Assembly (NCBI GenBank): GCA_031290985.1 | Contig: JARLJW010000016.1 | Location: 1 to 64,000 of the forward strand | DNA from: Verrucomicrobiia bacterium | Lineage (GTDB): Bacteria > Verrucomicrobiota > Verrucomicrobiia > Limisphaerales > UBA11358 | Direction: 5' to 3' | Length of the DNA stretch: 64,000 nucleotides | In this document: positions 1 to 64,000 of the stretch, piece by piece | Numbering within the stretch: position 1 is the first letter of the stretch | Layout of the letters: every line of letters starts with the position of its first letter | Notes under the pieces: generated by a model | The model's input: the letters and a program-made list of their open reading frames with translations, nothing else | Database searches by the model: none | Told to the model about the DNA's origin: nothing | Made by a program: the position numbers and the translations under genes

Positions 1-118
1 AACCTGCTTGATGCGCCACCTTTCACCCAGTGCCAAAATCGAATGAAACATTTTCTCTGGAATCATAAAGTCACCACTTTAACCGCCCCGCCTCAGCTTT
101 TTCAAACATTTTTACCCA

Positions 119-337
119 TTACAAACGTCGAAGAAGCATAATATTCAAGGCTACCGCAAACCAATATCTTCCTGGATTCTCACTGCGCTTAAATGCCCGA
201 CCGCCTTGAAATGCCTCGCCAGCGGTCAAAGCGTAATAAAGCAGCATCGCCATTAAACATAATATGACTACTGCAAACGCCGTCTTCAGCCAAATCGGAA
301 AATGCCAGCTCGGAAAATAATCGGTCAATCTGGTCAT
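119..337 (-). CDS. Small inner-membrane protein, unknown function
   Basis: A 72-residue protein if it starts at the ATG at 337. It has one clear membrane segment at about residues 14-38 (AVVILCLMAMLLYYALT), then a basic loop with GGRAFKRSENPGRYW, and a second hydrophobic stretch at the C-terminus. The 'RSENPGRYW' turn before a membrane helix recurs in many short uncharacterised membrane proteins of this group, as far as I can recall. The frame is open upstream to 514, but that extension reads like translated non-coding sequence, so the short form is preferred. It points away from the catabolic operon that begins at 942. No function can be assigned. Confidence 0.5.
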   Translation of the reverse strand: MTRLTDYFPSWHFPIWLKTAFAVVILCLMAMLLYYALTAGEAFQGGRAFKRSENPGRYWFAVALNIMLLRRL

Positions 338-941
338 GCTGTGAATGTGGCCTAAAATTAATGGACGGCCTGTTTTGCAGTCTATCTTTTGCCATAGGTG
401 GATTGTATTTCGGACGAATACTTGTTGGCCAGCAGAAAACTGCCACGGTTTTGAACCGTCGGGCCATCTCGGCAAACATTGCAGCTGATCCGCTCGTTGC
501 GCGCCGTATTTCAATGATGGGGGATTTCAAGGAGTCATTGCGTCCGCGCGAGTGCGGACTTATTTTCAGATTGTCAAAATTCATCCAGCCGGGGGCGGTC
601 AAAAATCGGCAGCGGTTTCCGGTTTGTTAAGGTTCAATGGGCTTATTTGAAAATCGAATGCATGGCATGTTAGGTGCTAACGTCCATTCGTTGGCTACTG
701 TGCTACCATTTTTCTACGCGCGACGTTTTGACGACAGTCATTTCTTCCAACGTCTCACCCTGATCGACATCTGCTGCGGCCCGCCCGCGCATTGATCGTC
801 CCGCCGTTTCTGGAACCTCCGTTTCCAGAGTTTCAATCCAGCTTGGTTCCTTTTGACCTTGGTCAAAAGTTCCAATCGTTTGTTGTTGGGCAATCTTAAT
901 CAACGTTCCCGCCTGAAGGCATTTGCCTGAAGGACTGAAAA
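338..941. other. Intergenic leader of the catabolic operon
   Basis: About 600 bases without a convincing gene; the open frames on either strand look like chance translations. It contains a hairpin at 809-829 (TCTGGAA / TTCCAGA), a perfect dyad at 850-869, and a tandem GCCTGAAGG at 911-919 and 925-933. A GAAGGA ribosome-binding site at 929-934 fits the ATG at 942. I looked for the conserved guanidine-I (ykkC) core and for paired ACGR-loop hairpins of guanidine-II and saw neither. Confidence 0.5.
850..869. promoter_or_regulatory. Perfect dyad, candidate operator
   Basis: CTTTTGACC, two bases, then GGTCAAAAG: a 9-bp perfect inverted repeat with a TT spacer, 73 bases before the first start codon of the operon. 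The very short spacer favours a protein-bound DNA operator over an RNA hairpin. The symmetric TTGACC/GGTCAA halves resemble sites of small dimeric regulators such as GntR-family proteins, but no regulator gene lies next to the operon, so the binding protein is unknown. Confidence 0.4.
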
Positions 942-1730
942 ATGCGTGTGTCCGCTGAAAAGCCGGTGTTCTGGCAGAATTTGACGTGGGAGGAAATCTC
1001 GCGCCTGCGCCAGTCCGGAACCGACCTGTGTCTGTTGCCCGTGGGGGCGACGGAGCAGCATGGTCCGCATCTGGGCGTGGGCATGGACACATGCATCGCG
1101 GAAAAACTTGCGGCAGCCGTCTCATGTGAAACCGGCGTGCCGGTACTGCCGGTGCTGGCGTACGGCTGTTCGCTGGGGCATTCGCGGCGCTGGCCGGGCA
1201 CGATTGCGTTGCAGCCGCAGACGGTCATGAACCTGTTGGTGGAAATCTTTGACTGGCTGTACGGCGCAGGGTTCAAGCGGCTCATCATCGTGAACGGCCA
1301 TGTGGGCAATGCCGCGCCGTTGCGTTGCGCGCTGGAGATCATCCGCAGCCGTTATGACGATGCGCTGGTACGCATCTGCAACGTGGCCGAACTGAGCCCG
1401 CGCGTGCGCGCTGAATTCTTTGCCGATGCGGTTGACTGGCACGCGAACGCGGCGGAAACCGCCTTGATGCTGGCCGGCGCGCCGGAACTGGTGCGTCCGG
1501 AAAAAATCGCGGAAGCCGATGATGAGGATCGCACGGCGGGACTGGTCTTCACGCATCCGGTCAACCGCACGAGCAAGAACGGAGTGACCGGCTTTCCGAG
1601 CCGCGCCACCAAAGCGCAGGGCGAAAATTTGTTTCGCATGATGGTGGAAGACCTCGGCGGCATCATCCGCGCCGCGCTGACCGAGCAACCACCCCTCAAC
1701 CAAAAATATTCAACTGCTGTTTCCATTTGA
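942..1730 (+). CDS. Creatininase-family amidohydrolase
   Basis: A 262-residue protein of the creatininase superfamily, metal-dependent hydrolases of cyclic or linear amides (creatininase, formamide hydrolases of FAPy type, MftE). The metal-binding pattern is intact: [10 protein letters not shown] near residue 36 (Glu and His ligands), a downstream Asp in GVGMDT, NGHVGN near 115, and [10 protein letters not shown] near 160 supplying the late His/Glu. Length is normal. It is the first gene of the long operon, with a GAAGGA site 7 bases before the ATG, and its stop overlaps the next start (ATGA). In this setting it may open a creatinine-like or hydantoin-like ring, or deformylate or deamidate an intermediate. 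The family is seen; the substrate is inference. Confidence 0.8.
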
Positions 1731-3085
1731 TGAAACCCTCCGCCAATTCAAAAAAAATAAAGCAAAGCCTGGTCAGAAAGGGCGTTAAATATTGCGTCGG
1801 CGCCTATGTAGACATCCACGGTGTGCCCAAGGGCAAGTTTGTGCCCATTGAGCACTTCGAACACTTTGCCGCCGGCTCGGAGTTGTATACCGGCTATGCA
1901 CTCGACGGGCTGGGGCAGGCACCAAACGATGATGAAATTTCCTCAGTGCCGGACTTAAACCACATCATCCAGTTGCCGTGGCAGAAGGAAGTGGCGTGGA
2001 TGCCGGCGGACAATCATTTCCACGGCCAGCCGTATCCGCTCAATTCGCGCGTGCTGTTGAAGAACATCCTGGGCGAGGCGGCGAAGATGGGTTTCACCTT
2101 CCACCTCGGCATCGAGTGCGAAATCTACGTGCTGAAGCAGGACGAGCGCGGTCGCCTGCTGGTGCCCAATCCGGATGACAATCTCGACAAGAGCTGCTAC
2201 GACGTGAAGCGTTTCCTCGATGTGTTTCCCTGGCTGGATGAGATGGTCACGACGATGAACGGCCTTGGCTGGGATGTTTACTCGCTGGATCACGAAGACG
2301 GCAACTCGCAGTTTGAATTTGATTTCAAATACGCCGACGCGCTGACGATGGCCGACCGCTATATTTTCTTCCGCTACATGGCGAAGACCATTGCCGCGAA
2401 GCATGGTTTGCTGGCGACCTTCATGCCCAAGCCGTTTGCGGACAAGACGGGCAACGGCGCGCACTTCAACATGTCGCTGGCCGATTTGCGCACGGGGAAA
2501 AATCTCTTCGAATCGAAAAAAGACCCGCGTGGACTGGGGATTTCGCCGCTGGGCTACGCGTTCATTGCGGGCATCCTGCGACATGGCCGGGCGTTGTGCG
2601 CGGTGCTGGCGCCGACGGTGAACAGCTACAAGCGGCTCATCCGGCGCGGGGCGATGAGCTATTACTCGTGGGCACCGGTGTTCAATTCTTTCGGCACGAA
2701 CAACCGCACCAATTCCATCCGCGTGCCCATGGGCGGCGGCCGGTGCGAGAGCCGCAATGCGGATTCCTCCTGCAACCCGTACCTCGCCGCCGCGCTGGTG
2801 CTGGCGGCCGGGCTCGAGGGCGTGCGCGAGAAACTGAACCCAGGCGAGCCGCACCACGAAAATCTTTACGAACTGTCACCGGCTGAACTGGAGAAGATCG
2901 GCGTACAGGAACTGCCGCGCACCTTGGGCGAGGCGGTGGATGCGTTTGCCGCCGATCCGTTCGTGGAAAAAATTCTCGGCCCGGAACTGCGCAATGAATT
3001 CATCAAGTACAAGCGCGCCGAGTGGGAGGAATATCACCAGAGCGTGAGCCAGTGGGAAATTGACCGCTACGCGCGGTTGTTCTGA
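1727..3085 (+). CDS. Glutamine synthetase-family gamma-glutamyl ligase (GlnT/type III-like)
   Basis: A 452-residue glutamine-synthetase-fold ATP-dependent ligase. Visible family motifs are GIECEIYV (metal-binding Glu pair) near residue 127, [10 protein letters not shown] near 188, GNGAHFNMS near 240, NSYKRL near 300, NRTNSIRVP near 325 and a late [14 protein letters not shown]. The second His of the usual GxHxH motif is Asn here. It resembles GlnT and the gamma-glutamyl-methylamide and -alkylamide synthetases more than ordinary GlnA, and there is no adenylylation-site loop. Such enzymes join glutamate to ammonia or a small alkylamine. Its place inside a guanidine-type catabolic operon suggests capture of an amine released from the substrate, or of the ammonia. 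It overlaps the gene before it by 4 bases. Confidence 0.78.
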
Positions 3086-3138
3086 ATTTTTTTGGTCACC
3101 AACCATCAATAAACAAACCAAAACAAAAAAGGAAAACA

Positions 3139-4110
3139 ATGAAACTAAAAACAGCAGCTACCATGGCGCTCGTCGGGCTGGCCAGTCTGGCCGGGGTTCG
3201 CGCCGATACCATCAAGATTGGCTACAGCGACTGGCCGGGTTACACGGTCATGGAAGTCGCCAAGCAAAAAGGCTGGTTCAAGGACGCCGGCCTGGATGTG
3301 GAGATGGTCTGGTTCGAATATTCGCCCTCCATCGACGCTTTTTCCGCCGGGAAAATCGACGCGGACATGATTGTCGCGGGCGATGACATGGTCACCGGCG
3401 CCAGCGGCGCGAAGAGCAAGATCGTCTGCCTGGTGGATTACAGCGAAGGCAGCGACATGATCGTCGGCGGGCCGGGCATCGATTCGATCAAGGATTTGAA
3501 AGGCAAGAAGGTCGGCGTGGAACTCACGCTGGTGGAGCATGAACTTCTGCTGCAAGCGCTGAAAGTCAACGGCCTGAGCCAGTCGGACGTCACGCTCGTG
3601 GGCACGGCCACGGACAAGACGCCGCAGACGCTGGCGTCGGGAACGGTCGCCGCCATCGGTGCGTGGTATCCGATCTCGGGCCAGGCGCTGAAGCAGGTTG
3701 CCGGTTCGAAGAAGCTGTTCACCAGCGCCGACGCCAAGGGGCTGATCTTTGACGTGATCGCCGTCAACCCGGCGAGCTACGCCGCGCACAAGGAGGACTG
3801 GGCCAAGATCACGGCGATCTATTACAAGTGTGTCGCTTATCTGATGGATCCGGCGACCCGGGATGACGCCATCAAAATCATGGCCGCAAAAGTGGGCGCG
3901 GACCCGGTCGAATATGCCAAGAACGTTCCCGGCACGCATTTCCTGACGGTGGCTGAGGCGAAGACCTGCTTGAAGAAGAGCCACGACATGATGTCCATCT
4001 ACGGTTCGATGGAGCTGAGCGACAAATTTAACCTCGATAACGCGGTGTACAAGGTGTCGCAAAAGCCGTCGGACTACATCGTTCCCGGCATCGTGATGGG
4101 ATTGAAATAA
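3139..4110 (+). CDS. ABC transporter substrate-binding protein (NitT/TauT, urea-carboxylase-linked type)
   Basis: A 323-residue periplasmic binding protein with a clear signal peptide (MKLKTAATMALVGLASLAGV, cleavage after about VRA at 22). The mature start DTIKIGYSDWPGY, the later DAFSAGKIDADM and the DLKGKKVGVE segment are typical of SsuA/TauA/THI5-like binders. TIGRFAMs recognises a class of such binders next to urea carboxylase genes, and this one fits that context. An AAGGA site precedes the ATG. Together with the next two genes it makes a full importer. The ligand is probably guanidine or a substituted guanidine, inferred from the neighbouring enzymes only. Confidence 0.85.
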   Translation: MKLKTAATMALVGLASLAGVRADTIKIGYSDWPGYTVMEVAKQKGWFKDAGLDVEMVWFEYSPSIDAFSAGKIDADMIVAGDDMVTGASGAKSKIVCLVDYSEGSDMIVGGPGIDSIKDLKGKKVGVELTLVEHELLLQALKVNGLSQSDVTLVGTATDKTPQTLASGTVAAIGAWYPISGQALKQVAGSKKLFTSADAKGLIFDVIAVNPASYAAHKEDWAKITAIYYKCVAYLMDPATRDDAIKIMAAKVGADPVEYAKNVPGTHFLTVAEAKTCLKKSHDMMSIYGSMELSDKFNLDNAVYKVSQKPSDYIVPGIVMGLK

Positions 4111-4140
4111 ATCCCGAGGAACGCACCCCCGGATATTGCC

Positions 4141-5199
4141 ATGGCGCATAACGACTGGCTGGGATTGAAGAAGGAGCTGCCGCGCAAGCGGCAGCTCCAG
4201 CTCACCGTGCTGTCGTTCGTCCTCCCGCTGGCGGTCTGGTGTTTTTTGAGCTACGTGCCGTGGGTCTGGCATCCGCTGATCCACGTCATGGACCCGGGTT
4301 CGGTGGATTATTTCAGCGAAGGCCTGGACATCCCGCGGGCGACGTTTTATGCGGAGGAGGCCAAGGCGAAGGCGGCGGGCCAGGCGTTGCCCAAGGGCTT
4401 CCGGGTCAACCCCGTTTATCTGCCCGCGCCGCACAAGGTCGCCTGCGCTTTTTACACGGCGTTCAAAACGCCGCCGCGGTTGCAGGATGAACCGTGGCTG
4501 CACCAGAGCCTCGGCCACAGCATCCGCACCATTTTTCTCGGCTACCTGTTCTCCTCATTGATCGGCGTGCCGCTGGGGATCCTCTGCGGCAGCTTCCGTT
4601 TCTTTGCGAAGGTGCAGGAGCCGTTCATCGAATTTTTCCGCTATCTGCCGGCGCCCGCCTTTGGCGCGCTGTGCGTGGCCGTTCTCGGCATCGATGATGC
4701 GCCAAAAATCGCGATCATCTTCATCGGCACATTTTTCCAGCAGGTTTTGGTCATCGCCAACAGCGTGCGCAAGGTGGACCCCGGCCTGATCGAGGCCGCG
4801 CAGACGCTCGGGGCGTCCGGCTGGAAAATCGTCCGGCACGTGGTCATCCCCGCGTCCATCACGGACATTTACACCGACATGCGCATCTTGCTGGGCTGGG
4901 CGTGGACGTACCTGATCGTCGCGGAAGTCGTCGGGACAATGTCTGGTATCACGCTCTTCATCAACCAGCAGGCCCGCTACCGCAATTTCGACAACGTCTA
5001 TGCGGCAATTGCAATGATCGGCATCATCGGCTTTTCCACGGACATGTTCCTGGCGTGGGTCGGCGGCATTTTGTTTCCCTGGAAGCGCAAGACGGCGCGC
5101 CGAACGCGGACGCATACGTTTTTTCCGCTCTTTGACCGGCAACCCATCAAGCCGCTGACGGCGCCCAAACTGGAGGTTAAAACCGATGTCGCCGGGTGA
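4141..5199 (+). CDS. ABC transporter permease (NitT/TauT type)
   Basis: A 352-residue inner-membrane permease with about six to seven helices. The EAA loop that contacts the ATPase is visible as EAAQTLGASGWKIVRHVVIP near residue 220. An unusually long, mostly soluble segment (about residues 45-115) sits between the first helix and the core domain, probably a periplasmic loop; a similar insertion is common in nitrate/cyanate-type permeases. It follows the binding protein by 30 bases and overlaps the ATPase gene by 14 bases, so the three are translated as a unit. It would carry the substrate across the inner membrane. Confidence 0.88.
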   Translation: MAHNDWLGLKKELPRKRQLQLTVLSFVLPLAVWCFLSYVPWVWHPLIHVMDPGSVDYFSEGLDIPRATFYAEEAKAKAAGQALPKGFRVNPVYLPAPHKVACAFYTAFKTPPRLQDEPWLHQSLGHSIRTIFLGYLFSSLIGVPLGILCGSFRFFAKVQEPFIEFFRYLPAPAFGALCVAVLGIDDAPKIAIIFIGTFFQQVLVIANSVRKVDPGLIEAAQTLGASGWKIVRHVVIPASITDIYTDMRILLGWAWTYLIVAEVVGTMSGITLFINQQARYRNFDNVYAAIAMIGIIGFSTDMFLAWVGGILFPWKRKTARRTRTHTFFPLFDRQPIKPLTAPKLEVKTDVAG

Positions 5200-6091
5200 A
5201 TTAAAACTGCCGGATTACCGCGAACAATTGCCCGCCGTGGCGGCGCGCTTCGAGCGCATCCGCCAGCGGCCGGTGATTCTGACCATCCGCAACCTGAAAA
5301 AATCTTTCGGCTCGAATGGCGGCACCCGCGTGGTGTTCGATCACGTCTCGCTCGACATCCACCGTCGTGAATTCATCTGTGCCGTTGGGCCGTCCGGCTG
5401 CGGAAAATCAACCCTGGCGCGCATCGTCGTCGGCCTGGATGACGCGACCGGCGGTGAAGTGCTGCTGGACGGCAAGGCGGTCGCCGGCCCCGGCCCGGAT
5501 CGCGGCATGGTTTTTCAAGGGTATACGTTGTTTCCGTGGCTCACGGTGAAGCGCAACGTGATGTTCGGACTCCAGATGCATGGGAAAGCGCCGAGCACGG
5601 CGGATGTCGAGGCGCGGGAATGGCTGGACATGGTGGGCCTGGCGAAGTTTGAAAATTCGTATCCGCACGAGCTGTCCGGCGGCATGAAACAGCGCGTGGC
5701 CATCGCGCGTGCGCTGGCGAACAACCCGCGCATTCTCATCATGGATGAACCCTTCGCCGCGCTGGACGCGCAGACGCGCTGCCACATGCAGGGTTACCTG
5801 ATGCAGATCTGGAAAAAGGTGGACGTCACAATCTTGTTCATCACGCACGATCTCGACGAGGCGTCGTTGCTCGCGGACCGGATCTTGGTGATGGGCACGA
5901 ACCCGGGCGGCGTCGTGGAATTCATCGAGAATCCCGTGCCGCGTCCCCGCAGCGCGGCGCAGCTGATCTCGCCGGAATTTCTCGCGCTCAAGAAACGCCT
6001 GGAGGAGCACATCCATCCGCCGGCGGAAACGGAAACAGTGGAAAAATTACCCATGATCAAACTGACGGAGGCAGGCGATGAAGTTGAGTGA
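5186..6091 (+). CDS. ABC transporter ATP-binding protein (NitT/TauT type)
   Basis: A 301-residue ATPase. Walker A is GPSGCGKST near residue 70, the Q-loop follows in MVFQGYTLFPW, the signature is ELSGGMKQRVAIARAL near 160, Walker B is ILIMDEPFAALD near 180, and the H-loop is ILFITHDLDEAS. About 30 extra residues precede the ATPase core, and a short C-terminal tail follows. The start lies inside the permease gene (14-base overlap) and the end overlaps the deacetylase gene by 14 bases. It powers the importer encoded by 3139-5199. Confidence 0.9.
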   Translation: MSPGELKLPDYREQLPAVAARFERIRQRPVILTIRNLKKSFGSNGGTRVVFDHVSLDIHRREFICAVGPSGCGKSTLARIVVGLDDATGGEVLLDGKAVAGPGPDRGMVFQGYTLFPWLTVKRNVMFGLQMHGKAPSTADVEAREWLDMVGLAKFENSYPHELSGGMKQRVAIARALANNPRILIMDEPFAALDAQTRCHMQGYLMQIWKKVDVTILFITHDLDEASLLADRILVMGTNPGGVVEFIENPVPRPRSAAQLISPEFLALKKRLEEHIHPPAETETVEKLPMIKLTEAGDEVE

Positions 6092-6986
6092 ACCCGGAAA
6101 AGCCACCGGCCGCTTCCTGCCCCCGCCGCGTTTCACCTGGCCGGGCGGGGCGCGTTGCGCGGCCATGCTGTGCTTTGACGTGGATGGCGAAACGACCGCG
6201 CTCTCCGAGGATGCTGCGTTGGCGCGCCGCCGCACCCTGATGTCGCAATGCGAGTACGGCCCGCGCACCGGCGTGCCGCGCCTGCTCGGTTTGCTGAAGC
6301 ATCTCGAGGTGCCGGCGACATTTTTTATCCCCGGCTACATTGCCGAGCACCATCCGCGCATGGTCGAGGCGATCGTGGCCGACGGCCATGAGATCGGCCT
6401 GCATGGTTATTTGCACGAAAAACTCGCGTATCTGAACGAGGCCGAAGAGGAGGCCATTTTGCTGCGCAGCCTCGAAATTTTGACGCGCCTCAGCGGTTCC
6501 CATCCGGTCGGCTTCCGCGCGCCGTGGTTCGAGATCAACCCATGGACGCCGAGGCTCTTGAAAAAGCACAACCTCGCCTACTGCGCGAGCGAGATGGGCG
6601 ATGACGTGCCGTATTTTCATGACAACGGCCTCGTTGAAATTCCCGGCCAGTGGCTGCTGGAAGACTGGGAGCAATTCGCCTTCAACGCCGACCCGGCGTG
6701 GGGATTTATCCCGGAGAACTGTGGGAAAGTTTTTGACCTGTGGTGGCGCGAATTTGCGGCGATGCACGATTACGGCTGCTGCTTCGTGCTGACGCTGCAT
6801 CCGTGGCTGAGCGGGCGGCCATCGCGCGTGCAACTGCTGGAGGATCTGGTGGGCGCGATGCGCGAGCGCGGCGGTGTGTGGTTTGCGCGCGGGCGCGAGA
6901 TTGCGGACTACTTCCGGGAAAATCCCGGAGCGCGCCATGAAACCGATTTTGACCGAATGAAAACCTCAACCACGGTGAAGGCATGA
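6078..6986 (+). CDS. Polysaccharide-deacetylase (NodB-fold) family hydrolase
   Basis: A 302-residue CE4/NodB-fold protein. It shows FDVDGE near residue 33 (catalytic and metal Asp), HGYLHEK near 113 (metal His pair) and GFRAPWFEINPW near 152, with LTLHPW near the end for the last catalytic His. There is no signal peptide, so it works in the cytoplasm and is unlikely to act on cell-wall polysaccharide. This subfamily includes PuuE allantoinase and HP0310-like enzymes that cleave C-N bonds of small molecules. With a creatininase-like protein and allophanate hydrolase in the same operon, hydrolysis of a cyclic ureide or guanidine, or of an N-acyl intermediate, is plausible. It overlaps both neighbours. 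Confidence 0.75.
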   Translation: MKLSEPGKATGRFLPPPRFTWPGGARCAAMLCFDVDGETTALSEDAALARRRTLMSQCEYGPRTGVPRLLGLLKHLEVPATFFIPGYIAEHHPRMVEAIVADGHEIGLHGYLHEKLAYLNEAEEEAILLRSLEILTRLSGSHPVGFRAPWFEINPWTPRLLKKHNLAYCASEMGDDVPYFHDNGLVEIPGQWLLEDWEQFAFNADPAWGFIPENCGKVFDLWWREFAAMHDYGCCFVLTLHPWLSGRPSRVQLLEDLVGAMRERGGVWFARGREIADYFRENPGARHETDFDRMKTSTTVKA

Positions 6987-8326
6987 GCGCAACCCGCATG
7001 GAATGGAAACCGGCCTTCGAGCCGCTGGCATTCGCACGGCAGTCGAGCACGCGCACCGCGCAGCGTCCGCTGACGCTGGCGGAGATCCAGCACGGCATCG
7101 TCGAGGCGGGCAAGCTGCCGTTGAACCGGGCGACCACGCTGCCGGCGCAGGCCTATACGAGCGAGGAATTTTTTGCCTGGGAAACCGAACACGTCCTGCG
7201 CGCCGGCTGGCAATGCGTCGCGCATGTTTCGCAGATCCCGGCGGCCGGCGATTTTCTGAACCTCGACCTGCTCGGCGAACCGCTGATCGTCGTGCGCGGC
7301 AAGGATGAGGCGGTCCGCGTGCTGTCGCGCGTCTGTCCGCACCGTTCGATGGACATCATGCCGGAAGGTTTTGGCTATGAAGGCCACACGCTGGCCGAGG
7401 CGCGCGAGGGCAAACCGGATTGCGGTCAGACGCGGCTGTTGCTCTGCCCGTATCATGCGTGGACGTTCGAACTCGACGGCCAGCTCAAGGCCTGCCCGGA
7501 AATGCAGCAGGCGGAAAACTTCTGCCGCGACGATTTTTTCCTGAAACCGTTCCGCAGCGAAACGTGGAACGGCTTCATCTTCGTGAACCTCGACGGCCAG
7601 TCACCGCCGCTTGCCGATGGGCTCACCGAAATGGCGAACGACCTTGCGCCCTTTCCACTGGACACGATGAAGCTGGTCATCGCGCGGGAATGGGACTGCC
7701 CGTTCAACTGGAAGGTGCTCGTGGAGAATTTCATGGAGAGCTACCATCATCTGGGCATCCATCACAAATCGCTCCAGCCGATGATGCCGGCGCGGGACAC
7801 CTGGACGGAACGCGAGCGCCGCCATTACGTGCGTTCGCACCTGCCGTACAAAGATTCCGTGCGCGAGGCGTATCAAGCCTTTGCCGAAAAGGGTGATTTC
7901 TCCGACGATCTGCCGCCGGTCGCCGGCTTGAACGATACGCAAAAGTCCGAGTGGGGGTTGTTTTTGGTGCATCCGACCTTTTTGCTGGCCACCGCGCCGG
8001 ACCGGGTGATCTGGTACCGGCTACAGCCGCTCGGGCCGGACCGGCTGAAACTGGTCACGACGACGCTCGTCCCCGCCGAAACGGCGGCGCGGGAAAATTT
8101 TCCGCACCTGCGCGAGAAAGCCTTGAAACAGCTCACGGAATTTCACCTCGAAGACATGGAGGTCTGCACCGCCGTGCAGCGCGGTTTTTATGCGAGCGGC
8201 TGGCAGCCGGGCCGGTTGAGCCACCTGGAGATGCCCGTCTGGCTTTTCCACCGTTACCTCGCGGCGCGCATCCAGGGAAAATGGCCGACGGATGACGGCG
8301 ATGCCGCTGCCGGTCAACGCAGTTGA
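6983..8326 (+). CDS. Rieske non-heme iron oxygenase, alpha subunit
   Basis: A 447-residue ring-hydroxylating-type oxygenase alpha subunit. Rieske ligands are C118/H120 (CPH) and C155/H158 (CPYH). The mononuclear iron site shows in ENFMESYHHLGIH (N249, H255, H260), and an acidic partner is expected near LEDME at about 390. The spacing between the two Rieske pairs is 34 residues, about twice the usual 15-17, because of an insertion rich in Glu and Gly. The family includes N-demethylases and N-dealkylases (stachydrine, carnitine, glycine betaine, caffeine) as well as aromatic dioxygenases. No reductase or ferredoxin is encoded nearby, so electrons must come from elsewhere. Oxidative N-dealkylation of a substituted guanidine is my inference. 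It overlaps the gene before it by 4 bases. Confidence 0.85.
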   Translation: MSATRMEWKPAFEPLAFARQSSTRTAQRPLTLAEIQHGIVEAGKLPLNRATTLPAQAYTSEEFFAWETEHVLRAGWQCVAHVSQIPAAGDFLNLDLLGEPLIVVRGKDEAVRVLSRVCPHRSMDIMPEGFGYEGHTLAEAREGKPDCGQTRLLLCPYHAWTFELDGQLKACPEMQQAENFCRDDFFLKPFRSETWNGFIFVNLDGQSPPLADGLTEMANDLAPFPLDTMKLVIAREWDCPFNWKVLVENFMESYHHLGIHHKSLQPMMPARDTWTERERRHYVRSHLPYKDSVREAYQAFAEKGDFSDDLPPVAGLNDTQKSEWGLFLVHPTFLLATAPDRVIWYRLQPLGPDRLKLVTTTLVPAETAARENFPHLREKALKQLTEFHLEDMEVCTAVQRGFYASGWQPGRLSHLEMPVWLFHRYLAARIQGKWPTDDGDAAAGQRS

Positions 8327-8343
8327 TTTCACCAAACCAATCC

Positions 8344-9135
8344 ATGTTCACGCTCGCAAACAAAACCGCGATCGTCACCGGTGGCGCGTCCGGCATCGGA
8401 CTGGCCATCGCGAAACGATTTATCGCCGCCGGCGCGCGTGTGCTGGTGGCGGACCGTTCGACCGTGGGTGCGGCCGTGGTCACGGCGATGGGCGCGGAAT
8501 TCTTCCGGGCGGATGTGGCGCGCGAAGAACAGATCGCCGCGATGTTCGAGGCGGCGTGGAAAAGTTTTGGGCGCGTGGATGTGCTCGTGAACAACGCCGG
8601 CATCCAGCCGCTGGGCGTCGGCTTTGAACAGCTCACCGGTGAACTGCTCGGCCGAACGCTCGACGTCAATGTGAATGGCGTCGCCTTCGGCATCAAGTAC
8701 GCCGGGCGTTTGCTGGCCGATCGCGGCCGCGTGATCAACCTCGCCTCATTTGCCGGGATGATCGGAACACCCGGCGGCGCGGCGTATTCGACCTCGAAAG
8801 CCGCCGTCATCCATCTTACAAAACTGGGTGCCATTGAACTTGCGCCCCGTGGCATCACCGTCAATGCCATCAGTCCCGGCACGATTTTGACACCGGCGGT
8901 CACGGACATACCGGACAATCCGGAGATCGCCTTCATCACCCGCCGCACCCCGTTGGGACGGCTGGGGCGGCCGGAGGAAGTTGGCGCGCTCGCGCAATTT
9001 CTCGCGTCGGACGAGGCGGCGTATATCACCGGGCAGAACATCGCGATCGACGGCGGACTCACGGCGGGCTGGACGGAATACGACCTGGTGCCGCCGGCCA
9101 ACATCCAAGACGGGAGGTGGGTCGATGCTCCGTGA
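8344..9135 (+). CDS. Short-chain dehydrogenase/reductase
   Basis: A 263-residue classical SDR. The cofactor motif TGGASGIG begins at about residue 11, NNAG is near 87, and the catalytic Tyr-Lys pair is in AAYSTSKAAV near 150 with an upstream Ser in LASFAG. The Asp-Arg pair after beta-2 (VADRS) favours NAD over NADP. The ATG at 8344 starts directly at the cofactor domain; a TTG at 8323 would add seven unconvincing residues. It probably oxidises an alcohol or hemiaminal product of the upstream oxygenase, or reduces the released carbonyl compound. Its 3' end overlaps the SUMF1-domain gene by 11 bases. Confidence 0.85.
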   Translation: MFTLANKTAIVTGGASGIGLAIAKRFIAAGARVLVADRSTVGAAVVTAMGAEFFRADVAREEQIAAMFEAAWKSFGRVDVLVNNAGIQPLGVGFEQLTGELLGRTLDVNVNGVAFGIKYAGRLLADRGRVINLASFAGMIGTPGGAAYSTSKAAVIHLTKLGAIELAPRGITVNAISPGTILTPAVTDIPDNPEIAFITRRTPLGRLGRPEEVGALAQFLASDEAAYITGQNIAIDGGLTAGWTEYDLVPPANIQDGRWVDAP

Positions 9136-9886
9136 CGCACCAGTGCCGCCACGTTCCCTGCGCGTCTGGCGCGCCGCCGCCGGGTTCCCGCTCATGGTGG
9201 AACTGGGCGCGGGCGAATTCATCATGGGGGAAAATGACGGCGACAAATTTGCGACCGACACCGAACGGCCGGCGCATCGCGTAACCATACCGAATAATTT
9301 TGCGCTCGGCAGTTTTCCGGTCACGGTCGGCGAGTTTCGGAAATTTCGTTCCAGCCATGCGCTGGACGAGGCGGATGATTTGCCCGTTGTGCGGGTGAAC
9401 TGGCACGAGGCCGCCGCCTTTTGCGAATGGCTGACGCTGGAAAGCGGACGGAATTTCCGGCTGCCGACCGAGGCGGAATGGGAGTTTGCCTGCCGCGCGG
9501 GTTCCCGTACGCCCTTTGCACCGGGCGATGAAATCTCACCGGGACAGGCGAATTATTTATACGACGAAAATGGCCTGCGCGTCGGAACGGGCCGGCGCTC
9601 GCCGCCCGGGCGTTACGCGCCGAACGCTTTTGGGATTTTTGACCTGCACGGCAACGTTTGTGAATGGGTGGCTGACGCGTGGCATCCGGATTATCACGGC
9701 GCCCCCGCCGATGGCCGCTCTTGGACGGAGGCAGGCAGCGGGCGGCGGGTGATTCGCGGCGGCGCGTGGGATTATTTGCCGCGCCTGTTGCGCAGCGCGT
9801 GGCGCGACTGGCGGCCGGCGGATTGCCGCGCTGACAACATCGGATTTCGCGTGGCTACAAACGACATGGAATCCCACGCCACCTGA
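9125..9886 (+). CDS. SUMF1/formylglycine-generating-enzyme-fold protein, probably not a true FGE
   Basis: A 253-residue protein that is almost entirely one FGE-sulfatase (SUMF1) domain: GEFIMGEND near residue 27, LPTEAEWEFACRAG near 115, GNVCEWVADAWHPDY near 175 and RVIRGGAW near 205, ending IGFRVA. In real formylglycine-generating enzymes a Cys pair follows the GGSW motif; here that stretch reads GAWDYLPRLLRSAWRDWRPAD, with no Cys until one in ADCRADN. It is also not EgtB-like, as there is no DinB domain with an HxxxHxE motif. The role is therefore open: a binding or oxidative subunit is possible. The start at 9125 lies within the SDR gene, which implies translational coupling. Confidence 0.75.
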   Translation: MLRDAPVPPRSLRVWRAAAGFPLMVELGAGEFIMGENDGDKFATDTERPAHRVTIPNNFALGSFPVTVGEFRKFRSSHALDEADDLPVVRVNWHEAAAFCEWLTLESGRNFRLPTEAEWEFACRAGSRTPFAPGDEISPGQANYLYDENGLRVGTGRRSPPGRYAPNAFGIFDLHGNVCEWVADAWHPDYHGAPADGRSWTEAGSGRRVIRGGAWDYLPRLLRSAWRDWRPADCRADNIGFRVATNDMESHAT

Positions 9887-9888
9887 CC

Positions 9889-10791
9889 ATGAAGCTTAAA
9901 ACTTTCAAAACGCTTTGGGGTCACACCGGCAGCCTGGATGACGCGCTGGATGCCTGTCGCAAATATGATTTTGACGGCATCGAAGGTCCGGTGCCGGTGG
10001 AGGCGATGGAGCGGGTGGTTTTCCAAAAAGGGTTGGCGGCAAACGGCCTGGATTACATCGCAGAAATCTGCACGGCGGGCAGCTATGTTCCCGACCGGCA
10101 GGCCACGCCGACGGAACATATTGAATCACTACGGCGCAAGGCCGAAGCCGCCGTGGAATGCCGCCCGCTGTTCCTGACAGTCATCGCCGGTTGCGATGCG
10201 TGGAGCATCGCGCAGAGCGTGGATTTTTTTGGCGAAGCCATGGCGATTGCCGGCAAACTGGGCGTCACCGCGAGTTTTGAAACGCATCGCAGCCGTTCTT
10301 TTTTTAATCCATGGACGACGCGGGACATTTTGAAACAACTGCCCGCGCTCAAGCTTACCTGTGATTTTTCGCACTGGTGTGTGGTTTGCGAGCGGCTGAT
10401 TGATACCGAGCCGGAGGTGCTGGCGCTTTGCGCCGGACGGGCGCATCACATCCACGCGCGCGTCGGTTATGACCAAGGACCGCAAGTGCCGCATCCCGCC
10501 GCGCCGGAATACCGTGCGGCGCTGGTGGCACACGAGAATTGGTGGACGCAAATCTGGCGCAGCCAGGCCGCACGCGGTCTGACGGTCACCACGATGACCC
10601 CTGAATTCGGGCCGGACGGTTATTTGCAATGCCAGCCATTCACCGGAAAACCGGTCGCGGACCTGGTGGAGGTCAATGCCTGGATGGCGGCGCGGCAACG
10701 ACAACGGTTTGAGGAAATTTTTAATTCCGAATCAGATAAAAAATCTCAACCGGAGCCAAACCCGCTCGTGCCGGCCGGAAAAAATATTTAA
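9889..10791 (+). CDS. Sugar-phosphate isomerase/epimerase-like TIM barrel protein
   Basis: A 300-residue protein of the xylose-isomerase-like (AP endonuclease family 2) TIM-barrel superfamily. A full set of likely divalent-metal ligands is visible: Glu in FETHRSR near residue 126, Asp/His in LTCDFSHW near 157, His in HIHARVGYD near 184 and Glu in MTPEFGPDGY near 237. The family includes hydroxypyruvate isomerase, tagatose epimerase and myo-inosose dehydratase. It starts 2 bases after the SUMF1 gene, so it belongs to the operon. It may convert the carbon skeleton left after the nitrogen group is removed; the reaction is not known. Confidence 0.72.
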   Translation: MKLKTFKTLWGHTGSLDDALDACRKYDFDGIEGPVPVEAMERVVFQKGLAANGLDYIAEICTAGSYVPDRQATPTEHIESLRRKAEAAVECRPLFLTVIAGCDAWSIAQSVDFFGEAMAIAGKLGVTASFETHRSRSFFNPWTTRDILKQLPALKLTCDFSHWCVVCERLIDTEPEVLALCAGRAHHIHARVGYDQGPQVPHPAAPEYRAALVAHENWWTQIWRSQAARGLTVTTMTPEFGPDGYLQCQPFTGKPVADLVEVNAWMAARQRQRFEEIFNSESDKKSQPEPNPLVPAGKNI

Positions 10792-10830
10792 GCTGGAACG
10801 AACCAGTGACCCAAAGACCGACAATAAATT

Positions 10831-13800
10831 ATGTTTAAGAAAGTTCTCATCGCCAACCGTGGCGCGATCGCCTGCCGGATCATCCGTACGCTCAAGCGGA
10901 TGGGCGTGGGTTCGGTGGCGATCTATTCGGACGCCGACGCGAATTCGCTGCATGTCGCGCAGGCGGACGAGGCGGTGGGCATCGGTGGTTTGACCGCCGC
11001 GGAGAGCTACCTGGATTTTGAGAAGGTTTTTGCCGCCGCCCGGAAGACGGGCGCGGAGGCCATCCATCCGGGGTACGGGTTCCTCAGCGAGAATGCGGAT
11101 TTCGCCGGGGCGTGCGCGCGGGAAGGTTTTGTGTTCGTCGGCCCCACGCCGCAGCACATGCGAGATTTCGGGCTGAAGCACACGGCGCGGTCGCTCGCGC
11201 AAAAGCACGGGGTGCCGATGCTGCCGGGCAGCGGGCTGCTGGATTCGCTCGACCACGCGAAGACGGAGGCCGGGCGGATCGGCTATCCGGTGATGCTCAA
11301 GAGCACGGCCGGCGGCGGGGGTATCGGCATGCGGATGTGTCCGGATGAAGCGGCGCTGGTGGACGCATTTGAATCCGTGCGGCGCATGGCGGCGAGCGCC
11401 TTCAAGCAGAACGGGGTGTATCTGGAAAAATTTGTGGGCATCGCGCGGCACATCGAGGTGCAGATTTTCGGCGACGGGAAGGGCAACGTCGTGGCACTGG
11501 GCGAACGCGATTGCTCGGCGCAGCGGCGCAACCAGAAGGTGGTGGAGGAAACGCCCGCGCCGGGCTTGTCGGAAGATCTGCGGCGCTCGCTGCTGGATTC
11601 GGCGGTGCGGTTGACGCGCGAGGCGGGTTATCAATCCGCCGGGACGGTCGAATTTGTTTTTGATGTGAAGGAGCTGAAGTTTTATTTCCTCGAGGTGAAT
11701 ACGCGCTTGCAGGTGGAACATGGCGTGACCGAGGAGGTGGCCGGCGTGGATCTGGTGGAGTGGATGATCCAGCAGGCGGCGGGTGAACTGGATCTCGGCA
11801 CTTACAAGGCGGTCACGTGCGGCGCTGCCATCCAGGTGCGGCTGTACGCGGAAGATCCGAACAAGAATTTCCAACCCAGCTCTGGCGTGCTCACGGAAAC
11901 AATTTTTCCGGCGGGCGCACGCGTGGAGACGTGGGTTGAGCGAGGTTCGGAAATCCCGCCGTTTTATGATCCGATGATCGCCAAGATCATCGTGCGGGCG
12001 GCGACGCGGAGTGAGGCCGTCGTGGCGTTGCAAAAAGCGCTGGCGGAAACCAAGGTGGCGGGCATCGAGTGCAACTTGGAATATCTGCGGCAGGTCATCG
12101 GCAGCGCGGAATTTGCCGCGGGGGACATTCACACCAAGTGGCTGGCGACGTTTCCGTACCGGCCGGCGACGATTGATGTCATCGAACCGGGCACGCAGAG
12201 CAGCGTACAGGATTATCCGGGGCGCATCGGCTATTGGTCCATCGGCGTGCCGCCGTCCGGGCCGATGGATGATTACGGATTTCGCATTGCGAATGAACTG
12301 GTGGGAAATCCGGCCAAGGCCGCCGGGCTGGAGATCACGCTGAGCGGGCCGACGTTGAAATTCAACCTTGATACAACCATTGCGTTGACAGGCGCGGAAA
12401 TGGAGGCGGACCTTGACGGGAATCCGGTGCCGTTCTGGCAGAGCATCCATGTGCGCGCGGGGAGCGTTCTGCGCCTGCAAAAAATAAAGGCGGCCGGGTG
12501 CCGGACGTATCTGACGGTGCGGGGCGGGTTTGACGTGCCGGATTACCTGGGCAGCAAATCCACCTTCGGCCTGGGCAAATTTGGCGGTCATGCCGGACGC
12601 ACCTTGCGGCATGGCGATGTGCTGCACGTTCACCGCGCGACAGAACCGTTCGCACCCATCCGCACCGCGCCGCCGGCGCTGGTGCCGAAATATCATGCGC
12701 ATTGGAACATTGGCGTGCTGTACGGCCCGCACGCCGCGCCGGATTTTTTCACGGAAGAGTTCATCGCGATGTTTTTCGCGACGGACTGGAAGGTGCATTA
12801 CAATTCCAACCGTTCCGGCATCCGTTTGATCGGGCCGAAGCCGGGTTTTGCCCGCACGGACGGCGGCGACGCGGGGCTGCATCCCTCCAACATCCATGAC
12901 ACGGAATATGCCATTGGCACGATCTGTTTCACGGGCGACATGCCGGTGATTTTGGCGAAGGATGGTCCGAGCCTGGGCGGTTTCGTGTGCCCGGCGACGA
13001 TCGCGAAGGCGGAATTTTGGAAGGTCGGCCAGCTCCGGCCCGGCGACACGATCCGTTTTGTGCGGATGAGTTATGACGAAGCCCTGGCCACTGAACGCGG
13101 TCAGGACGAGTCGATCCGGGCGCTGGAAGCCAAGATAATTTCCGTCCCGCCGAATGTGGTGATTAAGAAGTCCGCGGCGGCGAGCGATTCGATTTTGCAC
13201 AGCGTCCCGGCCTCGGCGACGAGCCCGGGCGTGGTGTACCGGCAGGCGGGCGACAAGTTTTTGTTGATCGAATACGGGCCGCTGGTGCTGGATTTTGAGC
13301 TGCGTTTTCGGGCGCATCTGCTGATGGAATGGCTGGCGAAGCATCCCGTGCCCGGAGTCATCGAGCTTTCGCCGGGGGTACGTTCGTTGCAGATCAATTT
13401 TGACAGCCGTGTGATTCCGCTGGAGCAGCTGCTGGAAATTCTAGTGCAGGCGGAGCAGGAACTACCGTCCGTTGAATCGCTCGAAGTGCCGACGCGCATC
13501 GTGCGGATGCCGCTATCGTACGATGATGCGGGCATCCGGCTGACCATTGAGAAATACCAGCAGTCCGTGCGCGCCAAGGCGCCGTGGCTGCCGAGCAACA
13601 TCGAGTTCATTCGGCGGATGAACGGCCTCGACAGCGTGAAGGAGGTGTACAACACCGTTTTTGCCGCGAACTACCTCGTGCTGGGGCTGGGCGATGTGTA
13701 TCTCGGTGCGCCGTGCGCGGTGCCGGTGGATCCGCGGCACCGGTTCGTGACGACGAAATATAATCCCGCGCGCACATTTACGGTGGAAAACGTCGTGGGC

Positions 13801-14448
13801 ATCGGCGGCGTGTACATGTGCATCTACGGCATGGAAGGCCCGGGCGGCTACCAACTGTTTGGGCGCACGGCACAGGTGTGGAACACCTACCGCAGCACGC
13901 GGGAATTTCAGGCGGGCAAGCCGTGGCTGCTGCGGTTCTTTGACCAGATACGTTTCTATCCGGTGTCGGCGAAGGAACTGCTGGATTTCCGCCAGGCATT
14001 TTTACATGGGCAGGTGCAACTGGACATCCAGGAGGATGTCTTCAGCTTTCCGAAGTACCGGAAATTTTTGCGCGACAACGAGGCGGGCATCACGAAGTTC
14101 CGCAACCGGCAGCAAAAGGCGTTTGCGGAAGAGCGGGAGCGCTGGGCCATCGACGGCTCGGGGGCGGTGGCGGCTGAACCCGAAGTGGAAACGGTGGCCG
14201 ATGAAATGACCGCCCCGGCGAACGGACAGCTTATCGCCTCGCCCATCACCGGAAATATCTGGACGGTGCTGGCGAAAGAAGGCGACCGCGTGTCGGCCGG
14301 GCAGAAAGTCGTGGTTGTGGAAGCAATGAAAATGGAAGTCGGCGTGGAAGCGCCATTTGCGGGCGTCATTAAAAAGATGGCCGCCGTGCCGGGCAAGCTG
14401 GTCAACGCGGGGCAACCGCTGGCGATCATCGAAAAGGAGGGGGCATGA
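10831..14448 (+). CDS. Biotin-dependent urea/guanidine carboxylase
   Basis: A 1205-residue multidomain carboxylase in the standard order. The biotin carboxylase spans about residues 1-445 (IANRGAIACR, then ATP-grasp with KSTAGGGGIGM, EVNTRLQVEHGVTE). A KipA-like AHS2 domain runs from about 448 (EPGTQSSVQDYPGRIGYW) to 750, and a KipI-like AHS1 domain from about 795 to 1070. The biotinyl domain at the end has VEAMKMEVG with biotin-accepting Lys1167. The enzyme carboxylates urea or guanidine with ATP and bicarbonate. The adjacent UAAP pair and AtzF point to guanidine as the real substrate, because published work showed that such clusters are guanidine pathways. I cannot align the carboxyltransferase specificity residues here. 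The 39-base gap upstream has no strong ribosome-binding site. Confidence 0.9.
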   Translation: MFKKVLIANRGAIACRIIRTLKRMGVGSVAIYSDADANSLHVAQADEAVGIGGLTAAESYLDFEKVFAAARKTGAEAIHPGYGFLSENADFAGACAREGFVFVGPTPQHMRDFGLKHTARSLAQKHGVPMLPGSGLLDSLDHAKTEAGRIGYPVMLKSTAGGGGIGMRMCPDEAALVDAFESVRRMAASAFKQNGVYLEKFVGIARHIEVQIFGDGKGNVVALGERDCSAQRRNQKVVEETPAPGLSEDLRRSLLDSAVRLTREAGYQSAGTVEFVFDVKELKFYFLEVNTRLQVEHGVTEEVAGVDLVEWMIQQAAGELDLGTYKAVTCGAAIQVRLYAEDPNKNFQPSSGVLTETIFPAGARVETWVERGSEIPPFYDPMIAKIIVRAATRSEAVVALQKALAETKVAGIECNLEYLRQVIGSAEFAAGDIHTKWLATFPYRPATIDVIEPGTQSSVQDYPGRIGYWSIGVPPSGPMDDYGFRIANELVGNPAKAAGLEITLSGPTLKFNLDTTIALTGAEMEADLDGNPVPFWQSIHVRAGSVLRLQKIKAAGCRTYLTVRGGFDVPDYLGSKSTFGLGKFGGHAGRTLRHGDVLHVHRATEPFAPIRTAPPALVPKYHAHWNIGVLYGPHAAPDFFTEEFIAMFFATDWKVHYNSNRSGIRLIGPKPGFARTDGGDAGLHPSNIHDTEYAIGTICFTGDMPVILAKDGPSLGGFVCPATIAKAEFWKVGQLRPGDTIRFVRMSYDEALATERGQDESIRALEAKIISVPPNVVIKKSAAASDSILHSVPASATSPGVVYRQAGDKFLLIEYGPLVLDFELRFRAHLLMEWLAKHPVPGVIELSPGVRSLQINFDSRVIPLEQLLEILVQAEQELPSVESLEVPTRIVRMPLSYDDAGIRLTIEKYQQSVRAKAPWLPSNIEFIRRMNGLDSVKEVYNTVFAANYLVLGLGDVYLGAPCAVPVDPRHRFVTTKYNPARTFTVENVVGIGGVYMCIYGMEGPGGYQLFGRTAQVWNTYRSTREFQAGKPWLLRFFDQIRFYPVSAKELLDFRQAFLHGQVQLDIQEDVFSFPKYRKFLRDNEAGITKFRNRQQKAFAEERERWAIDGSGAVAAEPEVETVADEMTAPANGQLIASPITGNIWTVLAKEGDRVSAGQKVVVVEAMKMEVGVEAPFAGVIKKMAAVPGKLVNAGQPLAIIEKEGA

Positions 14449-16247
14449 GCGCACCGGTGTTTCTAGATTTGACGACGCTGCGGCAGGCTTATGTTGACGG
14501 GATGCTGACACCGGAACAGGTGGTGTTGGAGGTATTGCGCCGGAGCGAGGATGCGCGGTATCCGCATGTGTGGATCGCGAAGACCGACCGGGAACGTCTG
14601 CTGGCGATGGCGCGCGCGCTGCCGTCAAAGCCGACCGCCGAGCTGCCGCTCTACGGCGTGCCGTTTGCCATCAAGGACAACATTGATCTGGCGGAGACGC
14701 CGACGACGGTGGGGTGCCCGGAGTTTTCGTTTGTGCCGGCGGCGTCGGCCACGGTCGTGAAGCGGCTCATCGCGGCGGGAGCACTGCCCATCGGCAAAAC
14801 CAATCTGGATCAATTTGCAACCGGACTTGTCGGGGTGCGTTCGCCGCATGGCGCGTGTGAATCGGTTTTCGATAAAAGCTACATCTCGGGCGGATCGAGC
14901 TCCGGGTCGGCCGTGGCGGTGGCGTCGGGCATGGTGGCGTTTGCGTTGGGGACGGATACGGCGGGTTCGGGGCGCGTGCCGGCGGCGTTCAATAACATCG
15001 TGGGGCACAAACCGACGCGCGGATTATTGAGCAACCAGGGCGTGTTTCCCGCATGCCGTTCGCTGGATTGCGTTTCCATCTTTGCGGGCAGTTGTCATGA
15101 CGCCCAGGCGGTGCTGGATGTCGCGGCGGGATTTGATGCCGGTGATGCGTACTCGCGGATGCGGCCCAAGTGCGGCGTCAATTTTCCCGAAAAATTTCGC
15201 TTCGGAATTTTGCCGGCGGAGCAACGGGAGTTTTTTGGCGATGTCGAGGCGGCGGCGTTGTACGACCAGGCAATAGCGGGGTTGCGCCTTCTGGGTGGCG
15301 AGGCGGTGGAGTTTGATTACACACCCTTTGCAGACGCGGCCAAGCTACTGTATGCCGGGCCGTGGGTGGCGGAACGGCGCTGGGCGCTGGGCAAGTTTTT
15401 TGAAGCGCAGTCGGGCGCAATCCATCCGGTGGTGCGCGAAATCATCGGTGGCGCGGCGAAGCATGACGCGGTGTCGGCGTTTGCCGCGCAATACAAGTTG
15501 CAAGCCTTCATGCAGGCGACGCGCGAAGTGTGGAAGCAACTGGATGTGCTGCTGCTGCCGACGACGGGCACGACGTATCGCATCGCGGAGGTGCTGGCCG
15601 ACCCGATCACGCTGAACAGCAATCTGGGTTATTACACGAATTTTGTGAACCTGCTCGACCTTGCGGCGCTGGCGGTGCCGGCCGGATTCCGCGCGACGAA
15701 TGGTTTGCCATTTGGCGTGACCCTGATCGGCCCGGCCTTTTCGGATGATGCGTTGCTGGCGTTGGGGGCCCGGTACCATCAGGCGACGGGCGGCGGCATG
15801 GGCGTGACGGCGGCGGACATTTCCGGGCAGCCGTTGCCGAAGGAAAAGAACGAGGGGGTGCTGCTCGCGGTCGTGGGGGCGCATCTGCGGGGACAGCCGC
15901 TGAATCACCAGCTTACGTCGCGACGGGCGCGGTTTGTGCGGGCGACGCGGACATCGCCGCATTACCGGCTGTATGCGCTCGCGAACACGCAGCCGCCGAA
16001 ACCGGGGCTGCGGCGCGTGGCGGAGAAGCTGGCGCAGGGCATCGAGATTGAAATCTGGGCGCTGGACGAGGCGGCGTTCGGTTCGTTCGTGGCGGAAATT
16101 CCGGCGCCGCTGGGCATCGGCACGTTGGAACTGGAAGATGGTGGCAGCGTGAAAGGCTTTTTGTGCGAACCCATCGGATTGGAGGGCGCGCGCGACATCA
16201 CGGAATTCGGCGGTTGGCGGGCGTTCCGCCAGTCTCTGGCAAAATAA
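14445..16247 (+). CDS. atzF: Allophanate hydrolase
   Basis: A 600-residue amidase-signature enzyme that splits allophanate into two ammonia and two CO2 in the cytoplasm. The Ser-cisSer-Lys triad regions are visible: FAIKDNID near residue 74 (Lys), GGSSSGSAVAVASG near 149 (cis-Ser) and GTDTAGSGRVPAAF near 167 (nucleophile Ser). The extra C-terminal domain (from about residue 465, with LLAVVGAHLRGQPLNHQL) is typical of the long AtzF/DUR1,2 form rather than bare amidases. AAGGAGGGGG directly precedes the ATG, which overlaps the carboxylase stop (ATGA). The strong site suggests high translation. It is the last nitrogen-releasing step of the route. Confidence 0.92.
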   Translation: MSAPVFLDLTTLRQAYVDGMLTPEQVVLEVLRRSEDARYPHVWIAKTDRERLLAMARALPSKPTAELPLYGVPFAIKDNIDLAETPTTVGCPEFSFVPAASATVVKRLIAAGALPIGKTNLDQFATGLVGVRSPHGACESVFDKSYISGGSSSGSAVAVASGMVAFALGTDTAGSGRVPAAFNNIVGHKPTRGLLSNQGVFPACRSLDCVSIFAGSCHDAQAVLDVAAGFDAGDAYSRMRPKCGVNFPEKFRFGILPAEQREFFGDVEAAALYDQAIAGLRLLGGEAVEFDYTPFADAAKLLYAGPWVAERRWALGKFFEAQSGAIHPVVREIIGGAAKHDAVSAFAAQYKLQAFMQATREVWKQLDVLLLPTTGTTYRIAEVLADPITLNSNLGYYTNFVNLLDLAALAVPAGFRATNGLPFGVTLIGPAFSDDALLALGARYHQATGGGMGVTAADISGQPLPKEKNEGVLLAVVGAHLRGQPLNHQLTSRRARFVRATRTSPHYRLYALANTQPPKPGLRRVAEKLAQGIEIEIWALDEAAFGSFVAEIPAPLGIGTLELEDGGSVKGFLCEPIGLEGARDITEFGGWRAFRQSLAK

Positions 16248-16253
16248 TTTATC

Positions 16254-16982
16254 ATGAGCACTGAGAACATTCTGTTTGAGGAAATGCTGCCCGGCGGCGG
16301 GCTGTGGTCGTGGACGTTGCGACGGCACACGACATTGCGGCTGACCGATCTGGAGGGCGGCACCAATGTCGGGCTGATGGCGTACAACGCGGACCAGCCG
16401 CTGGACCGGCTGAACCTGCCGGACACGTTGAAGGCGCAATACACGGCCAAGCTGACGCGCGGTCATGTGTTGATGAGCGACATGGGGCATGCGCTGCTTT
16501 CGATCACGAGCGATACGGTCGGGTGGCATGACCCGCTCGGCGGTCATGGCAATGCGGCGCTGGTCAAACGCAAGTACGGCGAGGCGACGTACCAGGAAAA
16601 GCGCAACGACTGGTATCGCAACGCGCATGACAATTTTCTGGTGGAACTCGGCAAGCATGGGCTGGGGAAACGCGACCTGGTGGCGAACGTGAATTTTTTC
16701 AGCCGGCTGGATGTGGACGCGGAAGGGCGGATGAAATTTCATCCGGGAAATTCCACGGAAGGCGCGTCCGTCGATCTGCGCGCGGAGATGAACGTGCTGG
16801 TGGTTCTGAACACTTGCCAGCATCCGCTGGATCCGAATCCAGAATATGGGCCGAAGCCGGTGAAGTTGACGGTCTTGAAAACGCCGCCGCCGGGGCCGGA
16901 TGATTTTTGCCGGAATTTCCGGGGCGAGAACCAGCGCAGTTTCATTTTAACCGAAAGATTATTTCAAGGAGCGTCGCAATGA
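16254..16982 (+). CDS. UAAP1-type DUF1989 protein, carboxyguanidine deiminase subunit
   Basis: A 242-residue DUF1989 protein that matches the 'urea amidolyase associated protein 1' class: early [19 protein letters not shown], then [31 protein letters not shown] and late VNFFSRLDV. Proteins of this pair were long labelled urea-related; published biochemistry identified them as CgdAB, a heteromeric carboxyguanidine deiminase that turns the guanidine carboxylase product into allophanate. The His in GWHD and the Cys near [10 protein letters not shown] are probable metal or catalytic residues conserved with its partner. It follows atzF by 6 bases and overlaps UAAP2 by 4 bases. I do not assign the A or B letter. 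Confidence 0.85.
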
Positions 16983-17626
16983 GCACATTCATTTTAACCG
17001 AAAGCAAACTGGATCCAGCGGCGGCGATGTATGATTTCACCGTGAAGGCGGGTGACGGCTGGATGCACGAAATCAAGCGCGGGCAGACCTTTCGCATCGT
17101 GGACCTCGAGGGCAACCAGGCGGTGGACACGCTGTTTTACAACGCGCAGGACATGGCGGACCGTTATTCGGCGCAGGACACGATCCGGGAGCAGGGCGGG
17201 ATTTACCTGACGACGGGCACGAAGCTCATGTCGAGCGAGGGCAATGTGCTGGCCACGATTGTGGCGGACACGTGCGGCCGGCACGATACGCTGGGCGGGG
17301 CGTGCGCGGCGGAGAGCAACCAGGTACGCTATGCGCTCGACAAGCGGTGGATGCACAGTTGCCGGGATACGTTCATGCTGGAGATCGCGCGCTGGGGCAA
17401 GGGCGTGACGAAGTGCGACCTCACGCACAACATCAATTTTTTCATGAACGTGCCGGTGACGCCGGACGGCGGGCTTTCATTTGCGGACGGCGTGAGCGCA
17501 GGCGGACGGTATGTCGAGCTGCGGGCGGAGATGGATCTGATATGCCTGATCTCGAACTGTCCGCAGCTCAATAATCCATGCAATGCATATAATCCCACGC
17601 CGGTGCGGCTGCTGATCTGGCCATGA
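16979..17626 (+). CDS. UAAP2-type DUF1989 protein, carboxyguanidine deiminase subunit
   Basis: A 215-residue DUF1989 protein, paralogue and partner of the previous gene. Typical motifs are [19 protein letters not shown] near residue 39, [36 protein letters not shown] near 96, [14 protein letters not shown] and the ending [18 protein letters not shown]. The conserved Cys-Arg-His and NNPCN elements suit the carboxyguanidine deiminase role of the complex. The ATG at 16979 overlaps the UAAP1 stop (ATGA), with AAGGAGCG just before. Seventeen bases at its 5' end (16988-17004) repeat a stretch near the 3' end of UAAP1 (16941-16957). Confidence 0.87.
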
Positions 17627-17985
17627 GAAGATTGTTCCGTCAATTGAGCGCGGTTCTGTTGATCGCGGCCCTGGCGGGCACGGTGTGCCTGCTGTGGTTT
17701 GACGTGGCGAATCACCTGCGCCTGACGTTCCTGCATCAGCGGACGGGGGCGCTGGCGTTCATCCTGGTGGGGGCGTCGTACATCTGCCTGCTGCTAAGCG
17801 ACGGGCACCGGTGGCGGAGCCATATCAAGGGGCTGCTGCTGGGGACGGGATTTTTGCTGTGGGGCGGGGAGCAGTTTATGGAGCCGGGGGCGGTGGCGAC
17901 GGTGATGGACAGTTTGGTGGTGTTGATTTTTGTGAGCGACCTGGGATGGATCATTGCGAGTGATATCCGGCGGAAGCGGGGGTAG
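17623..17985 (+). CDS. Small membrane protein coupled to the guanidine operon
   Basis: A 120-residue protein with three to four predicted membrane helices: about residues 7-26, 42-58, 67-82 and 90-110. It starts RRLFRQ and ends IRRKRG, giving a positive-inside pattern. Its ATG overlaps the UAAP2 stop (ATGA), so it is co-translated as the last gene of the operon. It does not look like an SMR (Gdx) guanidinium exporter: the helix count fits, but the conserved Glu and WxxY-type motifs of that family are missing. Function unknown; a transporter accessory or an unrelated hitchhiker are both possible. Confidence 0.65.
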
Positions 17986-18366
17986 GACTAACCACGGATG
18001 GACACGGATGGACACGGATAAACACCGAGGATGGAAGATCGAAGATGGACAAACAAAGCGGAAGGCAAAAAGTGGAAACATTCAACAATCAACATTCAAC
18101 GCCCAACGTCGATGGAGTAGAATTTTGTAAACCATGGGGACAACTACAGATGAACACGGATAAAACTGGGGACCGCACGCGGTGGATGGTGTGGTAGTTC
18201 GGTTGCAAGCGGCGTTGAAGCGGCGTGAACGCCGTGCGCCGAAAAGGGGGTGAAGGCAGCAGGCGCGTTGTGAGATATAGAATATTCTTGTTTGCAGGCC
18301 TGGCGCGCGGTCCGAGCCAGACTGGCCACGCCCCCGCAACTTTACCAACCTCCTTCGACTCTTTCT
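17986..18366. repeat. Repeat-rich spacer
   Basis: About 380 bases without a gene. It holds a tandem array of the word family CCACGGATGGACACGGAT (17990-18022), a shorter copy at 18144-18164, a GAGGATGGAAGATCGAAGAT word at about 18025, and tandem CATTCAACAATCAACATTCA words at 18075-18105. An imperfect dyad follows at about 18205-18240 (GGCGT...ACGCC). The words recur elsewhere in the window and look like dispersed intergenic repeats, not coding sequence. Confidence 0.7.
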
Positions 18367-18897
18367 TTAAAACTGGCCTTCCTTTTCCTTGAACAAGACG
18401 TTGAAGGTGGTGAGGGAGCCGTAGCTTTTGGTGATGTATTGCTGGAACTCGACCTTTTCGCCGTCGGTGAGTTTTTCGTGGGCGTTGATCTTTTGTTCGA
18501 GGACGCGGAGGTTGTTGCGGACCATGACGACCTTGTGGAAGAAGACTTCGAGCGGGACTTCCTTGGTCTGGAGGGTGGCGTCGGCGGGATGCAGCACGAC
18601 TTTGCCGCCGTGCCAGCGGAGGCCGAGCTGTTCGACGATGGAGTCCGGCGGCTGGAGGCCGAGCTTGGTGATGGCGGCATCCACGGTTTGCTCGACGAAC
18701 TGTTTGAGGGGGACGTCGAGGCCGGTAAAAGTGGCGTGGGCATCGGCCGGTTCGAGGCCGGCGACGTTGGGTTCGACGGTGCGTTTGGCGTCGTTGAACT
18801 GGATGTCGGCGGTGAGTTCGGAAATGCTTTTGACGGTGCCGAGGCCGTATTGCGGGTGGCGGACAGCCATGCCGATGTGCAGTGCTTCGATTTTCAT
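18367..18897 (-). CDS. Conserved hypothetical protein with N-terminal Tudor/PcrA-C-like fold
   Basis: A 176-residue soluble protein. The start MKIEALHIGMAVRHPQYG, followed by GLGTVKSI, resembles the small beta-barrel at the end of UvrD/PcrA helicases and CarD-like interaction domains (GMRVRHPKFG type). The rest is alpha-helical and ends with a charged KEKEGQF. There is no signal peptide and no catalytic motif that I recognise. A role in binding nucleic acid or RNA polymerase is only a guess from the fold hint. The gene stands alone on the minus strand between two CCACGGATGG repeat arrays. Confidence 0.7.
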   Translation of the reverse strand: MKIEALHIGMAVRHPQYGLGTVKSISELTADIQFNDAKRTVEPNVAGLEPADAHATFTGLDVPLKQFVEQTVDAAITKLGLQPPDSIVEQLGLRWHGGKVVLHPADATLQTKEVPLEVFFHKVVMVRNNLRVLEQKINAHEKLTDGEKVEFQQYITKSYGSLTTFNVLFKEKEGQF

Positions 18898-18906
18898 GGG
18901 GAAAGT

Positions 18907-18938
18907 TTAACCACGGATGGACATGGATGAACACGGAT
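18907..18938. repeat. CCACGGATGGACA word repeat
   Basis: A second array of the CCACGGATGG / ACACGGAT words found at 17990-18022, placed just upstream of the minus-strand gene that ends at 18897. Remnants also occur at 52927-52936 and 57336-57345. The copies differ by single bases, so they are diverged members of one family. Confidence 0.75.
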
Positions 18939-19087
18939 TTTTTTTGAATTGAAAGCTTTTGCCCATCCAAACGCATCCGTATTTTGGCCGCGCGTGGCTG
19001 TGACAAGGCCAAAGCCAAATCTTAGGACTTGAAACCTGGCGGCTTTTCGTTTGAATTGATGGTGGCCTCCCTTACGGAGGCCGGGAT

Positions 19088-21832
19088 ATGGACAAGCGAT
19101 ACAAAAAAATTGGGATATGGGCATTTTGCGTGGTTCTATGGTTTTACCCTGCGCAAGCGGCTGTCTTTTATGTCGATATCAACAGCACCAACCCCGCGCC
19201 GCCTTACGCCACTTGGAACACGGCTGCCACAGATATCCAAAGCGCCGTCGATGCTTCCAGCGATGGTGATCAAATTTGGGTGAACGATGGGGTTTATCAA
19301 ACCGGCGGCGAATTGGCGGGTGACGGGGTAACAAACCGGGTGGTAATTAATCATTCGGTGACCGTGAAAAGCGTCAACGGCCCTGCTATGACAATCATCG
19401 ATGGCCTTCATTCCATGCGTTGTGTTTATATGTCCAATGGCGCCGGATTGACCGGTTTCACTTTATCCAATGGAATTGCTGGCAGTGGTGGTGGCATTTA
19501 TTGTGCGTCAACAACCAATGTAATCGTTTCCAATTGTGTTATCACCGCGAATGCGGGCGGGGGGGCGTATCAGGGCGAGTTTAACAACTGCACAATCATC
19601 GGCAATTCAGGTGGCGGGGCAAATTATGCGATTTTAACGAACTGCACGGTGGCGAGTAATATCGGGGGATCAGGCGTGGCCCAATGTTTTTTGGTCAATT
19701 GCAGCGTCACTGGAAATTCAGCCACCGGCCAATTCAGCGAAGGAGGCGGGGCCTATTATTCGACGCTGATCAATTGTGCCATCTCAGGTAATTCAGTAGA
19801 AGGCTCAGGCGGAGGGGCGGCTTTTGGAACGCTCGTGAATTGTACGGTGATTGGCAACACCGCAAAAAAAAGTCATGGAAACGGTGGAACATATCTCAGT
19901 TACGAAACCAACTGCATCATTTACTACAATACTTCCGGTAGTGGATTGGTTGACAATTACCAGCAAGGCAGCGGTTCCCTGGATCATTGCTGTACGACGC
20001 CAGCCAATCCGTCAACGGCCATCATCACCAACGAGCCATTGTTGGCAAGCCTAACCCACATAAGCCTGAACTCACCGTGCCGGGGAGCGGGCAAGCCGGC
20101 TTCGGCGATTGGCGTGGATGCAGACGGTGAGCCGTGGGCAAATCCTCCGTCCATCGGTTGTGACGAGCTTTACGCTGGCGCCGTCACCGGCGATCCGACC
20201 GTGGCGATAGTCGCAACTTATACGAACATTGCCCCAGGCTACACAAATGCATTTCAAGCAAACATTTCTGGTGCCGTTTACGCAAGCAGGTGGGATTTTG
20301 ATGACGGGACAGTGGTGAGCAACGAGCCATACATGTCGTACAGTTGGTCAACTCTCGGGGACCATCATGTCATGTTAACAGCGTACAATGACACCCATCC
20401 GATGGGTCAAACGGCAATTTTCATAGTTCATGTCTATCAACCTGTGATACTCTATGTGACGGCCACCAACCCGGCCGCTGCGGCGCCGTACGACACATGG
20501 GCCAAGGCGGCGACCAATATCCAGAATGCGCTGGATATGGCGATCCCGGGAAGCCTGGTTTTGGTATCCAACGGGGTCTACCAGACCGGCAGCCGCAATA
20601 ATTTTGATGGTGTCGCCAGCCGGGTGGCGGTCACCAATGCCGTGACTCTGCAGAGTGTCAATGGCGCGGCCGTGACGACAATTGACGGCGGGCAAACGAT
20701 GCGTTGCATTTATCTGACGAATGGCGCCACCTTGATCGGATTCACCCTTAGCAACGGAATTGCCAGCAAGGGCGCCGGTGTCCGCTGCGAGACGAATGCA
20801 ACCGTTTGGAATTGCCAGATTGTTAATAACGCCGGTTATGGGGCTTACTCCGGCATATTTAGCAATTGCACTTTCGTGCGCAACTCAACGGTCGGTTCTT
20901 ATCTCGGCACGTTGACGGGGTGCGCGATCACGAACAATGGAGGCGATGGTGCACAGAATGGCACGCTAACGAGTTGCGTTGTTTCCAGCAACCAGAATAC
21001 CGGTGCCAAATACTGTGCTTTGAACAATTGCCTGGTTGCCAGCAATGGCTTTGGGGGAATCAAGTACAGCGTTGCGTATAACTGCTTAATGATCGGCAAT
21101 GTGGGAACCAATGGTGGCGCGTACGATTGCTCGCTGACAAACTGCACGCTGGCCGGCCACGCATCAGGTTATGGCGCATATTATTCGAATCTCAAGAACT
21201 GCATCGTTTATTACAATAGCGGTTCGCTTAAAGGTGGTGGCGCGACCAACTGTTGCATCCAGACGCCGGCGTCCGGGATCAATAATTTTACCAATCCGCC
21301 ATTGTTCGTAAATGTTAACAACGACTTTCATCTCCAAGCCGCTTCGCCCTGCATCAATTCGGGCAACAACGCTTTCATCGCTTGGACAAATGATTTTGAC
21401 GGCAACCCGCGTATTCAAGGCGGCACGGTGGACATCGGCGCTTACGAATATCAAGCGCCCAGTTCGGTTCTTTCCTATGCCTGGGCGCAGCAGTACGGCC
21501 TGCCGACTGACGGGTCAGCCGATTATCTGGATCTGGATGGCACCGGCATGAACAATCGCCAAAAATGGATTGCCGGATTGAATCCGACCAATCCCGCCTC
21601 CGTGCTGGTGCTTCTGTCCCCGATACTCACCAATGCCGCCGGCGGCGTGTCGGTCAGCTGGCAGAGCGTGGGCACGCGCCTGTACTATCTCCAGCGAACC
21701 ACCAACCTGACTGCGCCCGCCGCGTTTTCCGCCCTGCAAAGCAACCTAGTTGGTCAAGCTGGCGTGACCACTTTCCTGGACGTGAGTGCCACGAACGGCG
21801 GGCCCTACTTCTATCGTGTCGGCGTACAGTGA
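19088..21832 (+). CDS. Large secreted beta-helix protein with PKD domain and internal duplication
   Basis: A 914-residue exported protein with a signal peptide (basic MDKRYKK start, cleavage after about PAQA). Two homologous right-handed parallel beta-helix modules are visible. The first (about 27-340) and the second (about 453-760) both open with a TNP..PY.TW, ATNIQ.A block, then GVYQTG, SVNG, TIDG, MRC.Y and GFTLSNGIA, followed by coils of 'NCT..N' repeats. A PKD-like domain with WDFDDGT lies between them (about 371-453). The tail (from about 796, YAWAQQYGLP) is a C-terminal module typical of secreted proteins of this phylum. It is probably a surface or secreted polysaccharide-binding or lyase-like protein; no catalytic residues were identified. 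Base composition is less GC-rich than its neighbours. Confidence 0.82.
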   Translation: MDKRYKKIGIWAFCVVLWFYPAQAAVFYVDINSTNPAPPYATWNTAATDIQSAVDASSDGDQIWVNDGVYQTGGELAGDGVTNRVVINHSVTVKSVNGPAMTIIDGLHSMRCVYMSNGAGLTGFTLSNGIAGSGGGIYCASTTNVIVSNCVITANAGGGAYQGEFNNCTIIGNSGGGANYAILTNCTVASNIGGSGVAQCFLVNCSVTGNSATGQFSEGGGAYYSTLINCAISGNSVEGSGGGAAFGTLVNCTVIGNTAKKSHGNGGTYLSYETNCIIYYNTSGSGLVDNYQQGSGSLDHCCTTPANPSTAIITNEPLLASLTHISLNSPCRGAGKPASAIGVDADGEPWANPPSIGCDELYAGAVTGDPTVAIVATYTNIAPGYTNAFQANISGAVYASRWDFDDGTVVSNEPYMSYSWSTLGDHHVMLTAYNDTHPMGQTAIFIVHVYQPVILYVTATNPAAAAPYDTWAKAATNIQNALDMAIPGSLVLVSNGVYQTGSRNNFDGVASRVAVTNAVTLQSVNGAAVTTIDGGQTMRCIYLTNGATLIGFTLSNGIASKGAGVRCETNATVWNCQIVNNAGYGAYSGIFSNCTFVRNSTVGSYLGTLTGCAITNNGGDGAQNGTLTSCVVSSNQNTGAKYCALNNCLVASNGFGGIKYSVAYNCLMIGNVGTNGGAYDCSLTNCTLAGHASGYGAYYSNLKNCIVYYNSGSLKGGGATNCCIQTPASGINNFTNPPLFVNVNNDFHLQAASPCINSGNNAFIAWTNDFDGNPRIQGGTVDIGAYEYQAPSSVLSYAWAQQYGLPTDGSADYLDLDGTGMNNRQKWIAGLNPTNPASVLVLLSPILTNAAGGVSVSWQSVGTRLYYLQRTTNLTAPAAFSALQSNLVGQAGVTTFLDVSATNGGPYFYRVGVQ

Positions 21833-21926
21833 ACGGCTGCTCAATTTTTGGTTTTGTGCCGGGACTGCTCCGCTTCTGAAAATTTACGCGACAACTTTCT
21901 AGCGGATGGATAGCCTCGCAGTTGTC

Positions 21927-22355
21927 ATGCGCTTGATCCGAATCCATCACGCGGCGATCATCGCCGGGGACTATGAACGGTCGAAACGGTTTTACACGGA
22001 GGTGCTGGGGCTGCGGGTGGTTGCGGAGACGTACCGGGCGGCGCGAAATTCCCACAAGCTGGATCTGGCGCTGCCGGATGGGAGCCAGATTGAATTATTT
22101 ACGTTTCCGGGCGCGCCGGCGCGGCCGTCGTGGCCGGAGGCGCAGGGGTTGCGGCACCTGGCGTTTGCGGTGGCGGACATCGCGGAAGCCATCCGCGAAC
22201 TGGAGGCGAAGGGGGTGGCGGTGGAACCGGTGCGGGTGGATGAGCTGACGGGGAAGCGGTTCACGTTTTTTGCGGATCCGGACGGGTTGCCGCTGGAGTT
22301 GTATGAGGAGGCGAAAGGGGAAAGCTCCAAGCGTCCAACATCCAAGCACCACTAA
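21927..22355 (+). CDS. VOC family protein, YaeR/GloA2-like
   Basis: A 142-residue vicinal-oxygen-chelate protein. It follows E. coli YaeR closely in recalled features: IHHAAIIAGDYERSKRFYTE, then ELFTFPGAP.RPSWPEA, GLRHLAFAV and a terminal FFADPDGLPLELYE. Metal positions His and Glu of the VOC fold are present. The frame is open seven codons upstream to 21906, but the ATG at 21927 matches the family N-terminus. It is often labelled glyoxalase-like; the true substrate of YaeR-type proteins is unsettled. It stands alone between the beta-helix gene and gap. Confidence 0.85.
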   Translation: MRLIRIHHAAIIAGDYERSKRFYTEVLGLRVVAETYRAARNSHKLDLALPDGSQIELFTFPGAPARPSWPEAQGLRHLAFAVADIAEAIRELEAKGVAVEPVRVDELTGKRFTFFADPDGLPLELYEEAKGESSKRPTSKHH

Positions 22356-22565
22356 ATCAGGTGGTTGAACGCCCCGCTTTTTTGAGTGGAAGGCGTGCGA
22401 GGACGAGAAGGAGGATGGTTGGATTTTCCTCACGTTGTCGCTTACAATTGTGGCCGGGCGCAAGAAAGGGTGGGGGATTGGCAATCCAGTTCCGAATTCT
22501 GAATTGACGGTTGAGCATTCGCGGTTAAAATACAGATTCGATTTCGGTCACCATTTATCAACTAA

Positions 22566-23639
<1,074 letters not shown>

Positions 23640-23670
23640 TTTAATTTAAATCACCGGTTCGAATTCAAGA

Positions 23671-23700
23671 CGGCGACCTGAAAGGGTCGCCGTTTTTTTT
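23671..23700 (+). terminator. Rho-independent terminator after gap
   Basis: CGGCGACC, a 6-base loop, GGTCGCCG, then eight T residues: an 8-bp perfect stem 32 bases after the gap stop codon. Confidence 0.93.
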
Positions 23701-23772
23701 GGTTAATACTTTTGAGCACCAAGCATCCTGGTGCGAACGAGGGCGAAATTTATTATGATTAATTTTGGTGCG

Positions 23773-23815
23773 GGCGAAAGCGGCGAGGCGCTGCGCTTCC
23801 CGCCGCAGTCCAGGA
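23773..23815. repeat. GCGAAAGCGGCG hairpin repeat core, copy 1
   Basis: Contains GCGAAAGCGGCGAGGCGCTG followed by CGCTTCCCGCCGCAGTCC. GCGGCG can pair with CGCCGC and AAGCG with CGCTT. The same core appears at 30983, in the long repeats at 33204 and 36296, and at 45223. Confidence 0.7.
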
Positions 23816-23872
23816 CACGCTGGCGCGCGGGCAGAACATTTGGTTTGGTGCGAAGGCTGTCAGCGGTTGGCC

Positions 23873-24391
23873 TCAATCCCACCAGGCGGCGACCAGGTGA
23901 AAGCCGTCCGGGACTTGGGGCAGTCCGTCAAATTTGGCGAGGTTGTCTTCAAACCAAACGTCGGAAACCTCGAAATCTGAAAACCACTCCCGCACGTCAT
24001 CCAGGCCGGCTCTGGTGACCAGGTAAATCAAATCGCTGCCGATCCAGCAATCCGCAGATGCCTCAGCATCGGAATAATCGTAAAAGCGGACAAACACGGC
24101 TGAAACGTCCGGCCTTTCCTGAATTTCCTGCAAGCGGGCCGTGAATTCAGCAGTGGAAATCGATTCGGTGTTGTTCGCGCAAATCGCGCAATGCGCAGCC
24201 TCATACCCATCGAAATAGAGGTCCGGCGGCAGCAAGATCTCGATGTCGTTCGCTGTCTGGCGTTGCTTGATGTGCTCAATGAGCGCCTTTTTTTTAGACT
24301 GGTCGATCATATGCTGGTGATTCCTCCATAAAAATGTTGCCATCATCCACCCGTCTTCATCCGCCGCGTACTGTTTTACCAGCACTTTCAA
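23873..24391 (-). CDS. Hypothetical acidic soluble protein
   Basis: An unrecognised protein of about 172 residues if translation begins at the TTG at 24391 (MKVLVKQYAADEDGW). The frame stays open to an ATG at 24466, but that extension looks like noise. The body is rich in Asp, Glu and Trp with no membrane segment: ILLPPDLYFDGYEAAHC, a CAIC pair, FVRFYDYSDAE, and an end VPDGFHLVAAWWD. The CAIC pair with another nearby Cys could bind metal, but that is only suggestive. The region is less GC-rich than its surroundings, which hints at recent acquisition. No operon partner. Confidence 0.6.
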   Translation of the reverse strand: MKVLVKQYAADEDGWMMATFLWRNHQHMIDQSKKKALIEHIKQRQTANDIEILLPPDLYFDGYEAAHCAICANNTESISTAEFTARLQEIQERPDVSAVFVRFYDYSDAEASADCWIGSDLIYLVTRAGLDDVREWFSDFEVSDVWFEDNLAKFDGLPQVPDGFHLVAAWWD

Positions 24392-24535
24392 TCCGGTCAA
24401 GGAATGGATGCAAAAATGGCGCTTTCGAGCAGGAGGGTCATGCCCATCCGCGCGGCCACGGTTCACCTTGGGATTGGCGGAAAAACTCCAGAAAAGAAAT
24501 TCTTGTATTTTAAATTAGGTGCAATTAAGGTAAGT

Positions 24536-24610
24536 CCAACGCATTCAGAGGGCAACACCACTACTTATGCAAGTAGCATGATTGCATTTAAACAGTGGTT
24601 GGTGCGTTGG
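24536..24610 (+). promoter_or_regulatory. Folded leader upstream of TonB receptor
   Basis: A nested fold: outer stem CCAACGCA (24536-24543) with TGCGTTGG (24603-24610), inner stem ACCACT (24557-24562) with AGTGGT (24594-24599), and a hairpin CTACTT-ATGC-AAGTAG (24561-24576, competing at its base with the inner stem). It is 105 bases before the receptor start. It does not match a riboswitch class that I know; GGGCAA inside it superficially recalls the c-di-GMP-I motif, but the rest of that consensus is missing. Confidence 0.35.
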
Positions 24611-24714
24611 GTTTCAGGGGGCGGCTGTCAACCCAGCCTTCCCGGAAGGCGGCTTCATCGTTTCGATTCCATAAGTCCAGATCCCGTCCGGGCTTTTTCA
24701 TTGGGAGGAATTTT

Positions 24715-26712
24715 ATGACGTTTTCCCGACCCAACCCAGGCTGGCGGACGAAGGTTTTGATTTTGTGGCTGGGCACGGAAGTGCTGGTGGCCATGCCGGG
24801 GCGGGGCGGGCCGGCATCCGATGTCTCGACGAACAGCGAAACGGTGGCGGTGTACAAGAAGATGAGTTTGGAGCAGTTAATGGATCTGGACGTGACCTCG
24901 GTGGCCAAGCAGCCGGAACCGTTCGGGCGGGCGCCGGCGGCCATCCAGGTGGTGACGGGCGATGAGATCCGGCGTTCCGGGGCGTCGAGCATTCCGGAGG
25001 CGCTGCGGCTGGCGGACAACCTGGAGGTGGCGCAACAAAATTCCCACGACTGGTCGATCAGCGCGCGCGGTTTCAACTCCGGGCTGGCGAATAAGCTTCT
25101 GGTCATGATCGACGGCCGGTCGGTTTATACGCCGCTTTTTTCCGGCGTCTTCTGGAATGTCCAGGATTACCTGCTCGAAGACATCGACCGCATCGAGGTC
25201 ATCAGCGGGCCCGGCGGCACGCTTTGGGGGGCGAACGCGGTCAATGGCGTGATCAACATCACAAGCAAGAGCGCGAGGGATACGCAGGGACTATATGTCG
25301 AGGGCGGCGGCGGGAGCTGGCTGCAGGATTTTACCGGGGTGCGTTACGGCGGCATGCTGGCGACCAATGTTTCCTACCGGGTGTATGGCAAATACTTCAA
25401 CCGGGGCGATGAAGTGTATGCGAGCGGGAAAGACGCTTCGGATTCCTGGCGGATGGGCCAGACCGGGTTCCGCATCGATGACGAGGCCGGCCAGCAAAAT
25501 AATTTCACCCTGCAAGGTGATTTTTACTATAGCGATGTGGAAGTTTCAACGGGTGATGAAGGGAGGGCCAGCGGAGGAAACATCCTCGGCCGCTGGTCGC
25601 ATACGATTTCGGATGATTCCGACCTGAGCCTGCAGTTGTATTATGACCGGACGCATCTGGTTGACCCGATCAGCAATCAGTTCGGCACGGCGGAAATCCT
25701 GACGGACGACCTCGACACGTATGACCTGGATTTCCAGCATCGCTTCCACCTGGGCGAGCGCAACCGCGTGGTTTGGGGGCTGGGTTACCGGTTCACCCGG
25801 GACGTGGATCAGGGGGCGCCAAACCTGGCGTTTTTGCCCCCAATGCTGGATCGCAATCTGTTCAGCGCTTTTGCGCAGGATGAAATAATGTTGTGTAAAG
25901 ACGTGTTCCTCACTTTGGGAACCAAGGTTGAGCATAACGATTACACCCACTTTGAATTCGAACCGAGCGGGCGGCTGCAATGGAATGCGACCCCGGACCA
26001 GATGCTTTGGGCCGCGGTTTCGCGCGCGGTCCGGACGCCGTCGCGGGTCGATCGCGACACCCGCGAGCCGGACTCCGCCGCGCCAATCCTGACCGGCGGG
26101 CCCGGCTTCGAATCGGAAACACTGATCGCCTATGAACTGGGGTATCGCGCCCAGCTTGCCAAAAAACTTTCCACCTCCCTCTCGGTTTTTTACAACGACT
26201 ACGACAATGTCCGGAGCCTGAGTTTCACGCCGGGCACCATCATCCCGTTGTTCTTTGCCAACAATCTTGAGGGGCAGACTTACGGCATCGAATTGACCGC
26301 CGATTATCAGGTGCTCGACTGGTGGCGGTGGCATGCCGGCTATGATTTTCTTGACGAACATATCCACGTCAAGCCAGGCCAGATGGACATCAACAACGGG
26401 CGCAACGAAACCGCCGACCCGGAGCACCAGTTCTCCCTCCGCTCCTCGATGGATCTGCCGGGCAACATCGAGTTCGACACGGGCCTGCGCTGGGTGGACA
26501 CGCTGCATAACAATGACGGGGCGAATTTGGGCACGGTGCCGAGCTATTTTGAACTGGATGCGCGGCTGGCGTGGCATCCGACCAAAAACCTGGAACTGGC
26601 GGTGGTGGGGCAGAATCTCCTGCACAATCATCACCCGGAATACGGTTTTCCGAACGCAACGCGCGAGGACATCGTCCGCAGCGTCTATGGAAAGGTGACC
26701 TTCCGATGGTAA
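24715..26712 (+). CDS. TonB-dependent outer-membrane receptor
   Basis: A 665-residue receptor with a signal peptide (about 1-35) and a plug domain that starts VYKKMSLEQLMDLDVTSVAK and contains AAIQVVTGDEIRRSGASSIPEALRLADN, GFNSGLANKLLVMIDGRSVY and LWGANAVNGVINI. A 22-strand barrel follows, ending in the usual aromatic SVYGKVTFRW. The start at 24715 has GGGAGGAA before it; the longer open frame from 24595 is not needed. It belongs to the MSLEQLMDLDV subfamily, commonly found next to YfiR-like proteins and histidine kinases, as here. The ligand is unknown. Its stop lies inside the next gene. Confidence 0.93.
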   Translation: MTFSRPNPGWRTKVLILWLGTEVLVAMPGRGGPASDVSTNSETVAVYKKMSLEQLMDLDVTSVAKQPEPFGRAPAAIQVVTGDEIRRSGASSIPEALRLADNLEVAQQNSHDWSISARGFNSGLANKLLVMIDGRSVYTPLFSGVFWNVQDYLLEDIDRIEVISGPGGTLWGANAVNGVINITSKSARDTQGLYVEGGGGSWLQDFTGVRYGGMLATNVSYRVYGKYFNRGDEVYASGKDASDSWRMGQTGFRIDDEAGQQNNFTLQGDFYYSDVEVSTGDEGRASGGNILGRWSHTISDDSDLSLQLYYDRTHLVDPISNQFGTAEILTDDLDTYDLDFQHRFHLGERNRVVWGLGYRFTRDVDQGAPNLAFLPPMLDRNLFSAFAQDEIMLCKDVFLTLGTKVEHNDYTHFEFEPSGRLQWNATPDQMLWAAVSRAVRTPSRVDRDTREPDSAAPILTGGPGFESETLIAYELGYRAQLAKKLSTSLSVFYNDYDNVRSLSFTPGTIIPLFFANNLEGQTYGIELTADYQVLDWWRWHAGYDFLDEHIHVKPGQMDINNGRNETADPEHQFSLRSSMDLPGNIEFDTGLRWVDTLHNNDGANLGTVPSYFELDARLAWHPTKNLELAVVGQNLLHNHHPEYGFPNATREDIVRSVYGKVTFRW

Positions 26713-27278
26713 CTGGCTGGGCACATAAGGTGGCGGGACCGTTCGCCGGACGATGGCTGGGCATTCTCCTGCTGTCGTTGCTGGTGGCGGGCAATGCGCC
26801 GGGGCAGTCGAAGGAATACCAGATCAAGGCGACGTTTCTCTTCAACTTTGCGCAGTTCATCGACTGGCCGCCGGCGGCCTTTGGCGGGGCGGACGCGCCG
26901 TTTTGCATCGGCATCCTGGGGGATGATCCGTTCGGGAATTATCTGGATGAAACGGTCCGGGGGGAAAAGATCGGCAGTCATCCGCTGGTGGTCCAGCGCT
27001 GCCGTCATGTGGAGGAGGCAACCAACTGCCAGGTGTTGTTCGTCAGCCGTTCGGAAGCGAAAAAGTTGAAGGAAGTTTTCGCCGGGTTGAAAAATCAAGC
27101 CGTGCTGACGGTCGGCGAGGTGGACGGTTTCTGCAAGGATGGCGGGGTGATCCGGTTCGTCGCGGAGCAAAACAAAATTCATTTCCGGATCAGCCCGGAA
27201 GCCGTCAAGAAGGCCAGCCTGACGGCGAGTTCCAAGTTATTGCGGCTGGCTGAAATCGTGCCACCGGGAGGAGACTGA
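26706..27278 (+). CDS. YfiR-like periplasmic protein (DUF4154)
   Basis: A 190-residue exported protein with a signal peptide ending near NAPGQS. The core EYQIKATFLFNFAQFIDWP, FCIGILGDDPFG and late GGVIRFVAEQNKIHFRISPE are typical of YfiR/DUF4154. In Pseudomonas YfiR is a periplasmic repressor of the diguanylate cyclase YfiN; here the gene downstream is a histidine kinase, so this protein probably gates that kinase. The ATG at 26706 overlaps the receptor stop (ATGGTAA), implying coupling. Two Cys (FCIGIL and CQVLF) could form the regulatory disulfide described for YfiR. Confidence 0.88.
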   Translation: MVTGWAHKVAGPFAGRWLGILLLSLLVAGNAPGQSKEYQIKATFLFNFAQFIDWPPAAFGGADAPFCIGILGDDPFGNYLDETVRGEKIGSHPLVVQRCRHVEEATNCQVLFVSRSEAKKLKEVFAGLKNQAVLTVGEVDGFCKDGGVIRFVAEQNKIHFRISPEAVKKASLTASSKLLRLAEIVPPGGD

Positions 27279-27279
27279 C

Positions 27280-29721
27280 ATGCTGAGAAACCTGCCCATT
27301 CGGAGGAAGCTGATGACGGTCAACCTGCTGATCAGCGGCGTGGTGCTGCTGCTGACGTGCGCGGCCTTCATCACCTACGAGATCGTCACGCTGCGCAAGG
27401 GGCTGGTGCAGGGTTATCTGACGCGTGCGAGCATCGTCGCGGCGAATTCGGCGGCGGCGCTGGCCTTTCAAAATGAAGCGGATGCCGAGGGGGTGCTGTC
27501 CGCGCTGAAGACCGATCCGCGAATCGTCAAGGCGTGCATCTACGACAATCTGGGCGGGGTATTCGCCAAATACCCGACCAACACCCCGGGCGCAGCCTTT
27601 CCGAAAGCGCCGGCCGGCCAGGGGTATGATTACGAGCCGTCCAGCCTGTCCGTATATTATCCGATCATCGACAACCACCGGGCGTACGGAATCGTTTATG
27701 TGCAGTCGGACCTGACGGCGTTGACGGACCGTTATTATGCGTATGGCTGGCTGGCGGCGGCGGTCATCGTGAGTTCAATCGGCATCGCGTATTTTTTATC
27801 GTTGTTGCTCCAAAAACAGATTTCGCGCCCGGTGCTGGCGCTGGCGGAGATGGCGGGGTCGGTTTCCCGGCATTCGGATTTTTCCCTGCGGGCGGCCAGA
27901 TACGGGGACGATGAGATCGGCCAGCTCACCGATGCGTTCAATCAATTGCTGACGAGCATCGAGGAGCGGGACAAGGCGTTGCGGGCGGAAATTGGCGTGC
28001 GCAAGGGGGCGGAGGTCAAGGCGCAGGCGCAACTGGCGCGGCTGGAACTGCTGCACCGCATCACGCAGGCCACGGGCGAGCGGCAGGATTTGCAAAGCAT
28101 CTTCCAGGTGGTGATCCGGACGCTGGAAGAGCAGTTGCCGGTGGATTTCTGCTGCATCTGCCTGTATGACCCGGAGGTCAAGGTGCTGACCGTCACCGGC
28201 GTGGGCGTGCACAGCGAAGCGCTGGCGATGGAACTGGCGTTGACGCAGCAGTCGCGCGTGGAGATCGATGAGAACGGGCTTTCCCGCTGTGTGAACGGAC
28301 ATCTGGTGTACGAGCCGGACGTGGTGAAGATCCAGTTCCCCTTTCCGCAACGGCTGGCGCGCGGCGGGCTGCGATCGCTGGTGGCCGCGCCGCTGCTGGT
28401 GGAGAGCAAGGTGTTTGGCGTGCTGGTTTCGGCGCGGCGGGAGCCGGACAGCTTCAGCAGCGGGGAATGTGAGTTTCTGCGGCAGTTAAGCGAGCATGTG
28501 GCGCTCGCGGCGCATCAGGCGCAGCTTTACGAGGCGTTGCAGAAGGCATACGACGACCTGCGCCAGACACAGCACGCGGTGATGCAGCAGGAACGGCTGA
28601 AGGCGCTGGGGCAGATGGCCAGCGGGATCGCGCATGACATCAACAATGCGATTTCACCGGTGGCATTGTACACGGAGTCCCTGCTGGAAAAGGAACCAAA
28701 TTTAAGCCCGCGCGCGCGCGATTACCTGACGACGATCCAGCGGGCGATCGATGACGTGGCGCAGACGGTGGCGCGGATGCGGGAATTTTACCGGCAGCGC
28801 GAGCCGCAGTTGATGTCGCGGCCGGTGCAGTTAAACCCGTTGATCCAGCAGGTCGTTGATCTTTCCCGGGCGCGCTGGAGCGACATGCCGCAGCAGCGGG
28901 GAATTTTCATAAAAGTCGAGACCGACCTGGCGCCGGGACTGCCGGTGATCATGGGGATGGAAAGCGAGATCCGCGAGGCGCTGGTGAACCTGGTCTTCAA
29001 CGCGGTGGATGCGATGCCGGAGGGCGGAACGCTGTCAATACGGACGAAGGCGCCGGAACGCGCCGGCCAGCCGGTCGTCGTGGAGGTGAGCGACACGGGC
29101 ATCGGCATGGATGAAGACACGCGGCGGCGCTGCCTGGAACCATTTTTCACGACGAAGGGTGAACGGGGCACGGGCCTGGGGCTGGCGATGGTGTATGGCG
29201 CGGTGCGGCGGCATGGGGCGGAGATCGGGATCGAAAGCGCGCCGGGCAAGGGCACGACGATGCGGATCAGCTTCGCGGTGCCGGCGGCGCAGCCGGCGGC
29301 GGGCGGGACGGCGGCGCCGGCGCTGCTGGTGCCGGTGCGGCAGCGTATTTTGGTGGTGGATGATGATCCGTTGTTGATCAAATCGCTGCGGGACACCCTG
29401 GAGACGGACGGGCATCTGATCGTGGCGGCGGGCGCGGGGCAGGAGGGGATTGACGTGTTCCGCAAGGCGCACGAGGGTGGCGAACCGTTTGCGGTGGTCA
29501 TCACCGACCTGGGGATGCCGTACGTGGACGGACGGCAGGTGGCGGATGCGATAAAGAAAATATCGCCGACCACCCCGGTGATCATGTTGACCGGGTGGGG
29601 CCAGCGCCTGGTGGCGGAGGACGATGTGCCGCCGCATGTGGACCAGGTTTTGAGCAAGCCGCCGAAGCTGCGCGATTTGCGCGAGGCGCTGGCGAAATGT
29701 CTGCGACCGGGAAGACCTTGA
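27280..29721 (+). CDS. Hybrid sensor histidine kinase (CHASE8-like, HAMP, GAF, REC)
   Basis: An 813-residue membrane kinase. Helix 1 is about residues 14-34, and a periplasmic domain of about 110 residues resembling CHASE8 (LTRASIVAANSAAALAFQNE near 45) follows. Helix 2 is about 150-172, then HAMP (about 175-235) and GAF (about 265-420). The histidine-acceptor segment IAHDINNAIS has His452. The ATPase part shows NLVFNAVDAMPEGG, DTGIGMDE and GTGLGLAMVYG. A C-terminal receiver carries Asp743 in ITDLGMPY. GAGGAGA precedes the ATG, 1 base after the YfiR-like gene. CHASE8-type domains commonly pair with DUF4154 proteins, so the three genes likely form one sensory unit with the receptor. Confidence 0.92.
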   Translation: MLRNLPIRRKLMTVNLLISGVVLLLTCAAFITYEIVTLRKGLVQGYLTRASIVAANSAAALAFQNEADAEGVLSALKTDPRIVKACIYDNLGGVFAKYPTNTPGAAFPKAPAGQGYDYEPSSLSVYYPIIDNHRAYGIVYVQSDLTALTDRYYAYGWLAAAVIVSSIGIAYFLSLLLQKQISRPVLALAEMAGSVSRHSDFSLRAARYGDDEIGQLTDAFNQLLTSIEERDKALRAEIGVRKGAEVKAQAQLARLELLHRITQATGERQDLQSIFQVVIRTLEEQLPVDFCCICLYDPEVKVLTVTGVGVHSEALAMELALTQQSRVEIDENGLSRCVNGHLVYEPDVVKIQFPFPQRLARGGLRSLVAAPLLVESKVFGVLVSARREPDSFSSGECEFLRQLSEHVALAAHQAQLYEALQKAYDDLRQTQHAVMQQERLKALGQMASGIAHDINNAISPVALYTESLLEKEPNLSPRARDYLTTIQRAIDDVAQTVARMREFYRQREPQLMSRPVQLNPLIQQVVDLSRARWSDMPQQRGIFIKVETDLAPGLPVIMGMESEIREALVNLVFNAVDAMPEGGTLSIRTKAPERAGQPVVVEVSDTGIGMDEDTRRRCLEPFFTTKGERGTGLGLAMVYGAVRRHGAEIGIESAPGKGTTMRISFAVPAAQPAAGGTAAPALLVPVRQRILVVDDDPLLIKSLRDTLETDGHLIVAAGAGQEGIDVFRKAHEGGEPFAVVITDLGMPYVDGRQVADAIKKISPTTPVIMLTGWGQRLVAEDDVPPHVDQVLSKPPKLRDLREALAKCLRPGRP

Positions 29722-29733
29722 ACTATTTATTTT

Positions 29734-30861
29734 ATGGCTGAAATACCGCCGGCAAAGATTTTGATCGTGGATGACGAGGCTGCGCAGATGAAGGCGTTGT
29801 GCGACACGCTGGGGGATCATCATTACGAAACGACCGGGTTTTCCTCGGCGGGCGCGGCGTTGGCGGAGCTGGAAAGGATGGAGTTCGACCTGCTGTTGAC
29901 GGATTTGATGATGCCGGAGATGAACGGCATCGAGCTGTTGCAGACGGCGTTGAAGCGGCATCCGGATTTGGTGGGGATCATCATGACGGGCGAGGGGACG
30001 ATCGCCACGGCGGTGGAGGCGATGAAGTCGGGCGCGCTGGATTACATCCTGAAACCGTTCAAATTGAGCGCGATCCTGCCGGTGCTGGACCGGGCGCTGG
30101 CGGTGCGGCGGCTGCGCCGGGAAAATGCGGCGCTCGAACGGGCCGTCCGCGAACGGACCGCGCAGCTCGAGGCGGCGAACAAGGAGCTGGAGGCGTTTTC
30201 TTATTCCGTCTCGCATGACCTGCGCGCGCCGGTGAGGCACATCGACGGTTTTGGCAGGATGCTCGGCGAATCGGAAAAATCATTATCGGACAAAGGGAGA
30301 CATTATCTGGAACTGATCGCGGGCGCGGCGAAGCGCATGGGCGGATTGATCGACGATCTGCTGGAATTTTCCCGGAACAGCCGGGCGGAGATGCGGCGGG
30401 CCGACGTCAACCTGGAGAAGCTGGTGGCTGAAACAATTGAGCGGCTGAAGCCGGAAACGGAAGGTCGCAACATCGTGTGGGAGCGGGGCGCATTGCCGGT
30501 GGCGCAGGCTGACCCGGCGCTGCTGGGGCAGGTCTTCAGCAATCTCCTGCTCAATGCGATCAAATACAGCCGCCCCCGGAATCCGGCCCGGATTGAAATC
30601 GGTTCCGTGGCGGGGGCGCCGGGGGAAACCGTCATTTTTGTGCGGGACAACGGGGTGGGTTTCGACATGCGATACGCGGAGCGGCTGTTCGGGGTTTTTC
30701 AGCGGCTGCACAGCGAGGATGAGTTTGAGGGCACGGGGATCGGATTGGCAAACGTGCGGCGGATCATTTCGCGGCATGGCGGGCGGACATGGGCGGAGGG
30801 GAAGGTGGGCGAAGGGGCGGTGTTTTATTTTTCACTGCCGAAAACCGGGGAGGGGAAATGA
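29734..30861 (+). CDS. Receiver domain-histidine kinase fusion
   Basis: A 375-residue cytoplasmic protein. An N-terminal receiver (about 6-125) has IVDDE and Asp57 in LTDLMMPE with Lys107 in LKPFK. A coiled linker (ALERAVRERTAQLEAANKEL) leads to a HisKA domain with His161 in SHDLRAPVRHIDGF, then an ATPase domain with NLLLNAIKYSR, DNGVGFDM and GTGIGLANVRRI. It has no output domain and no membrane anchor. It is likely the relay partner of the hybrid kinase 12 bases upstream, passing phosphate onward to a regulator outside the window. Confidence 0.9.
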   Translation: MAEIPPAKILIVDDEAAQMKALCDTLGDHHYETTGFSSAGAALAELERMEFDLLLTDLMMPEMNGIELLQTALKRHPDLVGIIMTGEGTIATAVEAMKSGALDYILKPFKLSAILPVLDRALAVRRLRRENAALERAVRERTAQLEAANKELEAFSYSVSHDLRAPVRHIDGFGRMLGESEKSLSDKGRHYLELIAGAAKRMGGLIDDLLEFSRNSRAEMRRADVNLEKLVAETIERLKPETEGRNIVWERGALPVAQADPALLGQVFSNLLLNAIKYSRPRNPARIEIGSVAGAPGETVIFVRDNGVGFDMRYAERLFGVFQRLHSEDEFEGTGIGLANVRRIISRHGGRTWAEGKVGEGAVFYFSLPKTGEGK

Positions 30862-30882
30862 CGAAGCACGAATGACGAATGG
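30857..30882. repeat. ATGACGAAGCACGAATGACG word repeat
   Basis: A 26-base stretch identical to 42446-42471 (key words GACGAAGCACG and AATGACGAATGG). Both copies lie directly at or after a stop codon. A degraded tandem of GACGAAT words is at 45581-45598. Confidence 0.85.
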
Positions 30883-30982
30883 CGGGAACCAAACATTCAA
30901 GCCCCGAAGGAATTTCAGTTGCTCGTCACAGTGCAAGACCTGTGCTGGTGGGAGCGTTGTTTTGTGAGCAGGGTTGGGTTGC

Positions 30983-31135
30983 AGGCGAAAGCGGTGTCGC
31001 CGCTGCGCTTTGCCACCGCAGTCCATGACGATTTCTGGGCTGGCTACAGCGGCCGGACTGTTCTTGGAACTGATGAATTGCCACACCTCAAAGTGTCTGC
31101 GGTGCAGGCATAGTTTGTCGCAGCGCGACAAACTC
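30983..31135. repeat. Hairpin repeat core copy 2 plus GTCGCAGCGCGAC hairpin element
   Basis: 30983-31030 is a diverged copy of the GCGAAAGCGG...CGCAGTCCATGAC core. 31085-31135 holds TCTGCGGTGCAGGCA followed by an 8-bp hairpin TTTGTCGC-AGC-GCGACAAA (31114-31132). The second element is nearly the same at 45313-45365 and partly at 61709-61733. The 324 bases between the kinase and the next gene hold nothing else. Confidence 0.7.
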
Positions 31136-31185
31136 CACCAGCGGCGGCAGCATGGGTTGCGATTTTCCTTTGGCCGGGTTGGTTA

Positions 31186-31692
31186 TCAGGCGGGGCGGTT
31201 GGCCTGTCGCAATTTCTCGAGCATCACGGTGACGGACTCCGCGAACACCTTGGTTTTGTTTTCGTCGTGGTAGGTGACGTAAACGGTGTCGGATTCGGCA
31301 GGGCCCGGACGTAAATAGATGGGATCGCCGCAGTCGCTGGTCGCAAAGGCGACGATGTCGTTGCCAACCTGGTCGCGGGTGTCGAGCAAGCTTGCTTCAT
31401 CCAAGGGATTGAAGGTGCTGAGGCCATTGCCCTTGCCATAAGCAAGACCGCAGCGGGTGACCAGCTCTTGGTCGGCGTAAAGTTCGCGCAGGGCGGCCGG
31501 TATCGGGCGCTGAAGGTGTCGTTCGTAAAATTCCCAGTCGGGATGGAGTAGGCGTTCAATGATTGCCTGGCGTTCGGTGGCGTCCTTTTTCGCATCGCGC
31601 CGCCGGCGGATGGAAGACGATACGAAGCAAGCGATCACCAGCGACCAAAAGGCGATGACAAGAACCAGGTGAATAATTTTGCCGGTGGTCAT
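31186..31692 (-). CDS. Membrane-anchored SMI1/KNR4 (SUKH)-like protein
   Basis: A 168-residue protein with one N-terminal helix (about 7-27, IIHLVLVIAFWSLVIACFV) and a basic stop-transfer RRRRDAKK. The soluble part has the SUKH pattern: helix with PIPAALRELYADQELV, then FNPLDEASLLDT, DIVAFATSDCGDPIYLRP and VYVTYHDENKTKVFAESV near the end. SUKH proteins include immunity proteins to contact-dependent toxins, but many are simple housekeeping or ligand-binding proteins, and no toxin gene lies next to it. The membrane anchor is unusual for the family. Confidence 0.65.
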   Translation of the reverse strand: MTTGKIIHLVLVIAFWSLVIACFVSSSIRRRRDAKKDATERQAIIERLLHPDWEFYERHLQRPIPAALRELYADQELVTRCGLAYGKGNGLSTFNPLDEASLLDTRDQVGNDIVAFATSDCGDPIYLRPGPAESDTVYVTYHDENKTKVFAESVTVMLEKLRQANRPA

Positions 31693-31854
31693 GGCTCAAA
31701 ATTGTGTGACTACAGTATTTCTTCTAACGCTCTTGAATAAAAAGTGCGAGCAAAAAACAGCCAACAAACTCCAAAAACCGAAGCTGGGATTGTGCTGGCG
31801 GCCCAATTATTAGCCCAGACAAGGCCGGTGCTTTCCGGCCTGGTTGGTCATGAT

Positions 31855-32133
31855 TCACCAATGGGGGTCAACGAAAGGGAGGGAAAGAAAGCAGAGCACC
31901 CAAAAGAGCATCCAGGTCCAGATGGCGCCACCCAGGGAGCCGACGAAGGCCTCGGTTTTGGAACACTGCCGTCTTTGGGCAAATAACGAACTGGTGAAAA
32001 AGACGGCAAACCACGACCAAGGCGCGCCAAAATCAATGATGTGCAACCAATCGTCGCTCATAAACCAGCCACAAAGCCAGACGCCGTACAGGGCGATGAG
32101 GGTCACGGCATTGTATTTCAGGATACGTTTCAT
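31855..32133 (-). CDS. Small membrane protein, unknown
   Basis: A 92-residue protein from the ATG at 32133 (MKRILKYNAVTLIALYGVWL). Two to three membrane helices are likely at about 8-24, 35-50 and 62-84, with a short QRRQCSKTEA loop. It lies on the same strand as the SUKH-like gene and the pseudopilin genes, 104 bases from the latter. The longer open frame up to 32250 is not convincing. No function can be assigned. Confidence 0.6.
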   Translation of the reverse strand: MKRILKYNAVTLIALYGVWLCGWFMSDDWLHIIDFGAPWSWFAVFFTSSLFAQRRQCSKTEAFVGSLGGAIWTWMLFWVLCFLSLPFVDPHW

Positions 32134-32237
32134 GCGGTCTGGGATAAGGGTTTTTTGGGGCGTTCCGATGCATCCGGTCCGACTCAGGCGCGGGATGTCG
32201 GCGATGGCTGACTTTGGCGGCTGGTTGGGCGGGAGGT

Positions 32238-33038
32238 TTATGGCGTCCATAGTTCGGGGTGTGGTTGATGGTCGTAGTTCCAGAGGGCCGCAGACTTTGC
32301 CGGATCAAATAAAATTGAGGGTTTCGTGGCGGAGACATGGCCATCGCAATACAACTGGTTGTAATTTTTTCCATGCCGTAAAACGTAGGGGTAGGGCGGG
32401 GCCAAACCGCCGGCTGAAGAACCATCGCAATGACCCCAATCGTCACCACCAACCTCACCCGCGTCCATGCGAGAATCGATGATGGCCAGCATTTCACTAG
32501 GGACATTGACCTTGGACTCTGGTATGGCGGGCATGAAATTCCCCGACGAATCCTTCCAGTACATGACCGGTCCCAACCCGAAATTCTCATTGGTGCGATC
32601 ATCGGTCCGCACGCCCCAGGAGTTGAAGGCATAACCGCCAGCGCGATCAATCGCCCCCGGAATGTCCGGGCCGGAAATCTTTCCGCGGTAGCCCGGGCAC
32701 TGGAATGAAAGGTTCGTCCAATTGAGCGGGTAGTAGGGGAATAGTTTCGATGACCAATAAACCAGGCCGGTGGCCCGGCCGCCCGGGCCGAGGGCATCGC
32801 CATAGGACGGGCCGGCGGGGCCAAGATAGAAGGGATATTTGTTCTGGTTATCGTGCACATACATCGACAGCGCCAGGCCCATCTGGTGCAAACGGTTTTT
32901 GCAGGAGACGGAATGGGCATAGGATTTGGCGGAGGCCACCGCCGGGAGGAGCAGGGCGGCCAGGAGGGCGATGATGGCAATGACGACCAGCAGCTCGATC
33001 AAGGTCAGGCCGGCGTTTTGGGAACGGGTTGGCGGCAT
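32238..33038 (-). CDS. Type II pseudopilin-like secreted protein
   Basis: A 266-residue protein with a class III prepilin leader: [18 protein letters not shown] at about residues 10-27, with Glu+5 intact. The C-terminal half contains the [16 protein letters not shown] form of the H-X9-DG element that ends many verrucomicrobial and planctomycete pseudopilins. After cleavage and N-methylation by a prepilin peptidase it would be assembled by a type II secretion or pilus machine, none of which is encoded here. Such proteins are amplified many-fold in this phylum, and their individual roles are unknown. Confidence 0.88.
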
Positions 33039-33203
33039 CCTAGTTTTGACAACGCAGCGGGCCCGGGCTCACGGTGGATTACGGGAAATCGCGTGTTTAT
33101 AAAATGCCGGTGGCACGCAGTGCGTGCCGCCCGGGCCACAAAACGGAACGACAAACGAAGCGACAAGGGGCATGGCGGATGTTGCTGGCGATTTGAGGGG
33201 GAT

Positions 33204-33385
33204 GGGGTTTTTCGGATTTTGAAACCACGTCGTCGTACGCACCGGGATCATGGTGGTTTGTACGATTCCGTCCGCGCGAAAGCGGTGTTGCGGCTCCCGC
33301 CTTGCCACCGCAGTCCATGATGTCGCGGATTTTGCGAATGTTTCCTTGAAGCACGGCCACGGTTCTACTTGCCATCGCGCCAGCC
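33204..33385. repeat. ~180-bp dispersed repeat, copy A
   Basis: Closely similar along its length to 36296-36468. Shared blocks include GGATTTTG, AACCACGTCGT, GTACGCACCGGG, GTGGTTTGT, CGTCCGCGCGAAAGCGG, CCGCAGTCCATGA, GTCGCGGATTTTGCG and GGTTCTACTTGC. The hairpin core GCGAAAGCGG...CCGCAGTCC inside it is also found alone at 23773, 30983 and 45223. It fills the spacer between two pseudopilin genes. Confidence 0.85.
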
Positions 33386-33389
33386 GGTG

Positions 33390-34220
33390 CTAGGGCAACG
33401 GCACGGTGGTGTGTTCGAACATCCATTGAATGTCCACGCTTCCCTGGTCGTCAATTGCGTTCCGGTCGTATTGCACGGGCGGGGAGGTTTTGGATGAGTG
33501 CCATTTATGCAATTCGCTGTGGCCATCCGCAAAGGTAAAGGGGCAGGCGCCATGGTGAAAGCTGCCGGGCATGTCGTTCCACTGATTCGCGTTGTCCATG
33601 GAGGTGTGCAACCAGCCATCGTTGATGGTATCGGGATTTTCGTCCGCAAAGACCCAGAGTTGCGATGGTGCAGTCACGTTGCTTTCCTTGGCGTAAACGG
33701 CGTAGCCTGGAAGCCAGTAGGCACCGGGGATCGCGCTGCCTTTGACAAACATGTTCATGGAGACGCTCCGAACCCGCGACCCATAACCGCCGGCCACCTG
33801 CGCGGCTGACAGATACTGGTCGGCCGGACACTTGTAGAGTTTGACTTGCGACGTGTAGGGAAAAAGCAATCCATTGGCAATCAGTTGCGTGTTGGTGTTA
33901 TCAGGTGAAGCCGACCAATCCAACATGCCATAAACCCAGTTGGGGATTTCGACGGCCTGGCCGGTCTGCGGGCCGGAATAAACCGCCCAGCCGTTGAAAA
34001 CGCCGTTGTTCACGAGTTGTCCGGCGTGGTCATCGGCATACAGATGCCAGGCGAGGCCCAGTTGTTTGGAATTGCCCGTGCAGACGATGCCCAGGCTGCG
34101 CGCCTTGGCCTGGTTCAAAACCGGCAACAGCAGGGCCGCCAAAATGGCGATAATGGCAATCACCACGAGCAGTTCAATGAGCGTGAACGCATGACCACGA
34201 TTTGTCGCGCCGGGAGGCAT
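33390..34220 (-). CDS. Type II pseudopilin-like secreted protein
   Basis: A 276-residue protein from the ATG at 34220, which has GGAG 11 bases upstream; the frame also has an ATG at 34235. The leader [20 protein letters not shown] at about residues 10-29 is a standard prepilin signal with Glu+5. The rest is beta-rich with [20 protein letters not shown] and an end that carries [18 protein letters not shown], an H-X9-DG-like motif. It is a paralogue of the gene at 32238 with low similarity beyond the leader. The two are separated by the 180-bp repeat. Confidence 0.87.
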
Positions 34221-34563
34221 AGGGTCTGGCTCCATAACGCACCCACGGATGAAATCTGTCCAGCATTAATTTGCCGGCGGCGGCGTGGGTGCCGCTGTTT
34301 CCGCGCCAGCGCGCCAGCCAATGGAGTTAGATTCTTTGCCGCTCTCAAATTATTGGAACCGGCCAAAAACGGCACATGCCATTGGCGGTCGTCATTCGGG
34401 GTGGGGTTTTACCCCATGACAAATTTCTGCCAATCGCGTAGCTTCATCTGATCGGGAACCAATTGCCATTTCATCCGCCACGTTCGGTTCACATTTTTCG
34501 CCGCACTTTCCAAAGCCATGCTTTCGAGCACTTCCATCAATGCTGCAGCGCCAGCGCGACATC

Positions 34564-36021
34564 ATGAGTGAGCCAGAACCTAAACGTGTGTTGTTGACGG
34601 GTGCCAGCGGTTACATCGGCGGGCGGTTGCTGGCTGAATTGGAGAAGCGTGGCCTGACGGTTCGTTGTCTGGCGCGCCGGCCGGAATTTCTTTTGCCAAA
34701 AGTCGCGCCGGGAACCGAGGTCATGGCGGGCGACGTGCTGGATCGGGACAGTCTCGCGCGGGCCATGCGCGGCGTGGCGACGGCTTACTATTTGGTGCAT
34801 TCGATGGCCGCAAACGATTTCGAGGAAACGGATCGCCGGGCCGCGCACAATTTCGCGGAAGCGGCGCGGGAGGCGGGGGTGCAAAGAATCGTTTATCTCG
34901 GCGGCCTTGGCGCGGGCAGCGAGCTTTCGTCGCACCTGCGGAGCCGTCAGGAGGTGGGCAACATTCTGCGTTCCACCGGGGTGCCGGTCATCGAGTTTCG
35001 CGCTTCGGTCATCATCGGTTCGGGCAGCCTGTCCTTTGAAATGATTCGCGCGCTGGTGGAACGGCTGCCGATGATGATTGCGCCAAAATGGGTGACGGTG
35101 CTGGCGCAGCCGCTGGCGATCAATGATCTGCTGCAATATCTGATCGCCGCGGGTGATTGGCGCGGACGAGATAATAGAATTTTTGAAATCGGGGGTCCCG
35201 ACCGGGTTTCTTACGGGGATTTGATGCGTGAATATGCGCGGCAGCGCGGTTTGCGGCGGGTGATGATCCGCGTCCCGCTGCTGACGCCGCGATTATCGAG
35301 CCTGTGGCTCGGCCTGGTGACGCCGCTCTATGCGCGCATCGGGCGCAAACTGATTGACAGTATCCGCAACCCAACCGTGGTGAGCGACGATTCCGCATTG
35401 CAGGCTTTTGCCATCCGGCCGATGGGCGTGCGCGAAGCGATTGCCAGCGCGTTGCGCAATGAAGACAAGGAACTGGCGGCGACGCGGTGGTCGGATGCGT
35501 TGTCGTCGGGCGGCGCCGTGCGACCATGGGGCGGTACGCGGTTTGGCAACCGGCTGGTGGATGCGCGCCGGGTGCGGGTGGAGGTGCCGCCGGCGACGGC
35601 CTTCGAACCCATCCGCCGGATCGGCGGCGCGACCGGCTGGTATTTCGCCAACTGGCTTTGGCAACTGCGCGGCTGGCTGGATTTGCTGGCGGGCGGCGTG
35701 GGCATGCGCCGCGCGCGGCGGGATCCGGAAAAGCTCCGGACGGGGGACGTGGTGGATTGCTGGCGGGTGGAAGTGCTGGAACCTGACCGGCGGCTGCGGC
35801 TCACGGCCGAAATGAAATTGCCCGGACGCGCCTGGCTGGAATTTGAAGTGGTTGCGTGCGGCGACGGGGCGGAGATCCGCCAGACCGCCAGTTTTGATCC
35901 GGCGGGATTTTTTGGGCTGGCCTATTGGTATGCGATTTATCCGCTGCATGAACTGTTGTTTGGCGGGATGTTGCGGCAGATTGCAAAAGCGGCCACGCGG
36001 CGGAGTTTTTTGGGGCCATGA
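34564..36021 (+). CDS. NAD(P)-dependent epimerase-like SDR with DUF2867 tail
   Basis: A 485-residue two-part protein. The N-terminal extended/atypical SDR domain has TGASGYIGGRLL near residue 11, LARRPE and LGGLGAGSELSSHLRSR. The C-terminal part (from about 330, FEPIRRIGGATGWYFANWLWQLRGWLD) is a DUF2867 domain, ending near a hydrophobic WYAIYPLHELLFG. The combination is a recognised family (YbjT/DUF2867 oxidoreductases) whose substrate is unknown; quinone or lipid reduction has been proposed by others. The ATG at 34564 begins the domain; an ATG at 34540 is less likely. It is transcribed alone. Confidence 0.88.
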   Translation: MSEPEPKRVLLTGASGYIGGRLLAELEKRGLTVRCLARRPEFLLPKVAPGTEVMAGDVLDRDSLARAMRGVATAYYLVHSMAANDFEETDRRAAHNFAEAAREAGVQRIVYLGGLGAGSELSSHLRSRQEVGNILRSTGVPVIEFRASVIIGSGSLSFEMIRALVERLPMMIAPKWVTVLAQPLAINDLLQYLIAAGDWRGRDNRIFEIGGPDRVSYGDLMREYARQRGLRRVMIRVPLLTPRLSSLWLGLVTPLYARIGRKLIDSIRNPTVVSDDSALQAFAIRPMGVREAIASALRNEDKELAATRWSDALSSGGAVRPWGGTRFGNRLVDARRVRVEVPPATAFEPIRRIGGATGWYFANWLWQLRGWLDLLAGGVGMRRARRDPEKLRTGDVVDCWRVEVLEPDRRLRLTAEMKLPGRAWLEFEVVACGDGAEIRQTASFDPAGFFGLAYWYAIYPLHELLFGGMLRQIAKAATRRSFLGP

Positions 36022-36295
36022 TTCGCAAATTTCTGGTGAACCGCCTGGCGGTTGTGCCACGAAGATTGGGTGGAGCAGAGCTGCCGGTCCGCCTATTTTC
36101 CCCGTCAGTGACCCTCACTAAAAAAGAAATCAAGGCGCGGGTAAGGGAGGTCAAACGGCTGTTGCTGATGATTTGAGCCGGCGTGAGACCTTCCTTGGCC
36201 GCAGCAATGTCCGAAGATAAGAAAGCGTTCGCAAATTTCCCGCGGCACGGTTCGCGAAAGTTGCTGCGCCCGGGACGGGCGCACTCCGGAAGGGC

Positions 36296-36468
36296 GGTTT
36301 TTTGGATTTTGCAACCACGTCGTTGTACGCACCGGGGTTGGGGTGGTTTGTGCGATTTCGTCCGCGCGAAAGCGGCGTGGCGCTGCGCTTCCCGCCGCAG
36401 TCCATGACGTCGCGGATTTTGCGGATGCCGCTTTGAAGGACGGCCAGGGTTCTACTTGCGGTCGCGCC
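36296..36468. repeat. ~180-bp dispersed repeat, copy B
   Basis: The second full copy of the repeat at 33204-33385, with the hairpin core GCGAAAGCGGCGTGGCGCTG around 36366. The rest of the 36022-36731 spacer holds a hairpin GCGCCC-GGGAC-GGGCGC (36267-36283), GGTGACGGGGGACGGGTGG words near 36586 that resemble 45560-45576, and a CCGGCGCGCCGG palindrome near 36636. No gene was found in the spacer. Confidence 0.85.
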
Positions 36469-36731
36469 ATCGGGTGGGCGGGGGAATGAGGGGCACGAGG
36501 GCAAGCGGTGGATCAAGGTCCGTGGCGGACGGGCCATTAAATTAGGGTGAATTAAAGCAAGTTAAACCATGAAATGGGTGACGGGGGACGGGTGGCAAGT
36601 GACCAAATATCCGGCCCAACTCGCCGGGTTGGAGTCCGGCGCGCCGGAGACGGCGCATAATGCCTGATTTTTATGATTGCTTTGAGGCGGGCTCCCGGTA
36701 TTCTGACGCGCTCGACTTTAGACTTTATTAA

Positions 36732-36986
36732 ATGAACGCTGAACTTTGCAAAAAGGCCCTGGAAAAAGTGGGCAACCCGAACGTGCTGATCAACATCATT
36801 TCGCGTCGCGTGCGCCAGTTGAATGCCGGCGGTGGCGGCTGGGGCCGTCCGCTCGTGGATGTGCCGGCGAGCATGGGCTTGGCGGACATCGCGCTGACGG
36901 AGATCATCGAGGACAAGATGGGCTTTGAATTGCCGGAAGAAGTGGCGGCCGTGCGCCTGATTCCGAAGAAGCGCAAGAAGCATTAA
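36732..36986 (+). CDS. rpoZ: DNA-directed RNA polymerase omega subunit
   Basis: An 84-residue basic protein. NPNVLINIISRRVRQLNAGG, followed by GRPLVDVPASMGLADIALTEI, fits the omega pattern (VxxxSRRVRQL, then R.L.E......IALxEI). Omega helps fold and stabilise the beta-prime subunit. It is a little divergent from the proteobacterial form, as expected for this phylum, and has a Lys/Arg-rich end. A good terminator follows at 37010. It is monocistronic. Confidence 0.8.
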   Translation: MNAELCKKALEKVGNPNVLINIISRRVRQLNAGGGGWGRPLVDVPASMGLADIALTEIIEDKMGFELPEEVAAVRLIPKKRKKH

Positions 36987-37009
36987 GCGATTGCCGTAAT
37001 CCATTTCAA

Positions 37010-37040
37010 AGCCGGAGGAATCTTTCTTCCGGCTTTTTTA
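37010..37040 (+). terminator. Rho-independent terminator after rpoZ
   Basis: AGCCGGAGGAA, TCT loop, TTCTTCCGGCT, then six T residues: an 11-bp stem with one mismatch, 23 bases after the stop codon. Confidence 0.92.
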
Positions 37041-37074
37041 TTTGGCAGAGGTTATTGGGGTGAGTTGTTCAGCC

Positions 37075-37154
37075 GTCCCTACGGGACTTGTCTTTAACCG
37101 GACTGTTCCCGGCGTTAAAACGCCGGGCTATTTTCAAATGTCCCTGACGGGACA
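37075..37154. repeat. Three-hairpin intergenic element
   Basis: Three consecutive small hairpins: GTCCC-TAC-GGGAC (37075-37087), CCCGGCG-TTAAAA-CGCCGGG (37108-37127) and TGTCCC-TGAC-GGGACA (37139-37154). The outer two share the GTCCCT...GGGAC unit. From memory, arrays of this kind are dispersed through genomes of this and neighbouring phyla. It sits between the rpoZ terminator and smpB. Confidence 0.65.
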
Positions 37155-37233
37155 TCCATTCAAGGTGCGCCGATCCAGGCACGAAGTCGTTTTCCATTTG
37201 CGGAGCAGTCTGATAGCATCAATTAATTGATTC

Positions 37234-37689
37234 ATGGCCGACATCGTGACCAACCATAAAGCCCGGCGGGATTACCACATCCTCGAGACCTTCGAGGCGG
37301 GGATCGTGCTGCATGGCACGGAGGTGAAGTCGCTGCGCGCGGGCAAGGGGCAGATCGCGGATGCCTTCGCGCGCATCGAGAAGGAGGAGGCGTGGCTCTA
37401 CAACGCGCACATTGACGAGTATTCCCACGGCAACGTCAACAACCACGAGCTGAAGGCCCCGCGCAAGCTGCTGCTGCACCGGTCGGAGATCCGCAAGCTG
37501 TTCGAACTGGCTTCGGTGAAGGGCAACGCGCTGTTTCCGCTGGCATTCTACTGGAAGAACGGCAAGGTGAAGGTTTCCATCGGCGTGGGCAAGGGCAAGC
37601 AGTCTTTCGACAAGCGGGATGATCTCAAGAAGCGCGATGATGATCGCGAGATGAAGCGCGCCACGATGAAGTGGGCGAAGGGGCGGTGA
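37234..37689 (+). CDS. smpB: SsrA-binding protein SmpB
   Basis: A 151-residue trans-translation factor that brings tmRNA to stalled ribosomes. Family marks are NHKARRDYHILETFEAGIVL, GTEVKSLRAGK near residue 29, NAHIDEYSHGN and the basic tail DDLKKRDDDREMKRATMK. The length is normal. No tmRNA gene is seen nearby. The stop is 14 bases before a 34-bp direct repeat that leads into the phosphatase gene. Confidence 0.96.
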   Translation: MADIVTNHKARRDYHILETFEAGIVLHGTEVKSLRAGKGQIADAFARIEKEEAWLYNAHIDEYSHGNVNNHELKAPRKLLLHRSEIRKLFELASVKGNALFPLAFYWKNGKVKVSIGVGKGKQSFDKRDDLKKRDDDREMKRATMKWAKGR

Positions 37690-37702
37690 GGCGGCGAAGC
37701 AA

Positions 37703-37736
37703 AGGCGAGGATGGAGGATTGAAGATGGAGGATGGC
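37703..37736. repeat. 34-bp direct repeat, left copy
   Basis: Starts AGGCGAGGATGGAGGATTGA and is identical over 34 bases to 38335-38368. It lies between smpB and the phosphatase start. Confidence 0.92.
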
Positions 37737-37748
37737 AAACGTCGCGTG

Positions 37749-38333
37749 ATGCAAGATTTCTTGTTTAAAAAACTTCTACTGGTGATGGTTTGTCTCGCTG
37801 TGGCCGGCGGCGGCCGGGCGGAGGAGGCGACCAGTCGTCCGGCGAACTGGGCGCAGCCGGTGGTGGTGGCGGGCATCGGGAATTGCCACCGGGTGACGAC
37901 GAATCTTTATCGGGGTGCGCAACCCACAGCGGAAGGCCTGAAGCACTTGCAGGCGCTGGGCGTCAAAACGGTCATCAGTTTGCGTGATCTGCATTCGGAC
38001 AAGGATGTGGTGGCGGGCACAGGGCTGAAGCTGGTTCGCCTCAAAATGGAGCCGTGGCACAGCGATGAGGATGAGGTGGTGAGGTTTCTCAGGGCGGCGA
38101 CGGATACGAACAATGTGCCGGTGTTTGTCCATTGTGAACGCGGTGCGGACCGCACGGGCACCATGTGCGCGATGTACCGGATCGTGGTTTGCGGCTGGAC
38201 CAAGGAGCAGGCACTGGACGAGATGAAGCGCGGCGGTTTTGGGTTCAATCCGCTTTGGCAGAACTTGGTCTATTTCATTGAAAAAGCGGACATCGCCGAG
38301 ATCAAACGGCGGGCGGGGCTGGCGGAGAAGTAA
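37749..38333 (+). CDS. Secreted dual-specificity/tyrosine phosphatase
   Basis: A 194-residue protein from the ATG at 37749; upstream ATGs in the same frame lie within the direct repeat and are unlikely. A signal peptide (FLFKKLLLVMVCLAVAGGGRA) precedes the mature protein. The phosphatase core has NLYRGAQPTAEGLKHLQALG, an Asp-containing loop, and the P-loop VHCERGADRTGTM (HCx5R, catalytic Cys about 137). It is like bacterial Siw14/DSP-type enzymes, whose substrates range from phosphotyrosine to inositol phosphates. A signal peptide suggests a periplasmic location. The gene is bracketed by perfect 34-bp direct repeats. Confidence 0.85.
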   Translation: MQDFLFKKLLLVMVCLAVAGGGRAEEATSRPANWAQPVVVAGIGNCHRVTTNLYRGAQPTAEGLKHLQALGVKTVISLRDLHSDKDVVAGTGLKLVRLKMEPWHSDEDEVVRFLRAATDTNNVPVFVHCERGADRTGTMCAMYRIVVCGWTKEQALDEMKRGGFGFNPLWQNLVYFIEKADIAEIKRRAGLAEK

Positions 38334-38334
38334 C

Positions 38335-38368
38335 AGGCGAGGATGGAGGATTGAAGATGGAGGATGGC
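38335..38368. repeat. 34-bp direct repeat, right copy
   Basis: Identical to 37703-37736 and begins 2 bases after the phosphatase stop codon. A shorter related word occurs at about 18025. Confidence 0.92.
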
Positions 38369-38383
38369 GGGATCCCTCCCTAA

Positions 38384-38415
38384 CCCTCTCCCCGCTCAAT
38401 CGCGGGGCGAGGGAA
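38384..38415. repeat. CCCTCTCCCCGC hairpin element
   Basis: CCCTC-TCCCCGC, loop TCAATC, GCGGGG-CGAGGG. A related hairpin CCTCTCC...GGAGAGG lies at 44443-44463. There is no T-run, so neither is a simple terminator. Confidence 0.6.
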
Positions 38416-38496
38416 CCAGAAGCCTTCATCTGTTCCTTGCGCCACGAACCACCATGCGTTTGCCAATTCGATATGGTTGCCACCAAAAAATAAAAA

Positions 38497-38520
38497 AAGC
38501 GAGGCCGTGCGGCCTCGCTT
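38497..38520 (-). terminator. Rho-independent terminator after rpmB
   Basis: AAGCGAGGCC, loop GTGC, GGCCTCGCTT; read on the minus strand it ends in a run of seven T residues and follows the L28 gene. Confidence 0.88.
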
Positions 38521-38539
38521 TAAAATGGTGGTTGGCGGC

Positions 38540-38815
38540 TTAAGCCTTCTTCTTGGCTTCGTCGCCCTTTTTCCAGGTGCGCTTGGGGGCCTTGGTGACC
38601 AGGCCCTTCTTGATGGCGGCGGCGGAAACGCGCACATAGCGCACCTCGCCGTTCGGCATGACGGCCTTGACGCGCTGGAGGTTCACAAAGAACCGCCGCT
38701 TGGTGATGGCGGTAATGTGCGTACCGATACCACCGGATTTTTTAGATTTACCTGAGCGCCAGATGATGCTGCCCTTCATCGGGCGTTTGCCGGTCAATTC
38801 ACAAATGCGTGCCAT
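38540..38815 (-). CDS. rpmB: 50S ribosomal protein L28
   Basis: A 91-residue ribosomal protein: MARICELTGKRPMKGSIIW (the C..TGK start of L28), a basic KRRFFVNLQRVKAV middle and VRYVRVSAAAIKKGLV near the end. The single N-terminal Cys indicates the zinc-free form. The Lys-rich tail KGDEAKKKA is lineage-specific. It is expressed alone with its own terminator. Confidence 0.95.
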   Translation of the reverse strand: MARICELTGKRPMKGSIIWRSGKSKKSGGIGTHITAITKRRFFVNLQRVKAVMPNGEVRYVRVSAAAIKKGLVTKAPKRTWKKGDEAKKKA

Positions 38816-39024
38816 AAATTTTCTTTCGTAAAAGGCCGGAAAGACTATCAGTCAAAGCTTTGAAGGCAAGTTTTATTTTGGCCAAAAATCGGCCGGGGTG
38901 AAGTTGAGCGCGTTGGGGGTAAACAATTCGAGGGGGGAGACTGGCGGTGGGCGCGGTCCCGCATTTACATGCGGTAGGCAGCGGCGTAAATCGGCGTATG
39001 TTGTGAGGCATCCCGAATTCTCTC

Positions 39025-42000
39025 ATGAATCTGCCGTGCCGCCACGCGCTGTCAGCGCTTTTGTTTTCTTCACTTGTTCCGGTTGCCGCTTTCGCGGGCA
39101 CCAACACCAATGTGCACACGACGTGGTTGTGGCATCTGCACCAGCCGATCTACTGGCCGGACCGTGCGCCGGCCAACCACGCGGCGGATCATTATCAAAA
39201 CGCCTGGGACACCATCCAATTGGGCAACGCCCATCCCAATGACACGGTTTTGACCACGGTTTTTGGCGCGGGCGACCGCGTCGCGGCTTATCAGGGCGGG
39301 CCGAGTTCCACGGTCAATGGTTTGCGCGGCTACGCGAATGCCGGGGCGCAGGTGAACATGTCCGGGGCGCTCATGGAAAATGTCCAGAGCCTGGCGGCCG
39401 CCGGCCAGCTCGGTTATGGGAGCGGCTGGAACAACGGCAATGCCACGGCGCGCACGTGGACGACGAGCAGCGGCAAGCCGCGCATGGACCTGGTCAATTT
39501 CACGTATCATCACTCGCTCGCGCCGCTGATCAGCGACGAGACGCTGGAGATGGAGCTGCGCATCCACCAGCGGCAGATGCAGATTTTCTGGGGCACGGGC
39601 GTGCCGCAATCGCGCGGTTATTTTCCGGCGGAGACATGTTTCTCGGAACACATGATCCCGGTGCTCAACAAGGTGGGCATCGCGTGGACGGTCATCGCGA
39701 ACAACCATCTGTCACGGACCTGCCCGGACATGCCGATCGTGACCGGGAGCGGCGGGGAGATGTGCGATCTGCCCAATGCGGCGGACCAGATCAACCCGGC
39801 GCAGGGCGCGGGGAATTATCGAACGCTTTCCATCGACCGCGGCTGCTCGCCGACGCAGGTGATGCCGTTTGGCTTTCAACTGCATTACGGCCGTTACGTG
39901 GACCCGAACACGGGCGCGGAGAGTAAAATCATCCTGGCACCGAGCGACCAGGCGTTCGGCTGGAAGGACAGTTACAGCACGTGGGACCTGGGGCTGGTCG
40001 CGCCGGTGGCGGCACGCAATGATCCGGCCAAGCCGTCGCTGGTGTTTTGCGCGCATGACGGCGACAACGCGTGGAGCGGCGGCTCGTCCTATTACAATGA
40101 ATGGGTCGGTCAGATGGCAAGCACCGCCGTCAGTGACGGCTACGAGCCGACGACCATCGAGCAGTTCATCCACGATTTTCCGCCGGACACAAGTGACGTG
40201 GTGCACGTGGAGGACGGCGGCTGGGTGTTTGCGGACGGCGACATGGGTTCGCCCAGTTTCATCAACTGGAACTGGCCGCCGAGCTATTCCACCGGCAGCG
40301 GGAACATCGTGGATCCCAGCCAGGGCGTGACGGACAAGGGCGACAACTGGCGCGTGATCATCGCCACGGAAAACCGGGTAAAGACGGCGCAGCAGATTTC
40401 CGGCATCACGCCGAACCTGGACCAGGTGCGCGATCCGGGGAGTTTTTCCACGTCGCCGAACGGCGTGGAACTGGGCTGGCATTATTATCTGGCCGGGCTC
40501 GACAGCGGCTTTGTTTATTACGGCTGCCACGATGATGAATGCCTCCGCGCGATCGTGGCGCAGTCCAACGCGGTGCGGAACGTGAATGCCTATCTGGCGA
40601 ACCTGGCGAACGACACGACGCCGCCGACGGTGTTCATTCCGCAACGGCATCCGTGGAATCCTGGCGGGGTCAATTTCGGGGTGCAATACGGTTATAAAAC
40701 GTATACCGCGCCGAATTCTGATTTTTGGATCTGGACCTATGCCTACGACGCCTCGGGCATCACGAACGTCAGTCTGCAACTGCGCGTGAACGGGACGAAT
40801 CCGCCGACGAGCGACCAGTTCAAGACTTACGCGGGCGGACCGCTGGCGGGCGCGTGGCAGACCAGCGCGATGACGCTGCGGGTCACCAATGATTCCAGCG
40901 GCTACACGCCGCAATACATCGCGGACTATTATTATTCCAAGGTCACGGGCATCACGAATGCGTACGTGGATTACTATGTGAGCGCGACGGATGCGCACGG
41001 GAACACGTACAAGTCGCCGATCCAGCACGTGTATGTCGGTGCGGGCAGCGGTTCGGGCGGCGGCACCGGCAGCAGCGGGCCGGTGAGCCTGACGCCGACC
41101 AATCCCGTCGCGGGAAGTTCCGTGACGATCCAATATGCCGCCGCCGGCCGCGGGATCGCCTCGGCCAACCCGGTTTACCTCCACCTTGGCTGGAATAATT
41201 ATTCCACGATTGTTTCGCCGGACGCCGCGATGACTTTCAATTCCGCATCGAACTGGTGGCAATACACGGTCAGCATTCCCAACAATGCCACGAGCTTGAA
41301 CTGCGTGTTCAACAACGGCTCCGGCACGTGGGACAACAATGGCGGGGCGAACTGGAATTTCGCCGTCAGCGCGAATGCGAATCCGCAGGCGCCGTTGCCG
41401 CCGCAGAATCTTTCGGCCAGCCCGGCGTCCACGAACCGGATCAACCTGACGTGGTCGGCGTCAGCCGGCGCGAGCCTTTACTACGTGAGCCGTGACAGCG
41501 CGACGGTGGCGACGACGGCGTCGGCCAATTACGCCGACACGGGGCTGGCGGCGAACTCGGCGCATTGTTATGCGATCATCGCCTCGAACAGCGTGGGGGC
41601 GTCGGCCGCGAGCGCGACGGTTTGCACGAACACCCCGGCGGTGCTGACGAATCTGCCGGCGTTCGTGATGGATGGCGGGTTTGATTCCGCCGGTTACCTG
41701 CTGGCGAACAACGGCATGGTGCTTTACGGCGCAGTGCGGGGCACGACGCTTTACGTGGCGACGTGGTCGCCGGGGACGACCGGGCCGAACGATCATTTTA
41801 TTTTTGTGACGGACCAGTTGCTGCCGGCCGGGGCGGCGGCGCCGTGGGCGAAGGCGGGCACGGTGGCGGTGAGCACGGGCAAGCCGTTTCTCGCCGGCGA
41901 GAGCCAGGGCACTTATGTGAGCTGGTTTGTGAACAATGCCGCGACGAACTGGCCGTGTGCGAAGGCGGCCACCAATGCCGGCGCGCTGGAGGGCACGCTG

Positions 42001-42435
42001 GATCTGGTGAGCGCATTCGGCGCGGTGCCGGCAAATCTTTACCTGTGCGCGGCGGCGTACCAGACGGCGGACGGCGGGACGCTGGCGGCACAGTGTCCCG
42101 CCGGCACCGGCGCGAATATCGAGACGAATGAATTTCTGGTGCTGCCGCTCGCCGCGCTGCGGGATTCGTGGGGGAACGGCACGCTGGACCTGTGCGATCC
42201 GGCGCGCGGGTTCAAGCTCAACGGGGCGGGGGCGCAGAACGGCAACCGAATACTGAATTTTGAGGTGATGCCGGGCCGCAATTACCAGATCCAGTATGCG
42301 ACGCAGATCGGCGGGGCGTGGACGAACCTGTCGGGGACGAATTTTGCCCTGCCGCCGCAGACGAGTTTTAACTTCACGGATGCGCCGCCGGCGGGGACGC
42401 CGCAGCGGTTTTACCGGGTGAAGCTGCTGCCGTAG
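39025..42435 (+). CDS. Secreted GH57 glucan hydrolase with CBM25-like starch-binding module
   Basis: A 1136-residue exported protein with a signal peptide (cleavage near VAAFA). The first part is a GH57 barrel: WLWHLHQPIYW near residue 37, GYFPAETCFSE near 198 (motif around the catalytic Glu), and CAHDGDNAWSGG near 342 (motif carrying the acid). An Ala/Thr-rich stretch leads to a module at about 688-784 (VSLTPTNPVAGSSVTIQYAA, WNNWxx-like aromatics, FNNGSGTWDNNGG) that fits CBM25. An FnIII domain (about 792-872) and a C-terminal module ending FYRVKLLP follow. GH57 covers amylopullulanase, alpha-amylase and 4-glucanotransferase activity, so starch or glycogen debranching outside the cell is likely. 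Confidence 0.85.
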   Translation: MNLPCRHALSALLFSSLVPVAAFAGTNTNVHTTWLWHLHQPIYWPDRAPANHAADHYQNAWDTIQLGNAHPNDTVLTTVFGAGDRVAAYQGGPSSTVNGLRGYANAGAQVNMSGALMENVQSLAAAGQLGYGSGWNNGNATARTWTTSSGKPRMDLVNFTYHHSLAPLISDETLEMELRIHQRQMQIFWGTGVPQSRGYFPAETCFSEHMIPVLNKVGIAWTVIANNHLSRTCPDMPIVTGSGGEMCDLPNAADQINPAQGAGNYRTLSIDRGCSPTQVMPFGFQLHYGRYVDPNTGAESKIILAPSDQAFGWKDSYSTWDLGLVAPVAARNDPAKPSLVFCAHDGDNAWSGGSSYYNEWVGQMASTAVSDGYEPTTIEQFIHDFPPDTSDVVHVEDGGWVFADGDMGSPSFINWNWPPSYSTGSGNIVDPSQGVTDKGDNWRVIIATENRVKTAQQISGITPNLDQVRDPGSFSTSPNGVELGWHYYLAGLDSGFVYYGCHDDECLRAIVAQSNAVRNVNAYLANLANDTTPPTVFIPQRHPWNPGGVNFGVQYGYKTYTAPNSDFWIWTYAYDASGITNVSLQLRVNGTNPPTSDQFKTYAGGPLAGAWQTSAMTLRVTNDSSGYTPQYIADYYYSKVTGITNAYVDYYVSATDAHGNTYKSPIQHVYVGAGSGSGGGTGSSGPVSLTPTNPVAGSSVTIQYAAAGRGIASANPVYLHLGWNNYSTIVSPDAAMTFNSASNWWQYTVSIPNNATSLNCVFNNGSGTWDNNGGANWNFAVSANANPQAPLPPQNLSASPASTNRINLTWSASAGASLYYVSRDSATVATTASANYADTGLAANSAHCYAIIASNSVGASAASATVCTNTPAVLTNLPAFVMDGGFDSAGYLLANNGMVLYGAVRGTTLYVATWSPGTTGPNDHFIFVTDQLLPAGAAAPWAKAGTVAVSTGKPFLAGESQGTYVSWFVNNAATNWPCAKAATNAGALEGTLDLVSAFGAVPANLYLCAAAYQTADGGTLAAQCPAGTGANIETNEFLVLPLAALRDSWGNGTLDLCDPARGFKLNGAGAQNGNRILNFEVMPGRNYQIQYATQIGGAWTNLSGTNFALPPQTSFNFTDAPPAGTPQRFYRVKLLP

Positions 42436-42836
42436 GGGCGCAGGGAATGACGAAGCACGAATGACGAATGGTGCCGGCGGCCGACAGGCGAGGCGAGAAC
42501 GGTGCGGAAGTGGCCACGGTCCAAGACGCTGACGTGTTCGCCAGACGGTGGAATAATACACGCACTGCGGCTGGTCTGCGACATAATCGCGCGTGGGCGC
42601 ACGGCGGGCGGGCGGTCAAATGAATTGGAATAATCCGGTTGGCAGGCGCGGCGCGCGCGGAGCGACGCGCCCTACCAACGCGGGCGGGTTCAGCGTGTTT
42701 TGATTCAACGAAAGGTCGCCTAAAATTTTGAGCCGCCTGACCTCGGCTGCTACAACGCGCCGGGGCGGAGGCCGGCGCTCCGGGTGGTTTTTTGCGGTGC
42801 TTGTGTCGGGCGGGGTTTGGGCGCATAATTTTTTCA
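42436..42836. repeat. Spacer with ATGACGAAGCACGAATGACG repeat
   Basis: The 26-base word repeat is at 42446-42471, identical to 30857-30882 and again just after a stop codon. The rest of the 400-base spacer shows no gene, terminator or clear promoter. Confidence 0.75.
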
Positions 42837-44288
42837 ATGTTCCACCGGGCCGCGCTGCTTGTACTGGCGATGCTGGCGGGGATTTTTTCCCCGGCGGCGC
42901 GGGCGGAGATATTGTGGAGCGATGCGGCGTCACGGGTGATCCATACCACGCCGGTCGGGTCGGACATCCTTGGCGGCAAGGTGAAGCGGGATGACAAGGC
43001 CAGTGATGTGCTCTATTTCAAGTTCCATGTGGATCCGCTTTCGGATGCCGCCAGTGAACCGTATTACGCGTTTTTTCAATTGTGCGAGGGGAACACCAAC
43101 CGGCTGGGCGTGGGCAATGCGCTGGAAGCCTGGGGTTATTCGGCGGCTTATACTTCCGAGCTGGGGCCGTCGAACAAGCTTTCCTTGGATGACGGGGAAT
43201 TTAACCTGAAATCCGTCCATCCCGAGGCGGCCGGCCTGGGGGTGTTCATGCCTTATGAACTGGTGAAACAAAACCATGAACGGACCTTGGTTTTCAAGGT
43301 GCAATACGTTCCCGGCGGCGATGATTTGATCACCGTCTGGCTGGATCCCAACCTGACGCATGGGGCGACGGCGGAGAACCAGCCGGAAAAGCTGACCACA
43401 AAATTCAAGGCCAACGCGTCATTCGACCAGATCCGGCTGCGGCATGATGGCACCGGCGGCTCGCTGCATGACGGGGGCAACGGGTGGATCTTCAGCGACA
43501 TGGCGGTGGCGACGTCGTTCAACGATTTCGTGGTGGTGCGTTTCTGGCAGACGTGGTGGTTTTTCGGGCTGGTGGCGGCGGTGGTGCTGGCCGGCGTGGG
43601 CGGCACGGTGCGCATGGTGGAAAAACGGAAATACCAGCACCGGCTGCAACGGGCGGAGCAGCAGCATGCGCTGGAGCAGGAGCGCGCACGCATCGCGCAG
43701 GACCTGCATGATGAACTGGGTTCGCTGCTGACGCGCATCTCGCTGCTGGGCGGCCTGCTGAAGTCGGACAAGGACAACCCGGAACAGGTGGAAACGCACG
43801 CGGGAAAAATCACGCATTCCGCCGACCAGACGGTGCGCGCGCTGGAGGAGATCGTGTGGGCGGTGCGGCCGGGGAGCGATACGTTGCAGAGCCTGGTGGA
43901 GTACCTGGCGCATTTTGCGAACGAGCTGTTTGCGGAGGGGCCGATGCGGTGCCGGCTGGATTTGCCGGCGGATGTGCCGGCGCATCCGCTGCCGCCGGAC
44001 GTGCGGCATAACATTTTTCTCATCGCCAAGGAGGCGTTGACGAACACGTTGAAGCACGCGGGCGGCAGCGTGGTGCACATGTCGGTGAAGATGGCCGGCC
44101 AGCAGTTCAAGATGGTGATCGCGGACGACGGCCGGGGCTTCGACGTGAACAAGAAGACCGCCGACGGCCGGCAGAACGGGCTGGAGAACATGCGGCGGCG
44201 GACGGCGGCGGTGGGCGGGCAACTGCTGGTGACGAGCGAGCCGGGGAAGGGGGCGCGGGTGGAGCTGACGGTGAATTTTACCGGTTGA
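42837..44288 (+). CDS. Sensor histidine kinase, NarX/DegS-type (HisKA_3)
   Basis: A 483-residue membrane kinase from the ATG at 42837; the longer frame from 42792 adds an implausible N-terminus. A signal or first helix (MFHRAALLVLAMLAGIF) precedes a beta-rich extracytoplasmic domain of about 210 residues that resembles a carbohydrate-binding or LamG-like fold (FKFHVDPLSDAASEPYYAFF, ... NGWIFSDMAVATSF). One helix (about 240-260) leads to the dimerisation domain with the phospho-accepting His in RIAQDLHDELGSLLTRI. The ATPase has KEALTNTLKHAGG, DDGRGF and NGLENMRRR. The LuxR-type regulator 257 bases downstream is its probable partner. Confidence 0.9.
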   Translation: MFHRAALLVLAMLAGIFSPAARAEILWSDAASRVIHTTPVGSDILGGKVKRDDKASDVLYFKFHVDPLSDAASEPYYAFFQLCEGNTNRLGVGNALEAWGYSAAYTSELGPSNKLSLDDGEFNLKSVHPEAAGLGVFMPYELVKQNHERTLVFKVQYVPGGDDLITVWLDPNLTHGATAENQPEKLTTKFKANASFDQIRLRHDGTGGSLHDGGNGWIFSDMAVATSFNDFVVVRFWQTWWFFGLVAAVVLAGVGGTVRMVEKRKYQHRLQRAEQQHALEQERARIAQDLHDELGSLLTRISLLGGLLKSDKDNPEQVETHAGKITHSADQTVRALEEIVWAVRPGSDTLQSLVEYLAHFANELFAEGPMRCRLDLPADVPAHPLPPDVRHNIFLIAKEALTNTLKHAGGSVVHMSVKMAGQQFKMVIADDGRGFDVNKKTADGRQNGLENMRRRTAAVGGQLLVTSEPGKGARVELTVNFTG

Positions 44289-44545
44289 CCAAAAACGACG
44301 CGCGGTTACTTTCAATGCATCCCTAAGACCAAATTGTGCGTGAACCACGATAGATGCGAAAAACGAGGCAGGCGGGAAGTTGTTTTACGGGCAATTTGTT
44401 TTGGAGGAGCGTGTCGAAATGCGATGTGTTTTTACGAGGCCTCCTCTCCCCGTTAAGGAGAGGGAGCCAGTGGTTGCGGCCCGGGTGGTTTGGATGACGG
44501 CAGTTTTATCGGCCGTCGATTTTGGCGGAAGATTTTACATAATTT

Positions 44546-45172
44546 ATGCAAATCAAGGTAGCGATCGTGGATGACGATGAAGGCATCCGCAGCAGTCTGT
44601 CGGCGCTGATCAAGCGCGCGAAGGACTTGAAGCTCACGGGCGAATTCGCCAACGGCGAGTCGGCGCTCAAGGAGATCCCGAAAAATCTGCCGGACGTGGT
44701 GCTGATGGACATCAACCTGCCGGGCATGAAGGGTTATGACTGCGTGCGCAAGCTGAAGACGGCGCATCCGGGCGTGCAGTTCCTGATGTTGACGGTGTAT
44801 GAGGACAGCGATTCGCTGTTCAATTCGCTGCGGGCGGGCGCGAGCGGGTATCTGCTGAAGCGCACGGCATCGGCGCGGCTGCTGGAGGCGATCACGGACG
44901 TGTTTGAGGGCGGCGCGCCGATGTCGCCGCAGCTCGCGCGGCGGGTGGTGCAGTTTTTTTCGAAGCCGACCCCGGAATCCGCGTCGCTGGCGAAGCTGAC
45001 GCCGGCGGAGCGGGAGTTTCTGGATCAACTGGCGAACGGGTATGCGTACAAGGAGATCGCGGACCGGATGACCATCAGCATCGACACGGTGCGGAGCTAT
45101 GTGCGGACGGTGTACGAGAAATTGCATGTGCATTCGCGGACGGAGGCGGTGGTGAAATATTTAAGAGGGTGA
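44546..45172 (+). CDS. LuxR/NarL-family response regulator
   Basis: A 208-residue regulator: receiver (about 1-125) with VAIVDDDEG, phospho-accepting Asp55 in LMDINLPG and Lys105 in LLKRTA, then a LuxR-type HTH (about 145-208) with LTPAEREFLDQLANGYAYKEIADRM and VRSYVRTVYEKLHVHSR. Dimers of such proteins bind DNA when phosphorylated. It follows the HisKA_3 kinase on the same strand with a hairpin (44443-44463) between. Target genes are unknown. Confidence 0.94.
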   Translation: MQIKVAIVDDDEGIRSSLSALIKRAKDLKLTGEFANGESALKEIPKNLPDVVLMDINLPGMKGYDCVRKLKTAHPGVQFLMLTVYEDSDSLFNSLRAGASGYLLKRTASARLLEAITDVFEGGAPMSPQLARRVVQFFSKPTPESASLAKLTPAEREFLDQLANGYAYKEIADRMTISIDTVRSYVRTVYEKLHVHSRTEAVVKYLRG

Positions 45173-45222
45173 GAGCGCACAGGCGGGTGAGAACGAATGT
45201 GGAAGGGAATGGTTTTTGACGT

Positions 45223-45365
45223 GCGAAAGCGGCGTGGCGCTGCGCTTCCCGTCATGATGTTTTCGGACTTGGCGCAGCGTTAGTTATTGTTGTGTGCGTT
45301 CATGGGTGGCCAGGCCTCAAACAGTCTGCGGTGCAGGCAGAAAAGGTCGCAGCGCGACATTGTCC
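45223..45365. repeat. Hairpin repeat core copy 3 plus GTCGCAGCGCGAC element
   Basis: 45223-45250 is a short copy of GCGAAAGCGGCGTGGCGCTG ending in CGCTTCCCG. 45313-45365 matches 31085-31135 (CCTCAAA, TCTGCGGTGCAGGCAG, GTCGC-AGC-GCGAC). Both families therefore occur side by side here and at 31 kb, in the same order and orientation. Confidence 0.75.
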
Positions 45366-45653
45366 CTTTGGGGACAGGCGGTTTGGACGGAAGGAGAACG
45401 AAGCCAAAACGAAGCCAATTTTCGAGGCTGTAGCGAGGCTTTGATGGAGTGTTGAAAATATTGTAAGTGTATTGTAATTAATGTCTTGTGATATTTTATG
45501 GCGCGAGGTGAGGGGCGGTCGCGGGGAGATGAAAATTACAGAACGAAGCCAATTTGAAAGTGACGGGTGACGGGGGGCAAATGACGAATGACGAATGACG
45601 CTGCTGGGTTTGAACCGGGGCGGAAATGAATTATCGTTGGCGAATGAAATATA

Positions 45654-45831
45654 GAGCGGGTAAAGAAAAACTGTGGCCACTTGGCTGGCACGGAAGGCGG
45701 GGGCGGTCTTTTTGGGTTTTGGCTTCGTTTTGGCTCAGTCACAGGGTTATGCAAACCTGCTCCCTCGCCAAAGCCTCGCCAAAACCCAAAAATCCTCGCT
45801 CCAAATGGCCACAGTTTTTCTTTAACCGCTC
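45654..45831. mobile_element. MITE-like fold-back element, copy 1
   Basis: 178 bases with terminal inverted repeats of about 31 bp: the left end GAGCGGGTAAAGAAAAACTG matches the reverse complement of the right end with about three mismatches. The interior is also self-complementary (TTTTTGGGTTTTGGC with GCCAAAACCCAAAAA). TA flanks both sides (45652-45653 and 45832-45833), as expected of a 2-bp target duplication. Similar to 49230-49405. It encodes no transposase, so it would need one in trans. Confidence 0.82.
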
Positions 45832-45847
45832 TAGCGCGGTCATTTTG

Positions 45848-46813
45848 ATGTGGTTGCTGGTCGGCCGGCTGGCGTCGGCGCAGACGAATGCGGCGACGAA
45901 TGAGGTGGTGACGGTAGATGTGAACGGCATGTTGAACGCGGCGCAGGCGTGGGCGAAGGATAATTTGGATGAGGATGTGTTGCAGGCGTTGCAGGGGGTG
46001 GACCGGTCGCAGGTGGAGGATTTTCTGAAGCATTACCAGGATTATCTGAAGGGGGATTATGTGCTGGACCTGGCGCAGTTGAAGGAGACGGCGACGACGG
46101 TGCTGCCGTTGCTGGAGGCGCATGAGGAGTCGAAGCCGTACGCGGGGTGGTTGCGGTCGCGGCTGGATTATTTTGAGGCGGCGCAGGAAATGCAGGCGCT
46201 GGCGACGGCGCCCGGGCCGGAGACGAACGCGCCGCCGTCCACGGGGGTGACGAATATTATCAGCCCGGTGCGGGCGGCGAATCCGTCGTTCAAGACGGAG
46301 CAGGAGATCTGGGTGAAGAAGGTGGCGCCGCGTCCGTGGCCGAAGGCGGCGGCGGAGGTGGTGCCGGAGTTGAAGCCGATTTTTGTGAGTGAGCGGGTGC
46401 CGGCGGAACTGGTGTGGCTGGCGGAGGTGGAGTCGGGGTTCGATGCGGATGTGGAGAGCCCGGCGGGGGCGCTGGGGATGTTTCAACTGATGCCGGCGAC
46501 GGCCAGGCAATATGGCCTGAGCCTGTGGCCGTTTGATGAACGGAAGCAGACGGAGCCGGCGGCGCACGCGGCGGCGAAGCTGCTGCGCAAGCTGCATGCG
46601 CAGTTCGGCGACTGGCGGCTGGCGGTGGCGGCGTATAATTGCGGGGCGGGGCGGGTGGCGAAGGCGCTGGCGCGTTACGGGGCGAAGAGTTATGCGGAGA
46701 TCGCGACGCATCTGCCGGCGGAGACGCAGATGTATGTGCCGAAGGTGGAGGCGACGGTGGGGTTGCGCGAGGGGATGGCGCTGGAGGGATTGAAGGTGCC
46801 GGATGCACTGTGA
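45848..46813 (+). CDS. Lytic murein transglycosylase (SLT domain), 5' end at an insertion
   Basis: A 321-residue protein from the ATG at 45848. The N-terminal half (about 25-130) is helical and has no assigned fold. The C-terminal half is a goose-type SLT/MltD-like domain: VWLAEVESGFDADVESPAGA with the catalytic Glu about 197, LGMFQLMPATARQYGL, and VAAYNCGAGRVAKAL. It cuts peptidoglycan glycan strands in the periplasm. The apparent signal peptide (MWLLVGRLASAQ) is very short and lacks basic residues, and the fold-back element ends just 16 bases upstream, so the original 5' end was probably replaced. The frame is also open through the element to 45626. It overlaps or nearly touches lpxC. Confidence 0.83.
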   Translation: MWLLVGRLASAQTNAATNEVVTVDVNGMLNAAQAWAKDNLDEDVLQALQGVDRSQVEDFLKHYQDYLKGDYVLDLAQLKETATTVLPLLEAHEESKPYAGWLRSRLDYFEAAQEMQALATAPGPETNAPPSTGVTNIISPVRAANPSFKTEQEIWVKKVAPRPWPKAAAEVVPELKPIFVSERVPAELVWLAEVESGFDADVESPAGALGMFQLMPATARQYGLSLWPFDERKQTEPAAHAAAKLLRKLHAQFGDWRLAVAAYNCGAGRVAKALARYGAKSYAEIATHLPAETQMYVPKVEATVGLREGMALEGLKVPDAL

Positions 46814-46850
46814 CCTTGCCAAGGCGACCGGGCTTTTGTCTAATTTGGGG

Positions 46851-48179
46851 GTGCTCAACCAGCAGACTCTCAATCGCGCCGCGAATTTTTCGGGCATCGG
46901 CCTGCATAACGGCAACCGGGTGAACATGGCGCTGCTGCCCGCGCCGGGGAACAGCGGGCTGATCTTCCGCCGGACGGACCTGGACGGGAAACCGGAGGTG
47001 GAGGCGCGCGTGGAAAACATCTCGATCACGAACCGGTCGACGACGCTGGCGAAGGGGAACGTGAAAATCCACACGGTGGAGCACGTGCTGGCCGCGCTGG
47101 TGGGGCTGGGGGTGGACAACGCGGTGATCGAGCTGGATGCGAACGAGCCGCCGATTGCGGACGGGAGCTCGCGGGATTTCACGCAGGTGATCAAGGCGGC
47201 GGGGATCAAGGAGCTGCCGGAGGCGCGGGAGTTCATCACGTTGACGGAGCCGATCGAGCTGCGGTCGGGGGACACGCTGATGACGGTTTTCCCGGATGAG
47301 AATTTCCGGATCACGTGCACGAGCACGGACAAGCGGAACCGGTTTACGCAATTTTATTCGACGGAGATCACGCCGAAGGTCTGGGAGAAGGAGTTGTGCC
47401 ATGCGCGGACGTTCGTTTTTTTTGAGGAGCTGGAATACCTGTTCAAGAACGGGCTGATCAAGGGCGGCAGCCTGGAGAGCGCGATCGTGATCCGCGATGA
47501 CGCGGTGCTGACGACGGAGCCGCTGCGTTACCCGGAGGAATTTGTCCGGCACAAGATCAGCGACATCATCGGCGACCTGGCGCTGCTGGGCAAGTCGTTG
47601 AAGGCGCATGTGGTGGCGGTGCGCCCGGGCCACGCGGCGAACTGCGAGCTGGCGCGGAAGATTTTGGAGCAGGTGAACCGGCCGTTGCGCGTGGCGCAGG
47701 CGCTGACGCCGCCCGGGCAGACCGGGTCGGAAGCGGCGCCCGCGGCCGCCGGCGCGATGGACATCAACGAGGTGATGAGGTTTCTGCCGCATCGCTATCC
47801 GTTCCTGCTGGTGGACCGGGTGTTGTCGATGGATGAAAAGAAGATCACGGCGTTGAAGAACGTCACGATCAATGAACCGTTTTTTCAGGGGCATTTTCCG
47901 GGCCACCCGATCATGCCGGGGGTTTTGCAGCTCGAGGCGATGGCGCAGGTGGGCGGCCTGTTGATGATGCAGAAATCAGCGCCAGGAAAACAGATCGCGT
48001 ATTTCATGTCCGCCGAGGATGTGAAGTGGCGCAAGCCGGTGCTGCCGGGGGATTCGCTGGTGATCGAGGTGGACATGATGAAGTCGCGCGGGAAAATCTG
48101 CAAAGCGAAGGGCAAATGCCTGGTTGACGGTGACGTGGTCAGCGAGGCGGAGGTGACCTTCATGCTGCGCGATGTCTGA
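46851..48179 (+). CDS. lpxC/fabZ: Bifunctional LpxC deacetylase / FabZ dehydratase
   Basis: A 442-residue fusion. The first part (about 1-275) is UDP-3-O-acyl-GlcNAc deacetylase, the committed step of lipid A synthesis: zinc ligands in HTVEH (second His at 78), FVRHKISDIIGDLALLG and the catalytic His in RPGHAANCE. The second part (about 300-442) is the FabZ hotdog fold with MRFLPHRYPFLLVDRV and FFQGHFPGHPIMPGVLQLEA (catalytic His and Glu). The GTG at 46851 aligns with the E. coli start (xxxQxTLxR) and puts the zinc His near canonical position 79; an ATG at 46803, overlapping the transglycosylase stop by 11 bases, is the alternative. The fusion is known in Bacteroidetes and Verrucomicrobia-related lineages. 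Confidence 0.95.
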   Translation: MLNQQTLNRAANFSGIGLHNGNRVNMALLPAPGNSGLIFRRTDLDGKPEVEARVENISITNRSTTLAKGNVKIHTVEHVLAALVGLGVDNAVIELDANEPPIADGSSRDFTQVIKAAGIKELPEAREFITLTEPIELRSGDTLMTVFPDENFRITCTSTDKRNRFTQFYSTEITPKVWEKELCHARTFVFFEELEYLFKNGLIKGGSLESAIVIRDDAVLTTEPLRYPEEFVRHKISDIIGDLALLGKSLKAHVVAVRPGHAANCELARKILEQVNRPLRVAQALTPPGQTGSEAAPAAAGAMDINEVMRFLPHRYPFLLVDRVLSMDEKKITALKNVTINEPFFQGHFPGHPIMPGVLQLEAMAQVGGLLMMQKSAPGKQIAYFMSAEDVKWRKPVLPGDSLVIEVDMMKSRGKICKAKGKCLVDGDVVSEAEVTFMLRDV

Positions 48180-48226
48180 ACAGAACCCCAAACCCACCAC
48201 GCTTTCCAACCTCTGATTTACAACTT

Positions 48227-49018
48227 GTGCCCGCCAAAAAGAAATCGAAACTGATCCATCCCACGGCGATCATTCACCGGACGGCGCAAATCGGCGCCGG
48301 TTGTGCGATCGGACCGTATTGCGTCATCGGTGAACATGTGGAAATCGGTGAGCAGTGCCGGCTGCATTCGCACATCGTCATCGACGGCCACACCTGCCTC
48401 GGGCGGGAGAATGACATCTATCCTTTTTGCAGCATCGGCCTGGGGGCGCAGGACACGAAGGTCAAGAGCGGCATCAACCGGACGGTGATCGGGAGCCATA
48501 ACATTTTCCGCGAGTACGTGTCGATCCATGGGCCGGGCGGCGCGGGCGGCTATACGCGCATCGGTTCACATAATCACATTCTGGCGTACGGGCACATCGC
48601 CCATAACGTCCAGTTGGGGAATCATGTCACGATGATCAACGTGGCGACGCTGGGCGGCCATGTGATCGTGGAGGACCGGGCGGTGATCGGCGGCCTGGCG
48701 GCGGTGCACCAGTTTTGCCGGATTGGCACGATGTCGATGATCGGCGGCTGCTCGAAGGTGGTGCAGGACATTCCGCCGTACATGATTTGTGACGGGAGCC
48801 CGGCGGGTTCGCGGACGATCAACAAGATCGGGCTGGAGCGCAACGGGGTTTCCGAGGAGGCGCAGAATGCGTTGAAGAAGGCGTATAAGATACTCTTCCG
48901 CAGCGACCTGGGCGGGACCAATGCGCTGGCAAAAATTGAACGGGATCTGCCGCCCTTGCCGGAGCTGAAGCATCTCATCGAGTTCGTCCGGGCGAGCGAG
49001 CGGGGCATCAGCAAATAA
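48227..49018 (+). CDS. lpxA: UDP-GlcNAc acyltransferase LpxA
   Basis: A 263-residue left-handed beta-helix acyltransferase, the first enzyme of lipid A synthesis. Hexapeptide repeats begin with IHPTAIIHRTAQIGAGCAIG, then GSHNHILAYGHIAHN with the catalytic His, GGLAAVHQFCRIG, and the helical tail. The start is GTG at 48227, 47 bases after the lpxC/fabZ stop. The basic PAKKKSK start is unusual but follows directly. The order LpxC/FabZ-LpxA is a standard lipid A operon. Confidence 0.95.
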   Translation: MPAKKKSKLIHPTAIIHRTAQIGAGCAIGPYCVIGEHVEIGEQCRLHSHIVIDGHTCLGRENDIYPFCSIGLGAQDTKVKSGINRTVIGSHNIFREYVSIHGPGGAGGYTRIGSHNHILAYGHIAHNVQLGNHVTMINVATLGGHVIVEDRAVIGGLAAVHQFCRIGTMSMIGGCSKVVQDIPPYMICDGSPAGSRTINKIGLERNGVSEEAQNALKKAYKILFRSDLGGTNALAKIERDLPPLPELKHLIEFVRASERGISK

Positions 49019-49107
49019 GGGGGCGCAAATCCGCGCTTGCAGCCGGGGAAAAGTTTGATAGATTCCTCGTCCGTTTCGGCCGGGGTAAAACCCGGGCGGG
49101 ACGGTTT

Positions 49108-49183
<76 letters not shown>

Positions 49184-49189
49184 CTTTAA

Positions 49190-49217
49190 ACCGCCAGCGT
49201 TTGCTGGCGGTTTTCTG
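49190..49217 (+). terminator. Terminator after tRNA-Lys
   Basis: ACCGCCAGC, loop GTTT, GCTGGCGGT, then TTTCTGTTTT: a 9-bp perfect stem 6 bases after the tRNA. Confidence 0.92.
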
Positions 49218-49229
49218 TTTTCCGGGCTG

Positions 49230-49405
49230 GAGCAGTTAAAGAAAAGTGGTAGCCATTCGGTTGGGAAAGAGTGAGGGCGGTCTTTTTGGGTTTTGGCTTC
49301 GTTTTGGCTCAGTCACGGGGTTATTTAAACCCGCTCCTTCGCCAAAGCCTCGCCAAAACCCAAAAATCCTCGCTCCGAATGGCTGCAATTTTTCTTTAAC
49401 CGCTC
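49230..49405. mobile_element. MITE-like fold-back element, copy 2
   Basis: 176 bases, closely similar to 45654-45831 across the interior (about 50 bases from GGGCGGTCTTTTTGGG onward nearly identical) and sharing the same terminal inverted repeats (GAGCAGTTAAAGAAAA... and ...TTTTTCTTTAACCGCTC). TG flanks both ends (49228-49229 and 49406-49407). It sits 13 bases after the tRNA terminator. The reverse strand reads open through it, but the palindromic structure makes a protein unlikely. Confidence 0.82.
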
Positions 49406-49506
49406 TGGCGAAACCGCGGCCGGAGGACCGGCAATGGTGAAGAATGGCCCGCTTTATCAAATCGAATTTGCTTTCGCCGTCCAGCCGGCTCTGCTAGAAA
49501 AATGCT

Positions 49507-50415
49507 GTGCGTAAACTCCTTTTGCTTTTCAGCCTGTGGTTGGGCCTCGCTGCGCTGGCGGCGGCGGCCGACACCTATTCGATGGCCGATGGCGGCTCGG
49601 TGGCCGGTGAGATTGTGAAGTTCGATGACAACGGGATCATGATCCACACGCCGGAGGAGGCTTATACGAACGTACCGTGGGCGCGTTTTTCGCAGGAGGC
49701 GTTAAAGCAACTTTCGGCCAACGCGAAGCTCAAGAGTTTTGTCGAGCCGTTCATCGTGCCGACGGAGGCGGAGCGTCCGCCCAAGGCGGAAATCACGGTC
49801 GTGGCCGTGGTGCGTCCGGAACTGCCCGCCCATCCCTCGTTCTTCGGCGGATTGTTCAAGTCCGGCCTCGGGCTGTTTATCCTGCTGGTGATTTATGTGG
49901 CGAATCTATTTGCGGCGTATGAAATCTCCATTGTGAAGGCGCGCGCGCCAGCGCAGGTCATGGGGCTGGCCGCAGTGCTGCCGATCATCGGGCCGGTCAT
50001 TTTTCTGATCATGCCCATGCAGGTGGAGGCGCCGCCCGAGGAGGTGGCGCCGGCGGACGAGGCGCCCAAGCACATCCCCGGGCAAAAGCCGCCGGAACAG
50101 ATCCAGATCGGGGAGGCTTCCTGGAAGCCGCAGGACGAAAAGGAGAAAAAGCCGGAAGCGCAGGTTTATTCGCGCGGCAAGTTTACGTTCAACAAGCGCT
50201 TTGTCGAAACCCGGTTTGCGGCGTTCGTCGGCGGGGCGGGCGGCGAGCAGGCGAAAAAGTTCACGATGGAAGTGCGGACGATGAAAGACCTGCTGACCGT
50301 TGAGCACATCGCGCAGATCGGCGCGACGGAAATTATTTTTGAGACCCCCAAAGGCCAGATCACGGTGCCGATGGCCGACATCCAGGAAATCAAACTAAAC
50401 CCCAAGACCAATTGA
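49507..50415 (+). CDS. Membrane protein of unknown function with signal peptide
   Basis: A 302-residue protein starting at GTG 49507. A signal peptide (RKLLLLFSLWLGLAALAAAA) is followed by a small beta-rich domain (DGGSVAGEIVKFDDNGIMIH, as in DUFs with a 'GxVxG' SH3-like start) and two or three helices (about 125-145 and 155-175). A Pro/Glu-rich linker with PAEEVAPADEAP-like residues and IPGQKPPEQIQIGEA precedes a final alpha/beta domain (about 220-302) ending GQITVPMADIQEIKL. I recognise no named family. It precedes and overlaps the adenylate-kinase-like gene by 4 bases (TTGA), so the two are probably coupled. Confidence 0.72.
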   Translation: MRKLLLLFSLWLGLAALAAAADTYSMADGGSVAGEIVKFDDNGIMIHTPEEAYTNVPWARFSQEALKQLSANAKLKSFVEPFIVPTEAERPPKAEITVVAVVRPELPAHPSFFGGLFKSGLGLFILLVIYVANLFAAYEISIVKARAPAQVMGLAAVLPIIGPVIFLIMPMQVEAPPEEVAPADEAPKHIPGQKPPEQIQIGEASWKPQDEKEKKPEAQVYSRGKFTFNKRFVETRFAAFVGGAGGEQAKKFTMEVRTMKDLLTVEHIAQIGATEIIFETPKGQITVPMADIQEIKLNPKTN

Positions 50416-50993
50416 AATACCGCAGCATCCTTCTCTTTGGCGCCCCCGGTGTCGGCAAAGGCACCCAAGGTAAAATCCTCGGCGCCATCCCGAACTTCTT
50501 CCACTGCGCGTGCGGTGATGTGTTCCGCAATTTGCGGGCCGACAGTACGCTGGGCCGGCTGTTCATCGAGTATTCCGGCCGCGGCCAACTGGTGCCCGAT
50601 GAGCCGACGATTGAGTTGTGGCGGCATTTCATCGAGAACAACACCAAGATCGGCCGGTTCCATCCCGCGACGGACACGCTGGTGCTGGATGGCATTCCGC
50701 GCAACGTGGCGCAGGCGAAAATTCTCAAGAACACGCTCAACGTGGCGGCGGTTTTTTACATGCGTTCATCCGATGAGGAGAAGCTGGTGGCGCGCATCCA
50801 GCGCCGTGCGGTCAAGGAGAACCGGCTGGACGACGCCAACTTGAATGTCATCCGCGACCGCCTGCACGTCTACGAAAGCGAGACCAAGCCGGTGCTGAAA
50901 TTTTACGGACGCAGCCTGGTTCACAACATCAACGCCGACCAGTCACCGGCCAAGGTGCTGGTGGACATCCTGCGTCACGTGGCGAAAAAATAA
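50412..50993 (+). CDS. Adenylate kinase-family nucleoside monophosphate kinase
   Basis: A 193-residue kinase with the P-loop LLFGAPGVGKGTQG at about residue 7, CGDVFRNL in the NMP-binding part, and DGIPRNVAQAKIL replacing the usual DGFPR. The LID segment is short and lacks zinc Cys, like the short AMK forms. It starts at TTG (50412), which overlaps the previous stop (TTGA). It would convert AMP plus ATP to ADP or act on a related nucleotide. An ordinary adk may exist elsewhere, so it is not given that name with certainty. Confidence 0.82.
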   Translation: MKYRSILLFGAPGVGKGTQGKILGAIPNFFHCACGDVFRNLRADSTLGRLFIEYSGRGQLVPDEPTIELWRHFIENNTKIGRFHPATDTLVLDGIPRNVAQAKILKNTLNVAAVFYMRSSDEEKLVARIQRRAVKENRLDDANLNVIRDRLHVYESETKPVLKFYGRSLVHNINADQSPAKVLVDILRHVAKK

Positions 50994-51000
50994 CGCGGCC

Positions 51001-51951
51001 ATGACGGCGCTGCGGATCATTTTCATGGGGACGGCGGAACTGTCCTGCGCCAGCCTGGAAAAACTTTGCGGCGACCCCCGGTTCCAGGTCGTCGCAGTCG
51101 TCACCCAGCCGGACAAGCCCAAGGGCCGCGACCTGAAACTCCAGCCATCGCCGGTCAAGGTTCTGGCGCAGAAGTTCAACCTGACGGTCTGGCAGCCGCT
51201 GAAGGCGCGGGACGAAAATTTCATTGCCGAACTGCGTGCGCTCAAGCCGGACTTGATTGTGGTGGTGGCCTATGGCCAGATTTTACCCCAAAGCGTCCTG
51301 GATCTTCCGGCGCATGGCTGCCTGAACGTGCATACTTCATTGCTGCCCAAATACCGGGGGGCGGCGCCGATCCAATGGGCGATCGCCAATGGTGACGCCG
51401 AGACGGGGGTGACCATCATGAAGATGGATGCCGGCCTGGACACCGGGCCGGTGCTGGCTCTGCGCCGGACCCCGATCGTGCCGGAGGATGATTCACAAAT
51501 TTTGCATGACCGTCTGGCGCAGCTCGGTGCGCAACTGCTGGTGGAGACCATCCTGGATTACGTCGCCGGCAAGATCCGGCCGCAACCGCAACCGGCCGAA
51601 GGATCGACTTACGCGGCGAAGATAAAAAAGGAGGACGGACATATCGACTGGAATTTGCCGGCGAAGCGGATCTGGAGCCGGCAGCGGGCCTTCACGCCGT
51701 GGCCGGGGGCATTTACTTTTTTGCCGGCGACGCCCAGGCCGCAACTGCTGAAAATCTGGAGGCTGGAACTGGTTGAAAGGTCCGGCCCGGCAGGGGAGGT
51801 GTTGTCCGTGGATAAGGACGGAATCGTGGTCGCTTGTGGCGAAGGCGCGGTGCGCATCTTGGAACTGCAATTGGAAGGCGGCAAGCGGCTCACCTGCGCG
51901 CAATTTCTCTCCGGTCATCCGTTGAAGGCCGGCGGGGTGTTTGCCGCCTAA
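51001..51951 (+). CDS. fmt: Methionyl-tRNA formyltransferase
   Basis: A 316-residue enzyme that formylates initiator Met-tRNA. The folate-binding catalytic domain shows IIFMGTAELSCASLE, VVTQPDKPKGRDLKLQPSPV and the catalytic NVHTSLLPKYRGAAPIQWAI (Asn-His), then ITMKMDAGLDTGP. The C-terminal OB-like domain runs from about 205 to the end. It begins 7 bases after the kinase-like gene, in the same operon. Its last 4 bases overlap the opposing GH43 gene. Confidence 0.96.
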   Translation: MTALRIIFMGTAELSCASLEKLCGDPRFQVVAVVTQPDKPKGRDLKLQPSPVKVLAQKFNLTVWQPLKARDENFIAELRALKPDLIVVVAYGQILPQSVLDLPAHGCLNVHTSLLPKYRGAAPIQWAIANGDAETGVTIMKMDAGLDTGPVLALRRTPIVPEDDSQILHDRLAQLGAQLLVETILDYVAGKIRPQPQPAEGSTYAAKIKKEDGHIDWNLPAKRIWSRQRAFTPWPGAFTFLPATPRPQLLKIWRLELVERSGPAGEVLSVDKDGIVVACGEGAVRILELQLEGGKRLTCAQFLSGHPLKAGGVFAA

Positions 51952-52916
51952 TTTACGGCCACCGGCCAGCCGCTGCTCCAATCGATCTTCCCGATGGCCA
52001 GCCGCGAACGGCCGTGCGTATCGGCATCGTAGTAGTGGTAGCTGAACCGGGTCACGCCGTTCGTGCCGCCGTCAGCCACGATGCCGATGTGGCCGGGGCC
52101 GATGAAACGGCCGCTGCTTTGCAGAAAGGGTGAGCCGCCGCCGGTCGCAAGGTCGTTGCCGTCCCGGTCGCGGTAGGGACCGGTGATCGTTTCGGCGCGA
52201 CCGACGCGCACCTCATAGGTGCTGTTGGTGCCTTGGCAGCATTGTCCCCAGTTCACGAAGAGGTAATAAAATTTATCGTGCCGTGTCAGGCAGGAGGCTT
52301 CGATGGAATGGTTCCAGGCCAGTGGTTGTGGCGGCGCGTTGGTCGCCTTGCGCAGGCCGGTTTGCGGGTCGAGCTCGGTCAAAAAAATTCCCCGCCAGTA
52401 GGACCCGAAGGCCAGCCAGAGCCGTCCATCGGTGTCCAGAAACACACTGGGATCTATGGTGTTGTAAGCGTAACCGTTGGTGGAATGGATGACTTCGCCG
52501 ACATCCTGCCACCGAAACGTTTTCGCGGAAGGATCGAGGGTGGCATTCGTTGCCAGGCCAATCGCCGAAGTCTGTTTGCCCCAGGCCGACACCGAATAGT
52601 AGAGGAAGAATTTTTCCTTCACCCGTATGACATCCGGTGCCCAGAAATAGCCGTCAAAACCTGGCGCAATGGTTTTCGTCCAGCCCGGCGGGCGGGTAAA
52701 CACGGGTGCTTCCGGCTGCCAATGAACCAGATCCGGGGACGATTTGACACTGATGCCGGGGCGTGTGCCGAAGACGAAGTAACGGCCGTGGTCTTTGACA
52801 ATTGTGGACGGATCATGGATGAATGTCTGGCCCTCCAAGTCCGGCGGTGTGTAGCCGGTCCCGGCACAATGCGCCGAGATGGCGGCCAAAACGAGCAGGC
52901 TGGGGCCAAGTTTCAT
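51948..52916 (-). CDS. GH43 arabinanase-like glycosidase, secreted
   Basis: A 322-residue exported glycosidase with a signal peptide (MKLGPSLLVLAAISAHC). The five-bladed GH43 fold shows TFIHDPSTIVKDHGRYFVFGT (general base Asp), FWAPDVIRV with the pKa modulator Asp near 105, NTIDPSVFLDTDGRLWLAFG and SIEASCLTRHDKFYYLFVNW with the catalytic acid Glu. A late FIGPGHIGIV and NGVTRFSYHYYDA match arabinan endo-1,5-alpha-L-arabinanases. It would degrade plant arabinan outside the cell. There is no substrate-binding module. It is convergent with fmt. Confidence 0.88.
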   Translation of the reverse strand: MKLGPSLLVLAAISAHCAGTGYTPPDLEGQTFIHDPSTIVKDHGRYFVFGTRPGISVKSSPDLVHWQPEAPVFTRPPGWTKTIAPGFDGYFWAPDVIRVKEKFFLYYSVSAWGKQTSAIGLATNATLDPSAKTFRWQDVGEVIHSTNGYAYNTIDPSVFLDTDGRLWLAFGSYWRGIFLTELDPQTGLRKATNAPPQPLAWNHSIEASCLTRHDKFYYLFVNWGQCCQGTNSTYEVRVGRAETITGPYRDRDGNDLATGGGSPFLQSSGRFIGPGHIGIVADGGTNGVTRFSYHYYDADTHGRSRLAIGKIDWSSGWPVAVN

Positions 52917-53057
52917 TTGCTCCAGTTAGCCACGGATCGTGAAGGGAAGAAACATGGAAATTTGCACGCGTTCGGAGAACGCCCGTTTCCCATGACCCAG
53001 ATCATCTTATCAATGCCAGCCCGGTCCGTCGCTGCGTATTAACATCGGGGATGTCTT

Positions 53058-55211
53058 TCAGAATTTGTTCGATTTCATTTTTGGCGGCATCTGGTTCCGG
53101 CTGACTGTGGAGGGCATCCGGACAGGGGCATTGGAGCGGCCGTTCTCATTTGCCGGGCCCGGACGTTTGGCCGCAGGTGCTGTTTTTGAAATTTTCTGAT
53201 TATGATTGTGGGAAGAGCTGGTGGCTGGCCGTCCATTACCGCCAACCAGTTGCAATAGTTCTTCCACGGACTGTTTCATGGTGATGGCCTGGGCATTTAA
53301 TTCTTCCGCCGCCGCCGCACTTTCCTCGGCAGTTGCCGCATTGGACTGGGTAACCTGGTCCATCTGGCTGACCGCCAGATTGATTTGCGTAATCCCCTGG
53401 GTCTGTTCCCGTGACGCCCCGGAAACACCGGCGACCAGTTCATCCACCTGCCGGACCTGGGATACGATTTCAGTCAGAACCGCGGCGATCTTGCCGCTGA
53501 TTTCCACTCCCTTGGCGGATTTGTCGATGGCGCTTTCAATCTTGGCAGCGGTTTCCTTGGCGGCTTGGGCGCTGCGTTGGGCGAGATTGCGAACCTCATC
53601 AGCGACGACGGCAAAACCCATGCCGGCTTCACCGGCGCGAGCGGCCTCGACGGCGGCGTTCAAGGCGAGGATGTTGGTCTGAAAGGCAATTTCATCAATC
53701 GTCTTGATGATTTTGGCAATATCGTCGGATGAAACCTTGATGGATTGCATCGCGGCGGACATGGCTTCCATGTCGGTCGAACCGCGTTCGGCGACCGCCC
53801 GGGTCGCCCGCGTCAACTCATTCGCTTTCATCGCATTGTCCGTATTGCGTTGCGTCATGCTGGCCATTTCCTCCAGAGAGGCGCTTGATTCTTCCAGGGA
53901 GGCGGCCTGTTCGCTGGCACCTTCCGCCAGGGTTTGGCTGGCCAGGGAAACCTGATTGGCGGCGGAAGCGGTTTGATCGGCACTGATATCAAGCACTTCA
54001 CTAACCCGTTGAATCGGCCGGTTGATCGAACCGGCAATTAAAAAGCTGGCCAGCAATGCCATGAGCAACAAGACAACAGCCACCAAGATCATCACCCAAA
54101 GCATCTGGTTCAAGTTGTTCGTGGTGGCAGCCTGCGCCTCCATGAATTCATCATAATAACCACTGGTTCCGATGACCCAATCCCAAGGTTCAAAATAAGT
54201 GACGGCCGCGAATTTTTCACGCGGCATGGGATTGCCCGGATCATTCCATTGGTAATCGATCATTTTGGCGTCACCAGCGGTTGTGGCAAGGGCTTGATTG
54301 ACGATGTTTTGGATGACGAGATTGCCTTTTGCGTCCATGGTTTCCCAGACATTGGTGCCGTCCTTCGCCCCGTTGTGGGAAATGATATAATGCCCGCGCA
54401 AATCTCCCTTGCCGCCCAAGACATAGACGTAGCCGCCCTTGCCCAGGGTGACTTTCAGAATGCTGTCCCGTGCGGACCGGGTCGCATCAGTCATGTTCAC
54501 GCCCACGAAAAACATGCCGATCACTTTTTGATGGGCCGCATCCCAAAGCGGTTCATAAACAGTATTGTGCCACGCATTGACAACGAGCGCCCGGCCGTGA
54601 TAGGTGTCTCCGCCCAGGACGGTCTTTACCACGGCATTCGGACTGCCGTTGGGGTCAATGGCTGGGATATACGAGCCGACCGCCCGCTGGCCATCGGGCT
54701 TGATGACGGTGGTGCACACGCGCAACATATCCCCGGCGTCATTCATCCGTTGAAAAATGGTCGCTTCCGCACCGGTGAAATGCTTGGCATCATCGACCAT
54801 CAGGGAGATGTTTTTTGCGCTGGCATTTTGTCCGAACCATTGGCTGCCGGCCATCAACTTGGGCAGTTCCACCGGGGCCTTTTCATGGGTAACCTGATTT
54901 TCCGCCTCCCAGGTTACCTTTTCCGGGCCAAGCGAAATCGGGCCTTGTTGCTGGAGCAGGTCATGAGCGGCCGCAAAGTCATGTTCCAATGTTCGGCTGC
55001 CTTGGGCTTCCGTGGCGGCGCACATGTTCCATAGCGTCGTGGTCAGCTTGGTGGCCTGCTCATAGGTCTGCTGATTTGCAATTTTATTCAAGGCCGGTGA
55101 CAGCCGGCCCTTTTCAATGACCAAAATCAGCATTAAAACCAAAATAGTAATGGCAACGAGCGCGAAGCTTAACAGGGTTATCCGGCTGCGGATTTTAAGG
55201 CTAAACTTCAT
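53058..55211 (-). CDS. Methyl-accepting chemotaxis protein with Cache-type sensor
   Basis: A 717-residue chemoreceptor. Helix 1 is about residues 12-30; a long periplasmic domain (about 31-370) of the Cache_3-Cache_2 class follows ([36 protein letters not shown]). Helix 2 is about 372-394. The long coiled-coil signalling part has the hairpin tip [22 protein letters not shown] and [21 protein letters not shown] at about 545-580. An Ala/Gly/Pro-rich tail without a methylation pentapeptide closes it. No other chemotaxis gene is nearby. It is transcribed alone on the minus strand. Confidence 0.94.
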
Positions 55212-55448
55212 GGTTCTTGATTTGAATGCTTATTTTGCGTCAATTTACAAATTGGATTCGCACAAATCATACATCGGCAAGTTGACGGGAAGTCGTGAGC
55301 CTTATCTTGCAAAATCCGGGGACAATCTTGTCATCTGTTTGCCGCAGCCATTGGTCCGGATGGAACGGCAGATCAGGCGCCAAAGCCGGAAGGCCGGAGC
55401 CGCGTGCACATGGCGCGGGCGAACGGCCAGGCCGGGATGGGAGATTAA

Positions 55449-56177
55449 TCAGCCGCGGTTTGGCGCGGGTGCGGGGTTGCCCGGGGCGAGGATGCGATCC
55501 AGGATCATGATCTTCTGCCAGATTTTCCGGGAGAGGCCGTTGGTGAGGTTTTCAATTTCATTGACGGCCACGAGGGTCACCGGGTCGTCAAATTCCTGCA
55601 CGTAGAGCGCGGAGATTTTGCTGATCAGCGCCAGCAGGTCGCTGCAATGGTCAAGGTAGCGGATCAGCTCGACGGGGTTTTGCGGGCGTTTGGGGAACCG
55701 GCCGGTATCAGTTGAGGTTTCAGCCATGTGCTCGGGATCCTTGGTTAGCTGGTGCATGTCGATGATGTGCGCCAGCGAACGGAGCTCGCGGATGGCCTTG
55801 AGTGCACGCTGCCGCTTCAACCGGGTTTCCAAGCTGATGAAAAAGTAGGCGGCAATGCCGATGAACACGACTTCATTGATGGCGGCGTCCAGTCCCTGCA
55901 AGAATTCACCAATGTTGCCGACCGTCATCTGCACCTTGATGTGCACGGCCACACTGGCGACGATGATCAAGATCGTGATGATGCCGACGCCGGCCAACGC
56001 GCGCAGCGACAGGTGCGGTTTGGCCAGCCACGCTGACAGGCCGGCCGCCTGCTCGCTGACCGTGAGGATTTCCCCGGCGATCTTGCTCAGGCCCGAGTCG
56101 GTAAATCGTTCAGCGATGCGCGCCTGCGTGGAGCGGCAAGTCTCGACAATCAGGCTCGCGTTCAGGCTGCGGTACAT
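55449..56177 (-). CDS. Membrane protein of unknown function
   Basis: A 242-residue protein with two helices at about 60-78 (GVGIITILIIVASVAVHI) and 103-120 (VVFIGIAAYFFISLE), and a conserved-looking cytoplasmic C-terminal half rich in charged helices (LKRQRALKAIRELRSLAHIIDMHQLTKDPE...). A family like this accompanies other genes in Gram-negative bacteria, but I do not recognise a name. It follows the mannose-1-phosphate guanylyltransferase gene by 17 bases in the same direction, so it may be co-transcribed with it. Confidence 0.72.
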   Translation of the reverse strand: MYRSLNASLIVETCRSTQARIAERFTDSGLSKIAGEILTVSEQAAGLSAWLAKPHLSLRALAGVGIITILIIVASVAVHIKVQMTVGNIGEFLQGLDAAINEVVFIGIAAYFFISLETRLKRQRALKAIRELRSLAHIIDMHQLTKDPEHMAETSTDTGRFPKRPQNPVELIRYLDHCSDLLALISKISALYVQEFDDPVTLVAVNEIENLTNGLSRKIWQKIMILDRILAPGNPAPAPNRG

Positions 56178-56194
56178 GGTTGATTCAGGGGCAT

Positions 56195-57325
56195 TTAAAC
56201 CAGCTTCCTTAACCGGGGATCATCCGCCAGTTTTTTGACCAGTTCCTTGATTTTCTGCGCCTGGCTCTTATGAGCCAGCAAAACCGCATGGTCGGTCTGT
56301 ACGAGGATGGAATCCCGCAGGCCGACCACGGCGATGGGCGTGCGGTTTTTGGTGCGTGCGTCGTAGATGATATTGCGGGCGGCATCCACATGGATGAAAT
56401 CCGCCACGGCGGCGTTGCCTTCGGCGTCCTGCTTGATGTGGCGGGCGAGGGCCGGCCACGCGCCCAGGTCGTCCCATTCAAACGCGCCGTCGGCCACGAT
56501 GACATTCTGGGCCTTTTCCATCAGCGCGTAATCGATGGAGATTTTTTTAACGTCGGGATATTCCCTGGCCAGCACCTTGGCGAGCTTCGCCGGATTGCCG
56601 GCGACCTTGAACCACCGCTGGCACGCCGCAAACATTTCCGGCTGATGTTTCTCCAATCCATTGGTGACGGTGATGAAGCTCCAAACGAACATGCCCGCAT
56701 TCCAACGGTATTGCCCGCTGTTCACATATTCGAGCGCCGTTTCAAAGTTCGGCTTTTCCACGAAGCGTTCCGCCTTGAAAAATGTGGTTTTCGTTTTCCT
56801 TGCGCCGGGAGGCGTGGGCAGTTCCGCGCCGGTCTGGATATAACCGTAACCCGTGGCCGGTTCACTGGGCTTGATGCCGATGGTTACGATGGCCTGGCCC
56901 TGGGCGGCCACATCAAAGGCATCACTCAGGACCTGTTGGAATTTTTTTTCATCGGGAATGACATGGTCAGCGGGCAAAACCGCCATGACGCCGGTGGTCG
57001 AACGCGCGCCGACGAGCGCCGCGCCCAGCGTCACCGCGGCACAGGTGTCGCGGCCCACCGGTTCAGCCACGACGTTTGCCTTCGGCAGCTTGGGCAGCTG
57101 TTTGCGCACTGCCGGCGCCTGGACTTCGTTGGTGATGATGAAGATGTTTTTTGCGGGCACGAGCGGCAGCACGCGTTCAACGGCTTCCTGTAAAAAGGAT
57201 TTTTTGCCAAGGATGGCGAGCAGTTGCTTGGGGGTCTGCTCGCGGCTCAGCGGCCAGAAACGCTCGCCGCGCCCCCCGGCCATGATGATGACGAAACGGT
57301 CTTTGATGTCAGTTTTCGTTTTCAT
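56195..57325 (-). CDS. manC: Mannose-1-phosphate guanylyltransferase
   Basis: A 376-residue nucleotidyltransferase that makes GDP-mannose from mannose 1-phosphate and GTP. The N-terminal signature IIMAGGRGERFWPLSREQTPKQLL is near residue 12, followed by ITNEVQAPAVRKQLP, EPVGRDTCAAVTLGA, VLPADHVI and a later RFVEKPNF. The absence of the C-terminal cupin domain puts it in the short GDP-mannose pyrophosphorylase class. It probably supplies mannose for exopolysaccharide or O-antigen, consistent with the glycan genes at the right edge. Confidence 0.95.
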   Translation of the reverse strand: MKTKTDIKDRFVIIMAGGRGERFWPLSREQTPKQLLAILGKKSFLQEAVERVLPLVPAKNIFIITNEVQAPAVRKQLPKLPKANVVAEPVGRDTCAAVTLGAALVGARSTTGVMAVLPADHVIPDEKKFQQVLSDAFDVAAQGQAIVTIGIKPSEPATGYGYIQTGAELPTPPGARKTKTTFFKAERFVEKPNFETALEYVNSGQYRWNAGMFVWSFITVTNGLEKHQPEMFAACQRWFKVAGNPAKLAKVLAREYPDVKKISIDYALMEKAQNVIVADGAFEWDDLGAWPALARHIKQDAEGNAAVADFIHVDAARNIIYDARTKNRTPIAVVGLRDSILVQTDHAVLLAHKSQAQKIKELVKKLADDPRLRKLV

Positions 57326-57731
57326 AATTAATCAACCACGGATCCATGCCGCCGGACTGGCAATAAATGTCTTTGATTGCGGTGATGAAATCAATCCTGC
57401 TTGTCTGTGCCTGCATCCGGTCTGGATACGCCGACGTGTAGGGTGGCACCGGACAAAAAATCTCCCGCACGTGTGGCAGGCGCGCTGGGTGGGAAAATAT
57501 TTTTTAATTTATTTTTTGAACATGGGCCGGCGCCAGGGGGCCTTTTGTCCTGCTTGCGGACAGAATTGTCCCGGCCGATTACACTTTTGACGACATGGAT
57601 AAAGCGCCCGTATTCATTGGCTAAAAGTCATTTGACAACCCGGAAGTGTGTGGGAGTTTGGAACGCTACAGCGATAATTCTTTTTATCGCGCATCATACC
57701 AAAACCAAAAAACAAAACATACGGGCATATC
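57326..57731. other. Intergenic region with AT-rich start
   Basis: About 400 bases with a CCACGGATCC repeat remnant at 57336-57345 and a run of AT at about 57500-57520. A GTCC...GGAC hairpin at about 57547-57561 is the only dyad noticed. It precedes the secreted-protein gene at 57732; no confident promoter or terminator was found. Confidence 0.4.
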
Positions 57732-58511
57732 ATGAAAACTCATAAAATAATCCTTACCATGCTGGCAGCCGCAGGGTTGTTCAGCCATACACAAGCACAA
57801 GCGCAGTCATTCCCGGTCGTGCCGTTATCCGTTGGTGGCACGTTTTTCTACAACACCAACCAGACGGCGGACAGCAGTCTCACGTCGTTAAAAACCTTCT
57901 CGGCAAACTTCAACAGCAAGGACCTGGTCGCCCTGCTGGCGAAGTCTCCGGCGGTCTCAAATGTGGTGCTGGATGTGACCGGTTACAGCGGCATCCCCGC
58001 CGGCTCGAGGCTGGCCATGGCCGCGAACTTTTCCAAGTTCGATGTGATCATCACGAACAAAAATGGTTTCTCCTTTGCTTTGCAAGGCAATGATCCGGTG
58101 ACAGGCCAGGATTATTCGTTTGCGGGCCTGGTGGGTGCGATGCCGATCGTCTCGTCCTTTAACAAGAACATCACTCCGCCGGCACGGCCGCACCGCGGCC
58201 GGCCCGTGGGCACGGAACTTGACCGCTTGAGCGTCAATTTTTTCTTCAATGACGCCAATGGCGATTCGTTTTCCATCACTTCGGTGACGCAGATTGACTG
58301 GCAGGTGTTCACCCCCGGCACGGATGGCAGCCAACTGACTGACGTGTCGTTTGACGTCTTCGGCAGCGGTGCCGCCCAGTTCGGCGGCATTCCGAGCACG
58401 GTGGAAGTCGAAGCCGCCGGCTTGGGCAGCAGCGTCGAGAACGTGTCGGACGGCGAATTCCCGTTCTGGCAGTGGTTCATCCTGTCGCAATTGCCGCCGG
58501 TGAACACCTGA
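57732..58511 (+). CDS. Secreted protein of unknown function
   Basis: A 259-residue exported protein with a signal peptide (MKTHKIILTMLAAAGLFSHT, cleavage after AQAQA near 25). The mature part is rich in Ser, Asn and Phe with FPVVPLSVGGTFFYNTNQ near the start, and STVEVEAAGLGSSVEN near the end. No catalytic motif, anchor or repeat. A perfect terminator follows at 58532. It may be an outer-surface or matrix protein. Confidence 0.72.
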   Translation: MKTHKIILTMLAAAGLFSHTQAQAQSFPVVPLSVGGTFFYNTNQTADSSLTSLKTFSANFNSKDLVALLAKSPAVSNVVLDVTGYSGIPAGSRLAMAANFSKFDVIITNKNGFSFALQGNDPVTGQDYSFAGLVGAMPIVSSFNKNITPPARPHRGRPVGTELDRLSVNFFFNDANGDSFSITSVTQIDWQVFTPGTDGSQLTDVSFDVFGSGAAQFGGIPSTVEVEAAGLGSSVENVSDGEFPFWQWFILSQLPPVNT

Positions 58512-58531
58512 GCGGATTGATCAACTAACCG

Positions 58532-58570
58532 GCTCCAGAACGGAGCCCAACCCGTTCTGGAGCTTTAGAC
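58532..58570 (+). terminator. Hairpin terminator after secreted protein
   Basis: GCTCCAGAACGG, 8-base loop, CCGTTCTGGAGC: a perfect 12-bp stem, then TTTAGAC. The T-run is short (three T), so efficiency may be low. Confidence 0.72.
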
Positions 58571-58573
58571 CTT

Positions 58574-59086
58574 ATGAGACCGAAATTTTTGCTGGCATTG
58601 ACGGCGGTCACGACCTTGATTCTGGCTGCAGTGTATGTTTTGCATCCAAAGCCGGCGGCGGTCAAACCGCAGATGGCCAGTGAGGCTGTTTCTGCGCCGC
58701 CAGCCAGGTCGGGGGTGGCAAAACCGCCAACGACGGTGTTTGCACCCGCGCCGGAAACAGTGCCGAGTCCGGAGGAAAAACAGGCAGCCATCGACCGGCA
58801 ACTGCATCAGTTGCAGGCGTGGGCGGAGGCAGATGATGCCGCCGGGTTGGACAACATCGTGAATGAACTGGCGACCAATTCTGAACGCAAAATCCGTTTC
58901 GCGGCGATCGCTGCGGCTAAACAGAGCGGTCATCGCGAAATCATCCCCGCGCTCAGAGATGCAGCCATGCGAGCGGAAGACCTGAACGAGAAAAAGACGT
59001 TGCTGGATGCCGCTGATTTTCTGGCCGGGCCGACGGTGAGTGAGCAAGCGGCGAACCCGCAGCCACTTGCTTCCGTATCACCTTGA
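58574..59086 (+). CDS. Membrane-anchored protein with HEAT-like tail
   Basis: A 170-residue protein with an N-terminal helix (about 5-23, FLLALTAVTTLILAAVYVL), a Pro/Ala/Val-rich linker (about 25-65) and a small helical domain (about 70-155) with repeated A..A..AAKQSGHREIIPALRDAAM, reminiscent of HEAT/armadillo helices. It could be a periplasmic scaffold. It begins 11 bases after the terminator stem of the upstream gene, so readthrough may couple them. Confidence 0.6.
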   Translation: MRPKFLLALTAVTTLILAAVYVLHPKPAAVKPQMASEAVSAPPARSGVAKPPTTVFAPAPETVPSPEEKQAAIDRQLHQLQAWAEADDAAGLDNIVNELATNSERKIRFAAIAAAKQSGHREIIPALRDAAMRAEDLNEKKTLLDAADFLAGPTVSEQAANPQPLASVSP

Positions 59087-59105
59087 ACGCCTGATCGCCC
59101 GGGTA

Positions 59106-59906
59106 TTAGACCGCCTTGACAGCGTCGCCCAGCGATTTGACGAAGGCACTGACGTGCTGCACCAGGTCCGGTGATTTACCGTGTTCGGCGATCTGGTTTA
59201 CGATGGCGCTGCCCACCACGCAGGCATCGCCTTCCTTCGCCACCGTTTTGGCCTGATCGGGATTGGAAATGCCAAAGCCGATGGCAATGGGGAGGCCGGT
59301 ATGTGCGCGGATCTTCGCGACCTGGGTGGTCAGGTTTGAGGCAACCTGCGACTGCATGCCGGTGACGCCCTCGCGTGAGATGTAATAGATGAACCCGCTG
59401 CCGCGCTTGACGATGAGTTTCATGCGGTCTTCGGGCGTCGTTGGGGCAACGAGGTAGATATGGCACAAGCCGGCTTTTTTCATTAACGCCTCATAGTTGT
59501 CCGATTCTTCGGGCGGCAGATCCAAAACGAGCAGGCCATCCACGCCTGCAGCAGCGCAATTGGCGATGAATTTTTCCAGGCCGACCTTGTGGATGAGGTT
59601 GAAATAGATGTAGAGCACGACGGGCATCTGCGAGTCCTTGCGGATCGCGGTGATGGTCTCCAGAAGTTTTTGCGGGGTGGTGCCGGATTCCAGTCCGCGC
59701 TGGGCGGCAAGCTGGTTCACCAGGCCATCGGCGAGGGGATCACTGAACGGCACGCCCAGTTCCAGCACGTCCACGCCCGCCTTGTCGAACGCCAGGGCAA
59801 GATCGTGCGTGGCCGGCAGGTTCGGATCGCCCGCGCCGATATAGACGACCAAGCCCTTTTTACCAGCGGACTTCAACTGGGCAAACTTTGCGACGATGCG
59901 ATTCAT
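59106..59906 (-). CDS. trpA: Tryptophan synthase alpha chain
   Basis: A 266-residue TIM-barrel subunit that cleaves indole-3-glycerol phosphate to indole and glyceraldehyde 3-phosphate. The catalytic pair is visible at canonical positions: Glu49 in LELGVPFSD and Asp60 in DPLADG. The phosphate-binding glycines are in AIGFGISNPDQA and VGSAIV. It is a lone trpA: no trpB or other trp genes are in the window, which is unusual because trpBA normally pair. It is convergent with the HEAT-like gene. Confidence 0.96.
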   Translation of the reverse strand: MNRIVAKFAQLKSAGKKGLVVYIGAGDPNLPATHDLALAFDKAGVDVLELGVPFSDPLADGLVNQLAAQRGLESGTTPQKLLETITAIRKDSQMPVVLYIYFNLIHKVGLEKFIANCAAAGVDGLLVLDLPPEESDNYEALMKKAGLCHIYLVAPTTPEDRMKLIVKRGSGFIYYISREGVTGMQSQVASNLTTQVAKIRAHTGLPIAIGFGISNPDQAKTVAKEGDACVVGSAIVNQIAEHGKSPDLVQHVSAFVKSLGDAVKAV

Positions 59907-59912
59907 GTACCG

Positions 59913-59960
59913 GGAAGTTTCAAGTTTCAGGTTTCAAGTTTCAAGCGGCAAGTTTTGAGG
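59913..59960. repeat. AAGTTTCAAGTTTCAGGTTT tandem words
   Basis: Tandem short words (AAGTTTC, AGGTTTC, AAGTTTC, then GGCAAGTTTTGAGG) just upstream of trpA. A degenerate simple repeat like the other word families, with no other copy seen in the window. Confidence 0.6.
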
Positions 59961-60077
59961 TTTTGGAAACCCGCCCCAAAGGTTTGCCTTATGGCGGGGA
60001 AGCTTGAAATGGTGTATGGTGGCGGGTGGATGAGCGGATAAACTGGCATGCCGGGCGCAAATGGCATTGCCAAAACG

Positions 60078-60518
60078 ATGATGAGCGAGCGCCACAAACA
60101 CACGGAATTTTTGAAGCACTGCCTGCGGTACGATGGCAATTCTGACCGTCTAGGCCTGCACGATAAACTCTCCCGCATCCAGCACGAAATGCTCGTGGTG
60201 AAACGTGCGGTCTGGCTGCTGACCATCATCATCCTGCTCGCCGTGGTCGGCCTGATTTGTTCGGAGACCGTGTTCAAGAGTTTTCTTTCCAACTCCCAGC
60301 AATTGGTCGAGAACCTGCTCTATGCCCTGATCGCGGGCGCACTGATCAGCATCGTGGCTTTCATGGGATTGTGGATTCTATTCCGCGGGAAATTGCACCG
60401 GCGGCGGGAGGAAAGCCGCCAGTTTCTCACGCGTTTACTGGCGGCCCGCCTCGGCAACGCCAGCCCGCCGCCGGCACCGCCAGCGAATCCGCAAAACCCC
60501 CGGCTGCCACGAGGTTGA
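60078..60518 (+). CDS. Small membrane protein, unknown
   Basis: A 146-residue protein from the ATG at 60078 (MMSERHKHTEFLKHCLRY). It has two hydrophobic helices at about 45-65 (AVWLLTIIILLAVVGLICS) and 85-106 (NLLYALIAGALISIVAFMGLW), with basic flanks and a Pro-rich tail. A heptad-like segment before the first helix suggests a coiled coil. The frame is open ten codons further upstream. It is 58 bases before aroC in the same direction. No function can be given. Confidence 0.65.
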   Translation: MMSERHKHTEFLKHCLRYDGNSDRLGLHDKLSRIQHEMLVVKRAVWLLTIIILLAVVGLICSETVFKSFLSNSQQLVENLLYALIAGALISIVAFMGLWILFRGKLHRRREESRQFLTRLLAARLGNASPPPAPPANPQNPRLPRG

Positions 60519-60575
60519 GGGGTCCGTTACCAGACCACATTTGACCGGGCGGCGAATATTTCGCACAATCCCCGC

Positions 60576-61658
60576 ATGGCAAGCAGCTTTGGACAATTAT
60601 TCCGCATCACGACGTGGGGTGAATCGCACGGCGGTGGCGTGGGAGTGGTCGTGGATGGTTGTCCGCCGCGCCTGAAACTTTCCGAGGCGGACATCCAGCC
60701 GGACCTCGACCGCCGCCGGCCGGGCCAGTCTAAAATCGTCACGCCGCGGAAGGAATCGGACACGGTGCAGATCATGTCCGGCATTTCCACGACGGGCAGG
60801 ACGCTGGGCACGCCGATCTGTCTCTGGGTCAAAAACGAGGACCAGCGTTCCGAGGCTTACAATGAGATGAAGGACAAGTTCCGTCCGTCCCATGCCGATT
60901 TCACCTACTTTGCCAAATACGGCATCCGCGCGTGGCAGGGTGGCGGGCGCGCGAGCGCGCGCGAGACGGTTGGCCGGGTGGCGGCCGGTGCGATTGCAAA
61001 GAAGATTTTGGCCGAGAAATTTGGCGTCGAAGTTTTATCCTACGTTAAACAGGTCCAGAAGCTTGTCGCGGCTGTGAACCTGGACAAGGTGAGATTGAAG
61101 GATGTCGAGTCCAACATCGTCCGCTGTCCGGACGCGAAGGCGGCGGAGAAGATGATCCGGCTTATCGAAAAGATGCGGCGCGAAGGCAATACCGTCGGCG
61201 GCATTGTAGAGGGTATCGCACGGGGGGTGCCAGCCGGTTGGGGCGAGCCGGTATTTGACAAGCTGGAAGCGGATTTAGCCAAGGCAATGTTGAGCCTGCC
61301 TGCATCCAAGGCGTTTGAAGTCGGTTCCGGCTTTGGCGGTATTTTGCTGACTGGCCGGGAGCACAACGATTTGATCCGGGCAAAGGCAGGCAAGGTTTTC
61401 ATGACCACGAACCGCTCCGGCGGCATCCAGGGCGGCATCTCGAATGGTGAGACGGTTTTCTTCCGGGTCGCGTTCAAGCCGGTCGCCACCGTCATGCACG
61501 AGCAGGATACGATCACCGAGAAGCTGGAGAATACCACGCTTAAAGGGCGTGGACGCCATGATCCTTGTGTGTTGCCACGCGCCGTGCCCATGGTCGAGGC
61601 GATGACCGCACTGGTTTTGGTGGATCATGCTCTGCGCCACCGTGCCCAGTGCGGGTGA
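60576..61658 (+). CDS. aroC: Chorismate synthase
   Basis: A 360-residue enzyme making chorismate from EPSP, the last common step of aromatic synthesis, using reduced FMN. Its signatures are [20 protein letters not shown] with the conserved Ser/His, [39 protein letters not shown] and the late [20 protein letters not shown]. Length is normal. It follows the small membrane gene in the same direction, and trpA lies upstream in the opposite direction. Confidence 0.97.
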
Positions 61659-61708
61659 GCGTGTCAGGAAGTTAATCCGCCATAATCTGACTGCTGCACA
61701 AGGCAACC

Positions 61709-61733
61709 TTGTTGCAGCGCGACAAACTCCGCC
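61709..61733. repeat. GTTGCAGCGCGACAAACTCC element
   Basis: A partial copy of the hairpin element at 31114-31138 and 45346-45365, here with one changed base so that the stem is weaker. It is in the 84-base spacer between aroC and the opposing ymdB-like gene. Confidence 0.6.
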
Positions 61734-61742
61734 ATTCCACGA

Positions 61743-62528
61743 TTAGATCGCCTCGGACACGCGCTGGATTCCCACAGCTTTGCCGGTGGATTCGTCCACT
61801 TCGATCACCGCGCCCTGAAGGCGCACATTGTTGCGGGCGATGCCGAACCGTTGGGGAGTGTTGGTAAGAAACCGTTCCAGGACAGGATGGATTTCGCGGC
61901 CTAAAACGCTTTCATGTGGTCCGGTAAAGCCGGCATCCGTCAGATAGGCGGTGCCGCCTGGGAAAATCTGTTCATCCGCCGTCTGCACATGCGTGTGGGT
62001 GCCGACCACGGCGCTGACCTGGCCATCGAGCATCCGGGCGAAGGCAATTTTCTCGGAAGTCGCTTCGGCGTGAAAATCCACGAAAATGATGCGGGCATGC
62101 TGGCGGAGTTGGGCCAGTTCTTCGCGCGTCATGAGGAAAGGGTTTTCCAGCGGCGGCATGAAGGTGCGGCCTTGGGCGTTCATCACGGCGACGGGCGGCA
62201 GGTCGCGGATCTTGTAGACGCCGCCGCCGCGGCCCACGGTTCCGGGCGGGTAATTGAGAGGGCGGAGCAGACGCGGTTCCTTGTCGAGGATTTCAGTGAC
62301 TTCCTTTTGATCCCAAACATGGTCGCCCGTGGTGATGACATCGATGCCGGCCTCAAACAGTTCGTGGGCGATCATTGGCGTGATGCCATTGCCGCCGGCG
62401 GAGTTTTCGCCATTGGCGATGATGACATCGAGCTGGTGCGCTTCGCGGAGCCTGGGTACCAGGTTTTTGACCGCGCGGCGGCCGGGTTCGCCCACGATGT
62501 CGCCGATGAACAGGATTTTCACGGGCAA
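61743..62528 (-). CDS. YmdB/DR1281-type metallophosphoesterase
   Basis: A 261-residue calcineurin-like phosphoesterase: ILFIGDIVGEPGRRAVKNL carries the first metal Asp, IANGENSAGGNG the next ligands, TGDHVWDQKE the His/Asp pair and VGTHTHVQTADEQ the late His ligands. The family (TIGR00282) includes Bacillus YmdB, which cleaves cyclic nucleotides and affects biofilm and motility genes, and the neighbour of RNase Y. RNase Y is not in this window. It starts at TTG 62528; the WecA-type gene ends 54 bases before it on the same strand. Confidence 0.9.
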   Translation of the reverse strand: MPVKILFIGDIVGEPGRRAVKNLVPRLREAHQLDVIIANGENSAGGNGITPMIAHELFEAGIDVITTGDHVWDQKEVTEILDKEPRLLRPLNYPPGTVGRGGGVYKIRDLPPVAVMNAQGRTFMPPLENPFLMTREELAQLRQHARIIFVDFHAEATSEKIAFARMLDGQVSAVVGTHTHVQTADEQIFPGGTAYLTDAGFTGPHESVLGREIHPVLERFLTNTPQRFGIARNNVRLQGAVIEVDESTGKAVGIQRVSEAI

Positions 62529-62530
62529 AA

Positions 62531-62566
62531 TTTAACCACGAAACAAACGAATTACACGAAAGAATT
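62531..62566. repeat. ACCACGAAACAAACGAATTA word repeat
   Basis: Tandem-like words ACCACGAAAC, AAACGAAT, TACACGAAAGAAT in the 54-base spacer between two genes. This style of word (ACGAA/CACGAA) is similar in kind to the other families but shares no full copy in the window. Confidence 0.5.
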
Positions 62567-62581
62567 TGGGCAGGCACCGCC

Positions 62582-63562
62582 TTATGCGGGCCAGCAGGCG
62601 ATGGCGCCAATGGCTGCGGCCGCCAGCCAGAGCAGCAGAACCGCCTGCGTCCGGCTCAGGCCGGTGCGCGTCAACCGATGGGAGAGATGGTTGGTGTCGC
62701 CGATCCAGAACGGCTTTTTGTTCAGCGTACGGAACACGCTGACCTGCGCCAGGTCGAGCAGGGGAACGGCCAGCACGAGCAACGGGGACAACACGGCGAG
62801 CCGATGCGGATTTTGTTTGTTGTAGAAGTGCGGCAGGATGGCCATCACGGCGAGCAGATAGCCCACGAGATGGCTGCCGGCATCACCAAGAAAGGCGCGG
62901 GCCTCCGGGAAATTCCACGGGAGAAACCCGGCGAGGGCGCCGCACATGAGAAAGCCGGTGATGGCCACGAGGTATTCGCCATTCGCGGCGGCGATGATGG
63001 CGAACAGGGCCGCCCCGATCCCGCCGACGCCCGCGCACAGGCCGTTCATGTTGTCCATGAAATTGAACGCGTTGATGATGGTGAGCAGCCAGAGGATGGT
63101 GATGGCATAGCTGAAGATTTCACTGTGCACGAAGAGCGTGATGCGCTTGCACGCGGCGGCCACGGCAATGGCGATGAGCAACTGGCCGATGAATTTGGGC
63201 AGGGCCTTCAATTCATGGCGATCATCGAGCCAGCCAAGCATGGTGATGGCGATGGCCCCAAGGGCCAGCACCGCCAGTTCGAGCTTCCGGCGGTCAATCC
63301 CGTGGATGATGGCTGAAGTGGTTGACAGCTTGATGAATCCCAGCTTGAGCAAAAGCGCGCCGACGGCGAGCGGGAGCAGGATGCCCGTCAGGACCGCGAA
63401 TCCGCCCGCCAGCGGGATGGGCGAGTTGTGGATTTTCCGGTGGCCGGGATCATCAACGAGGTTGGTGCGGAGACACCAGCGGCGCCAAAAGGGCAGGGCG
63501 AGCAGCGTTGTGAGAAACGCGCCCGCAAAGGCGGCGGCGAAAAAGTTGAACGGGAACGTCAC
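62582..63562 (-). CDS. WecA/MraY-type polyprenyl-phosphate sugar-1-phosphate transferase
   Basis: A 326-residue integral membrane transferase with about ten to eleven helices. Catalytic features of the family are DDPGHRKIH near residue 37, LGWLDDRHELKALPKFIGQLL with the Asp pair, FNFMDNMNGLCAG with the catalytic Asn/Asp region, and FLGDAGSHLVGYLLAV near 225. The late DTNHLSHRLTRTG has the conserved His pair of WecA-type enzymes. It would start O-antigen or capsule assembly by attaching a sugar phosphate to undecaprenyl phosphate. The start is GTG. It overlaps the glycosyltransferase gene by 4 bases. Confidence 0.9.
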   Translation of the reverse strand: MTFPFNFFAAAFAGAFLTTLLALPFWRRWCLRTNLVDDPGHRKIHNSPIPLAGGFAVLTGILLPLAVGALLLKLGFIKLSTTSAIIHGIDRRKLELAVLALGAIAITMLGWLDDRHELKALPKFIGQLLIAIAVAAACKRITLFVHSEIFSYAITILWLLTIINAFNFMDNMNGLCAGVGGIGAALFAIIAAANGEYLVAITGFLMCGALAGFLPWNFPEARAFLGDAGSHLVGYLLAVMAILPHFYNKQNPHRLAVLSPLLVLAVPLLDLAQVSVFRTLNKKPFWIGDTNHLSHRLTRTGLSRTQAVLLLWLAAAAIGAIACWPA

Positions 63563-64000
63563 GCGCGGATGCCGCGTTCAGCGGCCAGTTTTAAGTAAAC
63601 ATTGTATTGGTCATCCACCATCTTTTCGATGGAGAAATTTCCCCGCACAAAGTTCCGGCCGTGGCGGCCGAGTTTTTCGCGCAAGCCCGGGTCGCCGGCA
63701 AGCTGCAGCAGGCGCCGGGCGGCGGCGCCGGTGTCACCGGTCCGGATGAGAAACCCGGTTTCATTTTCCAGGCAGATTTCATCCGCACCATCGAAGTCGT
63801 AGGCGATGACGGGTTTGCCCGCAGCCAGCGCCTGGGGCAGCGCGCGGGACAGGGCTTCGCGGTAGGAAAGATGGGCGAGGCAATCCATGATGCCGACGTG
63901 ACGCGCCACCTCGCCGGGCGGCACGAGCCCGGTGAAAATCACCTTGCCGTTCAGGTTCAGCGCCCGGACCAGGTTTTCGATCTCGTTGCGCAATGCGCCA
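63559..64000 (-). CDS. Glycosyltransferase family 4, C-terminal part, runs off the right edge
   Basis: At least 147 C-terminal residues of a GT-B glycosyltransferase; the start is beyond the window. LNGKVIFTGLVPPGEVARHVG, then LSYREALSRALPQALAAGKPVIAYD and DGADEICLENETGFLIRTGD make the family-4 pattern with the ExxGxxxxEA-like nucleotide-sugar site. The stop overlaps the WecA-like start (TGA within GTGA), so both are translated together. It probably builds the same glycan that the transferase initiates. Confidence 0.88.
   Translation of the reverse strand, partial: GALRNEIENLVRALNLNGKVIFTGLVPPGEVARHVGIMDCLAHLSYREALSRALPQALAAGKPVIAYDFDGADEICLENETGFLIRTGDTGAAARRLLQLAGDPGLREKLGRHGRNFVRGNFSIEKMVDDQYNVYLKLAAERGIRA

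Follow-up and report, generated by a model that had tools for sequence, protein, structure and literature searches.

Gene content of the locus

The window, a 64,000-nucleotide stretch of DNA from a Verrucomicrobiia bacterium, carries 15 genes on the forward strand between positions 942 and 17985. The first encodes a creatininase-fold hydrolase, and the series ends with UAAP1, UAAP2 and a small membrane protein. Intergenic spacings are -14 to +53 bases, and all of the genes named in the first-pass annotation of this DNA were found among them on the one strand. Because the first base of the window is also the first of its contig (C54), only 941 bases are known 5′ of the first gene, and additional genes may lie in the 5′ direction. 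The clustering goes beyond chance, in that much of the gene set recurs in Verrucomicrobiota loci at 40-94% identity. The genes are as follows.

942..1730, +, CRN: creatininase-superfamily amidohydrolase, not a creatininase by signature (PF02633, 227.5 bits)
1727..3085, +, GLN: predicted type III GS-like gamma-glutamyl ligase (TIGR03105, 628.6 bits, cut-off 469.6)
3139..4110, +, SBP: ABC substrate-binding protein, NMT1/SsuA type (PF09084)
4141..5199, +, PERM: ABC permease (PF00528)
5186..6091, +, ATP: ABC ATPase (PF00005)
6078..6986, +, NODB: NodB-fold C-N hydrolase (PF01522)
6983..8326, +, RIE: Rieske non-heme iron oxygenase, large subunit
8323..9135, +, SDR: short-chain dehydrogenase (PF13561)
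9125..9886, +, FGE: SUMF1/FGE-fold protein, PvdO-like (PF03781, 180.9 bits)
9889..10791, +, TIM: xylose-isomerase-like TIM barrel (PF01261)
10831..14448, +, UCA: biotin-dependent urea/guanidine carboxylase family, Cys699 variant (TIGR02712, 1857.6 bits, cut-off 1303.85)
14445..16247, +, ATZF: allophanate hydrolase (TIGR02713, 795.3 bits, cut-off 511.05)
16254..16982, +, UAAP1: taken as one CgdA/CgdB subunit (TIGR03425, 326.6 bits, cut-off 205.95)
16979..17626, +, UAAP2: taken as the other CgdA/CgdB subunit (TIGR03424, 336.3 bits, cut-off 284.7)
17623..17985, +, MEM: small membrane-like protein, overlapping UAAP2 by 4 bases

UCA, ATZF, UAAP1 and UAAP2 all exceed their NCBIfam cut-offs, and we equate UAAP1/UAAP2, by assumption, with the carboxyguanidine deiminase CgdA/CgdB. 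The start of FGE is most likely at 9125, where it is preceded by GGGAGG. MEM had no match in an NCBIfam search and is present in four of 45 related loci. Guanidine-I to -IV riboswitches were not found at gathering scores in 18 sources, namely the window and 17 loci (L022, L023, L027-L032, L054, L058, L113-L115, L117, L118, L120 and L121, with L113, L117 and L120 duplicating the contigs of L022, L023 and L030). A search of window positions 1-18200 at E values up to 1 returned nothing relevant, the sequence before the contig edge lying outside it.

Front-end enzymes

The first gene had been annotated as a creatininase-type hydrolase. CRN reaches 126.7 bits against TIGR04448, for which the cut-off is 235, and in alignments to 3a6h and 1q3k it has Gly in place of Glu122 and Ala in place of Trp154 of P. 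putida creatininase, two residues that we take, from their roles, to be signatures of the enzyme. Because CRN misses both the cut-off and these residues, the label of creatininase was withdrawn and creatinine was demoted as the direct substrate; it is now less likely, and methylguanidine-like compounds remain candidates. The oxidation of creatinine to creatol and methylguanidine is described as abiotic chemistry (PMC3775425).

GLN is a predicted member of the type III GS-like/glutamate-methylamine ligase group, to judge from its TIGR03105 score and its best solved relative, the glutamate--methylamine ligase 9qur (404.7 bits). In NODB, whose best solved relative is 3rxz (236 bits), D34, D36, H109, H113 and H241 are invariant in a 25-row alignment. 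RIE retains the CxH/CxxH cluster ligands and the 2-His-1-carboxylate residues, with C118, H120, C155, H158, H255, H260 and D391 invariant in 35 rows. The fold neighbours that seem closest to its model are the carnitine (CntA) and stachydrine oxygenases, at 22-27% identity in structural alignments and with different gene neighbours; the chemistry of CntA and of stachydrine demethylase is C-N bond cleavage. Against NF058607 (GbcA glycine betaine monooxygenase) RIE scores 128.2 bits, below the cut-off of 670. A Rieske reductase is absent from the operon, and the organism's own genome has three PF00175 proteins that are reductase candidates.

N116, S142 and Y155 of SDR are invariant and K159 is nearly so (21 rows). 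FGE scores 163.7 bits against NF051459 (PvdO), under the cut-off of 500, and has no invariant Cys in its alignment. TIM has E131, H133, D159, H162, H187 and E239 invariant in a 23-row alignment; no sequence relative was found in the PDB, and the predicted model (pLDDT 88.5) has UlaE, tagatose/psicose epimerases and C-glucosyl deglycosidases as Foldseek neighbours. The roles that we give to TIM and FGE are guesses.

Conservation of the front genes and exchange of the guanidine module

How closely are the front genes tied to guanidine? A scan of the Rieske family kept 78 loci of 570, comprising the 45 closest to RIE, 39 of them from Verrucomicrobiota, and 33 more distant ones. A guanidine-degrading module lies near the oxygenase gene in 25 of the 45 closest loci versus none of the 33. 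At strict cut-offs the module is absent from the other 20 closest loci, many of which are short contigs; five (L029, L033, L043, L062 and L063) are each longer than 21 kb. Cultured carriers of the cluster include Roseibacillus persicicus KCTC 12988, Luteolibacter marinus NBU1238 and Spartobacteria bacterium LR76. Within one Rieske clade (n=8), the same front cassette was observed with three alternative modules. The carboxylase may be of the urea clade and come with UAAP1/2, or it may be a guanidine carboxylase of Asp type; in the third arrangement a GdmH-type guanidinase takes its place. Common to these exchanged back ends is free guanidine. Because the front genes are kept with guanidine genes even after a swap to guanidinase or Asp-type carboxylase, a guanidine-feeding route is the best reading of the operon. 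Of what the first-pass annotation proposed, the conservation of the front genes with the guanidine genes was thereby borne out, and a front end that would feed guanidine to them is supported; its further view that the guanidine enters the known route holds less well, since the back end is not a textbook guanidine carboxylase.

The GdmH-like guanidinase stands in place of the carboxylase module in L024, L025 and L027, and in all three the motifs around T105, H222 and W313 were found, with the T, H and W conserved. These residues are numbered by our own count with an offset of +2 in the chain of 9fek, which we take to be the N. inopinata guanidinase. All three are given as residues of that enzyme (PMC11410670). 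With the L027 protein as query, a search run without a positive control found no guanidinase at 1e-80 in the window's genome or in 288 genomes of the phylum.

The importer had been thought dedicated to the front end. Two genus-mates without the oxygenase cassette (L114 and L115) nevertheless retain the importer, 78-84% identical, together with the core; we therefore rejected a dedicated role, and the ABC importer belongs with the core, not with the front end. The L114 contig begins just before SBP, so CRN and GLN cannot be judged there. SBP itself scores 109.6 bits against TIGR03427 (putative urea SBP), under the cut-off of 333.9, and is 33-34% identical to the binding proteins of two cyanobacterial guanidinase clusters.

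The occurrence of importer and core without the cassette also fits an arrangement in which two independent nitrogen-scavenging pathways share one operon and are linked by common regulation only. The front genes would then degrade a methylated amine or quaternary ammonium compound, using a CntA/GbcA-like oxygenase and a glutamate-methylamine-ligase-like enzyme, and the back genes would consume imported guanidine. The closest solved relatives, a carnitine oxygenase and a glutamate--methylamine ligase, agree with such a division, as do the loci of more than 21 kb that have front genes and no guanidine module. We nevertheless consider it unlikely, because the cassette accompanies three kinds of guanidine module in a strong association, and because none of the 40 chosen neighbour proteins scanned, a sample that is not exhaustive, completes a methylamine or betaine pathway.

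The gene content of the relatives bears also on how far the front-end enzymes belong together. SDR was not found in L022, L058 and L118. L115 has CRN and GLN without the oxygenase, NODB and TIM, and in L029 (21 kb) oxygenases, FGE and TIM occur but CRN and GLN do not; thus CRN/GLN and the oxygenase set need not form one linear route. This separation counts against the release of guanidine from a larger guanidino compound, such as agmatine, a guanidino acid or a cyclic guanidine, by gamma-glutamylation of the amine, oxygenation next to the guanidine nitrogen and hydrolysis by CRN and NODB. The oxygenase does have a gamma-glutamyl ligase, SDR and a pair of amide/C-N hydrolases beside it, and a 2-hydroxyacid dehydrogenase lies inside the L030 cluster; however, an aldehyde dehydrogenase (PF00171) was not found among the 40 neighbours scanned. 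We regard this route, which overlaps our preferred explanation and differs from it in substrate only, as quite unlikely.

Specificity of the carboxylase

The back end had been identified with the established guanidine carboxylase pathway, an assignment that UCA does not support. The residue at position 1330 of the K. lactis enzyme is Asp in guanidine carboxylases and Asn in urea carboxylases, and Asp at position 1584 is a further criterion for a guanidine carboxylase (PMC11410670). In our alignment, Cys699 of UCA is opposite K. lactis Asn1330 and Asp955 opposite Asp1584, so that UCA has neither the guanidine-type Asp nor the urea-type Asn at the first position and has the Asp at the second. 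Trees place it in the Asn (urea-type) clade, which includes a plasmid urea carboxylase linked to urtABCDE; such a grouping is half of what the annotation itself had counted against its proposal. The same clade contains the Asp protein P0178, and Cys has evolved repeatedly across the tree (row P0212 was not readable), which indicates that the specificity residue is labile, and a strict Asp/Asn rule was rejected on these grounds. We likewise rejected the idea that Cys adapts the enzyme to the front end, because L114 and L115 carry it without the cassette.

Might UCA then be a urea carboxylase, with a front end that frees urea or a ureide? Besides the clade placement, no urease alpha subunit was found in the organism's own genome (94% complete), so that the carboxylase and AtzF would be its urea route, and urease alpha genes lie beside the cluster in L027 and L038. 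We judge this very improbable, since the closest relatives retain UAAP1/2 (84-93% identical), whereas among the plasmid loci read both Asn-type loci lack UAAP1/2 and all six Asp-type loci have them; moreover, 13 of the 16 readable Rieske-linked carboxylases are Asp-type, and guanidinase replaces the carboxylase in three loci.

Proposed route

The conserved association of an oxygenase cassette with interchangeable guanidine genes suggests an undescribed release of guanidine from a larger molecule, for nitrogen. We lean, with modest confidence, towards a nitrogen-scavenging operon that releases guanidine from an N-alkylated guanidine and then mineralises it. RIE would hydroxylate the carbon adjoining the guanidine nitrogen of the substrate, for which methylguanidine, or a methylated or carboxylated relative, is our best guess. 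The resulting hemiaminal would yield free guanidine and a carbonyl fragment, perhaps with TIM as the lyase, and SDR, NODB, CRN and GLN may process the carbon and amine fragments. Guanidine would then be carboxylated by the Cys-type carboxylase, converted to allophanate by UAAP1/UAAP2 and broken down to ammonia and CO2 by AtzF. Against this explanation stand the missing guanidine-type Asp of UCA and its urea-type clade, the lack of a guanidine riboswitch and of a Rieske reductase in the operon, the 20 of 45 loci without the module at strict cut-offs (five of them >21 kb), and the two genus-mates that run importer and core without the cassette.

We would tentatively go further, and propose that RIE and a TIM-barrel lyase form a second enzymatic source of free guanidine, which evolved independently of its analogue MgdH/MgdL and supplies interchangeable guanidine-degrading modules across Verrucomicrobiota, and that in the window's lineage a urea-clade carboxylase was recruited to guanidine by an Asn-to-Cys change that breaks the one-residue Asp/Asn rule. 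Bacteria meet free guanidine, as their riboswitches and degradation pathways indicate, and few guanidine-making enzymes are known (PMC12508155, PMC12186494). A Rieske route in a phylum so prominent in soil and freshwater, if true, would add such a source and hint at widespread natural substituted guanidines. Cys-type urea-clade enzymes adjoining carboxyguanidine-deiminase-type genes offer a clean test of the Asp/Asn annotation rule, and what the front end produces can be predicted directly, and tested, from the way carboxylase and guanidinase replace each other behind the same cassette.

Comparison with described systems

The first-pass annotation knew of no pathway with this full gene set, and our searches of open-licence PMC papers found none. 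The closest described system, with a different class of oxygenase, is the guanidine carboxylase operon of Vreelandella boliviensis, which is extended by MgdH/MgdL for methylguanidine demethylation (PMC12508155). Both combine a carboxylase of this family, CgdAB-type proteins, AtzF and an ABC importer with an oxygenase; the described one frees guanidine from N-methylguanidine, whereas the front-end reactions and substrate in the window are those proposed above on genomic grounds. MgdH is presented as a 2-OG/Fe(II) dioxygenase and MgdL as a beta-barrel lyase, under the control of guanidine riboswitches (PMC12508155). The window instead has a Rieske oxygenase with TIM-barrel, SUMF1-fold, NodB, SDR, CRN and GLN proteins and no riboswitch found, and the dioxygenase family of MgdH is absent from its 10 front-gene proteins. 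With the Gca/CgdAB/AtzF pathway, as outlined in PMC12186494 and PMC11410670, it shares the carboxylase family, UAAP1/2, AtzF and an ABC importer, and differs in having Cys for the diagnostic Asp, an Asn-clade placement and seven extra catalytic-type front genes (CRN, GLN, NODB, RIE, SDR, FGE and TIM).

GdmH guanidinase clusters (PMC11410670, PMC8390497) resemble the loci in which a GdmH-like enzyme was found. Two cyanobacterial guanidinase clusters have an ABC importer homologous to that of the window, and the 19-20 kb read there contains none of RIE, FGE and TIM. On plasmids, no Rieske protein of the RIE family was found (best 34%). Among 292 cyanobacterial genomes, one, that of the query itself, had a family match. 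G547, G542 and G530 yielded no RIE in a run that had no positive control; the same query was productive in other searches. Two cyanobacterial genomes, G607 and G609, encode both RIE and a guanidinase. In both, the guanidinase lies on other contigs with no RIE nearby, and a cyanobacterial link between the two was set aside. In marine Synechococcus, a putative Rieske Fe-S protein is reported in a guanidinase cluster along with a TauABC-like importer, the printed association with guanidine catabolism being by gene order only (PMC10119275).

The gene cluster and its conservation with guanidine modules

The cluster is a real, conserved and undescribed extension of guanidine catabolism. It consists of 15 genes on the plus strand, the gaps between neighbours ranging from -14 to +53 bases:

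942-17985, +, creatininase-fold hydrolase (CRN), gamma-glutamyl ligase (GLN), ABC importer (SBP, PERM, ATP), NodB-fold hydrolase (NODB), Rieske oxygenase (RIE), dehydrogenase (SDR), SUMF1/FGE-fold protein (FGE), xylose-isomerase-like barrel (TIM), urea/guanidine carboxylase family protein (UCA), allophanate hydrolase (ATZF), UAAP1, UAAP2 and a small membrane-like protein (MEM)

This same-strand, tightly spaced arrangement is as the first-pass annotation described it, and much of it recurs in relatives. The contig starts at window base 1, so the cluster may extend further in the 5' direction. The host is a relative of Verrucomicrobiota; the neighbours of its genome and the top-ranking Rieske loci carry the names Verrucomicrobia and Pedosphaera.

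One genome collection was scanned with 21 aligned Rieske proteins as the query. Of the 570 stretches encoding a relative, the best 80, representing 78 distinct loci, were retained and divided at an identity gap into a family (at least 44%) and an outgroup (36% or less). Among these best 80 of 570, the family comprises 45 loci (L022-L066; 39 named Verrucomicrobiota, four Cyanobacteria, two Proteobacteria) and the outgroup 33 (L067-L099). A guanidine module, counted as UCA, UAAP1/2, ATZF or guanidinase with cut-offs set against paralogues, was present in 25 of the 45 family loci versus 0/33 outgroup loci (Fisher 3.5e-8, a guide only, as related species are not independent). Without cut-offs, 26/45 family loci have a module, and outgroup locus L087 has an ATZF-like amidase (39%). 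Many of the 20 family loci lacking a module stop at a contig edge; L029, L033, L043, L062 and L063 lack one despite more than 21 kb each. Family loci also carry CRN (32), GLN (31-32), TIM (31-32), FGE (29-30), NODB (24) and SDR (21), each found in 0/33 outgroup loci. Among 288 genomes of the phylum, the Rieske protein (E up to 1e-90) occurs in four, including the window's own, and UAAP1 in 35, including all four of these; the two genes lie within 6 kb in G360 and G385 and on separate contigs in G276. The proposed co-occurrence of front genes and guanidine genes in relatives is thus upheld.

Nested modules

What units make up this gene order? Two genus-mate loci are informative. L115 reads CRN-GLN-SBP-PERM-ATP-UCA-ATZF-UAAP1-UAAP2; in L114, whose contig begins just before SBP, SBP-PERM-ATP leads directly into UCA-ATZF-UAAP1-UAAP2. 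Neither has NODB, RIE, FGE or TIM between ATP and UCA, and no Rieske protein of the window's family was found in their genomes (91 and 92% complete). Therefore, NODB-RIE-(SDR)-FGE-TIM is a cassette lying between ATP and UCA; SDR was not found in L022, L058 or L118. Since both loci keep the importer without the cassette, the importer belongs to the core and is not, as had been proposed, dedicated to the front end. The importers of two cyanobacterial guanidinase clusters are related to it (SBP 33-34%, ATP 47%), a kinship in sequence that fits guanidine uptake.

Exchange of back ends

A Rieske tree with 54 rows places the window's protein in an eight-member clade (SH-aLRT 99), within which the back ends vary.

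Back ends within the Rieske clade
Window, L022: Cys-type carboxylase; UCA-ATZF-UAAP1-UAAP2
L023: Asn-type carboxylase; UCA-ATZF-UAAP1-UAAP2
L118: Asp-type carboxylase; NikR-UAAP1-UAAP2-UCA-ATZF
L024, L025, L027: arginase-family gene immediately before CRN; no carboxylase module found in the 21 kb
L026: short contig

Against solved chains, the L027 arginase-family protein scores 531 bits with 9fek and 524 bits with 7esr, the next chain scoring 163.5. 7esr is identical in sequence to 7oi1, which excerpts of PMC11410670 give as the Synechocystis guanidinase. All three guanidinase signature residues named there (T105, H222 and W313 in N. inopinata) are conserved when a +2 offset in the 9fek chain is allowed for. 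L027 also encodes urease alpha. Guanidine is the common denominator of these differing back ends, and no other observation speaks so strongly for it as the product of the front cassette; we lean towards the view that the front end frees it. Excerpts of PMC12508155 describe MgdH and MgdL, which release guanidine from methylguanidine and lie inside a guanidine carboxylase operon, and a putative Rieske protein adjoins a marine Synechococcus guanidinase cluster (excerpt of PMC10119275). We found no description of the present gene set in open-licence papers.

Carboxylase specificity

According to excerpts of PMC11410670 and PMC12186494, respectively, guanidine carboxylases are distinguished by Asp at K. 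lactis position 1330, where urea carboxylases have Asn. The window's enzyme has Cys699 there, together with the common Asp955. The position was readable in 16/45 family loci (13 Asp, two Cys, one Asn); a set made up of the window's enzyme and its 120 closest proteins gave 55 Asn, 43 Cys (including the window and its own database copy) and 23 Asp. Trees of 51 and 56 rows assign the enzyme to an Asn/Cys clade with support of 100; also in this clade are L124, a plasmid-borne urea carboxylase associated with urtABCDE, and another, L125, from Niveispirillum. The expected grouping with guanidine carboxylases therefore failed. The adjacent UAAP1/2 are 84-93% identical in the nearest relatives, which speaks against a route through urea. 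Among eight plasmid loci chosen from 40 listed, UAAP1/2 accompany 6/6 Asp-type versus 0/2 Asn-type carboxylases, making the window's lineage unusual in combining a urea-clade carboxylase with retained UAAP1/2. In L053 and L054, UAAP1/2 of 82-85% identity are paired with an Asp-type carboxylase, a resemblance suggesting that both sets act on the same substrate, carboxyguanidine. P0178, an Asp-type carboxylase, is nested inside the Asn/Cys clade, so the specificity residue switches, and may do so back and forth. We infer that the Cys-type enzyme would make carboxyguanidine, perhaps besides allophanate. Urease alpha was not found in the window's own genome.

Additional features

A NikR-like regulator (RHH plus NikR_C), absent from the window, precedes UAAP1 or lies near the module in 14/45 loci (e.g., L028 14691-15134); its ligand may be nickel or a guanidino compound. 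LuxR-type (GerE) regulators occur within or next to related clusters (L041 7235-7954; L051; L054 3925-4689). Six clusters (L029, L032, L051, L052, L056, L064) have at least two Rieske matches each, and in several of them an additional, distant set of binding protein and permease is present, perhaps reflecting sequential oxidations or a second importer. Between a permease and a binding protein of the L055 cluster, a 591-aa beta-lactamase-fold protein (PF00144; 6564-8336) is probably an extra amide hydrolase. Elsewhere in the window, 19088-21832 encodes a secreted-looking protein of 914 aa whose two halves resemble each other and contain many short repeated turns, and a tRNA gene (49108-49180) is the sole Rfam match at gathering score.
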